A stretch of 64,000 bases of DNA, taken from the NCBI RefSeq assembly GCF_003668555.1, contig NZ_RCWN01000001.1, forward strand, positions 682,001 through 746,000, given 5' to 3'. Made by a program: the position numbers and the translations under genes. This stretch comes from Notoacmeibacter ruber (GTDB lineage Bacteria > Pseudomonadota > Alphaproteobacteria > Rhizobiales > Rhizobiaceae). The notes below the pieces were generated by a model. That model worked only from the letters and a program-made list of their open reading frames with translations. It did not search any database and was not told where the DNA came from. Below are positions 1 through 64,000 of this stretch, one piece after another. Each line of letters starts with the position of its first letter. Position 1 is the first letter of the stretch.

Positions 1-1666
1 TCGGGTAAGATCACCCTTGGCCAAAGCGGCATGAAGACGCATTTCGAATAGCTCGGCCGTGAGTTCCCCAGCCACCGCGCCGCCGGCGCCGCTGGCGCAG
101 GCGCCGGACGAGATTGTCCCTGTCGCGCACCCCAGAGCCGCATGGGCGATCAGCTGCGTCGCCTTGTCGATCTGGCCGGTATGGTAGGAGCGGCCGATCT
201 CGGTAGCGAGCGAAGCGCCGAGCGTATCGGCTGCCGCCAGACGCAGGGCCGATACCAGGCTGTCATCGAGCGTGCGGCCTTCGACTGCGCTCTGCACGCC
301 GATCTTGATCGCCGCGCGAAGAAGGTTGCGCTGGGCTGCGTTGGCGAAGTTCTGACTGGCACCGAGTTCGATCGATGTCGCCGGAATGTTGGCCCGGTTC
401 AGGACGCCCTGCGTTAAACCGGCGGTGAGCATGGCTCCGACAAGCGTCCGGATGGAGTCTTCGGAGCCCAGTTCCTTCAGCGTTGCGCCAATATCGCCCT
501 GATTGTTGATCAGTGAAATCGAGGTCTGCGTGGCAAGCGACGTAAAGCCGGCTTCCATCGCAGCGGACGCAATGCTTCCCTGAGCGAAGCCGAGGCCGGA
601 TGCAAAGCTGCCACCGACCCCTGACGTCACGGTCGAGACGACCAGTGCAACCAGCGCCGCGCCGGCCTGGGTCAATCCCTGATCTTCGTAGTCCCAATCG
701 TCGACTCTTGGCCGAACAGCCTGCCAGTCGACATTCGGGCTGGATCGCAGATCGCCCATCCATTCCAGGCCGTCATGGGTCCGAAAGTTCCGCGACGGCG
801 GCGTCGAGATTGGCCTGCGCTTCATATTCGACGACGATGCCGTCACCCGCCTCGATCCGGATGCCGCCGCCCGCCTTTATATGCGTGTGTTCGATGACCT
901 CTCGAGAGAAGCCTTCATCGCTGCTGTTCCACCAGAAGAGATCTTCTTCGGCTTTCTTGTCCTGTTGGAATGTCCGGTCTGTGCGGGTTTCGATCGTGAC
1001 GCCGCCATTGGGTGTTCGCAGCGCGATTTCACCATCGGCGGAAATATCCGGCGCTCCGAGGGTGATGTCGCCTTGCCGCGATGCAATGTCCACATCGCCG
1101 CCGGCCTCGATTGTCGAGCGTACGGTCTTTGTTTCCGCATTCTGACGTTCGATATTGGTCTCCACGCCAAAGAGACCGCCACTGTCGATGTCGAGCTTGA
1201 GATGAATGGCATTCAGGCCGGTCGAAGGCTGACGCGGCGATTCACGATGGAGGGCCGCAAGGAGGCGCGCATCACGGCGTTGGTCGCTGCCAGCGTCGTC
1301 GAGCACGTTCTTCGGAGCGACATTTCTCCAGGCATTCATCACATTGAGCAGATCTTGTCGATCGATAGGCTCGCGCCTCGAATTTCGTCTGATCCCGGCA
1401 TGGCTTGCGACGTAACGCTGAATGCTTGATCCCTTGCCTATGGGTTGGTGGGCAGCAATTTGCTCGAGTGCGCTTCTATTCCACTGGGCTCGCCCTGCCG
1501 CACTGCTCGCCCTCAAATTTTGATCCGAGATGAGTTCGCAGCCGTTTAGGCAGAGGTATGGCCCTCCTGGCGATGCTTCAGCACCAGGGTCCGCCCCGCA
1601 CCCCATTTCGGCCATTTGGCCCGATTTTCTTCTCCAAAAGCTCACAGTCCGTCTAGGCCGTTGCAA
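1..1666 (-). pseudogene. FHA/CdiA-like haemagglutinin, 3' portion, frameshifted
   Basis: Two minus-strand frames together encode the C-terminal part of a filamentous-haemagglutinin/CdiA-type exoprotein. From about 1215 down to 773 the frame gives haemagglutinin-repeat sequence (KLDIDSGGLFGVETN, then IEAGGDVDIASRQGDI) and ends at a TGA just after AELSDP. One base out of register, the next frame continues with the expected homologous sequence (THDGLEWMGDLRSSPNVDW, then DYEDQGLTQAGAALVALVVS, typical of the DUF637 region) and stays open to position 1. A single-base frameshift near 773 therefore splits one ancestral gene. The sequence between about 1215 and 1666 is open but shows no family resemblance. 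No start, signal peptide or TPS secretion domain is present, so the 5' part is missing. The toxin or C-terminal end lies beyond the left edge. I regard it as a remnant; a frameshift sequencing error cannot be excluded. Confidence 0.7.
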
Positions 1667-1854
1667 AGTCGGAACGGACCAAACAAAAGCTTACCACGAC
1701 TGATCTGCAACTCAGTGGCGCCTGATTCTTGGGTCCGTCTCAGAACTGTCAGGACGTTTTGTGATGCCATACTGCTCGCCTCAAGCAGAGTCCTGCCCAT
1801 CAAAAGCTTAACGATCAGCAGCGCGGTGAAGAGGTCGCCAGTTGCACAGGGCCG

Positions 1855-2086
1855 TATCGGAAGCCGGGGTGAAGGAACTGGCTCGCGTCACCGAGGAGCG
1901 CGACATCCTAAAGAAGCGGCCGCGTATTTGGCAGGGATGCAAAGTGAAGTACGCGTTCTTTGCCCTGCATCGCTTGTAGTTTTCGGTGCGGACGATTTGC
2001 CGCTTTCTGCAGGTTCATCCGAGTGGGTTTTATGCTTGGTTGAACAACCCGCTGAGCAGGCGAGCCAACGAGGACAAGTGACAGAA
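1855..2086 (+). mobile_element. IS3-family transposase relic
   Basis: The stretch encodes the end of an OrfA (KELARVTEERDILKK, followed by a one-base shift) and the beginning of an OrfB (KVKYAFFALHRL, an in-frame stop, then FSVRTICRFLQVHPSGFYAW and LNNPLSRRANEDK). Both are typical of IS3-family orfA/orfB. Frameshifts and stops plus loss of the rest of the element make it a dead fragment. The surrounding bases 1667-2154 contain no other gene I can support. Confidence 0.75.
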
Positions 2087-2154
2087 GGCGGCAAATCGTT
2101 GCCCGCATGGCACAAGCGCCCGAGTTCCTCACCTTCGACTGAAAGGACCCATTT

Positions 2155-2487
2155 ATGAGCATTCCTCTTTCCAAATCCCGCCGTGTCGGCTCCACACTCT
2201 ATCTGTCGGGCGAGCTCGGTTTCGACCCCAATGGAAAAATCCCCGAGGGCATCGAAGCGCAGACCGAGAACTGCATCGCCAACATCAAGGCAACGCTCGC
2301 CAAGGAAGGACTGGACCTGTCGCATGTGGTTTCGGCAACCTGCTACCTGACCGATCCGGCGGACTTCGCGGCCTTCAACACAGTCTACGCAGCGGCGTTT
2401 CCGCAACCCTATCCGGTGCGCACCACGCTGGCAGCGGCGCTGATGATCGACGCCAAGGTCGAGATCACCGTGATCGCCGAGGGCTGA
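2155..2487 (+). CDS. RidA/YjgF/YER057c family enamine deaminase-like protein
   Basis: The 110-residue product has the usual RidA length and pattern: LYLSGELGFDPNGKIP near the start, a QTENCIANIKATL helix, and PYPVRTTLAA holding an arginine (R89) at the place of the substrate-binding Arg of RidA. Members hydrolyse reactive enamine/imine intermediates released by PLP enzymes. The start follows an AAGGA site 8 nt upstream. Its stop lies 4 nt before the DadA-like gene, so the two are probably co-transcribed. With ACC deaminase and an amino-acid oxidase next door, clearing imines made by them is a reasonable inferred role. The family is certain, the substrate is not. Confidence 0.88.
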   Translation: MSIPLSKSRRVGSTLYLSGELGFDPNGKIPEGIEAQTENCIANIKATLAKEGLDLSHVVSATCYLTDPADFAAFNTVYAAAFPQPYPVRTTLAAALMIDAKVEITVIAEG

Positions 2488-2491
2488 GTGG

Positions 2492-3712
2492 ATGGCCGAC
2501 ATCCTCGTTATCGGCGCCGGCATGGCCGGCATCGCAACGGCGCTGAGCCTGCAGGCGCGCGGGCACACGGTTCGCGTCGTCGACAGGCGTGGCCCGGGCG
2601 AGGAGACCAGCCACGGCAATGCGGGCGTGATTCAGGCGGAGGCGCGCGCGCCTTACGCCATGCCGCGCGATCTGGGCACGCTGGTTCGTTACGCGTTGGG
2701 CCGTTCCAACGATCTGCGGCTCGATCCCCTTGCCCTGCCGGGTGCTGCAAGAGCGCTTATGGCCTATTACCGTCATTCCGCGCCATCCCGCCATCAGGCG
2801 GCGACCCGCACCTATTCAGCACTGATCGCGCGAGCGACCCGGGATCACGGCAAGCTGAGTGCGGAGGCCGGCGCGGAGCAACTGATCCGAAGGACGGGAC
2901 TGGGCGAAATCATCGACCGGCCCGCCGATTTCGAAACGCGCGCACGCACGGCCGAGCGCCTCGCCTCCGAATACGGGCTGACGCTGCGCGTGGTCGATGG
3001 TGCCGCGCTTGCCGCAGAGGAACCGGCGCTGAGGCCAACGTCGGCTGGCGCGGTCCTGTGGGACGACAGCTGGAGCAGTCCCGACCCCGCAGCCTTGGTG
3101 CAAAGCTATGCTGCCTTGTTCATAAGGCGCGGCGGCGAACTCCTCCGGAGCGAGGTTCGGACGATTTCGGAGTCGGAGCAGGGATGGCGGCTTTCAACCG
3201 AAAAAGGCCCTCTGAAAGCGGAGCATCTGGTGGTGGCACTGGGACCGTGGTCGCCCGCCATGCTCAGACAGCTCGGTTACCGCATCCCGATGGTGATGAA
3301 GCGGGGCTATCACGGGCACTTTGCCATGGAGGATCAACTCGGCAGACCTTATCTGCTGGCCGATCACGGGGTCGTCCTGTCGTCGATGACGCGCGGCTTG
3401 CGGATCACCACTGGGGCGCATCTGGCCCGTGCGGGCGCCAAGCATGATTTTCGCCAGCTCGAGCACGGGACAGACGCGGCGCGCATCATACTCGATATTG
3501 GCGATGCGGTGCCCGACAGCCTGTGGCAAGGTACGCGCCCCTGCATGCCGCGCATGCTGCCGATGGTTGGACAGGCGCCTCGCCACGCAAGGCTGTGGTT
3601 CAATTTCGGTCATGGCCATCAGGGATTTACACTCGGCCCAACCACGGGCGAGATCCTCGCTGACATCCTCGACGGCCGCCGCGACGCGCTGACGGCGGCG
3701 TTGGCGCCCTGA
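2492..3712 (+). CDS. FAD-dependent D-amino-acid dehydrogenase-like oxidoreductase
   Basis: A 406-residue DAO/DadA-type flavoprotein. The N-terminus carries the dinucleotide-binding motif VIGAGMAGIATALSLQARG followed by RVVDR, and SHGNAGVI is the typical DadA continuation. The C-terminus has the second FAD contact, FNFGHGHQGFTLGPTTGEI. Such enzymes oxidise amino acids to imines, passing electrons to the membrane chain or to oxygen; the imine is the natural substrate of the RidA-like protein encoded 4 nt upstream. It converges on the Lrp-type regulator with only 6 bp between stops. The specific amino acid cannot be read from sequence; D-amino acids or glycine-like amines are possible. Confidence 0.85.
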   Translation: MADILVIGAGMAGIATALSLQARGHTVRVVDRRGPGEETSHGNAGVIQAEARAPYAMPRDLGTLVRYALGRSNDLRLDPLALPGAARALMAYYRHSAPSRHQAATRTYSALIARATRDHGKLSAEAGAEQLIRRTGLGEIIDRPADFETRARTAERLASEYGLTLRVVDGAALAAEEPALRPTSAGAVLWDDSWSSPDPAALVQSYAALFIRRGGELLRSEVRTISESEQGWRLSTEKGPLKAEHLVVALGPWSPAMLRQLGYRIPMVMKRGYHGHFAMEDQLGRPYLLADHGVVLSSMTRGLRITTGAHLARAGAKHDFRQLEHGTDAARIILDIGDAVPDSLWQGTRPCMPRMLPMVGQAPRHARLWFNFGHGHQGFTLGPTTGEILADILDGRRDALTAALAP

Positions 3713-3718
3713 CACGCC

Positions 3719-4210
3719 TCAGAACGGAAGGGGGGCGTTGTCCTTGACCTCTTTCATGACGAAAAAGCTGCGAATTTGCCGGACGCCCGGCAAGGCGATC
3801 AGCCTCCGGCCATGCAAGGCGTTGAAGTCGGCGATGTCGCGAACCCGGATTTTCATGAGGTAATCGAAATCGCCCGCCACGAGATTGCAATCCAGCACTT
3901 CGGGCATGGCCGTCACCGCGTCCTCGAACGCGGCAAAGCTCTCGGGCGTCGACCTGTCGAGGACGACTCCGACCATCACCAGCGCGCCGAGCCCGATGGC
4001 GGCCGGATTGATGCGGCCGCGTACATCCAGCAGATGACCCTCTTCGACTAGGCGCCGCATACGACGATGGCAGGTCGCCGGACTGACGCTCACGCTCTGG
4101 GCGACTTCGGCATTGGTCAGCCGCCCGTCCTGTTGCAGCAGCCGAAGAATTTTCAGGTCGATCCTGTCCAATTCAGATGTGAAAGATTCTTCCATTATAC
4201 CACTTTTCAT
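3719..4210 (-). CDS. acdR: Lrp/AsnC-family regulator, probable AcdR
   Basis: A 163-residue protein with an N-terminal winged HTH (LDRIDLKILRLLQQDGRLT, then SPATCHRRMRRLVEEGHL) and a C-terminal AsnC/RAM ligand-binding domain (LDCNLVAGDFDYLMKIRVRD). Lrp-type regulators encoded divergently from acdS, called AcdR, are the known activators of ACC deaminase genes in rhizobia and pseudomonads. The gene is divergent from acdS across 123 bp of AT-rich DNA, which supports the assignment. A second in-frame ATG five codons in (4195) is an equally plausible start. The same Lrp-E1 arrangement occurs with mdeR in Pseudomonas putida. Confidence 0.82.
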   Translation of the reverse strand: MKSGIMEESFTSELDRIDLKILRLLQQDGRLTNAEVAQSVSVSPATCHRRMRRLVEEGHLLDVRGRINPAAIGLGALVMVGVVLDRSTPESFAAFEDAVTAMPEVLDCNLVAGDFDYLMKIRVRDIADFNALHGRRLIALPGVRQIRSFFVMKEVKDNAPLPF

Positions 4211-4290
4211 ATTCTTTTTATTTCATATAATAATTGATGATATATATCAATGCAAATAAAAATCACAAAATTAGAAAGCACATTTCATAT
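4205..4290. promoter_or_regulatory. acdR-acdS intergenic control region, candidate Lrp operator
   Basis: The region between the divergent genes is strongly AT-rich against high-GC neighbours. It holds three copies of TTTCATAT (4205-4212, 4221-4228, 4283-4290) and a dyad TTGAT-N7-ATCAA at 4234-4250. Lrp-type proteins bind loose AT-rich dyads, often several in phase. Function is inferred from position. Confidence 0.5.
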
Positions 4291-4333
4291 CCTGCGTCGT
4301 AACATGGCCTCAATCCAACATGGAAGGAAGATC

Positions 4334-5353
4334 ATGTCCCTGCTTGAAAAATTCGACCGCTACCCGCTGACGTTCGGACCGACGCCGATCGAACATCTGC
4401 CCCGCCTGACGGAAGCCCTGGGTGGCAAGGTCGAGGTCTACGCCAAGCGCGAGGATTGCAACTCCGGCCTCGCCATGGGCGGCAACAAGCTGAGAAAACT
4501 GGAATATATCGTGCCAGATGCCATTGCTTCGGGCGCGGATACGCTGGTGTCGATCGGCGGTGTGCAATCGAACCACACCCGCATGGTGGCCGCGACCGCC
4601 GCCAAGATCGGCATGGGCTGCGTCGTCATCCAGGAAAAATGGGTTCCCCATTACGATGCGGTCTACGACCGGGTGGGCAACATTCTGATGACCCGGCTGA
4701 TGGGCGCCGATTCACGGCTCGTCGACGACGGGTTCGACATCGGCATTCGCAAGAGCTGGGAAGATGCGATCAAGTCCGTCGAGGAACGGGGCGGGAAACC
4801 CTATCCGATCCCCGCCGGCGCTTCGGTGCATAAATACGGTGCGCTGGGCTATATCGGCTTCGCCGAGGAAGTCGCGCAGCAGGAGGCCGAACTCGGCTTC
4901 ACCTTCGACTATATCGTGGTCTGCGTCGTCACCGGCTCCACCCAGGGCGGCATGATCGTGGGCTTCGCGGCCCAGGACCGGGCCGACAGGGTGATCGGCA
5001 TCGACGCCTCGGCGACGCCGGAGCAGACCCGAGCCCAAGTACGTTCCATCGTCGACAACACCGCCGAACTGGTCAATCTCGGCCGCACGGTGCGCGAGGA
5101 CGAGATCGTGATCAACGAGGATTACGCCTATCCCGCCTATGGCGTGCCCTCGGAAGAAACCAATGAGGCGATCCGGCTCGCCGCCCGCACCGAGGCGATG
5201 ATGACCGACCCGGTCTATGAGGGAAAATCCATGCAGGGCATGATCGATCTCACCAGGAAGGGCTTCTTCCCCGAAGGCTCGAAAGTGCTCTACGCCCATC
5301 TGGGCGGAGCGCCCGCCCTCAACGGCTACAGCTATTATTACAAGGACGGCTGA
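4334..5353 (+). CDS. acdS: 1-aminocyclopropane-1-carboxylate (ACC) deaminase
   Basis: The 339-residue product is a PLP fold-type II enzyme that opens ACC to 2-ketobutyrate and ammonia, lowering ethylene in plants. The start at 4334 follows AAGGAAG and gives the standard N-terminus [20 protein letters not shown]; an in-frame upstream start at 4250 would add 28 unconserved residues. [10 protein letters not shown] carries the PLP lysine and [11 protein letters not shown] the phosphate/carboxylate site. Two residues known to separate true ACC deaminases from D-cysteine desulfhydrases are present: Glu in DPVYEGKSM (about 296) and Leu in YAHLGGAP (about 323). It is followed 69 bp later by an E1-like gene, probably in one operon controlled by the divergent Lrp regulator. 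Confidence 0.95.
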
Positions 5354-5422
5354 CCCCCCCTCACTGCTCCACTCCAACTCGTAGCCATTCCGGACAGCAG
5401 CCATGCCAGGGGAGAATATCGC

Positions 5423-7795
5423 TTGACTACCGCACACCTGAAAACCATCGAGCAGCGGCTTTTGTGGCTGTCTCACTGGATGATCCACAATGCCAACCAT
5501 ATCCGCCCGAAGGCGGACGGCATCAAGGTGGGCGGGCATCAGGCGTCATCCGCCTCGATGGTGTCGATCATGACGGCGCTCTATTTCACGGCGCTTCGGC
5601 CAGAAGACCGTGTCGCGGTCAAGCCGCATGCCTCTCCGGTCTTTCATGCGATGCAGTACCTGATGGGGAATCTAAGCCGCGAGCCGATGGAGAAGTTCCG
5701 CGGATACGGGGGCGTGCAGAGCTACCCGAGCCGGACCAAGGATGTCGACGACGTCGATTTCTCGACCGGATCGGTCGGGCTCGGCGTTGGCATTACGGCG
5801 CTTGCGTCCCTGGTTCAGGACTTCATCGCGGCAAAGGAGTGGGGCAGGGACACCAGACTGGGTCGCATGATCGCGCTGGTGGGCGATGCCGAGATGGACG
5901 AGGGCAATGTCTACGAGGTGTTGCAGGAGGGCTGGAAGAACGAGCTCCGCAACACCTGGTGGATCATCGACTATAACAGGCAATCGCTTGACGGGATCGT
6001 CCGCGAAGGTCTGTTCGAGCGGATCGAAAAGATATTCGAGGCATTCGGCTGGGATGTCGTTCGGGTCAAATACGGCGTGCTGCAGCGCGCCGCGTTCGGG
6101 GAGCCGGGCGGCGACAAGCTTCGCGACTGGATCGACGGCTGTCCGAACGCCGAATACGCGGCCTTGACCTATCAGGGCGGAGCCGTTTGGCGCTCGCGGC
6201 TGATGGACGATCTGGGCGATCAGGGGGATGTGAGCGCGCTGATCGACCGCCGCTCGGACAGCGAACTGGCGGCGCTGATGGAAAACCTCGGCGGCAATTG
6301 CGTGGACAGCATGGCTGAGGCCTTCGCCGCCATCGAGCACGACCGTCCGACGTGCTTTCTCGCCTATACCATCAAGGGTTGGGGCACGCCGATCGCCGGC
6401 CACAAGGACAATCACGGCGGGCTGATGACCAAGGCCCAGATGGCCGGCTGGCAAGAGCACATGGGTGTGCCGGAGGGGCAGGAATGGGAGCCGTTCGCGG
6501 CGGTCGAGGATGTCGCCGGGCTCAGGGATTTCCTGTCCAGGGTGCCGTTCTTCTCGCGCGGAACGCGGCGCTATTCCGACGAAAAGCTGCCGTCTCCAAA
6601 AATCGAATTTTCAGCCGACCGCGAGATCTCGACCCAGGCCGCCTTCGGCAAGATGCTCGATGAGGTGGCAAAAAGCGACAGTGACCTTGCGGCGCGGATC
6701 ATGACCACGTCGCCGGACGTGACCGGGACCACGGGACTGGGCGCGTTCGTCAACCGGCGCAAACTTTTCGCGCGCAAGGCCGAGGACGACGCGTTCATCA
6801 AGCACCGGATCCCGTCGACCGCGAAATGGAATTTCGCCCCTGACGGTCAGCACATCGAACTGGGGATCGCGGAGATGAACCTGTTCCTTCTCTTGGGAGC
6901 GGCGGGCCTGTCCCACAGCCTCTGGGGAAAGCGGGTGATCCCGATCGGCACCGTGTATGACCCTTTCGTGCATCGTGGCCTGGATGCGCTCAATTACGCC
7001 TGTTACCAGGACGCGCGCTTCATCATCGTCGGCACGCCGTCGGGCGTGACGCTGGCGCCCGAGGGTGGCGCACACCAGTCCGTCGGCACGCCGCTGACCG
7101 GCATGGCGCAGGACGGGCTCGCGAGTTTCGAACCTGCTTTCGCCGATGAGGTCGCCGTCATTTTCGAATGGGCCATCGACTATCTGCAGCGCGATGGCCA
7201 GGGCGATCCGGACGAGCGCACATGGCTGCGCGACGAGACCGGGGGCTCGGTCTATCTCCGGCTGACGACCAAACCTCTGGAGCAGCCGATAAGCCGTGCC
7301 GATCATGGTTTCCGGCAGGGCACGATCGATGGCGCCTATTGGCTCCGCAAGCCAGGCCCCAACTGTTCGGTCGTCATTGCCTATCAGGGCGCGGTCGCGG
7401 ATGAAGCGATCGCCGCGGCCGGCATGATCGGCGAATACCGCCGGGACGTCGCCGTGCTGGCCGTTACCTCCGCCGACCGGCTGAACGCGGGCTGGACCGC
7501 CGCGACGCGTGAACGGGCGCGCGGAAACCCGATGGCGATATCACATATCGAAACGCTGCTCGGCGGCCTTCCGAGCTATTGCACGCTGGTCACCGTTCTG
7601 GACGGCCATCCGGCAACGCTGTCCTGGCTCGGGTCCGTTGCCGGGCACAGGACCGTTCCGCATGGGGTCGAGCATTTCGGTCAGACCGGCACGATTGACG
7701 ATCTTTCCCGGCATTTCCTGATCGACCGCCACGCGATCGTGGAGTCCGTGAGTGAACTGACCGCCGGCAGTCGCGTTCGGCGGGTCGGCGGGTAG
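5423..7795 (+). CDS. MdeB/AceE-like 2-ketoacid dehydrogenase E1 (transketolase fold)
   Basis: A 790-residue homodimeric-type E1 enzyme. The N-terminal half has the thiamine diphosphate motif beginning GDAEMDEGN (residues 154-162); the central pyrimidine domain contains IELGIAEMNLFLLLGAAG and GTVYDPFVHRGLDAL. It is about 100 residues shorter than E. coli AceE. A close architectural match is MdeB of Pseudomonas putida, an E1 homologue preferring 2-ketobutyrate, encoded beside methionine gamma-lyase and an Lrp regulator. Here the 2-ketobutyrate source is AcdS, so this enzyme probably oxidises its product towards propionyl-CoA with E2/E3 supplied elsewhere. Start is TTG behind GGGGAG; the ATG at 5403 is out of frame. 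The precise keto acid is inferred from context. Confidence 0.82.
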   Translation: MTTAHLKTIEQRLLWLSHWMIHNANHIRPKADGIKVGGHQASSASMVSIMTALYFTALRPEDRVAVKPHASPVFHAMQYLMGNLSREPMEKFRGYGGVQSYPSRTKDVDDVDFSTGSVGLGVGITALASLVQDFIAAKEWGRDTRLGRMIALVGDAEMDEGNVYEVLQEGWKNELRNTWWIIDYNRQSLDGIVREGLFERIEKIFEAFGWDVVRVKYGVLQRAAFGEPGGDKLRDWIDGCPNAEYAALTYQGGAVWRSRLMDDLGDQGDVSALIDRRSDSELAALMENLGGNCVDSMAEAFAAIEHDRPTCFLAYTIKGWGTPIAGHKDNHGGLMTKAQMAGWQEHMGVPEGQEWEPFAAVEDVAGLRDFLSRVPFFSRGTRRYSDEKLPSPKIEFSADREISTQAAFGKMLDEVAKSDSDLAARIMTTSPDVTGTTGLGAFVNRRKLFARKAEDDAFIKHRIPSTAKWNFAPDGQHIELGIAEMNLFLLLGAAGLSHSLWGKRVIPIGTVYDPFVHRGLDALNYACYQDARFIIVGTPSGVTLAPEGGAHQSVGTPLTGMAQDGLASFEPAFADEVAVIFEWAIDYLQRDGQGDPDERTWLRDETGGSVYLRLTTKPLEQPISRADHGFRQGTIDGAYWLRKPGPNCSVVIAYQGAVADEAIAAAGMIGEYRRDVAVLAVTSADRLNAGWTAATRERARGNPMAISHIETLLGGLPSYCTLVTVLDGHPATLSWLGSVAGHRTVPHGVEHFGQTGTIDDLSRHFLIDRHAIVESVSELTAGSRVRRVGG

Positions 7796-7982
7796 ATAGC
7801 GGTTGCGGGCCGAGGTTGAACAATCCGGATTGAGCAAAGGACAATGCTGACGGCGTTTTCACTCGAAACAGACGTGTTGACAGATGGCGTACTCGGCTGA
7901 GGCGCGGCCGGTCAACGTTTGCTTCGGTGGGCGGGCTCACACCGCGATAGCCGCCTGCTTCGCCGGTCTCCGGCAACTCTCC

Positions 7983-8891
7983 TCAACCGTCGGCAAATCC
8001 CAGTCGTTTGCAATGGCTCTTGAGCGCCTCCACGAAGCCGTCGACATATCTGGACGGCGCTCTGAGTCGGGGCAGGTAGATGCTGTAGTCGTATTTGAGC
8101 TCAGGGAGAAACGGCCGCGTGACGACGCCGGACGACCGCCAATGCGCGGCGGAGAACGGCTCGAGTATCGATATGCCCAATCCTTGCGCCACGAGGCTGT
8201 AGGCAATCGCGGATCGCTTGACGTGGAAGTCGATACGCGGGGGAGGTTCGAGGCTCGAAAACAGTTCCTGATGTCCTCTCCAATCGAGTTCCGGTTCGGC
8301 GTCGAGCGCGATCAGGCGTTGCTCCCGCAAGTCTTCCAGCGTCACCACCTCCTTGCGGCACAACGGGTGGTCTTTGGGCAAGACGCACTGGAAGCGCGCC
8401 GAGACCATCGGAATTTTCATCAGGTCGCCGGCGGTTTGTATGTCGTTGCATACCAGCAGATCGATCTCGCCATTCTCCATCATTCGCCTGGCTTCGACGG
8501 GGCCGCTTACCAGAATGGATGCCGAAAAATCCGGATGCTCGCTTGCGAAGTGGGCGATGACCTCCGGCAGAAAGACCTGGGAAAGGGCCGGGTAGCAGGC
8601 GAGGTTCAACCCCCTGTTTCGTCGTGCCTTGATCTCCTGAACCCGGGAGGAAATGCGTTCAATGCCGATATAGCTCTGCTCGATTTCTTTGAAGAGCGCC
8701 AGTGCTTCCGGGGTCGGAGAGACATGCCCCTTGCGGCGTTCGAAAAGCGGGAATCCGAGCTGCCGCTCCAGCTTGGACAACGTTCGGCTGACCGTGGGTT
8801 GCGAGGTATGAAGCGCCGCCGCCGCCGCCGTGAGCGTGCCCGACCTCACCGCCTGGTAGAACACTTCCAGATCACGAAAATTGAGGCTCAT
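7983..8891 (-). CDS. LysR-family transcriptional regulator
   Basis: A 302-residue LysR protein: N-terminal winged HTH (MSLNFRDLEVFYQAVRSGTL, TSQPTVSRTLSKLERQLG, FPLFERRKG) and a periplasmic-binding-like effector domain ending RYVDGFVEALKSHCKRLG. The start at 8891 matches the family; the open frame extends 17 codons further upstream without conservation. It is divergent from the M20 deacylase and dipeptide-type ABC genes across about 100 bp and probably controls them. An apparent plus-strand frame of over 700 codons overlaps it; only the part from 8991 is a gene. Confidence 0.9.
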   Translation of the reverse strand: MSLNFRDLEVFYQAVRSGTLTAAAAALHTSQPTVSRTLSKLERQLGFPLFERRKGHVSPTPEALALFKEIEQSYIGIERISSRVQEIKARRNRGLNLACYPALSQVFLPEVIAHFASEHPDFSASILVSGPVEARRMMENGEIDLLVCNDIQTAGDLMKIPMVSARFQCVLPKDHPLCRKEVVTLEDLREQRLIALDAEPELDWRGHQELFSSLEPPPRIDFHVKRSAIAYSLVAQGLGISILEPFSAAHWRSSGVVTRPFLPELKYDYSIYLPRLRAPSRYVDGFVEALKSHCKRLGFADG

Positions 8892-8990
8892 TCGATATAT
8901 CCCAAATGCATTACTTTTGAAAAAAACGATATTTTGAATCATGTCAAGCTTCTGTCACCATGCCCGGGAAATGGAATTTACGGGACGGAT

Positions 8991-10118
8991 ATGCAGGCCA
9001 GCGACACACTCACCATTCTGGAAAAACTCGTGGCGTTCGACACCACCTCGCACAAGAGCAATCTGCCGCTCATCGAGTATGTCGAGACCTTTCTGAAGCA
9101 GCACGGAATCCCGTCGCATCGGGTGTCGAGCGCGTGCGGACAAAAATCCAGCCTCTACGCGACCATCGGTCCCGAGGCGCCGGGCGGCGTGGTCTTGAGC
9201 GGCCATACGGACGTCGTTCCGGCCAGTCCTGACGATTGGTCATCAGATCCGTTCCGTCTCCGGATCCAGGACGGTAAGGCATTCGGTCGGGGCACGACCG
9301 ACATGAAGGGGTTTCTCGCGGTCTGTCTGGCCGCAGTGCCGAAGATGTGCGCCGCGCCGTTGTGCCGTCCCGTCCATCTCGCGTTCAGCTTCGACGAGGA
9401 GCCCGGCTGTCTGGCCGCGCCGGAGATGATCGCCGAGATGCACAAGACGCTCCCCGATGTCTTGATGGTGATCGTCGGCGAACCCAGCGGAATGAAAATC
9501 GCCAATGCTCACAAGGGCGTGCTGATCCTGACGGTTACGGTCACCGGCATCGAGTCCCACTCCAGTCGCCCGGATATCGGTGTCAGCGCCATCGAAACCG
9601 CGTCGAAAATGATTGCCGAACTCTATGACATCGAGGATCTGGCAGGCGATGTCAAAACGAGGCCGACGCTCAATGTCGGCCTAGTCGACGGCGGCACCGC
9701 CAACAATATCATCGCCGGCTCGTGCACGTTCACGATCGGGCTGAGATACCTCAGGGACGAAGATCTCCGCGCGGTGGAGACGCGCATGCTCAGCATTCTG
9801 GAAGCGGCCGACGCGAAACTCAAAAGCGTCGACGCGAAGCTCGGCGTTTCCTGGAGCAGCTACTTCATTCCCTCGCTGGACCCCGAAAAGGACACCTCCG
9901 CCGAAACGCGCCTGAAGCACCTTCTGGGCGTCAACCAGAGCATCACGGTTCCGTTCGCGACCGAGGCGGGCCAATTCCAGGAGGTCGGCTGGTCAACCGT
10001 GGTGCTGGGTCCCGGGCATATCGACCAGGCGCATACCGTCGATGAGTTCATCGAAGTGTCTCAACTCGAAAGCGCTATGGAGGCCATTGAAACAATAATC
10101 GCGCACCAATGCCGATAA
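8991..10118 (+). CDS. M20 (ArgE/DapE-type) metallo-deacylase
   Basis: The 375-residue protein has the ordered two-metal site of M20 peptidases: GHTDVVP (H72, D74), GRGTTDMKG (bridging D104), SFDEEPGC (E136/E137), VGEPS, and a late His in DQAHTVDEF (H348). ArgE, DapE and carboxypeptidase G2 are relatives that cleave N-acyl amino acids or small peptides in the cytoplasm. GGACGG lies just upstream of the ATG. It precedes a complete dipeptide-type ABC importer by 42 bp, so it probably processes what that transporter brings in. ArgE itself is possible, but a dedicated scavenging deacylase fits the context better. Confidence 0.85.
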   Translation: MQASDTLTILEKLVAFDTTSHKSNLPLIEYVETFLKQHGIPSHRVSSACGQKSSLYATIGPEAPGGVVLSGHTDVVPASPDDWSSDPFRLRIQDGKAFGRGTTDMKGFLAVCLAAVPKMCAAPLCRPVHLAFSFDEEPGCLAAPEMIAEMHKTLPDVLMVIVGEPSGMKIANAHKGVLILTVTVTGIESHSSRPDIGVSAIETASKMIAELYDIEDLAGDVKTRPTLNVGLVDGGTANNIIAGSCTFTIGLRYLRDEDLRAVETRMLSILEAADAKLKSVDAKLGVSWSSYFIPSLDPEKDTSAETRLKHLLGVNQSITVPFATEAGQFQEVGWSTVVLGPGHIDQAHTVDEFIEVSQLESAMEAIETIIAHQCR

Positions 10119-10160
10119 TCCAGTTTTTCCCACAATCACAAAACTGATCCGGAGGGTTCA

Positions 10161-11753
10161 ATGAAAACAGGAAAATTATGCGCAGCGCTACTTTTTGGTC
10201 TCGCTCTGGCCGGTCCCGCGGCGGCGAAAGACTTCAAATTTGCCTATCAGGGCGAGATCTCCACGCTTGATCCGCACAGCTTGAACGAAGTCTTCACGCT
10301 TGGCATGCTGGGGAACGTCTACGAGGGGCTCACTCTCTACAGCGACAGCATGGAACTCGAGCCCGGGCTCGCGGTCAGTTGGGATCTGACATCGCCGACG
10401 ACATGGAACGTCAAACTGCGCGAGGGCGTCAAATTCCATGAAGGTGGAGATTTCGACGCTGACGACGTGATCTTTTCCTGGCAGCGCGGACTGACGGAAG
10501 GTTCGGACCAGAAAGGGCGTGCCGGGCTGATAGAAGAGATCGTCAAGAAGTCTCCCTATGAGATCGAGATCAAGACCTTCCAGCCCTATCCAATCCTGAT
10601 GCAGGAGATGACCTCGTTCTACATCATGGACAAGGAGTGGTCCGAAGAGAACGGCGCGATCGAAGCTTCCAGCATAAAGGAGTCCGCAAATCCGGGCTAT
10701 GCCGGGCAGCATGCCAATGGCACCGGACCGTTCCGTATCACGGACCGGCAACCGGGCGTCTCCACAACGTTCGAACGGTTCGACGGCTACCGGAACTCTA
10801 AACTCGCCACCAATGTGACCCGCGCCGAATTCGTTCCGATCCAAGAGCCGGCAACGCGCGTATCTGCACTGATCTCGGGTGAGATGGACATGATTTTTCC
10901 GGTTCCCGTGCAGGATTGGAACCGTCTGGAAGGCGCCGATGGCGTCTCTCCGCTTTCGGGTCCTGAAATCCGCACCATGTATTTCGGCATGGACCAGGAC
11001 CGCGACGAACTGCTGTTCTCTTCGGTCAAGGGCAAGAACCCGTTCAAGGATCAGAGGGTCCGCGAAGCATTTGCGCATGCTATCAACGTCGAGGCGATTG
11101 CCGAAAAGGTGATGCGCGGCGCGGCGACGCCGGCGGGCATCATCATCGCCCCTCAGGTTAACGGCTTCGATGCCTCGCTCAACACACCCTTCGCCTACGA
11201 TCCGGAGAGGTCGAAGGAACTCTTGGCCGAGGCGGGCTATCCCGACGGTTTCTCGATCACCCTCGACTGTCCCAATGACCGCTATGTCAACGACGAGAAG
11301 ATTTGCGTCGCCGCCGCAGGCATGCTGAGCAAGGTCGGGATCGACGTCGATGTCGTGGCCGAGAGCAAGACGCGCTATTTCGGCCGGGTATTCGCACAGG
11401 GCGGCTACGAGACCAGCTTTTACTTCCTCGGCTGGACCCCGGCTTCGGTTGATGCACACAATTCGTTTTTAAACATCCTGGCCTGCCGCGACGAAGCGAG
11501 CGGTGCGGGTGCCTACAACCTCGGAAACTACTGCAACGAGCGCGTCTCCGAGATCACCAGCATGATCGCCTCCGAGATCGATCCGGAAAAGCGCCAAGCG
11601 CTGATCAGCGAGGCCTTGGAGCTGTCGCGCGACGACATCGGTTACATCCCGCTGTTCCAGCAGCCGCTTTCATGGGGCGTCAAGGACAACATCACCCTTG
11701 CCCAGCGAAGCGACGATGTCCTGGATCTGCGCAATGTAGTGATCGGCGAATAA
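10161..11753 (+). CDS. Family 5 extracellular solute-binding protein (DppA/OppA type)
   Basis: The 530-residue product starts with a Sec signal peptide (MKTGKLCAALLFGLALAGPA, cleavage likely after AAA) and continues as a cluster C receptor: STLDPHSLNEVFTLGMLGNVYEGL, LREGVKFHEGGDFDADDVIF, GTGPFRI. These bind peptides, opines or glycosylated compounds in the periplasm and deliver them to DppBC-type permeases, encoded directly downstream. The ligand cannot be told from sequence. GGAGG precedes the start by 7 nt. Confidence 0.92.
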   Translation: MKTGKLCAALLFGLALAGPAAAKDFKFAYQGEISTLDPHSLNEVFTLGMLGNVYEGLTLYSDSMELEPGLAVSWDLTSPTTWNVKLREGVKFHEGGDFDADDVIFSWQRGLTEGSDQKGRAGLIEEIVKKSPYEIEIKTFQPYPILMQEMTSFYIMDKEWSEENGAIEASSIKESANPGYAGQHANGTGPFRITDRQPGVSTTFERFDGYRNSKLATNVTRAEFVPIQEPATRVSALISGEMDMIFPVPVQDWNRLEGADGVSPLSGPEIRTMYFGMDQDRDELLFSSVKGKNPFKDQRVREAFAHAINVEAIAEKVMRGAATPAGIIIAPQVNGFDASLNTPFAYDPERSKELLAEAGYPDGFSITLDCPNDRYVNDEKICVAAAGMLSKVGIDVDVVAESKTRYFGRVFAQGGYETSFYFLGWTPASVDAHNSFLNILACRDEASGAGAYNLGNYCNERVSEITSMIASEIDPEKRQALISEALELSRDDIGYIPLFQQPLSWGVKDNITLAQRSDDVLDLRNVVIGE

Positions 11754-11816
11754 TTAGAAGCGAACCCGCCGGTTGGCGCCCGTCGCCGACCGGCAAAGCT
11801 ACGACACGGATAGAGC

Positions 11817-12791
11817 ATGCTGTCTTTTATACTGAACAGAGTAATGCACGGCGTGGTGGTGATGGTCGCGGTCGCCCTGATTTCTTTTTCCATGATCTCG
11901 TTCCTTGGCGACCCCGTATCCAACATGGTCGGTCAGGACACGACGGTGGCCCAGCGGGAAGAATTGCGGCAAAGCCTTGGGCTGAACGATCCCCTGCCGC
12001 TCCAGTTTGCGCGTTTCATAGACAATGCCGTCCGCGGAGATTTCGGGCTAAGCTACAGCTTGCGGGTTCCGGTCAGCGAACTATTCGCCGAACGACTGCC
12101 GGCCACGCTCGAGTTGTCGATTATCTCTGCGATTTTCGCGATGGTCATCGGCATCCCGCTGGGCATTCACACCGCCATTCATCGTCACAGCCTGACCACC
12201 CAGACCATTCTGACGACGTCGCTCGTCGGCGTTTCGCTGCCAACCTTTCTCATCGGCATCCTGCTCATCCTGATCTTCGGCGTGGTCTTGCGCTGGCTGC
12301 CCACTTTCGGACGTGGCGAGGTGGTGATGATTGGCGGCTGGAGCACGGGCCTGCTGACCGTCTCCGGACTGCGCTCGCTCATCCTGCCGGTTGCCACGCT
12401 GACGATCTTTCAGTTGACGCTGATCATCAGGCTGGTGCGGGCGGAGATGATGGAGGTACTGCGGACCGATTTCATCAAGTTCGCCCGTGCCCGGGGTATC
12501 CGGCGCCGGTCGCTCAACTATCGCCACGCGCTGAAGAACACCTTGATGCCGGTCATCACCGTCGTCGGTCTGCAACTGGGCAACATCATCGCCTTCTCGT
12601 TGATTACCGAAAGCGTTTTCCAGTGGCCGGGCATGGGACTGTTGTTCGTGCAGGCCATCGGCAATGCCGACATCCCGGTGATGGTGGCCTACCTGATGAT
12701 CATCGCCCTTATATTCGTGCTGATCAATCTGATCGTCGATCTGCTGCTCTTCGCCCTCGATCCGCGCCTCCAAAGTTCGGGAGCCAAGTAA
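11817..12791 (+). CDS. Dipeptide-type ABC transporter permease (DppB-like)
   Basis: A 324-residue inner-membrane permease with an N-terminal TM anchor (ALISFSMISFLGDPVSNMVG) and the characteristic long periplasmic loop. The cytoplasmic EAA-type loop is RADFIKFARARGIRRRSL-like (DFIKFARARGIRRRSL, then HALKNTLMPVITVVG). Six membrane segments are apparent. It follows the receptor by 63 bp, and its TAA overlaps the ATG of the next permease by one base, indicating translational coupling. Confidence 0.92.
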   Translation: MLSFILNRVMHGVVVMVAVALISFSMISFLGDPVSNMVGQDTTVAQREELRQSLGLNDPLPLQFARFIDNAVRGDFGLSYSLRVPVSELFAERLPATLELSIISAIFAMVIGIPLGIHTAIHRHSLTTQTILTTSLVGVSLPTFLIGILLILIFGVVLRWLPTFGRGEVVMIGGWSTGLLTVSGLRSLILPVATLTIFQLTLIIRLVRAEMMEVLRTDFIKFARARGIRRRSLNYRHALKNTLMPVITVVGLQLGNIIAFSLITESVFQWPGMGLLFVQAIGNADIPVMVAYLMIIALIFVLINLIVDLLLFALDPRLQSSGAK

Positions 12792-13705
12792 TGCGCACGT
12801 TCCTTTCCCGGCTTCTCGAGACCGATCTCGTCTACAATTTTACCCGAAGCCGGGTGGCCGTTGTGTCGGCCATCGTCGCCCTGGCTATCATCGTGTGCAG
12901 CCTGCTGGCGCCGGTGCTGGCGCCGCAAAACCCGTTCGACTTGATGTCGCTCGACATTATGGATTCCAACCTGCCTCCCGCCTGGGAGGAGGGCGGCGAT
13001 CCGCGCTATGTGCTGGGCACCGATGATCAGGGCCGCGACATGCTCTCGGCCACGCTCTACGGGCTTCGCATTTCCCTGATCATCGGGGTGCTTTCGGTCG
13101 CGCTGTCACTTGTGGTCGGCGTCGCTCTCGGCCTGATCGCCGGCTATCGGGGCGGCTGGATCGACACCATCATCATGCGCGTCGCCGATGTGCAGCTTTC
13201 CTTCCCGGCGATCCTCATCGCGCTGATCGTCGACGGGGCCTTCCGGATCCTGCTCGACAAGTCGGTGCACGACCGCGCCGCGATCTATGTCATCATCCTC
13301 GCCATCGCCGCCTCGGGCTGGGTGCAGTATGCCCGCACAGTGCGCTCGAGCGTGCTATCGGAAAAGGGCAAGGAATATGTCGAGGCGGCCCGGATCATCG
13401 GCCTTGGACCGCTGCGGATCATGGTTCGCCACATCCTTCCCAACGTCATGGGTCCGGTCTTCGTCGTCGCCACGCTGCACATCGCCATGGCCATCATCAT
13501 CGAGGCGACTCTCAGCTTCCTGGGGCTCGGCTTGCCACCCACCACGCCATCGCTCGGCACGCTCATCCGCACCGGCAACGAATATCTCTTCTCCGGCGAC
13601 TGGTGGATCACGATCTTTCCCGGCGCCGCGCTGATGATCTTTTCGCTATCGGTCAACCTGTTCGGCGACTGGCTCCGCGACGCGTTGAATCCCAAGCTCC
13701 TTTAG
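12791..13705 (+). CDS. Dipeptide-type ABC transporter permease (DppC-like)
   Basis: The 304-residue partner permease. It has the DppC N-terminal segment (SRVAVVSAIVALAIIVCSLL), the motif YVLGTDDQGRDMLSATLYGL, and the coupling loop EYVEAARIIGLGPLRIMVRH followed by ILPNVMGPVFVVATL. The start at 12791 overlaps the stop of the upstream permease; the same frame runs open far upstream but only as a shadow of the receptor and DppB genes. The stop is 8 bp before the ATPase start, one operon. Confidence 0.92.
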   Translation: MRTFLSRLLETDLVYNFTRSRVAVVSAIVALAIIVCSLLAPVLAPQNPFDLMSLDIMDSNLPPAWEEGGDPRYVLGTDDQGRDMLSATLYGLRISLIIGVLSVALSLVVGVALGLIAGYRGGWIDTIIMRVADVQLSFPAILIALIVDGAFRILLDKSVHDRAAIYVIILAIAASGWVQYARTVRSSVLSEKGKEYVEAARIIGLGPLRIMVRHILPNVMGPVFVVATLHIAMAIIIEATLSFLGLGLPPTTPSLGTLIRTGNEYLFSGDWWITIFPGAALMIFSLSVNLFGDWLRDALNPKLL

Positions 13706-13713
13706 GACGAGAC

Positions 13714-15390
13714 ATGCTGCTTGAAATCGAAAATCTGAATGTCAGGTATCCGTCCCGTCGGGGCGAGTTCGTGGCGCTCAAAGACGTCAGCCTGTCGCTG
13801 GAACGAGGCGAGATTCTCGGCCTTGTGGGCGAATCCGGCGCCGGCAAATCCACCGTCGGGAGCGCGGTCATCGGACTGCTGCCCAAGCCCGGCTTCGTCG
13901 ACAGCGGCCGGATCGTCCTGGCGGGCGAGCAACTCGTCGGGCGGGCGGAGGCCGAGCTGGAGCAACTCCGCGGCGCGCGTATGGGAATGATCTTCCAGGA
14001 TCCGATGACGTCGCTCAATCCGCTGGAAACCGTGGGCTGGCAGTTGAGCGAAACCATCATGCTGCACAAGAGGTGCTCCCGGCGCGAAGCCGCCGCCACG
14101 GCCGTAGGGCTGATGGAGAGCGTCGGAATTCGCGACCCCGGGCAGCGCTTCGGCCACTATCCGCACCAGTTTTCCGGCGGGATGCGCCAGCGCGTTGTCA
14201 TCGCCCTGGCGATCTGCGGCGATCCGGACGTGATCGTCGCCGACGAGCCGACCACGGCGCTCGACGTGTCTGTGCAATCGACGATCCTCGAACTGCTCAA
14301 GAAGATCTGCCGCGAACGCGGCGTCGGCATGATCCTGGTGACGCACGATATGGGCGTGATCGCTGAAGTGGCCGACCGTGTCGCGGTGATGTATCGCGGC
14401 GAGGTCGTGGAAGTGGGCGACACCCACGATATCCTGACCAATCCCCGGCACCGCTACACCCAGAGTCTTATTTCCGCGGTCCCGCGATCGGATGTGAAAA
14501 TTCCGCGCTTTCCGCTGGTCAGCTACATCGAGGACGCGGGCGAGCCCGACATCTCCCGGCTTCGGGAACGATGGACCGGATCGGATGATAAGCGCGAGAG
14601 TGTTGCGCTGAGTGTGCGAGATTTGTCGGTGGACTTCGTCGTGGGGCGGTCTTGGACCGGACGCCCGACGATAAAATTCCGCGCTGTCAATGGTGCATCA
14701 TTTGAGATCCCGCGTGGGCAGACGCTGGGAATTGTCGGTGAAAGCGGATCAGGGAAATCCACGATCGCGCGCACGCTTGCGGGAATTTACGCTCCGTCTG
14801 GCGGAGAGATTATCTTCAATGGTCAGTCATTGACCAAAGTCGATGCAAGTGTCGCAAAGCGGCGCCGCCGAGATTTGCAGATGATCTTTCAGGATCCGTA
14901 TTCATCGCTGAACGGTCGAATGCGCGTGCAGGATATCATCGCTGAACCAATCTTGTTTCAGAAGGGAAGGCGCTATCATAAAGAGGCCATGTCGACTGCT
15001 TCCGACCTTCTCGAAATCGTTGGCTTGGGCTCCGCAGCAGGTCGTAAATTTGCGCATGAATTCTCTGGCGGCCAAAGACAGAGAATATCTATCGCGCGGG
15101 CCCTTGCCACAGGGGCCAACTTTATCATCTGTGACGAACCAACATCGGCGCTGGACGTATCAATTCAGGCGCAGTTGCTGAACCTGATTAAGGATCTGCA
15201 GGAGGAACTCGATCTAACGCTGCTTTTCATAAGTCATGACCTGCCAGTCATACGGCAGATGTGCGATCAGGTTTGTGTCATGCGCAAGGGTGTGATTGTC
15301 GAGCAAGCCGAAACCGAACAGTTATTTGAATTCCCCGAGCACGAATACTCCAAGTTGCTGTTGAGCCTTGTGCCGAGCCTCTTCGGCTAG
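13714..15390 (+). CDS. Fused double ATPase of dipeptide-type ABC importer (DppD-DppF)
   Basis: A 558-residue protein with two complete nucleotide-binding domains. NBD1: LVGESGAGKST, QDPMTSLNP, FSGGMRQRV, DEPTTALDVS, followed by the oligopeptide-transporter C-terminal extension (NPRHRYTQSLISAVP). NBD2: VGESGSGKST, QDPYSSLNGRM, FSGGQRQRIS, DEPTSALDVS. It energises the preceding permeases. Base use changes inside the gene: hand counts give 40 GC of 60 at 14221-14280 but 29 of 60 at 14881-14940, and the low-GC codon choice runs from about 14590 to the stop. The second half may have been exchanged with a foreign copy. It is the last gene before the island's left attachment site. Confidence 0.92.
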   Translation: MLLEIENLNVRYPSRRGEFVALKDVSLSLERGEILGLVGESGAGKSTVGSAVIGLLPKPGFVDSGRIVLAGEQLVGRAEAELEQLRGARMGMIFQDPMTSLNPLETVGWQLSETIMLHKRCSRREAAATAVGLMESVGIRDPGQRFGHYPHQFSGGMRQRVVIALAICGDPDVIVADEPTTALDVSVQSTILELLKKICRERGVGMILVTHDMGVIAEVADRVAVMYRGEVVEVGDTHDILTNPRHRYTQSLISAVPRSDVKIPRFPLVSYIEDAGEPDISRLRERWTGSDDKRESVALSVRDLSVDFVVGRSWTGRPTIKFRAVNGASFEIPRGQTLGIVGESGSGKSTIARTLAGIYAPSGGEIIFNGQSLTKVDASVAKRRRRDLQMIFQDPYSSLNGRMRVQDIIAEPILFQKGRRYHKEAMSTASDLLEIVGLGSAAGRKFAHEFSGGQRQRISIARALATGANFIICDEPTSALDVSIQAQLLNLIKDLQEELDLTLLFISHDLPVIRQMCDQVCVMRKGVIVEQAETEQLFEFPEHEYSKLLLSLVPSLFG

Positions 15391-15984
15391 CGTCGCCATC
15401 TGAGGATGAATTGGATCCGGACGCGCAAACATTCGAACAGCCGTTCAACCTTGAGAGCCCGATGCTCCAGAGCAACCGCTTTCCGCAAACTGTCAGCCCC
15501 CAAATTGGCCGATCGCGACTTTCCCGAGAATAACGCGGAAACAGCGCGCCGCTTTGCGTCTCAGTCGGAAGGGTGTACCTGCAAGCCTCTGAAAAGTCGG
15601 CATAATTCTGCAGAGAAATGAAGAGCAGCAAAAAGCAAGGAAGGAGTGGCTGGGGAACCTGGATCCCCAGCCAGCGACACGAGGGGTCGCCAAGTCATTG
15701 ATTTCCGGGTCGTTACGAAAGCCACAAACCAATTTTGTGCTACAGAATGGGCACGAGATCCATGGCGATTTCAAGGCATCCAAGGGGCGGCACGTTCGGG
15801 GGCTGAATGGAGAGAGGTAGAAGCCTATTGCGGACGCTGTGCGCCGCGGACGAAAGACGCAGAGTGCGTTGCCGATCCGCGCCCGCCGATCCGGCGGACT
15901 AGATTCTCTACAAGTTTACCGTGGCATTCAGCGACGCAAAGTCGAACGCTAGTCCGAGTGCAGTTCGATTCGGAGTCGAAGGTC
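15391..15984. other. Intergenic region spanning the chromosome/island boundary
   Basis: No convincing gene is seen. The stretch contains the left copy of the tRNA-Gln 3' end (15647-15664). To its left is chromosomal spacer after the ABC operon; to its right is island DNA leading to parA, with no protein similarity recognised. The ParA frame is open back to 15646 but homology begins at 15985. Confidence 0.5.
15647..15664. other. Left attachment site (copy of tRNA-Gln 3' end)
   Basis: The 18 bases are identical to 42230-42247. The next bases continue as CCCCAGCCA, so the site forms a 9-bp inverted repeat (TGGCTGGGG / CCCCAGCCA, 15647-15673) around a 9-nt loop. The tRNA copy lacks this arrangement. 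Identity stops immediately on both sides of the 18 bp. Confidence 0.8.
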
Positions 15985-16677
15985 ATGTCGGAAAGTTCGC
16001 AGACTCATACGAAAAACGTTCGACCCGTCGTCGTGTCGATCCAGAATCAGAAAGGGGGTGTCGGTAAATCGACCGTCACAATTAATCTCGCCTGTACGGC
16101 TCGGGCGTTGGGCTGGCGTACGATGATAATCGACACCGATCCGCAAAGCACCTGTATCGGTTGGCATCGGCGTGGCGGTGACATCGATGTCGAAAGCAGT
16201 GAACCGAGCGACGTCCCTGATAGGCTTGAGGCGGAGTATCGTAAACGCGATTTCATTTTCGTGGATACCGCCGGTTCGGGCGCGGCTGCTCATTCGCGTA
16301 TCAACGACTGCTCGGATATTGTCATCGTTCCGTTTTCGACGTCCGTCGATGACCGTCAGCCCAGTCTCGACACGCATTTTCGAGCGCGCAGGAAGACGAG
16401 GGCCTATCTGCTACCGTGCTTGGTGGATCCGCGTTCGTCCGGCAGGCGTATCAATGCAAGCAAGACGACGATCCAGACTCTCCTGCAGAGATTGTCGCCG
16501 GAGTTTCGGGCGTTTTTCCTCACCTCGATCATCACCCGACGCCTGCCGCTGACGGACCAGATGGCGAGCGGCGGATCGTGCCAGTCCGGCTATCGCAACA
16601 ATGAGTCACGGTCGGAATTCGATCGACTGTTCGAAGAGTTGACGCAGAAATTGTGCGAGGGAAAAAATGAGTGCTGA
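15985..16677 (+). CDS. parA: ParA-family partition ATPase
   Basis: A 230-residue ParA/MinD-superfamily protein. The deviant Walker A motif is QNQKGGVGKSTVTINLAC, the A' motif is FIFVDTAGSG, and DTDPQSTCIGWH follows the family pattern. The N-terminus has no HTH extension, so it is of the small type Ib (ParF-like) class that pairs with a small DNA-binding partner. The next gene starts 11 bp before its stop and encodes such a small basic protein. On integrative elements these pairs stabilise the excised form; that role is inferred. Start ATG at 15985 was chosen because the motif begins about 20 residues later. Confidence 0.88.
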   Translation: MSESSQTHTKNVRPVVVSIQNQKGGVGKSTVTINLACTARALGWRTMIIDTDPQSTCIGWHRRGGDIDVESSEPSDVPDRLEAEYRKRDFIFVDTAGSGAAAHSRINDCSDIVIVPFSTSVDDRQPSLDTHFRARRKTRAYLLPCLVDPRSSGRRINASKTTIQTLLQRLSPEFRAFFLTSIITRRLPLTDQMASGGSCQSGYRNNESRSEFDRLFEELTQKLCEGKNEC

Positions 16678-16948
16678 GCGAAAGAAGCCGCAAATGCGTC
16701 TGCGCAAAAAGAGAGGAGAGGCGATCAGGAGGATACAGGACTGCACGGCGTCGACCTATCGCGTATCGGACCGGATCCGCGCGAAGATGAGCGAGCATGC
16801 ATCAGTTCGCGGATTGAGCCTCAACATGCTGATCATCGACCTCTTCGACGAGTTCCTGGAGCGCGAGGAGGGCAAGGGGATTCAGCAGATAGACCCGGAG
16901 TTTGCGCGGCTCATCTACGAGTTGGACGATGAGGCCCACCGCGGGTAG
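16667..16948 (+). CDS. Small basic protein, probable ParA partner (RHH-like)
   Basis: A 93-residue protein overlapping parA by 11 bp. The N-terminal 35 residues are highly basic (RKKPQMRLRKKRGEAIRR). The middle (TYRVSDRIRAKMSEHASVRG then LSLNMLIIDLFDEFLER) fits a beta strand followed by two helices as in ribbon-helix-helix proteins such as ParG. It is followed by an acidic tail. I infer a centromere-binding or ParA-stimulating role from the overlap; the fold call is by eye. Confidence 0.6.
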   Translation: MSAERKKPQMRLRKKRGEAIRRIQDCTASTYRVSDRIRAKMSEHASVRGLSLNMLIIDLFDEFLEREEGKGIQQIDPEFARLIYELDDEAHRG

Positions 16949-16951
16949 CCT

Positions 16952-16983
16952 CATCACGGCATCACGGCATCACGGCATCACGG
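16952..16983. repeat. 8-bp tandem repeat, four perfect CATCACGG units
   Basis: Four uninterrupted copies begin 4 bp after the stop of the ParA partner. Read on the minus strand in another register the unit is GATGCCGT, differing at two bases from the GATGCCAC unit of the larger array at 20723. It could serve as a partner-protein binding array (centromere-like) or be a slippage product. The following bases to 17271 hold no gene I can support. Confidence 0.85.
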
Positions 16984-17271
16984 CAAAATGATCTGTCCGT
17001 CGATCGGACCAGCGTCGGAAAGGCGTGGCGCAGCCGAACATCGAGCCATTACCTTCTCCAGGGAACGCCGAAGCTGAAGACTGTTAACCACGTCGACGGA
17101 CAGCTGGTCGGGTCCACTGGACAGGTAGGGTCGTCATCTGCATGTTTCTTGTATCGGTCGCGATTGGCGCGGCCGACCATCACGTCAGAGAGCAGGCGGC
17201 CAATAGCGGCCGCCGGCGGGATTGCAGTCCTACCAGCGACCTGACCCTACTGTCTCGCAAGGGAGAACAGC

Positions 17272-18264
17272 ATGGCTACTGCGCTTGTCGCGCGCACGTC
17301 GAAGACGTGCAACCTTTTTTCTGATGATCAATCGACATTTCGCACGTTCAATGCGGGGGCTGGTCCGATCGGGCCGGAGCCGCAGACCCTCCACGACGAA
17401 CAGATTGTCGCCGTCGTGGAAGAGTTGGGACGCTCCGTCGTCGACGCCGCGCTCTCGACTGCGAAATGCTGCGACGACGACCCGTTGTTGCGGGACCTGA
17501 CACCGCTTGGATCGCTGGCACGGTCGCTGGTTACCAGAGCCGGACAGGTGATCCCCGATATCATCGCGACGGTGCTTCGGGCCAACGGCCAGACGGTGCT
17601 CCGGGAGTTCGCGCTGCCCCAGACCCAGACGGCGCGAGACCTGGTTGCAAACAACCGGATGACCGGACCGATCATGCTGCCCCACAATGATGGGATCGTC
17701 GGATATCTGCATGCCGATCTGATCGTCATCGATCCGGATACGCACCATGCGACCATCCTTGAATGCGTGCGGGGCAGCACTGCACTCTCCAAACCGAAAA
17801 CCAAAGCGCTGATTCGATCCGTTCGGACGGCGACGCTCAGTGCTCGGTCGGCGCTGGGGGCGGAAGGATACCGGGTCGATGATGTCACGTGTGGCGTGTA
17901 CGAACGGTATGGTCGAGCAGGCCACGACGACGACATGACGATTCGGGAGGAGGCAATCGACGACTTCTTCGGAGTGCCGATAGCCCCATATCTCATGCAC
18001 TTCGACGGCTGCGTGTATTCCCATCTCTCGGAAGCGGTGCCCGACGCTCTCGGCGCAGTCATCGCCATGCATTCGGGTATCGTCGATCCATCGGCGGAGA
18101 TGACCGGACGACCTTCGACGGAGGCGCCGCGTTTGAGCCGGGTTTCCCTCGCCGGGAACATCATGTCGATCGATGTCGCGAAGCTCGTGAGCCCTGCCGA
18201 TCGCCGGAGGAGCCGCGAAGCGGAGAGCGATGAGCGGCAACCGGCCGGTCCAGCTCGCCGCTAG
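17272..18264 (+). CDS. Unknown 330-aa island protein
   Basis: Not recognised. The ATG follows GGGAGA by 5 nt. The protein has no signal peptide or membrane segment; the N-terminal 30 residues and the C-terminal tail (RRRSREAESDERQPAGPARR) look disordered. A central alpha/beta region contains HADLIVIDPDTHHATILEC followed by VRGS, where an acidic strand is followed by Glu-x-x-Arg. This resembles the D...E-x-K layout of PD-(D/E)xK nucleases with the Lys replaced, but the match is weak. It is the first gene of a unit running to the AAA+ protease at 20601. The reading frame is supported by codon use and the ribosome site; function is open. Confidence 0.65.
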   Translation: MATALVARTSKTCNLFSDDQSTFRTFNAGAGPIGPEPQTLHDEQIVAVVEELGRSVVDAALSTAKCCDDDPLLRDLTPLGSLARSLVTRAGQVIPDIIATVLRANGQTVLREFALPQTQTARDLVANNRMTGPIMLPHNDGIVGYLHADLIVIDPDTHHATILECVRGSTALSKPKTKALIRSVRTATLSARSALGAEGYRVDDVTCGVYERYGRAGHDDDMTIREEAIDDFFGVPIAPYLMHFDGCVYSHLSEAVPDALGAVIAMHSGIVDPSAEMTGRPSTEAPRLSRVSLAGNIMSIDVAKLVSPADRRRSREAESDERQPAGPARR

Positions 18265-18345
18265 CCGACCGTCCCGTCCGTGACCTGAAGGACGACGCGC
18301 TGCGACAGTTCGCTGCCGTCGTCCACCTTCCACAAGGAACCTGCC

Positions 18346-18612
18346 ATGACCTCGTCTTCCAGGCGGGCGGCCGCGCCGTTCGTCCATCAATCATCCGTCC
18401 CGAACACCTCTTCGTGTGATTTCCACCTGATGAGCCCGGTCTTTCTGATCGGCTCGGCCATCCGGCTATCCCGCCATCGTCTCTCGAAGGGAGAGGCGCG
18501 TCGTCTGCGACGTCAACTCGTCCGCCTTGCCGAAAAAGGAGATCGGACAGCTCCAGTCGTCCTCGACTGGCTGCATCGGCGGGAGGCCATCCGCGATGCG
18601 AAAGGGCGCTGA
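18346..18612 (+). CDS. Unknown 88-aa protein
   Basis: A small frame preceded by AAGGAA 7 nt upstream of its ATG. The C-terminal half is strongly helical and basic (RHRLSKGEARRLRRQLVRLA, then VLDWLHRREAIRDAKG). The N-terminal 30 residues are low complexity. It lies 81 bp after the 330-aa gene and 1 bp before the next small frame. No family recognised; it could be an adaptor or nucleic-acid-binding peptide. Confidence 0.5.
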   Translation: MTSSSRRAAAPFVHQSSVPNTSSCDFHLMSPVFLIGSAIRLSRHRLSKGEARRLRRQLVRLAEKGDRTAPVVLDWLHRREAIRDAKGR

Positions 18613-18613
18613 T

Positions 18614-18736
18614 ATGGATCACAGGAACAGCACTGCTCCGTGCTTCGCCGTCTCGGCTGCCGGACACGACACCGGGACGCTCGAACGTCTCTCTCCGAAT
18701 ACCGCCTCAGATGCGTGCGAGCGAGGTGCGACATGA
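18614..18736 (+). CDS. Possible 40-aa peptide, coupled to the AAA+ protease gene
   Basis: ATG at 18614 follows AAGGG by 7 nt and the previous stop by 1 bp. The frame ends at a TGA that overlaps the AAA+ gene start in an ATGA (18733-18736). Such an overlap suggests translational coupling, and the frame may be a leader rather than a functional peptide. The sequence (MDHRNSTAPCFAVSAAG...) has no recognised domain. Confidence 0.4.
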   Translation: MDHRNSTAPCFAVSAAGHDTGTLERLSPNTASDACERGAT

Positions 18737-20601
18737 GCACGAGTTTCGCCAAACCACCAAGTCGCCGGACGCTGGCCGACCTAAGGGACGGCAGCGACAT
18801 CGACAATCGCGACGACGCCGTGACCGCCTTCGTGTGGCTGCGTCTGGGCCAGCCCTTTGCCGATCTCGACTTCGAGGAGAAGCGGCATCTGATCCATGTC
18901 GTCTGTCCCGTCGAGGCGGCCGGCGCGATCCGAGACGTTCTGCTTGGACATTCGAGGCTGCTGGACGTTCTCTACTATCCGCCGTCCGCGCGGGAGACGC
19001 TCACGCAGTTGCAGCGCCGTTCGATGGTCTTAGTTGCTTCCTCGGATGAAACGCTCGAACTGCCGCCGGATATCCGCATCGATTTCACATACACCGTGAA
19101 GGACGCGGAAGACCTTTTTTGCGCGGCTTACGGCATTTCTCTCGGCCTGGGGCTTCCGGATTTGGACGATCTGCGTGACGTCCTCTTGACCACGGAAGAC
19201 CCGCAGCTGGCGCACGATCGCCTTCGCCGCATCGCGGCGGCGCCCGAGCCGAAGAAGGCGGCATCGGGCAACAGGAGGAGCGATGCCATAGTCCATACGA
19301 GCGGTGCGAAGGACAAGGTGGAAACGCCTCCGCCGCAGGATGTGTCTCCGCATGTCGAGCTGCATCGACCTTCGTCTCCGCGGATCTCCGAACTTTCCGG
19401 TTACGGCAAGGCCGGTAACTGGGCACGGGATCTCGTCCGCGATATCGCGGACGTCCGGTCCGGCAAGCTCGATCCGATCGAGATGGACCGCGGCGCGCTC
19501 GTTTATGGCCCACCCGGAACAGGCAAGACGCTTCTCGTTCGCGCGATCGCAGCGGAGGCCGGCATTCCCATGGTTCTCGGCGGTTATTCGATCTGGCTCG
19601 ACAGCAAGCAGGCTCGAGGCGATGTCGCCATCCGGATGATCCGTGAGAGCTTTCGCACGGCGCGAGAAAACGCGCCGTCGATCCTCTTCATTGACGAAAT
19701 CGACACGTTCGGCGTCCGGGGTGCAAACGGAACCAACGATTCATGGTTCAGGCCGTTCGTGACCACGCTTCTCACGGAGATCGACGGAGCGATGAGCACT
19801 CCGGGTGTCGTCGTCATGGCCGCCACGAACGATCCTGATAGCGTCGATCCTGCCCTCAAGCGGGCCGGGCGACTGGACCGGTCCTTCGCGATCGGAATGC
19901 CGGACGAGCACGGACTGTTCGGGATACTCGGGCACCATTTCGGTGACGCGGATGACGATACGCTCGGAACGGTCGCTGCAGCGCTTGCGGGATCGGTAAC
20001 CGGCGCCGACATCGCCCGCCTCGCTCGCGAAGTCCATGGAAGGGCTCGTCGTGACCGAACCGAGGTGACCGCAGACCTACTGATCCAATCGGCCCTGCCG
20101 CAGGATGACCGCAGCGACGCCGATCTCTGGCGCGTGGCAGTGCATGAGGCAGGTCACGCTATTCTACACGCGACTTGCGGGAATGTGCCCGAAAGCCTGT
20201 CGATTCTTCCGAACGGTCAGTTCGGCGGTGGCGTCCGGATCGCAGGCAAAGTGTCTACGATGCCCGGCGCCGTCGACCGCCATGTGCTTATGCTGCTGGG
20301 CGGGCGTGCTGCCGAGGAGGTCGTACTGGGTCGTTGCAGTGCGGGCGCGTCCGCCGATCTCGATGAGGCGACCCGGCTTCTTTCTGGTGATGAGGCTTCG
20401 GGAATGGGTGCATGGCTGACGGCCGGTCAGGTTTCCCATGAGGCGATCGAACGACGAATGCGTCGGTTGTACGCCGAGGCAGTGATGCGGATCATCGCTA
20501 AACGGAAGGCCGTCGAAGATCTTGCTCGACTTGCCGTTCGGAAGCGCGTTCTATCCAAATGTGTTCTCGAAGAGTTTGTCGGCGGACTGGATCTGACATG
20601 A
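18733..20601 (+). CDS. Soluble FtsH-like AAA+ zinc metalloprotease
   Basis: A 622-residue protein joining an AAA+ module to an M41-like protease. AAA+: Walker A GPPGTGKT (259-266), Walker B ILFIDEID (317-324), and a second region of homology ATNDPDSVDPALKRAGRLDR. Protease: HEAGH (H471, E472, H475) and GASADLDEAT with D542 as the likely third zinc ligand, the same order and similar spacing as in FtsH. Unlike FtsH there is no transmembrane segment; instead a 220-residue N-terminal region of unknown fold (VWLRLGQPFADLDFEEKRHL) precedes the ATPase. It is therefore cytoplasmic and probably unfolds and cuts a dedicated substrate. It ends the island's left-arm operon. Confidence 0.88.
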   Translation: MSTSFAKPPSRRTLADLRDGSDIDNRDDAVTAFVWLRLGQPFADLDFEEKRHLIHVVCPVEAAGAIRDVLLGHSRLLDVLYYPPSARETLTQLQRRSMVLVASSDETLELPPDIRIDFTYTVKDAEDLFCAAYGISLGLGLPDLDDLRDVLLTTEDPQLAHDRLRRIAAAPEPKKAASGNRRSDAIVHTSGAKDKVETPPPQDVSPHVELHRPSSPRISELSGYGKAGNWARDLVRDIADVRSGKLDPIEMDRGALVYGPPGTGKTLLVRAIAAEAGIPMVLGGYSIWLDSKQARGDVAIRMIRESFRTARENAPSILFIDEIDTFGVRGANGTNDSWFRPFVTTLLTEIDGAMSTPGVVVMAATNDPDSVDPALKRAGRLDRSFAIGMPDEHGLFGILGHHFGDADDDTLGTVAAALAGSVTGADIARLAREVHGRARRDRTEVTADLLIQSALPQDDRSDADLWRVAVHEAGHAILHATCGNVPESLSILPNGQFGGGVRIAGKVSTMPGAVDRHVLMLLGGRAAEEVVLGRCSAGASADLDEATRLLSGDEASGMGAWLTAGQVSHEAIERRMRRLYAEAVMRIIAKRKAVEDLARLAVRKRVLSKCVLEEFVGGLDLT

Positions 20602-20722
20602 CCGGACCAGAATGATGAACAGGGCATCGGCGATCCAACTCTCAGCAGAACATTGATCGCCGACGGCCAAATCAGATCTGGATTTTACATCTGGACAGTT
20701 CGGCTCGCCTACCGAACCCTTC

Positions 20723-20802
20723 GATGCCACGATGCCACGATGCCACGATGCCACGATGCCACGATGCCACGATGCCACGATGCCACGATGCCACGATGCC
20801 AC
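20723..20802. repeat. 8-bp tandem repeat, ten perfect GATGCCAC units
   Basis: Ten uninterrupted identical copies occupy exactly 80 bp in the spacer after the AAA+ protease gene. Because 8 is not a multiple of 3, every frame reads through in a 24-bp period (minus strand WHRGIVAS repeated), producing spurious short frames. The unit is related to the four-copy array at 16952. Units are direct and spacer-free, so it is not a CRISPR array. The rest of 20602-20819 shows nothing else. Confidence 0.92.
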
Positions 20803-20819
20803 GAAATTGTGACGGTCCC

Positions 20820-22123
20820 CAGTTGGACACCTCGAAGAACCTCAATCTTTAATTGTTGAAGGCGGCTTGATCGAAGTCTTGAGGCCGCTCTGGCTCTGAC
20901 GCGCTGCATTTCAGGGCTTTTGGGATTCCAGGACTGTTGTCCGACCGGATGACGGCGTTTCTGCCGTCACGCGGGCATACTTCGCCCCTGATGTTAGACG
21001 AAACGCGTGAGATTGTAGGCGAGATTGACCATGCCGATCTTTGCCTCGGCGCGCGCGATGCCGATGGTTCGGATGAAGGTGCCCATCGGCCCCTTCTGAC
21101 GGGCGAAGACGTGTTCGACCTTCGAGCAGATCGATGAACGCGGGCCATTGGCTCGAGACGTTCTCTCGCTCATCGGTCTGCCCTTCGGTTTCTTGCGATA
21201 GATGTCGGACGTGAAGCCGTTCCTCTCCAGCCAATCCTCGTTCTTCTTCGGGCGATAAGCAGTATCCGCCCAGACCTTTGAACCCGTATTTTGCCGATCG
21301 AGAACTACCGGCAATTGCGCGCCGTCCCAGGCGGCGGCGCTCGTTGTCGACCAGCCGCGGATGAAGCCGTGCCGCTGGTCGATCGAGATATGGTTCTTGT
21401 AACCGAATGCCGGGACCGCGATGTCGATATGCTGCGGCTTTCCCTCCACCGCCGCTTTTGCCTTGGAGAACTTCACGGTCCAGCGAGCGTCTCGATCCTT
21501 TTGACGCAGTTTGGCGGGTTTGCCCTTCCAGCCTTCCGGTACCTCGCCGACCTTGATCGCAGCCTTCTCGTCCTCGGTATTGCGCTGCTTCGGCGCCGCG
21601 ACAATAGTCGCGTCCACAATCTGCCCGCCCATCGCCAGAAGCCGGCCTGCGCGAGATGCTTGTCGAAGCGGACGAACAGACTCTTGACCGCACCGGCCTC
21701 GGCCAGATGATCGCGGAACAGCCAGATCGTCTTGGCGTCCGGGACTCTGTCCGCGAGACCGAGCCCGACGAACCGCATGAACAACAGACGGTCCTGGATC
21801 TGGAACTCGGCCTGATCGTCCGAGAGGTTATAGAGCGCCTGCAGGACCAGGACCTTGAACATCAGAACCGGATCGTAGGGCGGCCTGCCGCCCTTTGCGC
21901 CGCCAGAACGCTTCAGGGCCTTGGCCAGCGACTTCCTGACGACTTCCCACGGAACAATCGCGTTCAGCTTCTCCAGAGGATCGCCGGCTTCGCTCAGTCG
22001 GCCATAGCGCTCATCAACGTCCCAGAACCCCGACTGACCCCGCATCTCATCCTGCCGATCTCCATCATATCGATGGAATCACAGATCACGCGGAAAGGGG
22101 AGGTTCTTCGAGGTCTCCAGCTG
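20820..22123 (-). mobile_element. IS5-family insertion sequence
   Basis: About 1.3 kb bounded by 24-nt inverted repeats (20820-20843 and 22100-22123) that match at 22 of 24 positions, sharing the perfect core ACCTCGAAGAACCTC. It encloses a DDE transposase in two frames. The right end falls inside an IS3 orfA relic, where OrfA similarity stops after LKQL. No clear target duplication is visible, and the OrfA continuation is absent on the left, implying a later rearrangement. Confidence 0.75.
20994..22045 (-). pseudogene. IS5-family transposase, frameshifted
   Basis: The N-terminal frame (WDVDERYGRLSEAGDPLEKL, ALYNLSDDQAEFQIQDRL) loses similarity after LAQAGF near 21636. The C-terminal frame resumes at once with MGGQIVDATIVAAPKQRN and carries the rest of the catalytic core: Asp in VDATI, Asp in VWADTAYR, Glu in KVEHVFARQKG. 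One missing base in the codon for the residue after LAQAGF explains it. There is no slippery heptamer at the site, so I call it disrupted rather than programmed. Confidence 0.78.
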
Positions 22124-22215
22124 CTTGAGCGAGAGGTTCTCGTCCTCGAGCTGCTTCACTCGGCGCAATTCGCCTACGATGAGACCACCGTACACCTACT
22201 TCCAGCGGTAGAAGG
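22121..22215 (-). pseudogene. IS3-family orfA relic
   Basis: Minus-strand translation reads FYRWK, stop, VYGGLIVGELRRVKQLEDEN then LSLKQ, the leucine-zipper part of an IS3 OrfA. It is cut on one side by the IS5 end and abutted on the other by the IS3 terminus at 22219. A stop codon within it confirms decay. Confidence 0.65.
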
Positions 22216-22250
22216 TCTTGACGTGACCCCCAGCTTGCCTCCAGCTGGGA

Positions 22251-22613
22251 TTAGAGCCGGGCCTTTGTTTTGCGCATCAGCGCGGCTGAAGCAATGGGCT
22301 GCGTAGCGGAGCCCGTAGGGCGTAGCGAAGCAGGCCATTGCTGATCGAGTTCGGCGGCGAATGCCGCCGGTGTTGCGTAGCCGAGAGAGGAGTGTGGACG
22401 CTCCCGGTTGTAGTCTTCAACCCAAGCTGCGATCTCGACCCGCGCGTGTGCCATGCTGAGGAACAGGGTCTCGTTGAGGAGTTCGTCGCGCATGCGGCCG
22501 TTGAAACTCTCGACATAGCCATTCTGCATCGGCCTTCCGGGAGCGATGTAATGCCACTCGACGCCGATCTCGCCGCACCATGCGAGCACCGCGTTGCCGG
22601 TAAGTTCGGTGCC
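22251..22613 (-). pseudogene. IS3-family transposase OrfB, C-terminal part
   Basis: Carries the rest of the rve domain: [40 protein letters not shown] with the catalytic Glu, and [20 protein letters not shown]. It is separated from its N-terminal half by the IS110. The frame seems to extend to 22670 only because IS110 DNA happens to be open. Confidence 0.82.
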
Positions 22614-22615
22614 GT

Positions 22616-22782
22616 AGCACGTCGGGAAGAAGCGCTGCCGACAGGTTATGGCCACTCGCGCAGCCTTCAAGTAGCGCAGCGGGTGGCCATAACCGGGTCT
22701 CGGGTCTCAACAGTGGTTTTGCACAACCACACCGCTGAGGAGACCGGCTACGACCGCTACCCATTCTATCGCTTCGACCGTC
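22616..22782 (+). ncRNA. Candidate bridge RNA region, IS110 left end
   Basis: IS110-family elements are known to express a structured bridge RNA from a non-coding end. This end contains a 12-bp perfect stem GGTTATGGCCAC (22644-22655) pairing with 22683-22694 around a 27-nt loop. The right end (24007-24244) has a 9-bp stem GGCATCCGG/CCGGATGCC at 24176-24197 and is the alternative location. No promoter is assigned; the call is inference. Confidence 0.35.
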
Positions 22783-24006
22783 CTGGTTGCCATCGACATT
22801 TCCAAGCACCGCCACGAGGTGCTCATCGGGGTTCCGGGCAAGAAGCGCCGTCGCCGCATAACGATCATGAACTCGTTGGAAGACTTCCAGCGCTTGTCTG
22901 CGGTGCTGTCCAGCTACGACCTGCCAGTTCGAATTGGGTTCGAAGCGACCGGCAACTATCACAGGCCGCTGGTGTATCATCTTGGACAGGCCGGGTTCGA
23001 CTTCAAGCTCATCTCCTCCGTCGGTCTCGCCCGGACACGCGAGGCTTTGCACAACAGCTGGGACAAGAACGACCCGAAGGACGCGCAAGTCATCCTGCAC
23101 ATGCTGGAGATCGGCGCCGTGCAGTTCTTTCATGACCCGGTGGTCGTTGGGACCGCAGACATCCAAGAGCTGTCGAAGACGCACGAGATCGTCTCACGTT
23201 CGAAGACCGAGCTCTGGCACCGCATCCTGACGCATTACCTGCCGCTCTATTTCCCCGAGGCCGAACGGTTTCATCGAAGCTCCCGGACCGACTGGTTCTT
23301 GGCGTTTCTCGAGAAGTACTCGACACCGACGATGATCACGGCCATGAGCCAGGAAGCTTTCATCGAAGATGCCTGGCAGGTGGTGGGCAGGAAGGTTTCC
23401 AAAGAACGCCTGCTTTCAGATATTTACGCCACGGCGGTCGACTCTGTCGGGTTGCCCGTTAGTCCGGATTCCGACGCCGTCCGCATGTTCCGCCTCGTCC
23501 TTGCCGAAGGCAGAAGTCTTGTCCGCCAGCGCAACGAGATCGAAGCCCGGGCGGTCGAGTTTCTCTCCGATCTGCCGGACTATAAGCTGCTGACAACCAT
23601 TCCTGGCATCGGCCCGATCAATGCCATGACTATCTTGGCGGAGGCCGGTGACCTCCGCCGCTTTCGGCATCATAGGCAGTTCCTGAAGTTCTGCGGCATG
23701 GACCTTGCCACGGTCCAGTCCGGCATGTTCCGCGGTCAGCGCCGGATCTCGAAGTACGGCAATGCCCGGCTGCGCCGCACGCTCTGGATGGCTGGCCAAA
23801 CGGCCGTCCTTAAGCGAACCAACAGCTTCCGGGACAAGTTCGAACGCTACATCTCGAAGGACCGACACAACGCTCATCTGCGCCGCAAGGCCTACACCGC
23901 GATCGCGGCCAAGATGGCGCGCACCGTACACGCCGTGGTCAATCACGGCGAACCCTATCGCCCCTTCTTCGAGGGGGTGAGCCCAGGCGGAAGGACCTCT
24001 CTCTGA
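22783..24006 (+). CDS. IS110-family DEDD transposase
   Basis: About 408 residues. The RuvC-like DEDD domain has VAIDISKHRHEV (first Asp), GFEATGNYHRPL (Glu) and DKNDPKDAQV (Asp pair). The C-terminal transposase_20 domain has TTIPGIGPINAMTILAEAG, and a serine-containing LATVQSGMFRGQRRISKYG follows. The first ATG/GTG/TTG in frame is GTG at 22819, which would remove the first catalytic Asp (codon 22795). The frame is open to 22738, so translation probably starts at an unusual codon such as CTG at 22783, or an alteration removed the start. It lies inside, and opposite to, an IS3 orfB. Confidence 0.82.
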   Translation: MVAIDISKHRHEVLIGVPGKKRRRRITIMNSLEDFQRLSAVLSSYDLPVRIGFEATGNYHRPLVYHLGQAGFDFKLISSVGLARTREALHNSWDKNDPKDAQVILHMLEIGAVQFFHDPVVVGTADIQELSKTHEIVSRSKTELWHRILTHYLPLYFPEAERFHRSSRTDWFLAFLEKYSTPTMITAMSQEAFIEDAWQVVGRKVSKERLLSDIYATAVDSVGLPVSPDSDAVRMFRLVLAEGRSLVRQRNEIEARAVEFLSDLPDYKLLTTIPGIGPINAMTILAEAGDLRRFRHHRQFLKFCGMDLATVQSGMFRGQRRISKYGNARLRRTLWMAGQTAVLKRTNSFRDKFERYISKDRHNAHLRRKAYTAIAAKMARTVHAVVNHGEPYRPFFEGVSPGGRTSL

Positions 24007-24212
24007 CCAGTGCCGTGGAGGCAGTTCTCTGACCTCGTAGATAATGTTCGGGCCTTCTGCTTGGGATTTGGGATCTCGTATTAAGGACGGTGAGGGCCGC
24101 CATCGCGCGTACCCTGTGTTTGCTATGGATGAGATCATTTTTTGACGGCAGAGCCCGTCTGGGCAACCTTATCAGGGCATCCGGTCGGCCGGATGCCACA
24201 GGACCTGCTGAC

Positions 24213-24734
24213 CTAAGCAGCCAGAATTTCCCGACATAGGACGTTGTCGCTGACGATCATGCCGGGCTTGCCTCGCCTGGCGACCAGTTCGCTCAGCTCG
24301 CGCACGACGCGACGACCGGAGATGGATGTGTCCGGCACCGCTGCCAGGCACTCCCTCGTCACGTCGTCGACCACGTTGAGCACCCGAAACCGTCGACCGG
24401 AGGCCATTTGGTCGTGAACGAAGTCCAGGCTCCAGCGCTGGTTTGGCAGGGCGAGGACGGGGACTGGTGCCCTCGTTCCTACGGCACGCCTGCGACTGCG
24501 CCGCCGCCTGACCGCCAACCCCTCCTCCTTGTAGAGCCGCTGGGTCTTCTTCCGGTTGATCATCACGCCCTCCCGGCGGAGCAGAATGTGAAGACGCCGA
24601 TAGCCGAACCGGCGACGCTGGTTGGCCAACTCGCGCAGCTTCTCACGCAGATCGACGTCATCGCCCCGTGTGGAACGGTAGCGCACGCTCTTGCGATCGG
24701 CACCGAGGACATGGCACGCCCGCCGCTCGCTCAT
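24213..24734 (-). pseudogene. IS3-family transposase OrfB, N-terminal part cut by IS110
   Basis: Contains the HTH_21 region (RRFGYRRLHILLRREGVMIN) and the beginning of the rve integrase core (NQRWSLDFVHDQMASGRRFR with the first catalytic Asp). Similarity stops right after IVSDN, the second catalytic Asp, where the IS110 begins; the last residues before the stop are IS110 sequence. Its continuation is at 22251-22613. Confidence 0.82.
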
Positions 24735-24784
24735 CCCGTGGCAGATCTGGAGATGAGCGACAGCTTCCCGTTTGGCAGCGGGCG

Positions 24785-25051
24785 TCAGAACTTTTTTGCC
24801 AGAAGGTCCTTCAGCGCAGCCTGATCAAGCATCGCATCAGCCAGCAACCGCTTGAGCTTGGCGTTCTCGCCTTCGAGCTCCTTCAACCGTCGGGCCTCGG
24901 ATACCTCCAGCCCGCCATACTTTGACTTCCAGTTGTAGATCGTCGCTTCGGACACACCGTGTCGGCGAGCGAGATCAGCAGTCTTCGCGCCGGCTTCCGC
25001 CTCCTTCAACACGCCGATGATCCGCTCCTCGGTGAACCTCGTTCTCTTCAT
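24785..25051 (-). CDS. IS3-family transposase OrfA
   Basis: An 88-residue HTH protein: MKRTRFTEERIIGVLKEAEA, DLARRHGVSEATIYNWKSKY, then a leucine-zipper-like RRLKELEGENAKLKRLLADA. It starts about 65 bp inside the element's right end. The OrfB frame overlaps its end in the -1 phase, as in IS3 elements that make OrfAB by frameshifting. Confidence 0.88.
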   Translation of the reverse strand: MKRTRFTEERIIGVLKEAEAGAKTADLARRHGVSEATIYNWKSKYGGLEVSEARRLKELEGENAKLKRLLADAMLDQAALKDLLAKKF

Positions 25052-25117
25052 CTCTTCCGTCCTTCTGTCAGGGCCGGACTCTAATCAAGACTGGAGGAAA
25101 ATCAGGGGGTCACGTCA

Positions 25118-25214
25118 CACTACGCCGCCCGTCGTTTTGACTGTTCACCACATGCCAAAACACGGACGGGCTCAAATTGGCTTGAGAAACGCTGGGGGTC
25201 ACGTCACGTACACT
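25118..25214. other. Insertion-sequence debris between IS3 and the wzy-like gene
   Basis: After the IS3 end (…TCACGTCA, 25117) comes about 75 bp without features and then a second copy of the terminal sequence CTGGGGGTCACGTCAC at 25192-25207. This looks like the stub of another related IS end. Confidence 0.45.
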
Positions 25215-26162
25215 TCATCGTAAAATGCTGATCGCGAACCCATCTCCATACAGCCACAAATTATGCAAGTAGCCAATCGACTTAAAACTCAAATAACTCA
25301 AGACGATTAGGAAGAAAGGGTGGTTGGCGCGACGCTCCAGAATGAGTTGAAACAGCACCACGATTACCCCCACCATGTTTAGTCGCGTTTCAGCGCCGAG
25401 GACAAAAGCTGCTACTGTGATCGGGGTCATCATGACCAGAAGTTGTACTCGGTCTCTGGTGATAATCATCCCTACGCATGTAAGCGCAAGCAATTGTACG
25501 ATCTCTCCAATACCACTACCCGAATAATAACTAGCCTTTTCAATTAACGCGCCGGAAAAATTTACACTTAAGAATGCTACTACAATGCTACCAAATGCTA
25601 TCGCCAATATCATTCGAGGCGTAATGCCTTCCGAAAAAATGCGATTGGCCCATTTAAAGGCGAGAGATGTGTAGATAATGATCATCTGAAAATGAAGAAG
25701 CGTAGATGATGCCATAAGCAGATATCGAATCCATTTCCTCTCAGCAAGAGCTGCAAGTATCGCAAAAAGAAATCCGAATTTCAAACGCTCGGCTGACGTA
25801 ATTAAAACGAGGAAATAGTAGTTCGTAAATATTAATGGATATACATACCATTGAAGCCCAGCGCGATGGCAGAACAAATATAAACTAAAGGCAAAAGCCG
25901 AGTTGAATAGTGAGATGTAAGTAGTCTTTTCAAGACCTAAATAGGACGATCCTAACCACATAAGCGATCCAAAAAGAGGTTCTGAACTTCCCGTGTATTC
26001 CTTTTGAAGCGCGGCGATTGCCGATCCGGCATGCCCGGGCAAAGAGTCATAAAACGCCCGATAGAAGCGTTGGTCGCCCTCCGTATAATGCTCAAGCAAG
26101 ATTACTGAAGCGTAATAGCCTACGGCTAAAATCAAAGCGTATAATAAAAGACGCTTGTACAT
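25215..26162 (-). CDS. EpsG/Wzy-like polysaccharide polymerase
   Basis: A hydrophobic protein of 315 residues with about nine or ten membrane segments (YALILAVGYYASVILLEHY, YVYPLIFTNYYFLVLITSAE, MVGVIVVLFQLILE). RLKFGFLFAILAAL and the overall layout resemble EpsG-type polymerases, which join repeat units on the periplasmic face. The start at 26162 has AAAGG six bases upstream and places the first helix at the N-terminus; the frame is open to 26294 with weaker starts at 26234, 26252 and a TTG at 26294. Low GC contrasts with the chromosome. Polymerases are poorly conserved, so Wzy is inferred from topology and the neighbouring flippase and glycosyltransferases. Confidence 0.7.
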   Translation of the reverse strand: MYKRLLLYALILAVGYYASVILLEHYTEGDQRFYRAFYDSLPGHAGSAIAALQKEYTGSSEPLFGSLMWLGSSYLGLEKTTYISLFNSAFAFSLYLFCHRAGLQWYVYPLIFTNYYFLVLITSAERLKFGFLFAILAALAERKWIRYLLMASSTLLHFQMIIIYTSLAFKWANRIFSEGITPRMILAIAFGSIVVAFLSVNFSGALIEKASYYSGSGIGEIVQLLALTCVGMIITRDRVQLLVMMTPITVAAFVLGAETRLNMVGVIVVLFQLILERRANHPFFLIVLSYLSFKSIGYLHNLWLYGDGFAISILR

Positions 26163-26305
26163 ATATTGCCTTTGATCTCGAAGAACAAAATATTCACGAC
26201 TGTGAAAGTGATAATTCGATTTAGATCGAGGCATGTCAACAACGCTTGCCATTAATAAATAGTGGATTGAACGATTGGATTCTCGATGCCGCAATCGAAT
26301 ATAGA

Positions 26306-26324
26306 TGTATATACTAGATATACA
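26306..26324. promoter_or_regulatory. Perfect palindrome in the divergent wzy/pyruvyltransferase spacer
   Basis: TGTATATACTAGATATACA has 7-bp arms around ACTAG and lies in the AT-rich 440-bp region (26163-26602) between divergent polysaccharide genes. It is a plausible operator for a dimeric repressor. Nothing else in the spacer could be assigned. Confidence 0.4.
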
Positions 26325-26602
26325 TAGCCGTGGGGTCTATTCAAAAGGCATGGCGATTATATATAGCTGAAATGCGCAAGAGGATACTCATTATAATCCC
26401 AATATTGCTGAAAGTTTGGCGATGAGCATAAATCATTCAATAGTGCCGATGCAGTTAGGCGATTTTCCACCCTCGGGAACCGAGCTCGCCGATCGCAATC
26501 AAGGTAGCAGAAATGACACTGCTCCTTTAATGCGGGTCCGATTCTAAATCATAAATGCGGATGGCACTACGCTCGAGCTGGTAGACTAGTATATAACCTA
26601 CA

Positions 26603-27754
26603 GTGATCCAGAACCGTTTTATGTGGTTGATAATGATGTTGCGCAATAATCTGGCTAGAAAGCGTCGTGTCCTGCTGGATGGTCCTTATGGCTATGCCAA
26701 TCTCGGTGACAACGCGATTGCTTATTGCATGTCGAGCTTTCTTACAAAGGCAGGAATCGATGTAACCATTTCCTGCCTTAACCCGGACTATATCGAGAAA
26801 TCCATTGGTCTCCCAACGCTACCTATCCTCGACTTCAAAACACTGAGTACCAGCGTCTTAAAAGCAATCGGCGAGTTCGATGCGATCATTGTAGGGGGAG
26901 GGCAGCAGCTCCAAGAGCATCCTGTGCCGAATCCGTTTTTCGGCATGTTTTCGCGAGTGTGCCATATGGCCCGTGTAGCCAAGGCGCTTAATGTTCCGTT
27001 CATTGCTTGGTCAGTTGGAATGGATTGGCCGCTGTCGCCTTTGGCGCGACTTATGGCTCGCCACTATCTGGGAAGCGACAATGTTACTCTGATTCTACGG
27101 GACGGCAAATCCTACGATCATGCATGTTCGATGCTCGCAGGCAAAAGTTGCCGAATATTGCATAGCAAAGATGCTGTCTTCATGCTTGCGAATTTTCTTT
27201 CCGATGATGTCACGCGATCGACAGAATTAAATTTCACCCGAAATAAAAGGTTGATCGTTTCGCCTAGTATCATCAAGCCGCAACAAGGATTGCGTAAAAT
27301 GGTTGAGCTATGCGAAGAAGCTGCACAGCTGGGCTATGAAGTTAAAGGCTGGCATTCGGAGATCCGACCGGGTTATGATCTGAAGGTTCGCGAGATGGTC
27401 GACTGGGGAACCATCCCTGGTTTTGAATGGCTCCCTCCCAACCCCATCGACACGAATGAGGTCGCCAGTTTATTAAGTTCAGCATCACTTCTTCTAACTA
27501 CGAGAATGCATCCGGCCATCATCGCAGTCGCACAAGGAGTCCCCGCATATGGTATTGCGACTAACTTGAAAATGCGGTCTGTATTTGACGAGTTGAGCAT
27601 GCCCTATACTAATACTGAAGATTTGGAAGCGCTGAATTTTCATGATATTGTGGAAAGCCAGTTTGAGAAGTCGTTTTCTATGGCTCAACAATTCTCGGCT
27701 AACGCTGAACTTGGCGGAGAGCAGGTGTTGAAAGCTGCATTCGTCGACGCTTGA
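26603..27754 (+). CDS. Polysaccharide pyruvyltransferase family protein
   Basis: A 383-residue GT-B-like protein of the PS_pyruv_trans family. The N-terminal GPYGYANLGDNAIAYCMSSF is the diagnostic motif, DAIIVGGGQQLQEHP follows, and the C-terminal domain has LLTTRMHPAIIAVAQGVPAY. Such enzymes transfer pyruvate from PEP as a ketal onto a sugar of the repeat unit (CsaB, WcaK, ExoV types). GTG at 26603 is the listed start; ATGs at 26621 and 26633 are alternatives. A GT4 gene follows 30 bp later. Confidence 0.85.
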   Translation: MIQNRFMWLIMMLRNNLARKRRVLLDGPYGYANLGDNAIAYCMSSFLTKAGIDVTISCLNPDYIEKSIGLPTLPILDFKTLSTSVLKAIGEFDAIIVGGGQQLQEHPVPNPFFGMFSRVCHMARVAKALNVPFIAWSVGMDWPLSPLARLMARHYLGSDNVTLILRDGKSYDHACSMLAGKSCRILHSKDAVFMLANFLSDDVTRSTELNFTRNKRLIVSPSIIKPQQGLRKMVELCEEAAQLGYEVKGWHSEIRPGYDLKVREMVDWGTIPGFEWLPPNPIDTNEVASLLSSASLLLTTRMHPAIIAVAQGVPAYGIATNLKMRSVFDELSMPYTNTEDLEALNFHDIVESQFEKSFSMAQQFSANAELGGEQVLKAAFVDA

Positions 27755-27784
27755 ATTTCAATCACAAAAACGCCGGAGTACGGT

Positions 27785-28960
27785 GTGAGTACGAAATTGA
27801 CGGTTCTTGTATTCATAGGCAACTACCTGCCTGGCTTCAAAGCTGGTGGGCCTATCCGCACCTTGGTCAATATGGTCGACCAACTGGGTGACGAGTTCGA
27901 TTTTTGGATCGTGACATCCGACCGCGATTTAGGGGATGCGGCACCCTACCCCCATTTAGAAGTCAACACCTGGATCCGCTGCGGTAAGGCGAACGTTTTC
28001 TACCGCTCGCCCGGATCGGCGGGTTGGCGAATGCTTAACGAAAAGCTTGATGGTATGCACATCGATTTAATTTATATGAACAGCTTATTCAGCGTCGTCG
28101 ACACGCTACGACCATTGATATTAAGACGTTTTGGCCGGATAACCAAAGCTCCAGTCTTGCTGGCGCCGCGAGGAGAGTTGTCTTCCGGAGCATTGCAACT
28201 TAAGTCGTTTAAGAAACGCTTTTTCTTGCGCGTAGCGTTGCTGCTAAATTTGTTTGACAAAATTACGTTTCAGGCATCTTCGGAGCACGAAGGCAATGAT
28301 ATTCGCCGAGAGTTGGGTGATATGGAGGTATTAATAGCATCGGATCTATCTGAGCAAAGTTCCTCACTTTTATATAGTAGTGTTGAGAAGGGTGCTGGAA
28401 CTTCTCTTCGGGCAGTGTTTCTTTCGCGCATTAGCCCTAAGAAGAATTTGTTAGGGGCGCTCGAGATATTGAAGAATGTAAATTCTTCAATTATATTTGA
28501 TATATATGGAGTTATTGAAGATAAAGGCTACTGGTCACGGTGCAAAAAGTTGATTGAAACCTTGCCGTCGAATGTGGCCGTAAACTTTCAAGGTTCGGTC
28601 CGTCCTGACGAAGTAAACAGAATCCTCTCTCGTTATGACTTCTTTTTTTTTCCTACGCTGGGCGAAAATTACGGACATGTTATTCGGGAGGCTTTGTCGG
28701 CGGGACTTCCGATTCTTATTAGCGACCAAACTCCTTGGCGCGATTTGGCCGCGAAAAACGCAGGAGCCGATTTGTCGCTTCAGGCACCGCATGATTTCGC
28801 CGCTTGGATCGAAGCCTTTGCGAATATGGAGGCGGAGCAGCGGAATTCGATGCGCAGAGCCGCAAACGCTTTAGGTAATAATTCCGAAAAAGAAGCCAGC
28901 GATAGGGTTGCAAATCGCAATATGCTCTACTCCGCGGCAGGTGTTTCCGTGCTGGCCTAG
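27785..28960 (+). CDS. Glycosyltransferase family 4
   Basis: A 391-residue retaining GT-B enzyme. The N-terminal domain starts LVFIGNYLPGFKAGGPIRTL. The C-terminal nucleotide-sugar domain has AVFLSRISPKKNLLGALEIL, NFQGSVRPDEVNRILSRYDF and FFPTLGENYGHVIREALSAG, the last with the E-x7-E type motif region. GTG start behind CGGAG. It probably adds one sugar of the repeat unit at the cytoplasmic membrane face; donor and acceptor unknown. GC is low. Confidence 0.87.
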   Translation: MSTKLTVLVFIGNYLPGFKAGGPIRTLVNMVDQLGDEFDFWIVTSDRDLGDAAPYPHLEVNTWIRCGKANVFYRSPGSAGWRMLNEKLDGMHIDLIYMNSLFSVVDTLRPLILRRFGRITKAPVLLAPRGELSSGALQLKSFKKRFFLRVALLLNLFDKITFQASSEHEGNDIRRELGDMEVLIASDLSEQSSSLLYSSVEKGAGTSLRAVFLSRISPKKNLLGALEILKNVNSSIIFDIYGVIEDKGYWSRCKKLIETLPSNVAVNFQGSVRPDEVNRILSRYDFFFFPTLGENYGHVIREALSAGLPILISDQTPWRDLAAKNAGADLSLQAPHDFAAWIEAFANMEAEQRNSMRRAANALGNNSEKEASDRVANRNMLYSAAGVSVLA

Positions 28961-29118
28961 ACACCACTTCCCTCCAGTCTCTGCGAGAATCCGCTGGTTG
29001 ATTTGACGCTTCCTCGGTTTCTCATCCAAGCGTGATGTGAGCTTCCGGTATGCATCCGCCGGGATTGTTCTCGGCGGATTGAGCTACTCTCCAATCGCTG
29101 GACAGATTTCGGCGTAAA

Positions 29119-30045
29119 TTAAGCTACGCTCTGCACCTGCTGATCGGGTTGGTTTTGATCGATTACCTGCCAATAGATCACGGCAGGCGGTTTGCCGCCA
29201 AGGGCTGAGTGCGGTCGTTTCCGGTTGTAGAACTCCATCCATTTTCGAATGCCGGCCCAGGCCTGCGATCCGGTCTCTCAGGCATGCAGATAGACGCACT
29301 CGTATTTGAGCGTGCGCCACAGCCGCTCGACGAAGATGTTGTCGAGGAACCGGCCTTTGCCGTCCATCGAGATGCGGACACCGATTCGGCGCAACTGATC
29401 CGTCCACGCGAAGGACGTGAACTGCGATCCCTGATCGGTGTTCGTGATCTCGGCGCCGCCGAACTTGTGGGTGGCCTCGTTCAACGCCTCGACGCAGAAG
29501 TCTGCTTCCAGCGTGTTGGAGATACGCCAAGCCAGAACCTTGCGGGTGAACCAGTCGATGATCGCGACCAGATAGAGGAAACCGCGGTGCATCGGCAGAT
29601 ACGTAATGTCCGCAGCCCAGACTTGGTTCGGTCGGTCCACGCGCAGCCCCTTTAGCAAGTACGGCCAGATCTTGTGCCCCTTCGCCGGTCTTGATGTGTT
29701 GGGCTTCTGGTAAATCGGCATCAGCCCCATGAGCCGCATCAGTCGGTAAATGCGCTTCTCGTTCACCGGATGGCCTTCGTTCTTCAGATGCCAGGTCATC
29801 TGCCGCACACCGAAGAACGGCGTCTCCAGGAACTGCTCGTCGATCTGGCGCATCAGGGTGAGATTCATCTCGGTCTCGCCCTTGGGCGTGTAATAGAACG
29901 ACGAACGCGAGATCGACAGCAGCGCACACTGCTTGCCGATCGACAGGAAGGTATGAGCTGGCTCGACCATGCCGCGTCTCACTTCACGCCCCAGGGCTTG
30001 AGCTTTCGTGACATCGAAGCAGAGACACGCGGCTCTGCGAAGCAT
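29119..30045 (-). pseudogene. IS3-family transposase OrfB with internal stop
   Basis: The frame encodes HTH_21 and the rve core (QIDEQFLETPFFGVRQMTWH, NQVWAADITYLPMHRGFLYL, TNTDQGSQFTSFAWTDQL, DNIFVERLWRTLKYECVYLH). After YLHA there is a TGA (about 29278), then the frame goes on with ETGSQAWAGIRKWMEFYNRK and RPHSALGGKPPAVIYW to a TAA at 29119. A single in-frame stop thus splits the gene. No OrfA is present upstream; the element is cut at the palindrome at 30068. Bases 28961-29118 hold only its left end. Confidence 0.82.
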
Positions 30046-30067
30046 CGTTGGCGACGGCCAGTTCCCC

Positions 30068-30108
30068 TGACGTGACCCCCAGCTTGCCTCCAGCTGGGGG
30101 TCACGTCA
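30068..30108. repeat. Perfect 17-bp palindrome made of IS3 terminal sequence
   Basis: TGACGTGACCCCCAGCT, a 7-nt loop, then its exact complement. The first 31 bases equal the left terminus of the IS3 element at 22219. It marks a rearranged IS end between the OrfB pseudogene and wzx, and would form a stable hairpin in RNA. Confidence 0.8.
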
Positions 30109-30140
30109 CACTCCACGCTGATTAAACCCACGACTTGGCG

Positions 30141-31352
30141 TTACATTGACCTATCAATCTCGAATCTTCTCGCAAGAAGGATCGCTACCCGACAGGTTGA
30201 ACAAACGAAAAATGCAGCGAAGATAATCTCGATGGTAATCATATCTGAGGGCTGAAATGACGCCCAGAGAAAGAAAATTCCTAGGAAAGCGCTCGGGATC
30301 AGAACAGACGCGGTCATTAGGCCATGCTGATGGTTGGCCATTCGATTGGAAGCGATGAAACTCCCGCACGGTAAGGGAAACACGGCGAACGCGAAGACGA
30401 TGAGAGTGTGATGTAAGGAAGATGGTTCTATTAAAAAGGCTGCGCCGAGGAGTGTTGGCGGAACTGATATGGCCGCTGTCACGAAAAGGCTGCTGCCGAC
30501 GATACCATACAATATACCTCTGCGAATGTGATGGGCAAGACCAATTCTATCGCCCTCGGCGACTAAAGATCTTGCCGACGTAAGATATGTATAGCCGGTG
30601 GCCGTGAGAATTAGTTGAATTGGTGCGTAAAGTGACTGCACAATTCCTAGTTGACCAAGAGCATCGGTGCCAAGGAATGCGAGCGCCATGTAGCGTAAAC
30701 TGTTCATGAACATAGCGTCAAAGAACGGGTAAGGCGCCGAGTGGAGTGTTACACCCGACAAGAAAGGTTTCCGAGCAGTCCTTGCACTACCTGTAGTTCG
30801 CAGTATTGGAATTACATCGATGAGTAGGACAACTGAGACAGTAGCAACGAGTGTAGTAGACGCGGCTGCTATCATGCTTCCACCTAAAGAAGCTGTCGTA
30901 ACTAGCGGCATTATCGACGCTATCGCCCGCCCTGTCAGCGAGTAGCCTATTCTAAGGGGAGTGTCTGCCCGTTGATAATAGCCGGTCGCCACGTCTGCTA
31001 TCTGATCGGCGCATCGAGAGGCTACCAGCAGCGTACTTACGAGCCACAAGCGATGGTTACCGTCTGCCAAAATAAGTAAGGTAAGAGACGTGACCAATAA
31101 CGAAATTGTTACAGAAATTGTCCGAGCCGTAATCGCACTCCAGATGTCAATTTTGCCTTCGTTATCTATCGCGAGTTGGGACCGTAGATTGAAGCCGGTG
31201 GCAAGACAGATTGGGGTAAAGATCGCTAGTCCGAGCACCAAGAAGCCGACGTACTCCAGGCCACCGAGACGACTAACGGCGAGGATGATCAAAGCTTGAG
31301 AAACTGCCCAAAAACCTTGAAATCCGACAATCGTAAATGTGAGGCGTTTCAA
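30141..31352 (-). CDS. Wzx-like polysaccharide flippase
   Basis: A 403-residue membrane protein with about 12 hydrophobic segments (FTIVGFQGFWAVSQALIILA, GGLEYVGFLVLGLAIFTPI, SVTISLLVTSLTLLILA), matching the MATE-like Wzx/RfbX pattern. It would move lipid-linked repeat units across the inner membrane. The frame is open to 31481, but a TTG at 31352 with AGGA six bases upstream places the first helix next to the start and fits the family better. It is divergent from the fnlA-like gene. Confidence 0.78.
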   Translation of the reverse strand: MKRLTFTIVGFQGFWAVSQALIILAVSRLGGLEYVGFLVLGLAIFTPICLATGFNLRSQLAIDNEGKIDIWSAITARTISVTISLLVTSLTLLILADGNHRLWLVSTLLVASRCADQIADVATGYYQRADTPLRIGYSLTGRAIASIMPLVTTASLGGSMIAAASTTLVATVSVVLLIDVIPILRTTGSARTARKPFLSGVTLHSAPYPFFDAMFMNSLRYMALAFLGTDALGQLGIVQSLYAPIQLILTATGYTYLTSARSLVAEGDRIGLAHHIRRGILYGIVGSSLFVTAAISVPPTLLGAAFLIEPSSLHHTLIVFAFAVFPLPCGSFIASNRMANHQHGLMTASVLIPSAFLGIFFLWASFQPSDMITIEIIFAAFFVCSTCRVAILLARRFEIDRSM

Positions 31353-31576
31353 CGAAATTCCTATAAATTTATGCGTTGTCGGGCATACGATGATAATAAT
31401 GAGCGGTCGTCCCGGTGGAGAATAAGCCGGCGATCGTTTACGAGAACGTTCGGAATTAACTTCCTGATCCGAACGCTGCAATCCGAAAGCGCATTTATTG
31501 GAATAATTGCAAATCTAGTGCGCTCGCGTTAGTCATCGCCAGCATTTTGGATCACGAGATTGTTGATAGGGCTTTA

Positions 31577-32590
31577 ATGCGTCGCGAACGTGTGCTTATA
31601 ACCGGCGGTACCGGATCGTTTGGCAAAACAATGCTGAACGATCTTCTCGGCAAGAGTGTCCCAGAGGTGAGAATCTTCAGCCGTGACGAGGAAAAGCAGG
31701 ACGCGCTCCGTAACTCGCTTCGCAGCCCGAACGTTCAGTACTTCATAGGAGATATTCGCGATCGCGAAAGCTTGGACCGTGCCATGGCAGGAGTCGATTG
31801 CGTCTTTCACGCTGCGGCACTGAAGCAGGTGCCGTCCTGCGAGTTCTTCCCGATGGAGGCAGTTCGCACCAATATCTTAGGCTCCGAGAACGTGATCCGC
31901 TCAGCCGCCGCAGCAAAGGTTCGGTCGGTTGTTTGTCTGTCGACCGACAAGGCTGTCCTGCCTGTGAATGCGATGGGTATGTCGAAGGCGATGATGGAAA
32001 AGCTGGCTCAGGCCTTGGCGCGCTCTCTTGGTTCCGATGCTAACACGACCGTCTCGATGGTACGTTATGGCAATGTTATGTACTCGCGCGGTTCGGTCAT
32101 TCCGCTTTTTATCAAGCAGATCAAGGCAGGGCTGCCGATTACGATCACTGAGCCAAAAATGACCCGTTTTCTCATGCCGTTGCGTGACTCGGTAGCTCTG
32201 GTTCACCACGCGTTCGATCACGCACAGCAAGGCGATCTATTTATTCGCAAGGCGGCCGCCTCGACCATATCGGATCTCGCAAGGGCACTGGTGGAGTTGT
32301 TCGGGGTGCCGGACCACCCAATCGAGTCGATCGGATGGCGGCATGCGGAAAAGCTCTATGAAACGCTCGCGACCGCTCAGGAGCTGTCCCAATCAGAAGA
32401 TATGGGCGATTACTTCCGCATCCGTATGGATGAGCGCGATCTTAACTATAAGGCCTATTTCAGCGAGGGTGAGCACGAAACGATCAGTCATGACGATTAT
32501 CATTCGCACAACACGGAACGACTCGATCTAAACGGAGTCAAGGAACTGCTTCTCTCTCTGCCGGAGATCCGGGCAGAACTCCAGACATGA
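31577..32590 (+). CDS. fnlA: UDP-GlcNAc 4,6-dehydratase/5-epimerase (FnlA/CapE-like)
   Basis: A 337-residue extended SDR enzyme. VLITGGTGSFGKTMLNDLL is the Rossmann motif and GVDCVFHAAALKQVPSCEFF the signature of the CapD/FlaA1/CapE group; the active-site segment is SMGMSKAMMEK-like (NAMGMSKAMMEKLAQA), where Met replaces the usual Tyr of the YxxxK motif, a known feature of CapE-type enzymes. It starts UDP-L-FucNAc synthesis from UDP-GlcNAc. The ATG at 31577 gives the usual short N-terminus; an upstream TTG at 31547 is possible. Its stop overlaps the next start in ATGA. Confidence 0.87.
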   Translation: MRRERVLITGGTGSFGKTMLNDLLGKSVPEVRIFSRDEEKQDALRNSLRSPNVQYFIGDIRDRESLDRAMAGVDCVFHAAALKQVPSCEFFPMEAVRTNILGSENVIRSAAAAKVRSVVCLSTDKAVLPVNAMGMSKAMMEKLAQALARSLGSDANTTVSMVRYGNVMYSRGSVIPLFIKQIKAGLPITITEPKMTRFLMPLRDSVALVHHAFDHAQQGDLFIRKAAASTISDLARALVELFGVPDHPIESIGWRHAEKLYETLATAQELSQSEDMGDYFRIRMDERDLNYKAYFSEGEHETISHDDYHSHNTERLDLNGVKELLLSLPEIRAELQT

Positions 32591-33723
32591 GCCGGAAGGC
32601 AATGAAGGTGGTCGTGACAGGGGCTGGTGGGCTGATCGGTTGGCACGTAGCTGTGCGTCTGCACGCAGCCAATTGCGCGGCGCGGTTTGAGAAGCGAAAT
32701 GAGCCGTTCGAGCTTGTTCGGCTGGATCATGCCTTTTTCGAAAGCGATACGTTCCTTCACGATGCCTTGAAAGGAGCTGATGCGGTGCTTCATTTCGCTG
32801 GCGTCAACCGCGCTCCTGACGAAACACTCAAGGCTGCCAATTCTGCGATCGCCAAAAGGCTGATCGACGGATGCAAAGCAGCGGGGGTGTACCCTCATAT
32901 TGTCTATGCCAACTCGATACATGCGGACAGCGATACGATCTATGGCCGCTCCAAACGGCAGGCTGGCGACATTCTTTCTAGCCTCGGCGGGCCTTATACA
33001 AACATCCTGCTGCCGCACATTTTTGGTGAAGGCGCGCGCCCGCGCTACAACAACGTCACCGCCACCTTTATCGAGGCGGTCATTGAAGGCGCCCCCCCCG
33101 ACATCAGCCCGCACGGGCGGGTATCTTTGCTTCATGCGGGAGCGGCCGCTCAGGCGTCAATCAACGCGGTGCTAGAACGCCGCACGGGGGATTTGCGTCC
33201 TGCCTCCCGCGATATAGCTGTGACGGAATTGTTCGAGATTTTGAGCCGTTTTCATGCCGACTACCAAACCAACGTTTATCCCAATCTCAGCGACGAGTTT
33301 GATGCGGCACTCTTCAACTCCTACCGATCTAGTCTTTATCCGCAGTTTTTCCCTCGCGCGCTCAAGTTAAACCGCGATGGTAGGGGTACGCTGTTCGAGG
33401 CCGTGAAGGGGGGCGGCGGAGGCCAGACGTTCCTCTCGACCACCGAGCCTGGCATCACGCGTGGTGATCACTTCCATCTCGACAAGGTGGAGCGATTTGT
33501 TGTCTTGCAAGGTGAAGCCGTCATTCGAATTCGCAAAGTGTTATCTGACGAAATCTGGGAGTACAGGGTCTCTGGGGAGACGCCCTCTGCAGTGGACATG
33601 CCGACCCTCCACACCCATTCCATAGAAAATGTCGGCGATCAGCCTTTAATCACCATGTTCTGGACCAACAGCCTCTTCGATCCCGCCCATCCCGATACTT
33701 ATGCCGACAAGGTGCACTTATGA
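32587..33723 (+). CDS. fnlB: UDP-sugar reductase, SDR-cupin fusion (FnlB/CapF-like)
   Basis: A 378-residue two-domain protein. The N-terminal SDR domain begins MKVVVTGAGGLIGWHVAVRL and has YGRSKRQAGDIL as the YxxxK site. The C-terminal cupin (about residues 265-378) contains the metal-binding pattern GITRGDHFHLDKVERFVVLQ and later TLHTHSIENVG. CapF uses exactly this fusion: the cupin epimerises C3 and the SDR domain reduces the 4-keto group. It overlaps fnlA and fnlC by 4 bp each. Confidence 0.9.
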   Translation: MSRKAMKVVVTGAGGLIGWHVAVRLHAANCAARFEKRNEPFELVRLDHAFFESDTFLHDALKGADAVLHFAGVNRAPDETLKAANSAIAKRLIDGCKAAGVYPHIVYANSIHADSDTIYGRSKRQAGDILSSLGGPYTNILLPHIFGEGARPRYNNVTATFIEAVIEGAPPDISPHGRVSLLHAGAAAQASINAVLERRTGDLRPASRDIAVTELFEILSRFHADYQTNVYPNLSDEFDAALFNSYRSSLYPQFFPRALKLNRDGRGTLFEAVKGGGGGQTFLSTTEPGITRGDHFHLDKVERFVVLQGEAVIRIRKVLSDEIWEYRVSGETPSAVDMPTLHTHSIENVGDQPLITMFWTNSLFDPAHPDTYADKVHL

Positions 33724-34874
33724 CACGTCTGAAAGTCATGACCATTCTGGGGACACGGCCGGAAATTATCAGACTGGCGAGGGTCTTGGCCCGGCTGGAG
33801 GATTATACCGATCACAAACTGGTTCATACCGGGCAGAACTGGGACCATTCGCTCAATGACGTGTTCTTTGAGGATCTGGGACTGCGAAAACCCGATTACT
33901 TCCTGGGCACCGGCGGCGGCACCTTGGGAGAGACGCTGGGTAATATCCTGATTGAGACGGAAAAGGTGCTCGTTGCCGAACGTCCAGATGCAGTTCTGAT
34001 TCTTGGCGACACGAACTCCGCGATTTCGGCTATCATTGCGCGAAGGCTGAAAATCCCCGTCTATCACATGGAGGCTGGCAATCGGTCATTTGATCGAAAC
34101 GTCCCCGAGGAAACCAACCGCAAGCTTGTCGATCATGTTGCCGACTTCAATTTGGTCTACACCGAACATGCTCGGCGGCACCTTCTTTCGGAAGGCATCG
34201 AACACCGGCGCATCTATCTAACAGGCTCGCCCATGCGGGAGGTTCTGAATCAGTATCGGTATCAGATCAAAGCATCCGACGTGCTGACCCAACTCGGTCT
34301 TAGCGACCAAGGCTACTTCATTGTGTCCTTACACCGCGAAGAAAATGTCGACAGCGCCGCCCGATTAACACAACTTACCGAAGCGCTTAATCAGATTGCA
34401 GAGCGCTACGACATGCCTGTCATCGTCTCCACTCATCCCCGTACCCGCAAGAGACTGGATGCACTGGCAAACGCGATGTTCGATCCGAGAATTCGGTGGA
34501 TGCAACCCTTCGGTTTCAGTGACTACAACAAGCTGCAAATGCAGTCTTTCTGTGCAATCTCGGATAGCGGTACAATCGCGGAAGAAAGTTCGATTCTCGG
34601 TTTTGCGGCAATCACACCCCGCGACGCGATCGAAAGACCAGAGGCGCTCGATGTCGGATGTATAACGCTGACCGGACTAGACGCGGCAACGATCATGAAC
34701 GGAATTGAGGCATCGACCCGTTTTCTTGCTGAACGGTGTGAGAATGGCGCGTCGAAACCGGTGCCGGCTGATTACTGCATCACCAACACATCCGAAAGAG
34801 TGGTGTCACTCATTCTTGGTACCGCCAAACTTTCTAATGCCTGGGATGGGATCCGGTCCAACGACCTCCAGTAA
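33720..34874 (+). CDS. fnlC: UDP-N-acetyl sugar 2-epimerase (FnlC/CapG-like)
   Basis: A 384-residue WecB-type GT-B epimerase: MTILGTRPEIIRLARVLARL, VHTGQNWDHSLNDVFFEDL, HMEAGNRSFDRNVPEETNRK, SLHREENVDSAARL and SDSGTIAEESSILG. In the FnlABC/CapEFG pathway this enzyme makes UDP-L-FucNAc by C2 epimerisation. Context (fnlAB immediately upstream, overlapping) favours FnlC/CapG over the GlcNAc/ManNAc enzyme WecB. Confidence 0.9.
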   Translation: MTRLKVMTILGTRPEIIRLARVLARLEDYTDHKLVHTGQNWDHSLNDVFFEDLGLRKPDYFLGTGGGTLGETLGNILIETEKVLVAERPDAVLILGDTNSAISAIIARRLKIPVYHMEAGNRSFDRNVPEETNRKLVDHVADFNLVYTEHARRHLLSEGIEHRRIYLTGSPMREVLNQYRYQIKASDVLTQLGLSDQGYFIVSLHREENVDSAARLTQLTEALNQIAERYDMPVIVSTHPRTRKRLDALANAMFDPRIRWMQPFGFSDYNKLQMQSFCAISDSGTIAEESSILGFAAITPRDAIERPEALDVGCITLTGLDAATIMNGIEASTRFLAERCENGASKPVPADYCITNTSERVVSLILGTAKLSNAWDGIRSNDLQ

Positions 34875-34877
34875 CGC

Positions 34878-36155
34878 ATGATCGATTCACCGACAGAACG
34901 ACCGCGCCTGATATTTCTCACCCAGTTCTATGATCCGGAGCCGGCTTATAAGGGGCAGGCCTTCGCCGAGGCCGTTCGAGAGATGGGCTACGACGTTGAG
35001 GTGGTCACTGGTTTCCCAAATTATCCAGGCGGCAGATTATATGATGGCTACCGGATCTGGCCGTGGCAGCGCAGCGTCGAAAACGGCATTCGCATCACGA
35101 GGCTCGCCATGTACCCGAGTCACAATGCCGGAAAAGTGGGCCGGATCGCGAATTATCTCAGCTTCTTTTGTAGCGCTTTTCTCTATCTGTGTTTCGCAGC
35201 CAGGCGAGCCAACCTTATATATGTCTATCATCCGCCCTTGACCGTAGGACTGGCGGCGGCGGCATCGCGTTGGCTGCACGGCCGACCAGTTATTGTCGAC
35301 ATTCACGATCTATGGCCAGATACCCTTCCCGCAACCGGTATGATTTCCAGTCCGCGAATCCTGAGGTGGATCGATCATGCGGCGAGCTGGATGTATCGAA
35401 ATGTTCAATTTATCATCCTGCATACCGAAGGTTTTGGCACGAAACTGCTGGAACGCGGGGTACCACAGGAGAAAATGAAGACGATCATCGGCTGGTGTAA
35501 CGAACACCGGCTGCCTGATAATCCGCCTGAAGGCATCGCCCGCCTGACAACAGCTCCTGGTCTGAAATTATTGTATGCTGGCAATCTTGGACCTGCGCAG
35601 GCGCTGGACTCCGTTCTCGGTGCGGCCGAAATATTGCAACGCAACGGACAGCCTACACTCGCGACCTTCTGTTTTCTCGGTGACGGTGTCAGCAAAGATA
35701 AGCTGGAGAAGCGGGCAGGTGAGCTGGGGCTTGAGAATGTCGTTTTCCTTCCGCGCGTCTCGGCGCGCGATGTTCCCGCGTATCTTGACGCCGCAGACGC
35801 GCTTTTGGTTCATTTGCGCGACGAGCCCCTTTTCCAAATCACGCTGCCATCAAAGACGCAGGCGTATCTATATGCCGGAAAGCCAATTATTATGGCTGTT
35901 CTGGGGGAGGCGGCTTGCCTGATCGAAAGGGCTGATGCTGGGCTTTGCATTCGCCCAGAGGATCCGGAAGCTATGGCGAAGGCCGTGAGGAGGCTCGCGC
36001 ACATGAGTTCGGACGAAAGAGAGGCGATGGGAGAACGCGGCCGTGTTTATTACGAGCGCGAACTTTCCATGGAGCGAGGCCTTCGGCAATTTTCAGAGAT
36101 ATTTGATAGGATAACCCAGCTAAGTACATTTGATTATCGCCATGGTCGGGACTAG
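34878..36155 (+). CDS. GT4 glycosyltransferase, WbuB-like (putative L-FucNAc transferase)
   Basis: A 425-residue retaining GT-B enzyme: FLTQFYDPEPAYKGQAFAEA, VVTGFPNYPGGRLYDGYRIW, VDIHDLWPDTLPATGMI, KLLYAGNLGPAQALDSVLGA and LPSKTQAYLYAGKPIIMAVL. Its domain pattern and position right after fnlABC correspond to WbuB of E. coli O26, proposed to transfer L-FucNAc. The gap to fnlC is 3 bp. Donor specificity is inferred from context. Confidence 0.85.
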   Translation: MIDSPTERPRLIFLTQFYDPEPAYKGQAFAEAVREMGYDVEVVTGFPNYPGGRLYDGYRIWPWQRSVENGIRITRLAMYPSHNAGKVGRIANYLSFFCSAFLYLCFAARRANLIYVYHPPLTVGLAAAASRWLHGRPVIVDIHDLWPDTLPATGMISSPRILRWIDHAASWMYRNVQFIILHTEGFGTKLLERGVPQEKMKTIIGWCNEHRLPDNPPEGIARLTTAPGLKLLYAGNLGPAQALDSVLGAAEILQRNGQPTLATFCFLGDGVSKDKLEKRAGELGLENVVFLPRVSARDVPAYLDAADALLVHLRDEPLFQITLPSKTQAYLYAGKPIIMAVLGEAACLIERADAGLCIRPEDPEAMAKAVRRLAHMSSDEREAMGERGRVYYERELSMERGLRQFSEIFDRITQLSTFDYRHGRD

Positions 36156-36350
36156 ATCACAGCCAGAGGCCGATGATCGCAGCAATAGTGGCCATAGGCA
36201 GGATAGCTTCGAGCGAGTTGGTCTTAAAGATGCACGCCCAGCCGCTTGAGCTTACCGTTCTGGTCCTCAATCTCTTTCAGGCGCTTGTTCTTTGACAGCC
36301 ATCCAGGCATAGACTTCGAGCGGTAGAACGCTGCTTCCGTGACGCCTATC
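36156..36350 (-). pseudogene. IS3-family orfA relic, distal part
   Basis: From 36350 down to about 36240 the minus strand reads IGVTEAAFYRSKSMPGWLSK, NKRLKEIEDQNGKLKRL, typical of IS3 OrfA. Its N-terminal part lies at 38652-38739, on the other side of the IS66 insertion. The rest of 36156-36235 shows nothing definite. Confidence 0.72.
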
Positions 36351-36434
36351 GTAAGCGTCGCCGTCACCCCCTTGTTTGTGGCGGCGTAGCCGGCGAGTTT
36401 CCGTGCCTTTCGGACGAGTGGAGGGCTTGGAGCC

Positions 36435-36864
36435 ATGTCGATGTCATATGCTGATGCTGGCACGAAGCCAGTTCGACGGTTCGAGGTCTTCACAGGCGCG
36501 GGTCGACGACGAGACTGGAGCGACGAAGAGAAGGTGGCGATTGTCGCGGAGAGCTATTCCGGCCTGGAGAGCGTCTGCGCCGTTGCTCGGCGCCATGGGC
36601 TGGAGCTACTCGCAACTCTTCACTTGGCGGCGCAAATTGCGAGAGACGGCTCTTGCGAAGTTGGATGCAACCCCGACTGAACCGGCGTTCGTACCGGCGG
36701 TCATCGAGAAGAAGGCTCGCGCGAAGCGGAAGCGGTCACGCTCGTCCGGCAAGACGATCCCCGCGGTTGAACTGGAGATCGACGGGGTCTCGGTGAAGAT
36801 CGCCAAGGGGACCGACGCCAGAACGAATGCGGCGGTGATCGATGCGTTGAAGGGTAGCGCGTGA
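36435..36864 (+). pseudogene. tnpA: IS66 TnpA, frameshifted
   Basis: The first frame gives RRDWSDEEKVAIVAESYSGL and ESVCAVARRHG. Similarity then continues one frame over with SYSQLFTWRRKLRETALAKL through ELEIDGVSVKIAKGTDA. One extra base near 36600 separates the HTH from the rest. Its end overlaps tnpB by 4 bp, as in intact IS66. Confidence 0.8.
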
Positions 36865-37256
36865 TCGGTCCGAGTGGCGCCGTCCGCGTCATGGTGGCGA
36901 CGAAGCCTGTCGACTTCCGCAACGGGGCCGAAGGTCTCGCCGCGCTGGTGCGCGAGAAGATTGCGGCCGACCCGTTCGGCGGAACGGTCTACGTCTTCCG
37001 GGCCAAAGGCGCCGATCGGATCAAGCTGATCTTCTGGGACGGCACCGGGCTGGTTCTTATTGCAAAGCAACTCGAGGACGGCGGTTTCAAGTGGCCGGCG
37101 ATCACGGACGGCGTCATTAGGCTGACGGCCGCGCAGGTCTCCACCGCTATCGAAGCCCTTCCCGACGATCCCGGCACGCTGAAGGTGATGCTGATCGCAG
37201 AGCGTGTGCGGTCCGAGCGGCTTGCCCAGATCATCAGGGAATTGCAGCGTCATTGA
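36861..37256 (+). CDS. tnpB: IS66 Orf2-like protein TnpB
   Basis: A 131-residue protein with the family pattern VMVATKPVDFRNGAEGLAAL, VREKIAADPFGGTVYVFRAK and RIKLIFWDGTGLVLIAKQLE. Its terminal codons CAT-TGA arise at the junction with the inserted IS3 end (TGACGTGACC begins at 37254), so the normal C-terminus has been replaced. It is required for IS66 transposition in known elements. Confidence 0.85.
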   Translation: MIGPSGAVRVMVATKPVDFRNGAEGLAALVREKIAADPFGGTVYVFRAKGADRIKLIFWDGTGLVLIAKQLEDGGFKWPAITDGVIRLTAAQVSTAIEALPDDPGTLKVMLIAERVRSERLAQIIRELQRH

Positions 37257-37625
37257 CGTGACCCCCAGCTTGCCTCCAGCTGGGATTAGAGCCGGGCCTT
37301 TGTTTTGCGCATCAGCGCGGCTGAAGCAATGGGCTGCGTAGCGGAGCCCGTAGGGCGTAGCGAAGCAGGCCATTGCTGATCGAGTTCGGCGGCGAATGCC
37401 GCCGGTGTTGCGTAGCCGAGAGAGGAGTGTGGACGCTCCCGGTTGTAGTCTTCAACCCAAGCTGCGATCTCGACCCGCGCGTGTGCCATGCTGAGGAACA
37501 GGGTCTCGTTGAGGAGTTCGTCGCGCATGCGGCCGTTGAAACTCTCGACATAGCCATTCTGCATCGGCCTTCCGGGAGCGATGTAATGCCACTCGACGCC
37601 GATCTCGCCGCACCATGCGAGCACC
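37254..37625 (-). mobile_element. IS3 fragment inside IS66, exact copy of 22219-22590
   Basis: 372 bp identical by eye to the left end of the IS3 element at 22219, same orientation, no gaps. It encodes the OrfB C-terminus ([20 protein letters not shown] to LMRKTKARL). The IS3 left end is intact. The other side breaks in mid-gene at 37625 against tnpC, so an IS3 first inserted after tnpB and a deletion then removed the IS3 right part plus the tnpC 5' end. Confidence 0.88.
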
Positions 37626-38630
37626 CAGGTGCTGGTCTCCAAATACGCCGATCACCTGCCGCTTCATCTTCAGGCGCAGATCTATGCCCGTCAAGGCGTC
37701 CGTCTCGACCGATCGACGCTCGCAGACTGGGCGGGACGAGCGGTCTTACTGCTCCGACCGGTCCACGAGCGGCTGCTCGGTCACCTTAAGGCGTCGACCA
37801 AGTCATTGGCTGACGAAACGACTGCGCCGGTTCTCGATCCCGGACGTGGCCGCACCAAGACCGGCCAGCTCTTCGACTATGCCCGCGACGATCGTCCCTT
37901 CAGCGGCGATGATCCGCCGGCGGTCGCCTATGTCTATGCACCGGACCGAACGGCGTTGCGCTCCGCCGAGCATCTGCAGGGCTTTAACGGTGTCCTTCAG
38001 GTCTACGGCTATGGCGGCTACAAGGTACTCGCCGAGAAGGGACAAATGCATCTTGCCTTCTGTTGGGCGCATGTCCGTCTGCGATTCTATGAACTCACCT
38101 CCAATGGACCTGCGCCGATCGCGACGGAGGCGTTGAAGTGCATCGCCGCTCTCTATCAGGTCGAGACCACCATCCGCGGCCGGTCTCATGACGAGCGTCG
38201 GAAAGTTCGGCAGGTGACGAGCCGTCTACTTCTCGACGCGCTCGAAGCCTTCCTGCGCGAGAAGCTCGCCCCGATCAGCCAGAAGACGAAGCTCGCCGAG
38301 GCGATACGCTATGCCCTGTCGCGATGGGAGGGACTTTGCCGGTTCGCCGGTGACGGAACGATCGAGATCGACAGCGACACCGTCGAGCGCTCGATCCGCC
38401 CGCTGGCGCTGACGCGCAAAGATGCGCTATTCGCGGGCTACGACGGTGGCGCCCGGCACTGGGCCGTGATCGCCTCGCTCATCGAGACCTGCAAGCTGAA
38501 CGACATCGATCCGTACGTCTATCTCAGCGCCGTCATCACCCTCATCGTCGATGGCCATCCCAACAGCGAGATCGACGACCTCATGCCGTGGACCTTCAAG
38601 CCCGAAGCCGATCTCGCCGCCGTGGCGTGA
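37626..38630 (+). pseudogene. tnpC: IS66 transposase TnpC, N-terminally truncated
   Basis: About 333 residues of TnpC remain, starting [20 protein letters not shown] and including the DDE-type core (LFDYARDDRPFSGDDPPAVA, LAFCWAHVRLRFYEL, DGTIEIDSDTVERSIRPLAL) to the normal C-terminus. The missing N-terminal portion (zinc finger and leading domain, roughly 190 residues) was replaced by the IS3 fragment. Confidence 0.85.
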
Positions 38631-38651
38631 GGACGACGCTTCCCGCCTATC

Positions 38652-38739
38652 TGTCAGCTAACCCGCCAACCGTAGCGCCGGCATCAGGGTCTCTTAGCGC
38701 AAAGGCGATCTGCTCGTTTGAATATCTTTTCTTAGGCAT
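38652..38739 (-). pseudogene. IS3-family orfA relic, proximal part
   Basis: Minus strand MPKKRYSNEQIAFALRDPDA then GATVGGLAD is a standard IS3 OrfA N-terminus. Joined through one copy of the IS66 target duplication it leads into the part at 36240-36350, though one base out of frame, so it was already decayed when IS66 landed. Confidence 0.75.
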
Positions 38740-38822
38740 GTTCGGCACTCATCTCGTCGGAGGATGATGCCCGAAGAGTCACATTCAAAAATGGAACAGT
38801 TTGTTGGGTCAGGAGCCAACGA

Positions 38823-39755
38823 TTAAGCTTTCGGGCTAAAGTCTTTCGCTGCGCGAAACTCAGCGCGCTCGTCAAGATTGCTGCGACCGGACCGACGGAC
38901 GAGTTTTTCTGCCTCCGCCTGGGGGAGGGCGACCGAGATAGATTTGGCGAGACCGGTCCGTCGCTTGCCATAGCTGACTGTGGCAGTGCGGTCCGAAGCG
39001 TGACCGGCGAGCACGGCGACGGCGACTGCCGACATGGATTGCTTGGCGGTCGCGATACAGGCATGCCGCGTGGTGTAGAGAGAGATTCTGCGGATCTTGA
39101 GCGCATGGCAGGCACTGGCGATCCGTCTTGCGATCCGGTCCCAAACGTTCTTCCACGATCTCGATTGCGAGCGGTATATCTGCAGTCGATCGATCAGACT
39201 TTGAACCATCGAACAAAACGACGGCTCTTTCCTGTTGATCCCCGCCAAGTTGAGGCGACGGACGTCGGCTAAACCCCTTCCGTTGGTGCGCTTTGCACAT
39301 CGTACGACCAGCATCGTCCCTTCAATCGACGCGGTTTGCCATTCAATTGGGCGTAGGCCGAGATACGTATTGATGACCATGAATCGTGCAGCGATCAGAC
39401 CGTCCTTTCCACCGGTCAGAAGTCGGCCGCTGACCTTGACGATTTCCTCCCACCTCACCGACTTGCGCTTACGGCTTGCGGTGCGCTTGGGGCCATCCTT
39501 TTTCGGGGCCGGTGTCTCGATCCGCAACGATCCGACGTTTCTATCGCGTTGCTCCTGCGAGATCGCGGCCTTGTAGGTTCGGATGGTCGACGCTCTCCAA
39601 ACTCCATGCTGTCCCGCGAACCACGCCGCGACATCATACAGGCTGGGCGCGTCTGTTCCTTCCCTTTTGGCGACGGTCGCTGCCAGCCGTCGGTAGCGTT
39701 CCCGATAGTAATCTTCGGTTTGGCTTGTCCGCGTCGGTTGGTCCGGTCCAAACAT
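38823..39755 (-). CDS. Tyrosine recombinase/phage-type integrase
   Basis: A 310-residue tyrosine recombinase. Catalytic pattern: R135 in TYLGLRPIEW, R230 in LYTTRHACIA, H252 in LAGHASDRTATVSY and nucleophile Y262. The first His of the usual HxxR box is Tyr here (YTTRH), a tolerated change. The N-terminal 80 residues form a short SAM-like core-binding domain. It is the second recombinase of the island. Three 9-bp direct repeats lie just upstream of its start. It may act on another att pair or resolve dimers. Confidence 0.82.
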   Translation of the reverse strand: MFGPDQPTRTSQTEDYYRERYRRLAATVAKREGTDAPSLYDVAAWFAGQHGVWRASTIRTYKAAISQEQRDRNVGSLRIETPAPKKDGPKRTASRKRKSVRWEEIVKVSGRLLTGGKDGLIAARFMVINTYLGLRPIEWQTASIEGTMLVVRCAKRTNGRGLADVRRLNLAGINRKEPSFCSMVQSLIDRLQIYRSQSRSWKNVWDRIARRIASACHALKIRRISLYTTRHACIATAKQSMSAVAVAVLAGHASDRTATVSYGKRRTGLAKSISVALPQAEAEKLVRRSGRSNLDERAEFRAAKDFSPKA

Positions 39756-39769
39756 ATCGATCTCCCCTT

Positions 39770-39825
39770 GTTACTCGACTACTTCTCAGGACGTTACTCG
39801 ACAACAATCCTGCCCCGTTACTCGA
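39770..39825. repeat. Three 9-bp direct repeats upstream of the recombinase gene
   Basis: GTTACTCGA occurs at 39770-39778, 39793-39801 and 39817-39825, spaced 23 and 24 bp, about two helical turns, starting 15 bp from the recombinase start codon. This suits cooperative protein binding (autoregulation or recombinase arm sites). The rest of the gap to 40143 shows no gene I can support. Confidence 0.65.
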
Positions 39826-40143
39826 TCGGGGTCGGCGGCTGTTCGCGGCGCCCCTTCACCGGCCGAAGGAACCCGTCTTTACGGGCAGCGGCTGGACCTG
39901 CAACCTCACATGGAGGATCGGGAAACGCCGGCCAATCGGCTCAGTGGAGCATCCTCAATTCGTGCCCCACAAGCCGATCGATTCCTATTCCATGAAACGC
40001 CGTCAGGCCGTCGCCCGATCAGACGATCCGTCTCTTCGAACCTCCAGATCAGTTCCAATGCGCATACCGACACGCCCGCATCTCACCTTGATACGGACCG
40101 GAATGGCGCGACCGGGATCTGACGCTTTCTCGATGACGGGCGG

Positions 40144-42084
40144 TCATGTCGACCGCTCCCACGGACGCTTCGATTTCTCGGTCACCCATGGCAACAACGA
40201 TATTGGCTGCGGGCTGAGGTGACCGGTCACGACGGGTATGCGTTCGATGACCGCCGACAGACGCTGCAGACTGGCCCGCTGCGTATATCGACCCGCGGTC
40301 TCGCCACTCGCCGCCCGTCCCGCGATCTCGTCGATCAGCATCTGATCGACGCCGAGTTCCTTCAGCGCGGTGGCGTTTCCGTGCCGCAGCGCGTGGATGA
40401 ACCTCTGCCATGCTTCGAGGTTTCGGTTCGCGAGTGCCGCTTTCGCCTGCCCTACGAAATCCTTGTAGAACCGATCGCCGGGATCGAACCCGGGCCGCGG
40501 CAGGGCAGGGTAGAGTTCCGGGAACAGCTTCGTCGATCCGGTCGCGCGAACGGCGTCGGCGTAAGACCAGATCCCGAGACGCGCGATCTCCGAATGCAGC
40601 GGGAGGATGCGGATCGAATTTTCGTTTTTGAGGCGTCGACCGGCATTGGGCCGGATCTTGATCGCGAGACCGCCATCCCATTGCACCAGGTCGTCGACGT
40701 CGAGGCCGCATACTTCGCCGCGGCGAACTCCGAGATAGTAGATCATCTGCGGGACGTAAAAGAGTGAGCCGTGGAAGATACGTGATCCAGTCGACCACAA
40801 TTGCCCCGGCGATGCGCATCCGGTGAAGGGCGGGAGTTCGAAAACCGGACCGACCCGGTCCGATCCCGGCTTCGGGCTTCCGGCCCGCGCCTCGCGGCCC
40901 TTCTTCTTCTTGGGGCGCAAGGACTTCCAGTTCCGTGGCGGAACGATAAAGCCCTGGCCTTCGAGATAGCCGAGAAACTGCTCGATCGAACCGATGTGCT
41001 TGCGGATGGTCTGGCCGGAGAGCCCAACCGGGGGAAGCGGCTTTCCCGCTTCCTCCGCTTCACGGACCTGCCGCCGGGTTTCCATGCGAAGTTCCGTGGC
41101 GGACAACGTTCTGAGACGCGCACTGCGTCCGTAATTGGTGAGGATCTCGTCGAAGAGGTTCCGGAAGGCGCCCAGGGTCTGTTGGCGAACTTCGGACAAT
41201 CTTTTCAGCCCCTCGGCCGTCATGGTTTCGGCGAAGAACGTCACGGCGACTCCGATATCGCGTTTGGTGGCGTCCTCGATGTCCTTGCGGCCTTTGAGAT
41301 ATCGGCCGACCCACTCCTCCATGTCCGCGACCTCCAGATCCGAACGCTGGTCGCTCTGGCTCTCGACGGCAGGATGCGTCGGAACGTCGGAGGTGGGGAC
41401 GGATGTCTCCTTTTGCGCGTCGTCGATGTCGGCGCCGTCAAACCAGGCCAGATCCGGATAAGCCGATCGGGTGGAGAGCAGTTGCGTCGCCCGCGCATCC
41501 ATCACCGCGCTCTGGGCTGCTTCGAGCGCCATCGTGCCAACGGGCAGGTTTTGGCTGCGAAGCAGCGCGCGGGTTTCTTCGCGGCCACCGGAACTCAAAG
41601 CGCAGGCTCGTTCGGCCTCATAGGTCGAGACGATCCACGGATGGCGGTCGGGCTGCACCCCGGATGCCTGCAGATAGGCAAGCCCGGGACACGGACCTTC
41701 GAAGGTCAGCCGGCGGTGCGCGCCGAACAGTGCGATGAGCTTGTAGGCGTGTCCGACCTCCGCGTCGATGAGGGCTTCGCTCTCCGAGCCGAAGCCGCAA
41801 TGCCTTGCCCCGAGCCTGAGCGTCGCGTGCCGCGCTTCCATGTCGGCGATCTCGGCCTTGAAGATCGTCTGCATCTGTTCGGCGTTCAGCGTCATCGTCT
41901 CGTCCTGCCTCATCGCGTGGAGCAGCCTGTTCAAATCGAGGGCGATGATCTCCACCGCGGCAAGATCGCTGATTCTGATGGGCAGGGTAAAGTGCTGCCG
42001 GCCTGCCGCCGTTTGCGCGGCGGCGCGCCGCGGGATGCGGGCGCGCCAGTAATGGCGTCGTCCGCGCCGCGTGAGATTCGGCAC
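40144..42084 (-). CDS. int: Island integrase, 646-aa tyrosine recombinase
   Basis: Long integrase with N-terminal LTRRGRRHYWRARIPRRAA, the motif of the DUF6538-type head found on many alphaproteobacterial island integrases, then a middle region, a core-binding domain and a C-terminal catalytic domain. Catalytic motifs: MIYYLGVRRGEVCGLDVDDL (Arg), FIHALRHGNATALKELG (H-x-x-R-H), and GRAASGETAGRYTQRAS with the Tyr nucleophile. It is 146 bp from the 3' end of tRNA-Gln, facing away from it, and probably catalyses integration at the 18-bp att sequence. Confidence 0.88.
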   Translation of the reverse strand: MPNLTRRGRRHYWRARIPRRAAAQTAAGRQHFTLPIRISDLAAVEIIALDLNRLLHAMRQDETMTLNAEQMQTIFKAEIADMEARHATLRLGARHCGFGSESEALIDAEVGHAYKLIALFGAHRRLTFEGPCPGLAYLQASGVQPDRHPWIVSTYEAERACALSSGGREETRALLRSQNLPVGTMALEAAQSAVMDARATQLLSTRSAYPDLAWFDGADIDDAQKETSVPTSDVPTHPAVESQSDQRSDLEVADMEEWVGRYLKGRKDIEDATKRDIGVAVTFFAETMTAEGLKRLSEVRQQTLGAFRNLFDEILTNYGRSARLRTLSATELRMETRRQVREAEEAGKPLPPVGLSGQTIRKHIGSIEQFLGYLEGQGFIVPPRNWKSLRPKKKKGREARAGSPKPGSDRVGPVFELPPFTGCASPGQLWSTGSRIFHGSLFYVPQMIYYLGVRRGEVCGLDVDDLVQWDGGLAIKIRPNAGRRLKNENSIRILPLHSEIARLGIWSYADAVRATGSTKLFPELYPALPRPGFDPGDRFYKDFVGQAKAALANRNLEAWQRFIHALRHGNATALKELGVDQMLIDEIAGRAASGETAGRYTQRASLQRLSAVIERIPVVTGHLSPQPISLLPWVTEKSKRPWERST

Positions 42085-42229
42085 GAGATGTCGCTGGGGC
42101 TAGTCGCGTCTCCACCACCGGCCGGGCACCCGGTGTGTACAGTTTTGTGGCACAAAACGGGACGGATGGCGCCCGGCGCGCATCGGCGGCGAAGCGAAAC
42201 GATTGAGAATCAATGACTTGATGGGTGTC

Positions 42230-42303
42230 TGGCTGGGGAACCTGGATTCGAACCAGGACTAACGGAGTCAGAGTCCGCGGGTCTACCGTTAACCTATTCC
42301 CCA
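42230..42303 (-). tRNA. tRNA-Gln (anticodon CUG)
   Basis: The complement starts TGGGGAA, folds with acceptor pairing to TTCCCCA, an anticodon arm GCGGA-CTCTGAC-TCCG(T) with CTG at the anticodon, a T arm CCTGGTTCGAATCCAGG, and an encoded CCA end. 74 nt. Its last 18 bases are the island attachment site, so the gene stays complete after integration. Confidence 0.93.
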
Positions 42304-42511
42304 TCGCCGTGTCCGCTGCGGCGCAAGCGCTCGTCTGTCGGCGGAACGATGCTGGCTATCTAATGATCGGGCCTGTCTTGTCAACCCTTGCCGGATCACC
42401 GTGTCACCGCTTCGCTTTCCAACGTCCGGCGCCTCTGTTAGAGTTCCGCCAACGCAATATTGGCGCGCGCGCTGTCTGCAGGACAGCTGCAGCGCGAAGG
42501 GAAATGTAACT

Positions 42512-44059
42512 GTGAAGAACCCCGAAGGCGGCAAGAAGCCGCCAGAGCGGAGGGGCGACGGGGATTCCGACGGCCGCCATGACGGGCCGCAGACGCCTTC
42601 GTCGCGCAGGGGACGCCGCCGCCACCGCTCGCGGGGCAAGCGCGGCAAAAACCCGCAGGGAGAGGCGAACGCCGTTTCGCCGCCCGCCCCGCAATCCGCT
42701 GCCGACACGAAGATGGAAGCGTCGCCCGTCGGCGACGCTTCGAACGGGGATCGCCCGCCGCGCAAACGCCGTTCGCGCCGCAGACGGCGGCATAAGAACG
42801 TGTTCGCCAAGGATCGGAGTGGTGCGGCCGCAACCTCTTCGCCGCAAAGCCATGAGCACCAGGATGCGAACGCATCCACAGTTCAGGCGGACCCTGGCGA
42901 TTCACGGCGAACAGAATCCGTTTTGAACGAGCCCGCAGGCCGCGACGGCCACAGCCCTGCAAACCGCGACTCTGCAAAGCTGCCGCAGGTGAGCGAATCG
43001 GCAGAGAAGCCGCCACGTCGGTGGCGCAACCGGCCGATGCGGCGTGAAGGCCATGCGCCGCTTTATGCTGCGCTCGACCTCGGAACCAACAATTGCCGTC
43101 TTCTCATGGCTGCGCCGACCCGGCCCGGCCAGTTCCGTGTGGTGGACGCTTTTTCGCGGATCGTTCGCCTTGGCGAGGGGCTCGGCCGGACCGGCCGGCT
43201 CTCCGATGAGGCCATGGACCGCGCTGTCGATGCCCTTCACGTCTGCGCCGGCAAGCTGATGGCGCGCAAGACGCGCGGCTATCGCCTCATCGCCACCGAG
43301 GCATGCCGCTCCGCCGAGAATGGCGAAGCCTTTATCCAACGGGTTCGCGACGAGACCGGCCTTGCGCTGGAGATTGTCAATCGCGAAACCGAAGCCCGTC
43401 TTGCCGTTGCCGGCTGTTCTTCGCTGGTCGAGCGAAACACGCGCGGCGTCGTCCTGTTCGATATTGGCGGCGGCTCCTCCGAGATCGCTCTGATCGACAT
43501 TCCGGATGGCGATCCAAGGCGACTGTCGGAGAAGATCGTCTCCTGGACGTCTCTGCCGATCGGCGTGGTGACACTTGCGGAGCATTTTGGCGGTCGCGAT
43601 GTCACGCCGGATATCTTCGAGGCGATGGTTCGCCATGTCTACGAGATGATCGGCCGGTTCGAAGGGCGCGAGCGTCTGGCTCACCTGCTCGAAAATCCTG
43701 CCTTCCACCTTCTCGGCACCTCCGGAACGGTCACGACGCTGGCCGGGGTCTTTCTTGATCTCGACCGTTATGACCGGCGCCGGGTCGACGGTATCTGGAT
43801 GAGCAGCGAACAGGTTTCGGCAATGACGGAGCGCCTGCTTGGCTGGAGTTTCGACGAGCGCGTCGGCAATCCCTGCATCGGCGCGGACCGGGCCGACCTC
43901 GTCCTCGCCGGCTGCGCAATTCTCGAAGCGATCCGCAGAACCTGGCCCTCGGAGCGTCTTCGTGTCGCCGATCGCGGCTTGCGTGAGGGAATATTGATGG
44001 AATTGATGACGGGCGATAATGCCTGGCGGCGCGGACGCCGTAAGGGAGCGCAGCAATGA
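42512..44059 (+). CDS. Ppx/GppA-family exopolyphosphatase with basic N-terminal extension
   Basis: A 515-residue protein. The last 340 residues are a Ppx/GppA phosphatase of the ASKHA fold: [52 protein letters not shown] and [17 protein letters not shown]. It hydrolyses polyphosphate or pppGpp. The first 165 residues are unstructured and rich in Arg, Lys, Pro and Ser ([28 protein letters not shown]). GTG at 42512 follows AAGGGA; the frame is open to 42401. It overlaps rlmE by 4 bp. Bases 42304-42511 hold the presumed promoter, with nothing else recognised. Confidence 0.88.
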
Positions 44060-44778
44060 AGAGTCGTGGCAAGTCAAAAGGGCCGGCGCCGCGCGCGCTC
44101 AAGGTGAAGGTCAAGAAAAAGGGCGTGAAGAATTCATCGCGCCGCTGGATCGAACGCCAGCTCTCAGATCCTTACGTGCATAAGGCAAAGGCAGAGGGCT
44201 ATCGATCTCGCGCGGCCTACAAGCTGATCGAGATGGATGAGCGCTACAATCTGCTCAAGCGCGGTCAGAAAATCATCGATCTTGGTGCCGCGCCGGGCGG
44301 TTGGTGTCAGGTCGCAGTCCAGAAGGTGGGCTCGACCTACGAGGCGCCGGCCGTGGTCGGGATCGACTATCTGCCGATGGACTCCATCCCGGGGACAACC
44401 ATCCTGGAGATGGATTTTCTGGATGACGACGCGCCAGACCGTCTGATCGATGCGCTGGGCGGAGAGCCGGATATCGTGCTGTCCGACATGGCTGCGCCAA
44501 CGACCGGCCACCGCAAGACGGACCACATCCGCACCATGCATTTGTGCGAGGTGGCGGCCGACTTCGCGCTCAAGGTTCTGAAACCCGGCGGGCATTTCCT
44601 GTCGAAGACGTTCCAGGGCGGAACGGAGGCGGATCTTCTGGGCATGCTGAAACGCAACTTCCAGAGCGTTCACCACGTCAAGCCGCCGGCGAGCCGCGAG
44701 GAGAGCGTCGAGCTTTACCTTCTGGCGAAAGGCTTCAAGGGGCGGCAGGAGAACAACGCTCAGGATGAGCGCGACTGA
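44056..44778 (+). CDS. rlmE: 23S rRNA (uridine-2'-O-)-methyltransferase RlmE
   Basis: A 240-residue FtsJ/RrmJ enzyme that methylates U2552 of 23S rRNA in the 50S subunit. [20 protein letters not shown] supplies the first Lys, [17 protein letters not shown] is the SAM site, [14 protein letters not shown] the catalytic Asp, [16 protein letters not shown] the second Lys and [15 protein letters not shown] the Glu, completing the K-D-K-E tetrad. The N-terminal basic stretch ([19 protein letters not shown]) suits rRNA binding. Coupled to ppx by ATGA; its 3' end overlaps the convergent MFS gene by 19 bp. Confidence 0.95.
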
Positions 44779-46247
44779 TCATCGTTCGGGGCATCTCTGC
44801 CGCTGCTCGTCGCGACGGCCGGGCCGGGTCTCGTATTGCCGTCATCCCGCCCGACATGAAGATATTTACGATGGCCGGAGACGGCCGCGCCCGTTGACTT
44901 CGGCAGCAGCAGGAAAGGTATCGCGGCCGCGATCGATAGGCCTCCGATCGTCAGGAAGGCAATCAGGAAGCTGGTCTGGGTGACGATGCCGTCCGCACCG
45001 GTCGACAGTTCGAGGATCGCGCCGCCGAGCGCAACGCCCAGTGCAATGGATACCTGCTGGAGAACCGATGTCGTCGCGGTGGCAGGTGCTGCGCGAGCCG
45101 AATCGATATCCGCGAAGATCAGCGCATTGCCGGCGGTAAAGAAAAGCGAGCGAAAGATGCCGCCGACCAGAAGGGTAAAGAGGATGACGGGCACCGGTGT
45201 CGTTTCCGTAAAAAAGCCTGCGATTGCGATCAGCGCTCCACCGACGACCGCCGTTACCGAGAGCGCACCCCGAAAACCTGTTCGCCGAAGAATGGCGGGC
45301 GCCACGAACTTCACCATAAGCGCGCCGACCGCGCCCATGAAGGTGATGAGCCCCGACTGGAAGGGCGTATAGCCGAAGACGAGCTGCAGCAGCAGCGGCA
45401 TCAGGAATGGAACAGCCCCGGACCCCACGCGGAAGAGGCTCATGCCGAGGACGGATGAGCGATAGGATCGGATCGCAAAGAGCGACAGATCGAGGAGAGG
45501 TGCTGGCGCGGCCAGAGCGTGACGAATGTAGAGGAGCGCGGCCACCAATCCGGCGAGAACCGCCGCGATTCCGTAAAGCGGAGGCAGCGCAGGCAGGGAG
45601 ATCACCGAAAGGCCGAAAATGACGCCGGAGGCCGCGAGTGCGGCGAAGGCAAAACCGGTCCTGTCGATCGGTTTTCGGTCTTCGCTGCGCATGTCGGGCA
45701 CGAAAATTCCCGCCAGAAGAATGCCGGCAAGGCCGATCGGCAGATTGATCAGGAAGATCCAGTGCCAGGAGAAATAGGTGGTGATGAAGCCACCGAGGGG
45801 CGGGCCGAGAAACGGTCCGATCAGGGCCGGGATGGTCAGCAATGCCATGGCGTCGACCAGTCTGTCTTTTGGCGTGGTACGAACGAGAATGAGACGGGCG
45901 ACGGGGGTCATCATCGCGCCACCCATGCCTTGCAGAAAGCGGGCGCCGACGAACTGGCCGAGTGAACTGGAGATCGCGCAGGAGAGCGAGCCAAGGATGA
46001 ACACGCCGATCGCGATGCGAAAGATGTTCCGCGAACCTATCCGGTCCGCCATCCACCCGGAAATGGGGATGAAGATAGCCAGCGAAACGAGATAGGCTGT
46101 CAGCGCCAGTTTCAGCGCAACGGGCCGCGTTCCGATATCGGTCGCGATAGCAGGCAGAGCCGTTGCGATGACGGTGGAATCGATCTGTTCCATGAACAGG
46201 GCGACGGCCAGGATGAGGGGGAGAGCGGGACGTTTCACCGCCGCCAA
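44760..46247 (-). CDS. MFS drug transporter, DHA2 (14-TM) family
   Basis: A 495-residue EmrB/QacA-type proton antiporter with about 14 membrane segments. Motifs: [20 protein letters not shown] (DHA2 start), [20 protein letters not shown] (motif A) and [20 protein letters not shown] (motif C region), [20 protein letters not shown]. Exports lipophilic drugs or other toxic solutes; substrate unknown. No membrane-fusion partner nearby. Convergent with rlmE. Confidence 0.9.
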
Positions 46248-46353
46248 ATGGCGCCCGTCGGGCAGGGTGTCAATGAAACGATCTGTTCGCTGGTGCAGTT
46301 CGGAGACGGCCTGTTCAAGACATTCGAGCGATCACCCGGCCCATCAGCGGTGA

Positions 46354-47964
<1,611 letters not shown>

Positions 47965-48034
47965 CGATTCAGCTGAGAGACGCTAACCTCGCCTCTGCCG
48001 GTCTGAGGTTCTGACCGGAATCAAGGGGCAAGCT

Positions 48035-48478
48035 ATGATTGAAAATCCAACCGGCACGGCGATCTTCTGGCCGATGATCGCGCATGTGCTGATCGTTTAT
48101 ATCGTCTATTTTCTGATGAGCGCGCGGCGTATCCGCGCGGTACAGGACGGGCGGGTGGCGGTCCAGCAATATAAGATGAATCGCTACGGTGACGAGCCGG
48201 AAGAGGCTTTTATCACCCGCGCCAATATCGCCAACCAGTTCGAACTGCCGGTTCTCTTCCACGTCGTCTGCCTGGCACTTTATGTGACCGGCGCGGTCGG
48301 CATCCTTGCGGTGACGATAGGATGGCTCTTCGTCCTGGCGCGCGCCGCGCATGCCGTCGTTCATTTGACGATCAACAGGGTCGTCCTGCGGCGTCGCGCT
48401 TTCATCGGCAGCTTTCTGGCAACGGGCCTGTTATGGCTCCTGCTGGCGCTGCAGTTGGTTGGCATCGATTCCTATTGA
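48035..48478 (+). CDS. MAPEG-family membrane protein
   Basis: A 147-residue protein with four hydrophobic segments (IFWPMIAHVLIVYIVYFLMS, LPVLFHVVCLALYVTGAVGI, FLATGLLWLLLALQLVGI). ITRANIANQFELPVLFHVV corresponds to the E-x-P-x-L-F motif region of MAPEG proteins, which in eukaryotes handle glutathione conjugates and eicosanoids. The bacterial role is unknown. Confidence 0.82.
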   Translation: MIENPTGTAIFWPMIAHVLIVYIVYFLMSARRIRAVQDGRVAVQQYKMNRYGDEPEEAFITRANIANQFELPVLFHVVCLALYVTGAVGILAVTIGWLFVLARAAHAVVHLTINRVVLRRRAFIGSFLATGLLWLLLALQLVGIDSY

Positions 48479-48481
48479 TGC

Positions 48482-48512
48482 GCCGACGCCCCGCTATGGG
48501 CGGGGCGTCGGC
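48482..48512. terminator. Bidirectional terminator-like hairpin
   Basis: A perfect 13-bp GC-rich stem (GCCGACGCCCCGC and complement) with a 5-nt loop lies between the converging MAPEG and sugar dehydrogenase genes. The T tract is weak. Confidence 0.7.
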
Positions 48513-48528
48513 TTGCAGTTCGCTTAAC

Positions 48529-49683
48529 TCAAGCGGGGGTTAGCTTGACAAGGCGCCCGCCCGCCTCGTCTTCCAGTACCCAGATCGCGCCGTCGGGGCC
48601 TTGCTCAACTTCACGGATGCGTTTTCCCCATTCGAAGCGCTCGGCTTCCTGCGCGGTCTCGCCGTCCAGATCGACCTGGATGAGCGCTTTGGAAGAAAGG
48701 CCGCCAATCAGTGCGTCGCCTTGCCAGTCGGAAAACACGTCACCCGAATATATGACGAGGCCTGCTGGCGAGATCACCGGATTCCAGTACGCTTTCGGCT
48801 TGGTAAAGCCGTCATCGGCGGAGTGATCCGTGATCGGTACGCCGGAATAATTGTCGCCGTATGAACGCTGTGGCCAGCCGTAATTGTTGCCCGGCTCGAT
48901 GAGGTTCAATTCGTCGCCGCCGCGCGGGCCCATCTCGTGCGCCCAGAGCCGGTTTTCACCGTCGAACGCGATGCCCAGCATATTGCGGTGACCCGTCGTC
49001 CAGAACTCGTCGGCAACGGCTTCGCCGCCTTCTTCAGCGAAGGGGTTTCCTTCCGGGAGCGATCCGTCATCGTTCAGCCGCAGAATTTTTCCGAGATTGA
49101 CGTCCTTGTCCTGCGCGGGTGTCTGCTTCTGCCGCTCGCCGGAGGTCAGGAACAGATAGCCTTCCTGGTCACTGCCCTTCGGCCCGAAGGCGATTCGGTG
49201 CGAGAAGTGACCGCTACCCGGCACATGCGGCTGCTGCGTCCATATCTTTTCTATGTCCGTCAGCTTCGGCGTGTCGCCGGAGAGATCGAGTTTGGCCCGT
49301 GAGACGGCAGCCCCTTTCGTCGCACCATCATCGAGACTCTCCACATAGGAGAGATAGATGAGATTGTTCTGCTCAAAATCGGGATGCAGGACGACATCGC
49401 CAAGTCCGCCCTGGCCACCATAGGCGACCTCCCACATTCCTTGAATTTCAGTCTTCTCGCCATCCTGCGTAACATGGAAGAGCGTGCCGGGTTTCGTGGT
49501 CACAAGAGCCGTTCCGTCGGGAAGGAACGTCATCGCCCAAGGCTCATCGAAGTCTGTGACGGCTTCGGCCGCCAGAGCGGTTCCTTCCGTGCCTGTCACG
49601 GAAAAGCTGTCGTCCTGTGCGGAAGCTGGCAGTGCGATCAGCGTCGAAAGCGCGAGGCTACTGAGAATGGTCTGTGCGGTCAT
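48529..49683 (-). CDS. PQQ-dependent aldose sugar dehydrogenase-like protein (YliI type)
   Basis: A 384-residue six-bladed beta-propeller of the GSDH family. A signal peptide (MTAQTILSSLALSTLIALPA SAQ) directs it to the periplasm. FDEPWAMTFLPDGTALVTTK, GSGHFSHRIAFGPKG with the likely catalytic His, GHRNMLGIAFDGENRLWAHE and GPRGGDELNLIEPGNNYGWP are family blocks. Oxidises aldoses using PQQ and calcium; the substrate is not determinable here. Confidence 0.87.
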   Translation of the reverse strand: MTAQTILSSLALSTLIALPASAQDDSFSVTGTEGTALAAEAVTDFDEPWAMTFLPDGTALVTTKPGTLFHVTQDGEKTEIQGMWEVAYGGQGGLGDVVLHPDFEQNNLIYLSYVESLDDGATKGAAVSRAKLDLSGDTPKLTDIEKIWTQQPHVPGSGHFSHRIAFGPKGSDQEGYLFLTSGERQKQTPAQDKDVNLGKILRLNDDGSLPEGNPFAEEGGEAVADEFWTTGHRNMLGIAFDGENRLWAHEMGPRGGDELNLIEPGNNYGWPQRSYGDNYSGVPITDHSADDGFTKPKAYWNPVISPAGLVIYSGDVFSDWQGDALIGGLSSKALIQVDLDGETAQEAERFEWGKRIREVEQGPDGAIWVLEDEAGGRLVKLTPA

Positions 49684-49767
49684 GGCATGGTCCTCGTCAT
49701 GTTCATCGGATCAGGGATTGAACACCTCGCACGATTGTCCGTTCCGCCGGACTGCAACTTTAAGCGG

Positions 49768-50685
49768 TTATGCTGGAGGGGACACTGGAAGATTGGGCAA
49801 CGGCCGTGCGGCGATGTGGTCGGCGAGACGTTCCGCATCCTGCCCGCGACCACTGCCCGTGCGCCAAATTAGTCCGATCGTACGTTCCGGCTGGGGCTCG
49901 TCGAAGGGTGCGATCCGGAGATTGGGATTGGCCGCCTCGGTCGCGACCGCCATCTCCGGCAGCAATGTCACCCCTAGGCCGCACGCAACCATCTGCAGAA
50001 GCGTGGCGATTGATGTCGCTTCCAGATCGGCTGCGCGATGGCCGGGATCGGTAGAACACACGTCGAGTGCTTGATCGCGCAGACAATGGCCTTCAGCCAG
50101 AAGGAGCAGGCGTTCCGGCTCCAATGCGGTCGGGTGACGCGGTAAATCGACGGCATTGCCGTCCGATGCGCAACTGGCCAGGAGAAAGCGGTCCCTGATG
50201 ACGGCTCGGGATCGAAACGGTCCGTCCGGAAAGGGCAGGGCGGCAATGGCCATATCGACCTTACCCTGTTCGAGATCGTTTCGAAGCACAGGTGTCGTCG
50301 CTTCCTTGAGGCGCAGTTCCAGATCGGGATGCTGGTCGGCGAGAAGCGGCAGGAGCGAAGGAAGAAGATAGGGCGCCACCGTCGGGATGACGCCGAGTCG
50401 CAGCGCTCCGGTCAGAGGGGATCGACCTCTTTGGCCGATCTCCTCGATACGACCGGCGGTTTCTAGAATCATCTGCGCCAAGGGAAGGATCGACTCGCCG
50501 AACGGGGTCAGGCTTGCCCGTCCCCTCCTGCGCTCGAACAGGCGACCGCCCAGATTGGCCTCCATCTGCGCAATCTGTGTCGAAAGCGCGGGTTGGGTGA
50601 CGTGGACCTGATCGGCCGCATGGCCGAAGTGGCCGGTCTGCGCGAGAGCGACGAGGTAACTGCACTGTCGAAGCGTAAAATTCAT
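49768..50685 (-). CDS. oxyR: OxyR, peroxide-sensing LysR regulator
   Basis: A 305-residue LysR protein with HTH (MNFTLRQCSYLVALAQTGHF, TQPALSTQIAQMEANLGGRL). The sensor domain holds LLLLAEGHCLRDQALDVC, with Cys201 and Cys210 nine residues apart as in E. coli OxyR C199/C208, which form the peroxide-induced disulfide. Divergent from katA; it probably controls katA and perhaps katG. Confidence 0.93.
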   Translation of the reverse strand: MNFTLRQCSYLVALAQTGHFGHAADQVHVTQPALSTQIAQMEANLGGRLFERRRGRASLTPFGESILPLAQMILETAGRIEEIGQRGRSPLTGALRLGVIPTVAPYLLPSLLPLLADQHPDLELRLKEATTPVLRNDLEQGKVDMAIAALPFPDGPFRSRAVIRDRFLLASCASDGNAVDLPRHPTALEPERLLLLAEGHCLRDQALDVCSTDPGHRAADLEATSIATLLQMVACGLGVTLLPEMAVATEAANPNLRIAPFDEPQPERTIGLIWRTGSGRGQDAERLADHIAARPLPNLPVSPPA

Positions 50686-50709
50686 AACGTCAAATTATCG
50701 TAGAGAGCA

Positions 50710-50724
50710 GGAAATTCAATTTCC
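50710..50724. promoter_or_regulatory. Candidate OxyR operator between oxyR and katA
   Basis: The 197-bp divergent spacer is AT-rich near oxyR and contains GGAAATTCAATTTCC, a perfect 7-bp inverted repeat about one base, flanked by AATTAT on both sides (around 50693 and 50725). LysR-type proteins bind such dyads next to their own gene. Inference from position. Confidence 0.45.
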
Positions 50725-50882
50725 AATTATTTTAGTGCACCCCATATCGTCCCCAAGCAGTCCAGTCCGACCGACGCTCGAAAGAAATGACGATTGGCGG
50801 GTCTAGGCGCGAAACAGGATCGGCTTTGGCCCGTTGATGGGTATCGCCATTACGAGATTCACAAAAAAGGGGAGTGAGGTTT

Positions 50883-52433
50883 ATGAACGACAAGCCAAAA
50901 CTCACAACGACGGCCGGTTCGCCTTGGCCGAACAATCAGGACAGCCTGAGCGCGGGAGAGCGCGGTCCGCTACTCATTCAGGATTACCAGCTGATCGAAA
51001 AGCTGGCTCACCAGAACCGGGAGCGCATTCCCGAGCGGACCGTCCATGCAAAAGGGTGGGGCGCGCATGGCAAACTCGTCATTACCGAGGATATCAGCCA
51101 GTACACGCTGGCAAAGTGCCTGCAGAAAGGTGCCGAGACGCCAATGATCGCGCGGTTCTCGACAGTGGCCGGCGAAGCTGGCGCAGCAGACCACGAGCGC
51201 GACGTCCGCGGCTTCTCGCTGAAATTCTACACCGAGGACGGCAATTGGGACATGGTCGGCAACAACACGCCGGTCTTCTTCGTCCGGGATCCGTATAAAT
51301 TCCCCGACTTCATTCACACGCAGAAGCGACACCCGAAGACGAACATGCGTTCGCCGACCGCGATGTGGGACTTCTGGAGCCTGTCTCCCGAAGCCATGCA
51401 TCAGGTCACGATCCTGATGAGCGACCGTGGTCTGCCCCAAAGCCCGATGCACATGAACGGATATGGCAGTCACACCTTTTCGTTCTGGAACGAGAAGGGC
51501 GAACGGTATTGGGTCAAGTTCCACTTCAAGACCCAGCAGGGTCACGACTTCTTCACCAATGAAGAAGCCGAGAAGGTCGTCGGAAAGACCCGTGAGGGCT
51601 ATCAGGAGCGTCTGTTCAACGCGATCGAGGACGGCAAATATCCGCGCTGGAAATTCCAGATTCAGATCATGCCCGAGACGGATGCCGAGAAGACCGACTA
51701 TAATCCGTTCGACCTCACCAAGGTCTGGCCGCACGACGAATACCCGCCAATCGATGTCGGTTATTTCGAGTTGAATCGGAATGCGGAAAACTATTTCGCC
51801 GAAATCGAAAACGCTGCGTTCTCGCCCAGCAACATCGTTCCGGGCATTTCATGGTCGCCGGATAAGATGCTGCAGGCGCGGATCTTCTCCTATGCCGATG
51901 CGCACCGCCATCGCCTTGGCACGCATTACGAGCAGATCCCGGTCAACCGGCCGAAATGCCCGGTCCATCACTACCACAAGGATGGAGAGATGAACGTCTA
52001 TGGTGGTATCGCGACAGGCAATCCCAATGCCTATTACGAGCCGAACAGCTTCAACGGGCCGGTCGAGGTGCGTGAAGCACAGGAACCGCCGCTGCGCATC
52101 TCCGGCGATGCGGCCCGGTACGATCATCGGAAATATGACGACTATAAGCAGCCGCGAGCGCTCTATGCGGACGTCATGGACGATGCCGAACGGGATCGCC
52201 TGCACCAGAATATGGGCGGCGCCCTGGTTGGCGTGCCGACCGTGATCGTCGAGCGTTGGTTCGAGCACCTCAGGCAGGTTCATCCGGATTATGAAGCTGG
52301 CGTCCGCAAGGAGTGGGAAGCTGCCAGCCGCGATGCGGGATACGATCCCAACGGTCTACCGATCACCGGCGATACGCCGCATGAGGCCAACGATCAGAGC
52401 CCCCAGCAGCCGACCATCGAAGCTGCCGAGTAA
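50883..52433 (+). CDS. katA: Monofunctional haem catalase
   Basis: A 516-residue small-subunit catalase. [12 protein letters not shown] holds the distal His55, [20 protein letters not shown] the distal Asn, and [15 protein letters not shown] the proximal haem ligand Tyr337. Breaks hydrogen peroxide to water and oxygen in the cytoplasm. ATG at 50883 is preceded by GAGG 5 nt away; a GTG three codons earlier is possible. Divergent from oxyR and followed by a terminator. Confidence 0.95.
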
Positions 52434-52457
52434 GCTGGCTTCGATCTGAAAGTGAAG

Positions 52458-52488
52458 AAGGCCGGGGCGACATCCCCGGCCTTTGTTA
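52458..52488 (+). terminator. Rho-independent terminator after katA
   Basis: Stem AAGGCCGGGG / CCCCGGCCTT with a 6-nt loop, followed by TGTTA, 25 bp after the katA stop. Confidence 0.85.
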
Positions 52489-52566
52489 TGAGATCGACCA
52501 TAACATGAAGTAATGAATATTATCAGAAATACCGATTGGAATTTATCATGGTGATGGGTTTCTTGA

Positions 52567-54864
<2,298 letters not shown>

Positions 54865-54883
54865 GCGCACCATGCTTTGAAAT

Positions 54884-54915
54884 AAAAGGCCGGGGCACCC
54901 CCCCCGGCCTTTTTT
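54884..54915 (+). terminator. Rho-independent terminator after katG
   Basis: Stem AAAAGGCCGGGG / CCCCGGCCTTTT with a 6-nt loop and a T run, 20 bp after the katG stop. The stem core is the same as in the katA terminator. Confidence 0.9.
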
Positions 54916-55025
54916 ATGAGCAGGTCGACCACCGAGCCCGAATTTGCCTATCCAGTCAGCAAGCCCTCTTTGCGAATGGACAAACTGCCTTTATCCTCCG
55001 GCCGGTAATCGGGAGCTTGGTGCTG

Positions 55026-56036
55026 ATGAAATTTCTTGCCGCGGCAGGATTGGCGATCGTATTTTTCACGCAGCTTGCTGCGTCCCCTCTCGCCGCGCAG
55101 GATATGCAGATCTTTCGGGTGGCAACGGCCGGACGTGCCGGCACCTATTTCCCGATCGGTGGTCTGATTTCGACCGCCATATCCAACCCTCCCGGCTCCC
55201 GGCCATGCGGAGAGGGTGGGGCTTGCGGCGTACCCGGGCTTGTCGCAACGGCACTGACATCGAATGGCTCGGTCGCCAATGTGAACGCGATCGGGTTTGG
55301 ACTTGTCGAAAGCGGGTTCAGCCAATCGGATGTCGCCTATTGGGCGCAGACGGGAACCGGTGTCTTTCTGGGCAAGAAAGCTGTCGGGAACCTCCGGGCA
55401 ATCGCCAGCCTCTACCCGGAAAGCCTTCATCTGGTTGCTGCGAAAGATGCCGGCATAGAAAGCGTGGGCGACCTTCAGGGAAAGCGCGTTTCACTCGATG
55501 AGCCCGGCTCGGGGACGCTGGTCGATGCACGCATCGTCCTCAGCGCTTACGAACTGGATGAACGCGATCTCGATGTGGACTACCTCACAGCCGATGAGGC
55601 GGCGCGGAAACTTGTCGAGGGAGAGCTGGACGCATTCTTCTTCGTCGGCGGTTTTCCGGCCGATGGCATAGCGAAACTGGCCGAGCGGTTTCCGGTCAAG
55701 CTGGTGCCGATCGGCGACGATCGTGCGCAGGAAGTGATCCGCCAGAATCGCTTTTTCAGTCAGCATCTCATTCCCGCTGGAACCTACGAAGGCCAGGCCG
55801 AGGACGTGCAAACGCTTTCCGTCGGCGCGCTCTGGCTGACTTCGGCCGATCAGGATGACGATCTGATACACGGCATAACCAAGGCGCTCTGGAACGATGC
55901 AAGCCGGAAATTGCTGGACGAAGGTCACGCCAAGGGACGTCTGATCCAGCAAGAGACCGCGCTCGACAATATTGCCATTCCGCTGCATCCCGGTGCGGCC
56001 AGATACTACCGCGAGGCAGGTCTGCTGAAGAAGTGA
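55026..56036 (+). CDS. TAXI-family TRAP transporter solute receptor
   Basis: A 336-residue periplasmic protein with a signal peptide (MKFLAAAGLAIVFFTQLAAS, cleavage near AAQ) and the TAXI pattern: VATAGRAGTYFPIGGLISTA, GSRPCGEGGACGVPGLVATA, LQGKRVSLDEPGSGTLVDAR, GELDAFFFVGGFPADGIAKL. TAXI receptors feed DctM-type fused permeases; none is adjacent here, so it works with a distant permease or as a sensor. TTG at 55017 and GTG at 55020 are possible alternative starts. Confidence 0.88.
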   Translation: MKFLAAAGLAIVFFTQLAASPLAAQDMQIFRVATAGRAGTYFPIGGLISTAISNPPGSRPCGEGGACGVPGLVATALTSNGSVANVNAIGFGLVESGFSQSDVAYWAQTGTGVFLGKKAVGNLRAIASLYPESLHLVAAKDAGIESVGDLQGKRVSLDEPGSGTLVDARIVLSAYELDERDLDVDYLTADEAARKLVEGELDAFFFVGGFPADGIAKLAERFPVKLVPIGDDRAQEVIRQNRFFSQHLIPAGTYEGQAEDVQTLSVGALWLTSADQDDDLIHGITKALWNDASRKLLDEGHAKGRLIQQETALDNIAIPLHPGAARYYREAGLLKK

Positions 56037-56115
56037 TGCAGGCAGCTTCGTAGCGGCATGGTGCCGGGCGGCCTTCCATGCCATAAGCCGCGCCGATCAC
56101 AAATTCGGGGTATTC

Positions 56116-57405
56116 ATGCGTATCGGCGGACGACTGGCGGCGGCTATCGAAATTCTGGAAGACATGCAGGCGCGGCATCGACCGGCGGCGGAGGCGTTGC
56201 GCGATTGGGGAGCATCGCATCGCTTTGCCGGAGCAGGCGATCGCGCGGCGATCGGCAACATCGTCTATGACGGCTTGCGGCACCGTGCCATGAGCCGCTG
56301 GCGCTTCGGCGCTGATACGGCAAGGGCCGACGCGTTTGGTGCGCTCCTGTCGGGCTTTGGCCTCGGGGTGGAGGAGATCGCATCGAAACTGGAGGGCGAT
56401 CGCTTTGCGCCCGAGACGATGACGGACGGGGAGATCGAGCGCTGGCGGGGCAGTGATCCGCGCTCGGCGCCGCCCGATATTCGCGCGAACGTGCCGGGCT
56501 GGTCCGAGACCTTTTTCCTGGAGGGATTTGGCGAGGATTGGGTCAATGAGGCTTCGGCGCTTTCGACCCGACCGCCGGTCGATTTGCGGGTGAACACGCT
56601 CAAAGCCGATGGCGAAAAGGTCGAACGGGCCTTGGCGAAGGATGGTGTCCGCCGCACCGCCATTGCGCGCAATGGTCTGCGTATTCCGCCGGTGGACGGG
56701 TTCGGTCGGCACCCCAATGTGCAGGCAACGCCCGAATTTCAGAAGGGCTGGTTCGAGATTCAGGACGAGGGCAGCCAGATCGTATCCGATCTGATTTTCG
56801 CGCAGCAGAAAGAACAGATTCTCGACTTCTGTGCGGGCGGCGGCGGCAAGACACTGGCCATGGCAGCGGCGATGGATAATCGCGGGCAGATCCATGCGTA
56901 TGACGCCGATCGCGGTCGCCTTGCCCCTATTGTGGAGCGGCTCAAGCGTTCCGGCGTGCGCAATGTGCAGGTTCACTCCGATCGCTCATCGCTCGATGCG
57001 TTGAAAGGAAAGATGGATCGCGTCGTCGTCGATGCGCCCTGCACGGGTTCGGGGACGTGGCGGCGAAAGCCCGATGCGAAATGGCGGCTGACCGAAGCTC
57101 AGCTTCGCACGCGCCAGGCCGAGCAGTCCGCCATCCTCGACGAAGCATCGGCTTTCGTTCGCCCCGGCGGCTATCTGGTCTACATTACCTGCTCCATGTT
57201 CCGCGCCGAAAACGAGGAACAGGTCTACGCATTCGGCGAGCGCAACGAAGAATGGGACCTGCTCTCTGCCGGTGAGGTATGGCAGGATCTGTTCGGCTTC
57301 GACAAACCGTCGCCGTGGAGCGAGGATCTGAACTGCATTACGTTGACGCCGGCTGCGACAAATACGGACGGGTTCTTCTTTGCAGTGATGCAAAAGCTCT
57401 CCTAG
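56116..57405 (+). CDS. rsmB: RsmB-like RNA (cytosine-C5)-methyltransferase
   Basis: A 429-residue Nol1/Nop2/Sun family SAM enzyme. N-terminal NusB-like helical part (AGAGDRAAIGNIVYDGLRHR). FEIQDEGSQIVSDLIFAQQK leads to the SAM motif ILDFCAGGGGKTLAMAAAM, DRVVVDAPCTGSGTWRRKPD carries the release Cys of motif IV, and YITCSMFRAENEEQV the nucleophile Cys of motif VI. RsmB modifies 16S rRNA; other RNA targets are possible. Confidence 0.88.
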   Translation: MRIGGRLAAAIEILEDMQARHRPAAEALRDWGASHRFAGAGDRAAIGNIVYDGLRHRAMSRWRFGADTARADAFGALLSGFGLGVEEIASKLEGDRFAPETMTDGEIERWRGSDPRSAPPDIRANVPGWSETFFLEGFGEDWVNEASALSTRPPVDLRVNTLKADGEKVERALAKDGVRRTAIARNGLRIPPVDGFGRHPNVQATPEFQKGWFEIQDEGSQIVSDLIFAQQKEQILDFCAGGGGKTLAMAAAMDNRGQIHAYDADRGRLAPIVERLKRSGVRNVQVHSDRSSLDALKGKMDRVVVDAPCTGSGTWRRKPDAKWRLTEAQLRTRQAEQSAILDEASAFVRPGGYLVYITCSMFRAENEEQVYAFGERNEEWDLLSAGEVWQDLFGFDKPSPWSEDLNCITLTPAATNTDGFFFAVMQKLS

Positions 57406-57432
57406 CGGCTGCGGCCATTGCATCGGTTGAAC

Positions 57433-58323
57433 ATGGTCAAAGCAGAGCAACACAAACACTGGATCGCCTCTGATGGCCGAGTGGGTTTTGAGGGCTCGCC
57501 TTCTGCTCTGTTCCCCTATTGGAGCTTCACGAAGACAGCGATAGCGATCTGCGCGCTCAGGCTGGCAGATCAAGGTACGGTCGAACTCGATGCGCCGCTT
57601 CCCGGCTGGCAGTTCACGCTTCGCCAGCTTCTGCAGCACACCGCTGGGTTACCTGATTATTACGCCCTCCCTGACTATCGACGGGACGTATCGCAGGGCA
57701 AGCCGCCATGGGCGGTCGATGATTTGCTGGAGAGGTCATTGGCGCAAGGCATGTTGTTTGCGCCGGGCGAGGGGTGGACCTATTCTAATGTCGGTTATCT
57801 GCTGGCACGCAAGCACATCGAAAAGAGGGCCGGACAAAGCCTCGCCGCGCTCGTGCGGAGATTCATTTCCGAACCACTTGCGCTGGAGAGTCTCGGTCTT
57901 GCCACAACGCAGGCCGATTTCGAAAAACTGCACTGGGATGAGGCGTCGCTCTATCATCCGGGCTGGGTCTATCATGGGTGCCTGACGGGCACCGCCGAAG
58001 ACGCCGCCGGCATGTTGCAGGGCCTTATGGCAGGGGAACTTCTCGGCCGGGAGCGATTGGAAGAGATGCTTGCAACCCATCCTGTCGGAGGCGCCATTCC
58101 GGGGCGGCCTTTTACGGAATGCGGCTATGGTCTTGGTTTGATGAGCGGCCGTGCCGGCGCGGCTGGCCGCATGATCGGTCATTCCGGTGGCGGACCGTTT
58201 GCGGTCAACGCCGTCTATCATTTTCCGGACAGGCCGGTACCGGTGACTGTCGCATGTTTTACGGCGGGGCCGGACGAGGGTGTGCCGGAACATGCGGTGG
58301 CCCGCATCGCCCTATCATTTTAA
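57433..58323 (+). CDS. Serine hydrolase, beta-lactamase/class C-like fold
   Basis: A 296-residue protein with the SxxK motif in YWSFTKTAIA (S31, K34), the YxN motif in GWTYSNVGYL, and HSGGGPF replacing KTG near the end. No signal peptide, so probably cytoplasmic, unlike secreted beta-lactamases. Members include esterases and D-aminopeptidases; substrate unknown. The frame also allows a TTG start at 57418. Confidence 0.8.
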   Translation: MVKAEQHKHWIASDGRVGFEGSPSALFPYWSFTKTAIAICALRLADQGTVELDAPLPGWQFTLRQLLQHTAGLPDYYALPDYRRDVSQGKPPWAVDDLLERSLAQGMLFAPGEGWTYSNVGYLLARKHIEKRAGQSLAALVRRFISEPLALESLGLATTQADFEKLHWDEASLYHPGWVYHGCLTGTAEDAAGMLQGLMAGELLGRERLEEMLATHPVGGAIPGRPFTECGYGLGLMSGRAGAAGRMIGHSGGGPFAVNAVYHFPDRPVPVTVACFTAGPDEGVPEHAVARIALSF

Positions 58324-58337
58324 CGCGATCGACTGTG

Positions 58338-58838
58338 ATGTTTTCGCTTGAAGAGACAAGGCCTCAGGCTAGGTTGGCAATCATGATGAGCACTTGGATT
58401 ACCTACGGCCTATTTCTTCTGGTGACCCTCGGCGGCGGCCTCCTGATCGGCTCGCAGACCGATACCGGCACCTGGTATCAATCGCTAAACAAACCGTCCT
58501 TCACGCCGCCGAACTGGCTGTTCCCTGTCGCCTGGACGATCCTTTACGTGCTGGTCGGGATTGCAGGCGCTCGCACCTTCCTGCGCGCACCGACAAGCGC
58601 CGCGATGGGGATCTGGGTGGTCCAGCTTCTGCTCAACTTTGCATGGACGCCGGTCTTCTTCATGGCGCACCGGCCCAGTCAGGCGCTGATCGTGATCGGC
58701 TTGCTGCTCATTTCAATCCTGGCCTTCATCATCCTGAGATGGACGCCGGATCGCATCGCCGCCATTCTCTTCCTGCCCTATGCGGTCTGGGTGGCCTATG
58801 CCACGGCGCTGAACGCGACAATTGCGGTGAACAACTGA
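58338..58838 (+). CDS. tspO: TspO/MBR-family membrane protein
   Basis: A 166-residue five-helix protein. The family motif NKPSFTPPNWLFPVAWTILY is intact, and LLLNFAWTPVFFMAHRPSQA matches the W-x-P-x-F-F region. TspO proteins bind porphyrins and tune stress and photosynthesis responses. Internal ATGs at 58383 and 58386 would remove a leader not found in short homologues. 14 bp after the serine hydrolase; the next gene starts 5 bp later. Confidence 0.88.
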   Translation: MFSLEETRPQARLAIMMSTWITYGLFLLVTLGGGLLIGSQTDTGTWYQSLNKPSFTPPNWLFPVAWTILYVLVGIAGARTFLRAPTSAAMGIWVVQLLLNFAWTPVFFMAHRPSQALIVIGLLLISILAFIILRWTPDRIAAILFLPYAVWVAYATALNATIAVNN

Positions 58839-58843
58839 TCGCG

Positions 58844-59488
58844 ATGGCCGACCCCTCCGCTCTTCTGAAGGACGTCGCTGGCAAGCGAGTTCTCTACGTC
58901 ATGGCGACTGAACAGGAATACGGTGACGAGTTGCGCTCGCTCTTCACACCTTTGCGGACGGGTGTGGGACCCGTTGAAGCCGCTCTCGGATTGGCGGTCG
59001 GCTTAGCGCGACTGGCTCACTCCTTCCAATTGCCTGATCTGATCGTGTCGATCGGCTCAGCCGGTAGCCAGCGCCTGGAGCAGGGCGAGGTCTATCAGGT
59101 TTCATCTGTCGCCTATCGCGACATGGATGCCAGCGCGCTGGGTTTTCCGAAGGGCGAGACGCCGTTTCTTGATCTTCCGCCCATCATGCCACTGCCATTC
59201 TCCGTTGCCGATATTCCCAGTGCAACGCTATCGACCGGAGCCAATATTGTCTCCGGCGCGGATTATGACGGGATCGATGCCGATCTGGTCGACATGGAGA
59301 CATTTGCCCATCTGCGCGCTGCCATGCAGTTCGACGTGCCCTTGGTCGGCCTTCGCGGCGTATCGGACGGGGCTGAAGAACTGCGCCATTTCGACGATTG
59401 GACGAGACTTCTACCCATATTGGACATGAAACTCGCCAGCGCGGTGAATGGTGTTGAGAAATCGATCCGCGACGGAATGCTCGCCTGA
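58844..59488 (+). CDS. 5'-methylthioadenosine/S-adenosylhomocysteine nucleosidase-like
   Basis: A 214-residue PNP/UDP-phosphorylase fold protein: VLYVMATEQEYGDELRSLF at the start, TGVGPVEAALGLAVGLARL for the phosphate/base loop, LIVSIGSAGSQRLEQGEVYQ, and ADLVDMETFAHLRAAMQF with the ribose-binding Met-Glu, then GLRGVSDGAEEL with the catalytic Asp. It cleaves MTA/SAH to adenine and ribosyl products. Shorter than E. coli Mtn (232). Confidence 0.83.
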   Translation: MADPSALLKDVAGKRVLYVMATEQEYGDELRSLFTPLRTGVGPVEAALGLAVGLARLAHSFQLPDLIVSIGSAGSQRLEQGEVYQVSSVAYRDMDASALGFPKGETPFLDLPPIMPLPFSVADIPSATLSTGANIVSGADYDGIDADLVDMETFAHLRAAMQFDVPLVGLRGVSDGAEELRHFDDWTRLLPILDMKLASAVNGVEKSIRDGMLA

Positions 59489-59489
59489 G

Positions 59490-59520
59490 GCGACGAGACA
59501 GCAAACCGCTGTCTCGTCGC
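59490..59520. terminator. Bidirectional terminator-like hairpin
   Basis: 13-bp perfect stem (GCGACGAGACAGC and complement) with loop AAACC, directly after the nucleosidase stop and before the converging DUF892 gene. Confidence 0.72.
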
Positions 59521-59538
59521 GCTGCCGGTCTGGCCGTA

Positions 59539-60033
59539 TCAGCCTTTGGCTTTTTCGTTCAACCGCTCTTCAGCGAGAGCCGTCAGCTTTTCGTCCGCAC
59601 TGTCTTCTTCGCTGAGCGTATCTCTCAGGAGATTCTTGATCTCCTTGTCGAGATCGAGTTCGGTCGCCCACGTGATGAGCGTGCCGTAGCGCGTGATCTC
59701 ATAGTGTTCGACAGCCTGGGCACAGGAGACGATGGCCGCATCGCGTGTGGACTTGTCATCGATCTCGGATAGCAGTTCGCCAGCTTCCTCGACGATGCCT
59801 TCAATGGCCGGGCACTCTTCGCCTTCCGCCTTCTTGCCGAGGATCTTGAACACCGATTTCAGTCGCTCGATCTGCTCCTCGGTTTCCTTGCGATGGTCTT
59901 TCAACGCGGTTTTCAGCTTGGTGCTGCTTGCCTTCTCGATCATGTCGGGAAGGTGCTTGTGAATATGATTTTCTGCGAAATAGATGTCCTTTAGCGTGTG
60001 CTCGAAGAGATCTTCCAGATTGGAAATCGACAT
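59539..60033 (-). CDS. DUF892 (YciE/YciF-like) ferritin-like protein
   Basis: A 164-residue all-helical protein: [60 protein letters not shown]. Glu and His residues at ferritin-like positions suggest a di-metal four-helix bundle. Family members are stress induced, with unclear function. Start at 60033; the frame runs 24 codons further without conservation. Divergent from guaA. Confidence 0.87.
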
Positions 60034-60220
60034 GGGGGCATACCTTTCAATGGATCTGGCAGCGCCTCTCACGGCCCGCCGCGGTGGTAACGGGCAGAAG
60101 GGCAAACATTTCCCTTTCCGGCGGATTGATTTATGTCACTCCCGCGCAAAGCCGGGGATGGTGCGGAAGACGGCGCTCTATTGCGTTGCACCTTGCTCCC
60201 CGATCGGATACGGCCTTGCC

Positions 60221-61783
60221 ATGACAGAGACAGCCCATCCCGATACCGTCCTCATTATCGATTTCGGCAGCCAGGTGACGCAGCTGATTGCAAGGCGCGT
60301 GCGTGAAGCCGGCGTCTATTCCGAGATCGTGCCGTTTCAGAGCGCCGAAGAAGGCTTTCGCCGGCTGAAACCCAAGGCCGTCATCCTTTCGGGCGGCCCG
60401 GCCTCGGCTGCGGAAGCCGATAGCCCACGTGCACCTGATGCGATTTTCGAAGCCGGCGTGCCGGTCCTTGGCATCTGCTACGGCCAGCAGACGCTCTGCG
60501 TGCAATTGGGCGGCGCGGTGGAGGGCGGTCATCACCGCGAGTTCGGCCGCGCTTTCGTTGAGGTTTTGAAGCCTTCGCCTCTCTTTGAAGGCGTCTGGGA
60601 GACCGGTCAGAAGCATCAGGTCTGGATGAGCCACGGCGACCGCGTCACGCGTCTGCCGGAGGGGTTTGAGGTCATCGCAGCTTCGCCCAACGCGCCGCTC
60701 GCGGCGACGGCCGATGAGGCGCGCAACTATTACGCCGTCCAGTTCCACCCCGAAGTGGTGCATACGCCCGATGGCGCACGGCTCCTTTCCAACTTCGTTC
60801 ACAAGATCGCCGGATTGAAGGGCGACTGGACCATGGCCGCTTACAGGGATCAGGCAATTGCCGCGATCCGGGAGCAGGTCGGCGACGGCAAGGTTATCTG
60901 CGGTCTGTCCGGCGGCGTCGATTCATCCGTCGCCGCGCTTCTCATCCATGAAGCCATCGGCGACCAGCTGACCTGCATTCTAGTCGACCACGGCCTGCTG
61001 CGAAAGGACGAAGCGGCGCAAGTCGTCGAGATGTTCCGCGGCCACTACAATATTCCGCTGGTTCATGTGGATGCGTCGGACACGTTCATTGGCGCGCTGG
61101 AAGGCGAAGCCGACCCGGAAAAAAAGCGCAAGACCATCGGCAAGCTCTTCATCGATGTCTTCGAAGCCGAAGCGAAGAAGGTCGGCGGAGCGGACTTCCT
61201 GGCGCAGGGTACGCTCTATCCGGATGTGATCGAAAGCGTCTCGTTCACCGGCGGGCCTTCCGTCACGATCAAGAGCCATCACAATGTTGGCGGTTTGCCC
61301 GAGCGCATGAACATGAAGCTGGTCGAGCCGCTGCGCGAACTCTTCAAGGATGAGGTCCGTGAGCTTGGCAAGGAGCTGGGTCTGCCTGAGAGCTTCATCG
61401 GCCGCCATCCCTTCCCGGGACCGGGCCTTGCCATTCGCCTGCCGGGCGGCGTGACGCGCGACAAGATCCGCATTCTGCAGGAGGCCGACGCGATCTATCT
61501 CGACGAGATCCGCAAGGCCGGCCTTTACGACGCGATCTGGCAGGCTTTCGCGGTTCTGCTGCCGGTGCAGACCGTCGGCGTCATGGGAGACGGCCGCACT
61601 TATGAATTCGTCTGTGCGCTGCGCGCCGTGACCTCGGTCGATGGCATGACAGCCGATTTCTATCCGTTCGACATGGAATTTCTCGGCAATGCCGCGACGC
61701 GCATCATCAACGAGGTGCGCGGCATCAACCGGGTCGTCTATGACGTGACTTCCAAGCCCCCCGGCACGATTGAGTGGGAGTGA
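60221..61783 (+). CDS. guaA: GMP synthase (glutamine-hydrolysing)
   Basis: A 520-residue enzyme making GMP from XMP. Class I glutaminase domain: [32 protein letters not shown] with Cys86, and [13 protein letters not shown] with the catalytic His and Glu. ATP pyrophosphatase domain: [21 protein letters not shown]-loop. C-terminal dimerisation domain ends [22 protein letters not shown] at 60221 chosen; the frame is open upstream to 59984 without similarity. Confidence 0.97.
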
Positions 61784-61799
61784 AGAACGAGCCTTAGCA

Positions 61800-63140
61800 A
61801 TGGCGAAAAACTCCTCCCTCGGCCTGATGGAGCGTTCGGGTAGTTGCTCGATTTCACGGGAGGTAATGGAGGAGCGAGTTGATCGCCTGCAACGCGCGGC
61901 GTTTACGTATTTTCTGGATTATGGAGACGAAACGACTGGCCTCGTGCTGGATCAGTCTGCCAATCCCGAGATTTGCTCCATCGCCTCCGTGGGCTTCTTT
62001 CTCACCTGTCTGCCCGTTGCGGTGGAGCGCGGATGGATCGGTCGACGCGAGGCGGCTCGCCGCGCAGCAAAAATCATTCAGTTTTTCCGAGAGGCCCCGC
62101 AGGGGGCGGCGCCTGACGCGACGGGCCATCACGGTTTCTTCTATCATTTTCTTGATGTGAAGACCGGAAAGCGCGCCTGGAAATCCGAACTCTCGACGAT
62201 TGATACCGCGCTTCTGCTCGCCGGGGTCGAGACGGCACGTGTCTATTTCGACGGAAATGACAGCGACGAGCGCGTCATTCGCAACGCCGGACTGGAGCTG
62301 ATCGAAAATGTCGAATGGAGATGGATGGTCGACAAGGAAGGCTTTGTAAACAAGGCCTGGAAGCCGAAGCGGGGATTTTTCGGCGGCGATTGGGAGCATT
62401 ACAGCGAAGCGCAGATCATGTACGTCCTGGCTGCCGCTTCGGAGGAGTACTCCATTCCCGCAGCGAGCTACCATCGGATGACCGAGCGCTATGACTGGCG
62501 CAAAACATACGGCCTCGACTGGATCGCGGCGGCCCCGCTCTTCATTCATCTCTTTTCGCAGGTCTGGATCGATTTTCGTGCATTGAACGATGGACACTGT
62601 GGGCCGGCCGATCTCGACTATTTTGAAAACACCCGTCGCGCGATTGCGATTCAGCGCGCTTACGCAGACCAAAACCCAAAGGGCTGGCTCGGTTATGAGC
62701 AGGACGTATGGGGCTTGTCGGCCTGTGCCGGACCGAGGGGACGCCAGCGCACCCTCGATGGGCGGCGCTGTTGGTTTCGGGGCTATGAAGCGCGGGGTGT
62801 GCCCGATGGGCCAGACGATGGCACGCTGGTGCCCTGGGGGCCGCTGGCCTGCTACGCCCACGAGCCAGAAGCCGCTCTCGCCGGCACTGCGGCGGTTCTC
62901 GCGCGATATCCGGCTGTGCTTAAGGAAGACCGGTTCGTTGGCAGCTTCAATCCATCTCTGCCAGGCGAAGGGGCCGATTACTGGACCTGCGACAGCCTGT
63001 TCGGCATCGATCAGGGCCTGCTCGTGACGATGATCGAAAATGGACGAACCGGCCTTGTCTGGAAGCTGGCTCAGCGTTCTGACGTTTTCATCAATGGGCT
63101 GCGTAGCCTTGGCTTTTCCGGCGGATGGCTCAAGGCCTGA
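61800..63140 (+). CDS. Glucoamylase-family (PF10091-type) protein
   Basis: A 446-residue (alpha/alpha)6-barrel-like protein: RAAFTYFLDYGDETTGLVLD, GHHGFFYHFLDVKTGKRAWK, SELSTIDTALLLAGVETARV, ENTRRAIAIQRAYADQNPKG and GYEQDVWGLSACAGPRG are typical of the glycoamylase domain also found at the ends of cyclic-glucan synthases. No signal peptide is evident. It starts within 17 bp of the guaA stop. An ATG at 61866 behind GGGAGG is an alternative start, though its spacing is short. Substrate probably a beta- or alpha-glucan; not determined. Confidence 0.8.
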   Translation: MAKNSSLGLMERSGSCSISREVMEERVDRLQRAAFTYFLDYGDETTGLVLDQSANPEICSIASVGFFLTCLPVAVERGWIGRREAARRAAKIIQFFREAPQGAAPDATGHHGFFYHFLDVKTGKRAWKSELSTIDTALLLAGVETARVYFDGNDSDERVIRNAGLELIENVEWRWMVDKEGFVNKAWKPKRGFFGGDWEHYSEAQIMYVLAAASEEYSIPAASYHRMTERYDWRKTYGLDWIAAAPLFIHLFSQVWIDFRALNDGHCGPADLDYFENTRRAIAIQRAYADQNPKGWLGYEQDVWGLSACAGPRGRQRTLDGRRCWFRGYEARGVPDGPDDGTLVPWGPLACYAHEPEAALAGTAAVLARYPAVLKEDRFVGSFNPSLPGEGADYWTCDSLFGIDQGLLVTMIENGRTGLVWKLAQRSDVFINGLRSLGFSGGWLKA

Positions 63141-63169
63141 TGCACCTTCGGGCGAGTCAGCCCTTCCGC

Positions 63170-64000
63170 TCAGGATCGGGGATCCGAAAACGGTTCGCAC
63201 GCTTCCCCCGAGCCCTTTGACCAGAAAATATCGCGGTTTGCTTTGACGAGATCGGAAATGAAGCTCATGACGGTCTGGATCCGGGCTGACTCCCGCGCAT
63301 CGACATGAGCCATGATCCAGAAGGTCCGGACGATCTCGATCGCCTCCGGTAGCACCCGTACGAGATCGGGCGAGGAGCGCGCCATGAAGTCGGGAAGAAT
63401 GCAAAGTCCCGCGCCGCTTCGCGTTGCCGCCAATTGGGCAAACAGGTTCGAACTGGAAAGCCGAGGGACAAGGCTTTCGCCGACATCCTTCACGTAGTCC
63501 AGCTTCGGCGTGAAGACGAGTTCCGGGATATAGCCGATCAGGGGGTGGGACGAGAGGTCTTCCCGCCGTGCGATCGTTGGTGCTTCGGCGAGATAGGAGC
63601 GCGCGGCATAGACATGCAGCGTGTAGTCAACGAGCTTTCGCGAAAACAGACGCCCCTTGTCGGGCCGTTCCAAGCCGATCGCGATGTCGGCCTCGCGCTT
63701 CGAAAGGCTGAAAATTCGTGGCATTGCCACGATTTGCAGCTCCAATTGCGGATGCCGTCGGCTGAGTTCGCCGAGATGCGGCGCAAGGAAAAAGGCGCCG
63801 AACCCGTCCGGTGCGCCGATCCGCACCGCGCCGCTCAACGCATATTTTTCACCGGCAATATCGTTATGGATGGCGGCTGCCGCGCTTTCCATCGTTTCGG
63901 TCTGGAAGAGGAGCCTTTCACCCGCATCGGTCAGGGAATAGCCGCGCGGTGAACGGTTGAAAAGGTCGGCGCCGAGCGTCTCCTCAAGGGTCCGGATATG
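63170..64000 (-). CDS. LysR-family regulator, truncated by the window edge
   Basis: 277 residues are visible, beginning inside the HTH (TLEETLGADLFNRSPRGYSL, TDAGERLLFQTETM) and running to the C-terminus of the effector domain (VRIGAPDGFGAFFLAPHLGE, LVDYTLHVYAARSYLAEAPT). The start lies beyond 64000. A Met 37 residues in is internal. Convergent with the glucoamylase gene; target unknown. Confidence 0.88.
   Translation of the reverse strand, partial: HIRTLEETLGADLFNRSPRGYSLTDAGERLLFQTETMESAAAAIHNDIAGEKYALSGAVRIGAPDGFGAFFLAPHLGELSRRHPQLELQIVAMPRIFSLSKREADIAIGLERPDKGRLFSRKLVDYTLHVYAARSYLAEAPTIARREDLSSHPLIGYIPELVFTPKLDYVKDVGESLVPRLSSSNLFAQLAATRSGAGLCILPDFMARSSPDLVRVLPEAIEIVRTFWIMAHVDARESARIQTVMSFISDLVKANRDIFWSKGSGEACEPFSDPRS

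Follow-up and report, generated by a model that had tools for sequence, protein, structure and literature searches.

A recurrent tRNA-Gln island family of the Rhizobiaceae group with a linked PD-(D/E)XK-fold and AAA/M41 protease gene pair

The window (the whole 64,000-nucleotide stretch of Notoacmeibacter ruber DNA analyzed here) carries a well-supported tRNA-Gln island between two 18-bp repeats, and this island is a member of a recurrent family that is marked by preference for one site, by an integrase clade, and by two linked genes. With high confidence, we interpret 15647-42247 as an integrated element of this Rhizobiaceae-group family, in which a cargo block would have arrived later and the p330 and AAA/M41 proteins would act together as a module. 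Islands at tRNA genes are ordinary in themselves. The ends and backbone genes of this one are as follows:

15647-15664, plus strand: far att repeat, 18 bp, identical to the tRNA-Gln 3' end (repeat search, window and genome)
15691-15703, plus strand: CAAGTCATTGATT, present in inverted form at 42208-42220, a putative arm site of the integrase
15985-16677, plus strand: ATPase of the ParA family, 230 aa from a start codon assigned by eye (Pfam CbiA 1e-12; relatives in five other p330 loci)
16667-16948, plus strand: p93, small protein (no family match of its own; its homolog L077:4533-4811 matches RHH_1, ribbon-helix-helix, at 2e-6)
17272-18264, plus strand: p330, PD-(D/E)XK-fold protein (AlphaFold2, structure comparison, alignment)
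18640-20601, plus strand: AAA/M41 protease resembling FtsH (has HEAGH as well as Walker A/B-type motifs; no predicted transmembrane segment)
38823-39755, minus strand: rec310, second tyrosine recombinase
40144-42084, minus strand: int646, tyrosine integrase (PF00589, Phage_integrase, 3e-9; Gln(CTG) clade, 100/100)
42208-42220, minus strand: inverted counterpart of 15691-15703, likewise a putative arm site of the integrase
42230-42303, minus strand: tRNA-Gln(CTG), whose 3' 18 bp (42230-42247) form the near att repeat (ARAGORN, Rfam, repeat search)

The sequence-only reading had described an 18-bp direct repeat with one copy forming the 3' end of tRNA-Gln, and this was borne out: the copies of TGGCTGGGGAACCTGGAT at 15647-15664 and 42230-42247 match exactly and run in the same direction, and both ARAGORN and Rfam (model positions 1-71 of 71) recover an intact tRNA-Gln(CTG). 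By chance, 0.06 matches would be expected per shuffled window with up to three mismatches allowed, and the whole 3.25-Mb genome has only two copies (up to one mismatch). The tyrosine recombinase that had been placed just inside the repeat is int646, with 145 bp between them, so that the integrase gene adjoins the 3' end of an intact tRNA and a direct repeat of that end lies at the far boundary, as is typical of tRNA-integrated islands. An inverted 13-mer is found less than 60 bp inside both ends, while only 4 of 20,000 random 60-bp pairs share one, and we infer that these sequences are integrase arm sites. The 10-mer AAGTCATTGA, counted on either strand, occurs nine times across 37 regions, with six copies no more than 30 bp from an att core and three copies elsewhere; the copy in G169 is outside that genome's 28.4-kb island, and its direction in G016 differs from that in the window.

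Two congeners (G002 and G001) have no island at their tRNA-Gln, and the DNA around the tRNA differs there in both. Together with the unique repeat, the inverted putative arm sites, and the repeats of the tRNA tail found next to integrases of int646's clade in other genera, this makes the tRNA-Gln island well supported. Genome-wide searches of the two congeners found no p330, AAA/M41 (E 1e-60 or better), or rec310, and the 18.2-kb cargo DNA gave a single 67-bp match in one of them. This agrees with the proposal that everything between the repeats is accessory, for the three genes compared as proteins and for the cargo DNA. An empty site in which 15646 is followed by the tRNA-Gln/ppx region had also been predicted, and it occurs in neither congener. 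The left flank (1-15646), with an ABC-transporter region next to the island (15390), adjoins tRNA-Gln in neither genome and is not a core neighbor of the tRNA, so an occupied/empty junction was not found in the genomes examined. The core neighbor of tRNA-Gln, a cysQ-like gene, is at G000:C1:677198-678022, 46.2 kb from the tRNA, so that a further 19.6 kb of non-core DNA lies next to the island. We considered whether the island itself reaches the core chromosome at the left and rejected this, as the cysQ-like gene is 19.6 kb further and no tRNA-tail repeat occurs in that segment (best 12 of 18). The backbone has a G+C content of 61-62%, the same as its surroundings, and composition consequently marks only part of the cargo.

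The int646 clade is supported at 100/100, and six of its seven members, other genera included, are at tRNA-Gln(CTG). Within the clade, tRNA-tail repeats were found in G169 (22 bp, 28.4 kb), G055 (25 bp, 34.6 kb), and G538 (17 bp, 22.4 kb), and G016 has the same 18 bp as the window repeat, 2.6 kb apart. The stretches examined of G183, G271C2, G208, G069C10, and G263C44 showed no repeat. A tRNA-Thr lies inside the G538 segment between the repeats, which is odd for an island. When ten p330 regions were extended without int646 having been seen beforehand, three were tRNA-anchored (G055, G069C11, and G183) and seven showed no such anchor. No anchor for p330 was seen in the stretches examined of G056 (where there is a single tRNA-Gly and no integrase was recognized), G162, G100, G141, G310, G263C14, and G288 (a tRNA-Met repeat whose span does not include p330). 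Among ten regions found through integrase matches, independently of p330, p330 was near in two (G065, with no tRNA in the stretch examined, and G484), AAA/M41 was present without p330 in one (G538), and the eight int646-type integrases with no p330 nearby include several whose regions are cut short by contig ends. Together with p330, rec310 is present in five loci and ParA in five loci besides that of the window. No description of this family was found in the titles or abstract openings of open-licence PMC literature, among the matches listed.

In a PHROGs scan of four window proteins, the integrase matched an integrase family. At one catalytic position, Arg is present in all six readable int646-clade members and His in all 14 other readable rows (4 of 24 rows were unreadable); as Arg is common to the clade, we rejected integrase decay as the cause of the change. 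The second recombinase, rec310, has a recombinase fold by predicted structure, and its identity is settled by that structure alone, since profile comparison with int646 was weak (43 columns aligned, probability 6%, E 0.006) and a PDB sequence search gave no match. The sequence-only reading overlooked rec310, the recurrence of the gene pair in what it called an “unknown protease operon”, and the later-insertion look of the polysaccharide block. The gene content that it did report (ParA, a protease gene, and polysaccharide genes) is all present. Its statement that conjugation genes are missing agrees, for one kind of relaxase, with the profile of a Mob_Pre-like relaxase from related loci, which has no match among window ORFs of at least 60 aa.

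The 18.2-kb block between AAA/M41 and rec310 is riddled with IS elements, and its polysaccharide genes are low in GC:

20602-38822, no strand: whole cargo block, presumably inserted, with polysaccharide genes among remnants of IS elements
21473-22045, minus strand: transposase fragment (DUF772)
22218-22601, plus strand: 384-bp direct repeat, 98.96% identical to 37253-37636, where the other copy lies inside IS66
22819-24006, plus strand: IS110-family transposase
24213-24734, minus strand: rve-domain (IS3-type) transposase fragment
25215-26294, minus strand: polytopic protein, Wzy-like by appearance (hydropathy; no Pfam match)
26603-27754, plus strand: polysaccharide pyruvyl transferase (PF04230 6e-28)
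27785-28960, plus strand: glycosyltransferase
29278-30045, minus strand: rve-domain (IS3-type) transposase
30141-31481, minus strand: polytopic protein, Wzx-like by appearance (hydropathy; no Pfam match)
31547-32590, plus strand: FnlA-like UDP-GlcNAc 4,6-dehydratase (TIGR04130 2e-129, below its cut-off)
32587-33723, plus strand: FnlB/WbcJ-like reductase (NF047837 7e-60, below its cut-off)
33720-34874, plus strand: WecB/FnlC-like 2-epimerase (TIGR00236 1e-75, above its cut-off)
34878-36155, plus strand: WcaI-like glycosyltransferase (below cut-off)
36861-38630, plus strand: IS66 tnpB and transposase

AAA/M41 and rec310, which the block separates here, are convergent neighbors in G022 (10 bp apart) and G100 (18 bp), and the block has the look of a later arrival that parted the backbone genes.

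The genes p330 and AAA/M41 are linked: in loci collected by p330 search alone, AAA/M41 follows p330 in 18 of 20, and in nine of these 18 linked loci the AAA and M41 matches are split over two overlapping ORFs. The distribution of p330 is patchy (53 of 297 family genomes), and outside the family it is rare: a search of 384 further genomes sampled from the class gave five matches at E 1e-10. No Pfam, PHROGs, NCBIfam, or PADLOC model matched the p330 members scanned above cut-off. AlphaFold2 and structure comparison predict a restriction-endonuclease-like fold, and by alignment the window copy keeps D149 and E164 of the catalytic D...(D/E)xK and has Val166 at the lysine position, one of 9 of 32 aligned p330 proteins that are missing the lysine. 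AAA/M41 combines an AAA domain with the M41 zinc motif, and it scores 178.6 bits against the NCBIfam FtsH model, whose cut-off is 600; no hydrophobic segment over 1.6 that could serve as a membrane anchor was found. Its AAA part matches IetA models (2e-17 for the window copy, 7e-26 for L160), and none of the six window proteins scanned matched IetS.

In the mechanism that we propose, int646 would have integrated a circular form by recombination at the final 18 bp of tRNA-Gln(CTG), so that one end kept an intact tRNA and the other received the 18-bp copy, with the inverted 13-bp sequences just inside the ends serving as arm sites. The backbone of about 8.4 kb (ParA, p93, p330, AAA/M41, rec310, and int646) would later have been opened between AAA/M41 and rec310 by the IS-borne polysaccharide block. 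The two paired proteins would work jointly, most likely as a module that serves the element in defense or stability: its AAA ring may unfold and cut protein targets, and the nuclease-fold p330, here without its catalytic lysine, may recognize DNA or regulate.

A rival explanation is that the repeat is incidental, the 46 kb from cysQ to tRNA-Gln being one rearrangement scar and 15647 an internal remnant of an older event. The distant cysQ-like gene and the non-core left segment are consistent with this, but we consider it very improbable, given the inverted sequences at precisely these two ends, the lack of a tRNA-tail repeat in the left segment, and the recurrence of this architecture at the corresponding tRNA of other genera.

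For the pair within the integrated element, defense and island control are the candidate roles. It is a serious possibility, though short of an even chance, that p330-AAA/M41 is an anti-phage or anti-plasmid defense system, IetAS-like in joining an AAA ATPase to a protease, with a nuclease-fold partner added. The IetA matches and the patchy occurrence of p330 point in this direction, as do four related p330 islands that carry BREX, type I RM, Hma, or Lamassu (LmuB) proteins (10 of 10 among those selected by eye as likely) and the presence of the pair on plasmids, including beside repABC in NT-25 plasmid 2. However, PADLOC models match none of four p330 proteins scanned, the lysine is missing in the window copy and its like, and adjoining defense cargo would be expected for any island backbone gene. 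The pair might instead control the element itself, the protease removing a repressor or an integrase-directing factor and so setting excision, for which ImmA on ICEBs1 is a model, or helping retention with ParA and p93. We regard this role as possible but less likely than not: the three tRNA-anchored p330 regions and the co-occurrence of rec310 and ParA argue for it, while the seven unanchored regions, the repABC plasmids, and the eight of ten int646-type regions with no p330 nearby argue against it. Tentatively, and with somewhat less than even confidence, we suggest a new kind of system for immunity or for control of the element, in which a PD-(D/E)XK protein would direct a soluble FtsH-like unfoldase-protease. 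The PD-(D/E)XK protein would be a working nuclease in most members but a pseudonuclease that senses DNA in the clade of the window, and the system would be spread by a tRNA-Gln/tRNA-Ser island family and by Rhizobiaceae-group plasmids. The known defense proteins of relatives make the pair a candidate, open to testing, for a new module of defense or island control. One p330 clade has lost the catalytic lysine naturally, so that nuclease and pseudonuclease forms are at hand for comparison.

AAA/M41 resembles FtsH in that residues 253-583 align with solved FtsH and HEAGH is kept, but it differs in its predicted lack of a transmembrane segment and its frequent division into two ORFs. The protease partner in IetAS is subtilisin-like; the pair shares the IetA-related ATPase, but has an M41 zinc protease in place of IetS and an additional PD-(D/E)XK partner. 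The island as a whole can also be compared with elements of other hosts, including Brucella, which are related bacteria. The Bradyrhizobium symbiosis ICEs, also of the Hyphomicrobiales, are described as conjugative elements of about 0.68 Mb with a tRNA-Gln attachment locus (PMC9174649); tRNA-Gln is common to both, but no conjugation gene was recognized in the window. Brucella genomic island GI-2, the wbo O-polysaccharide island, is given as 15.1 kb with 41-bp repeats and excised by its integrase (PMC4700419), and like the window island it combines direct repeats, an integrase, and surface polysaccharide genes. Mobile islands with defense genes at integration hotspots in E. coli, as reported (PMC10121019), similarly show one element type at a preferred site with variable, often defensive cargo, whereas the family described here occupies other hosts and has a backbone with p330-AAA/M41, and the cargo in the window consists of polysaccharide genes.

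The sequence-only reading had placed an 18-bp repeat, a tRNA-Gln(CTG) and a tyrosine integrase at the ends of a 26.6-kb island, and all three are as claimed; the repeat has two copies in a search of the whole 3.25-Mb genome. The features concerned are as follows.

15647-15664 and 42230-42247: att repeat
15985-16677: ParA
16667-16948: small protein p93
17272-18264: p330, a PD-(D/E)XK-fold protein
18640-20601: AAA/M41, a soluble FtsH-like protease
20602-38822: cargo block
38823-39755: rec310, a second tyrosine recombinase
40144-42084: int646, the tyrosine integrase

A 13-bp sequence, CAAGTCATTGATT, at 15691-15703 recurs exactly, in inverted orientation, at 42208-42220; when 20,000 pairs of 60-bp pieces were drawn at random from the window, an inverted 13-mer was common to 4 of them. 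Integrase arm sites flanking a core are arranged in this way, which makes the two copies putative binding sites, and the inverted pair ties the two island ends to one element. It is likely that int646 integrates and excises the island at the tRNA tail using arm sites at both ends, while rec310 may act in resolution or assistance, and retention or movement of the circle may be the task of ParA and p93.

It had also been predicted that relatives lacking the island would join 15646 to the tRNA-Gln region. This junction was not found in the two congeners, G001 and G002, because the cysQ-like gene of the window's genome ends 46.2 kb from the tRNA (C1:678022) and congener matches to the DNA left of the island never adjoin tRNA-Gln. 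The 46.2 kb consist of the island and 19.6 kb of other, non-core DNA (window 1-15646 and the 4 kb before it, G000:C1:678022-682000), pieces of which match scattered congener places at 71-88% identity. This left part holds a hemagglutinin (DUF637) remnant and genes for amino-acid metabolism and oligopeptide ABC transport, and a search of it for the tRNA-tail repeat found none. In G002, DNA conserved with G001 starts again 292 bp past the tRNA-Gln end, with ORFs named by eye as cysQ, cysNC and cysD. G001 has 9.8 kb interposed there, including an oxidoreductase pair, Rieske and molybdopterin, resembling arsenite oxidase. As this cluster lies in the tRNA-Gln/cysQ gap of G001 (L035:2180-11690) and has its counterpart elsewhere in the window's genome (C1:2725143-2731257), the spot gains and loses unrelated DNA. 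Both congeners lack p330, AAA/M41 and rec310, and a single stretch of the cargo DNA, 67 bp long, matches G001, while none matches G002.

Within the family, the p330 profile matched at 69 places, spread over 53 of the 297 genomes searched; we take this family to be the Rhizobiaceae group, and in this search it includes Fulvimarina, Jiella and Aurantimonas. Carriers include Fulvimarina pelagi, F. manganoxydans, Jiella mangrovi, J. avicenniae and Aurantimonas coralicida. Outside the family, among 384 genomes from the rest of the class, a broader profile with a stricter limit found p330 in 5. AAA/M41 lay on the 3' side of p330 in 18 of 20 places examined, taken from 60 further places of the profile search; in the other two, p330 is broken or the contig ends nearby. 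The AAA/M41 match was split over two overlapping ORFs in nine of the 18 loci, with a 4-bp overlap in four. Five p330 loci had a Mob_Pre-like protein, and the three scanned reach 17.6-25.1 bits, where the cut-off is 25.5. Plasmids carry the pair too: in Agrobacterium vaccinii pB7.6 the neighbouring genes are annotated as an ATP-binding protein and an ATP-dependent Zn protease, and on NT-25 plasmid 2 p330 adjoins repABC and an ATP-binding protein gene, with IS genes at the expected place of the protease.

Integrases like int646 were found at tRNA 3' ends in several genomes (C suffixes denote contigs).

tRNA-Gln(CTG): window, G016, G169, G055, G183, G538, G602
tRNA-Gln(TTG): G271C2, G208, G548, G483, G507, G511
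tRNA-Ser: G069C10, G271C4, G263C44, G528

In a 24-row integrase tree, the Gln(CTG) members and G065 form one clade (100/100), except that G602, though at Gln(CTG), falls outside it. Arg replaces the usual His in all six readable members of this clade; the 14 other readable rows have His. Ten of 17 extended p330 regions were tRNA-anchored, meaning that an integrase stands at a tRNA or that a repeat spans p330, and seven of them were known to be so beforehand; among ten regions extended where int646 had not been seen, three were anchored (G055, G069C11, G183).

Repeats of a tRNA tail around p330 (for G538, around AAA/M41 alone)
G169: 22 bp, 28.4 kb
G055: 25 bp, 34.6 kb
G069C11, tRNA-Gln(CTG): 45 bp, 33.6 kb, without an identified integrase
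G271C4: 17 bp, 27.8 kb
G538: 17 bp, 22.4 kb, tRNA-Thr inside

G016 has the window's 18 bp twice, 2.6 kb apart, enclosing a truncated integrase. In this remnant at tRNA-Gln(CTG), the integrase (L173:407-2656) passes at its C-terminus into unrelated sequence, thiamine-enzyme-like by eye. In G169 (C2:522835-529302, L175), a second tRNA-Gln tail repeat of 17 bp lies 6.4 kb farther out with its own integrase, apparently a tandem of two elements at a single tRNA. An 18-bp tRNA-Met tail repeat in G288 (5276-17842 of the region), 12.6 kb from the tRNA, does not span the nearby p330 and may belong to a further, adjacent element.

AAA/M41 and rec310 are convergent, separated by 10 bp in G022 and 18 bp in G100; in the window they are also convergent, but 18.2 kb lies between them. 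The simplest order of events would be backbone first and cargo later. The window cargo comprises FnlA-FnlB-WecB-type UDP-sugar genes, two glycosyltransferases, a pyruvyl transferase and two polytopic proteins, which sit among IS genes and have a 384-bp copy of an IS66 piece on each side; 25201-36200 has 51.5% G+C, against 60-62% in the other parts measured. Just past AAA/M41, where the cargo block opens, an 8-bp tandem repeat (CGATGCCA, 20722-20804) occurs in roughly ten copies, and a 31-bp sequence recurs beside IS pieces at 22219-22249, 30068-30098 and 37254-37284.

In four related islands, ten of ten proteins matched PADLOC models, a description and no rate, since the ten were picked by eye as likely defence proteins.

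G169: BrxA, PglZ, BrxHI, BrxC
G271C4: type I restriction and specificity subunits
G069C11: HmaA, HmaB, HmaC
G055: LmuB

For p330 with AAA/M41 themselves, defence is a real if tentative possibility and self-control of the element a slightly less likely one; the two are nearly even, and the present data do not separate them.

Among the literature matches listed, titles and abstract openings contain no description of this island family. Parts of related accounts offer comparisons: in E. coli, defence cargo is a usual feature of site-specific mobile elements (PMC10121019), and huge symbiosis ICEs of Bradyrhizobium use tRNA-Gln (PMC9174649). Brucella GI-2 is an integrase island with O-polysaccharide genes, whose excision between 41-bp repeats can occur and alter the surface (PMC4700419).
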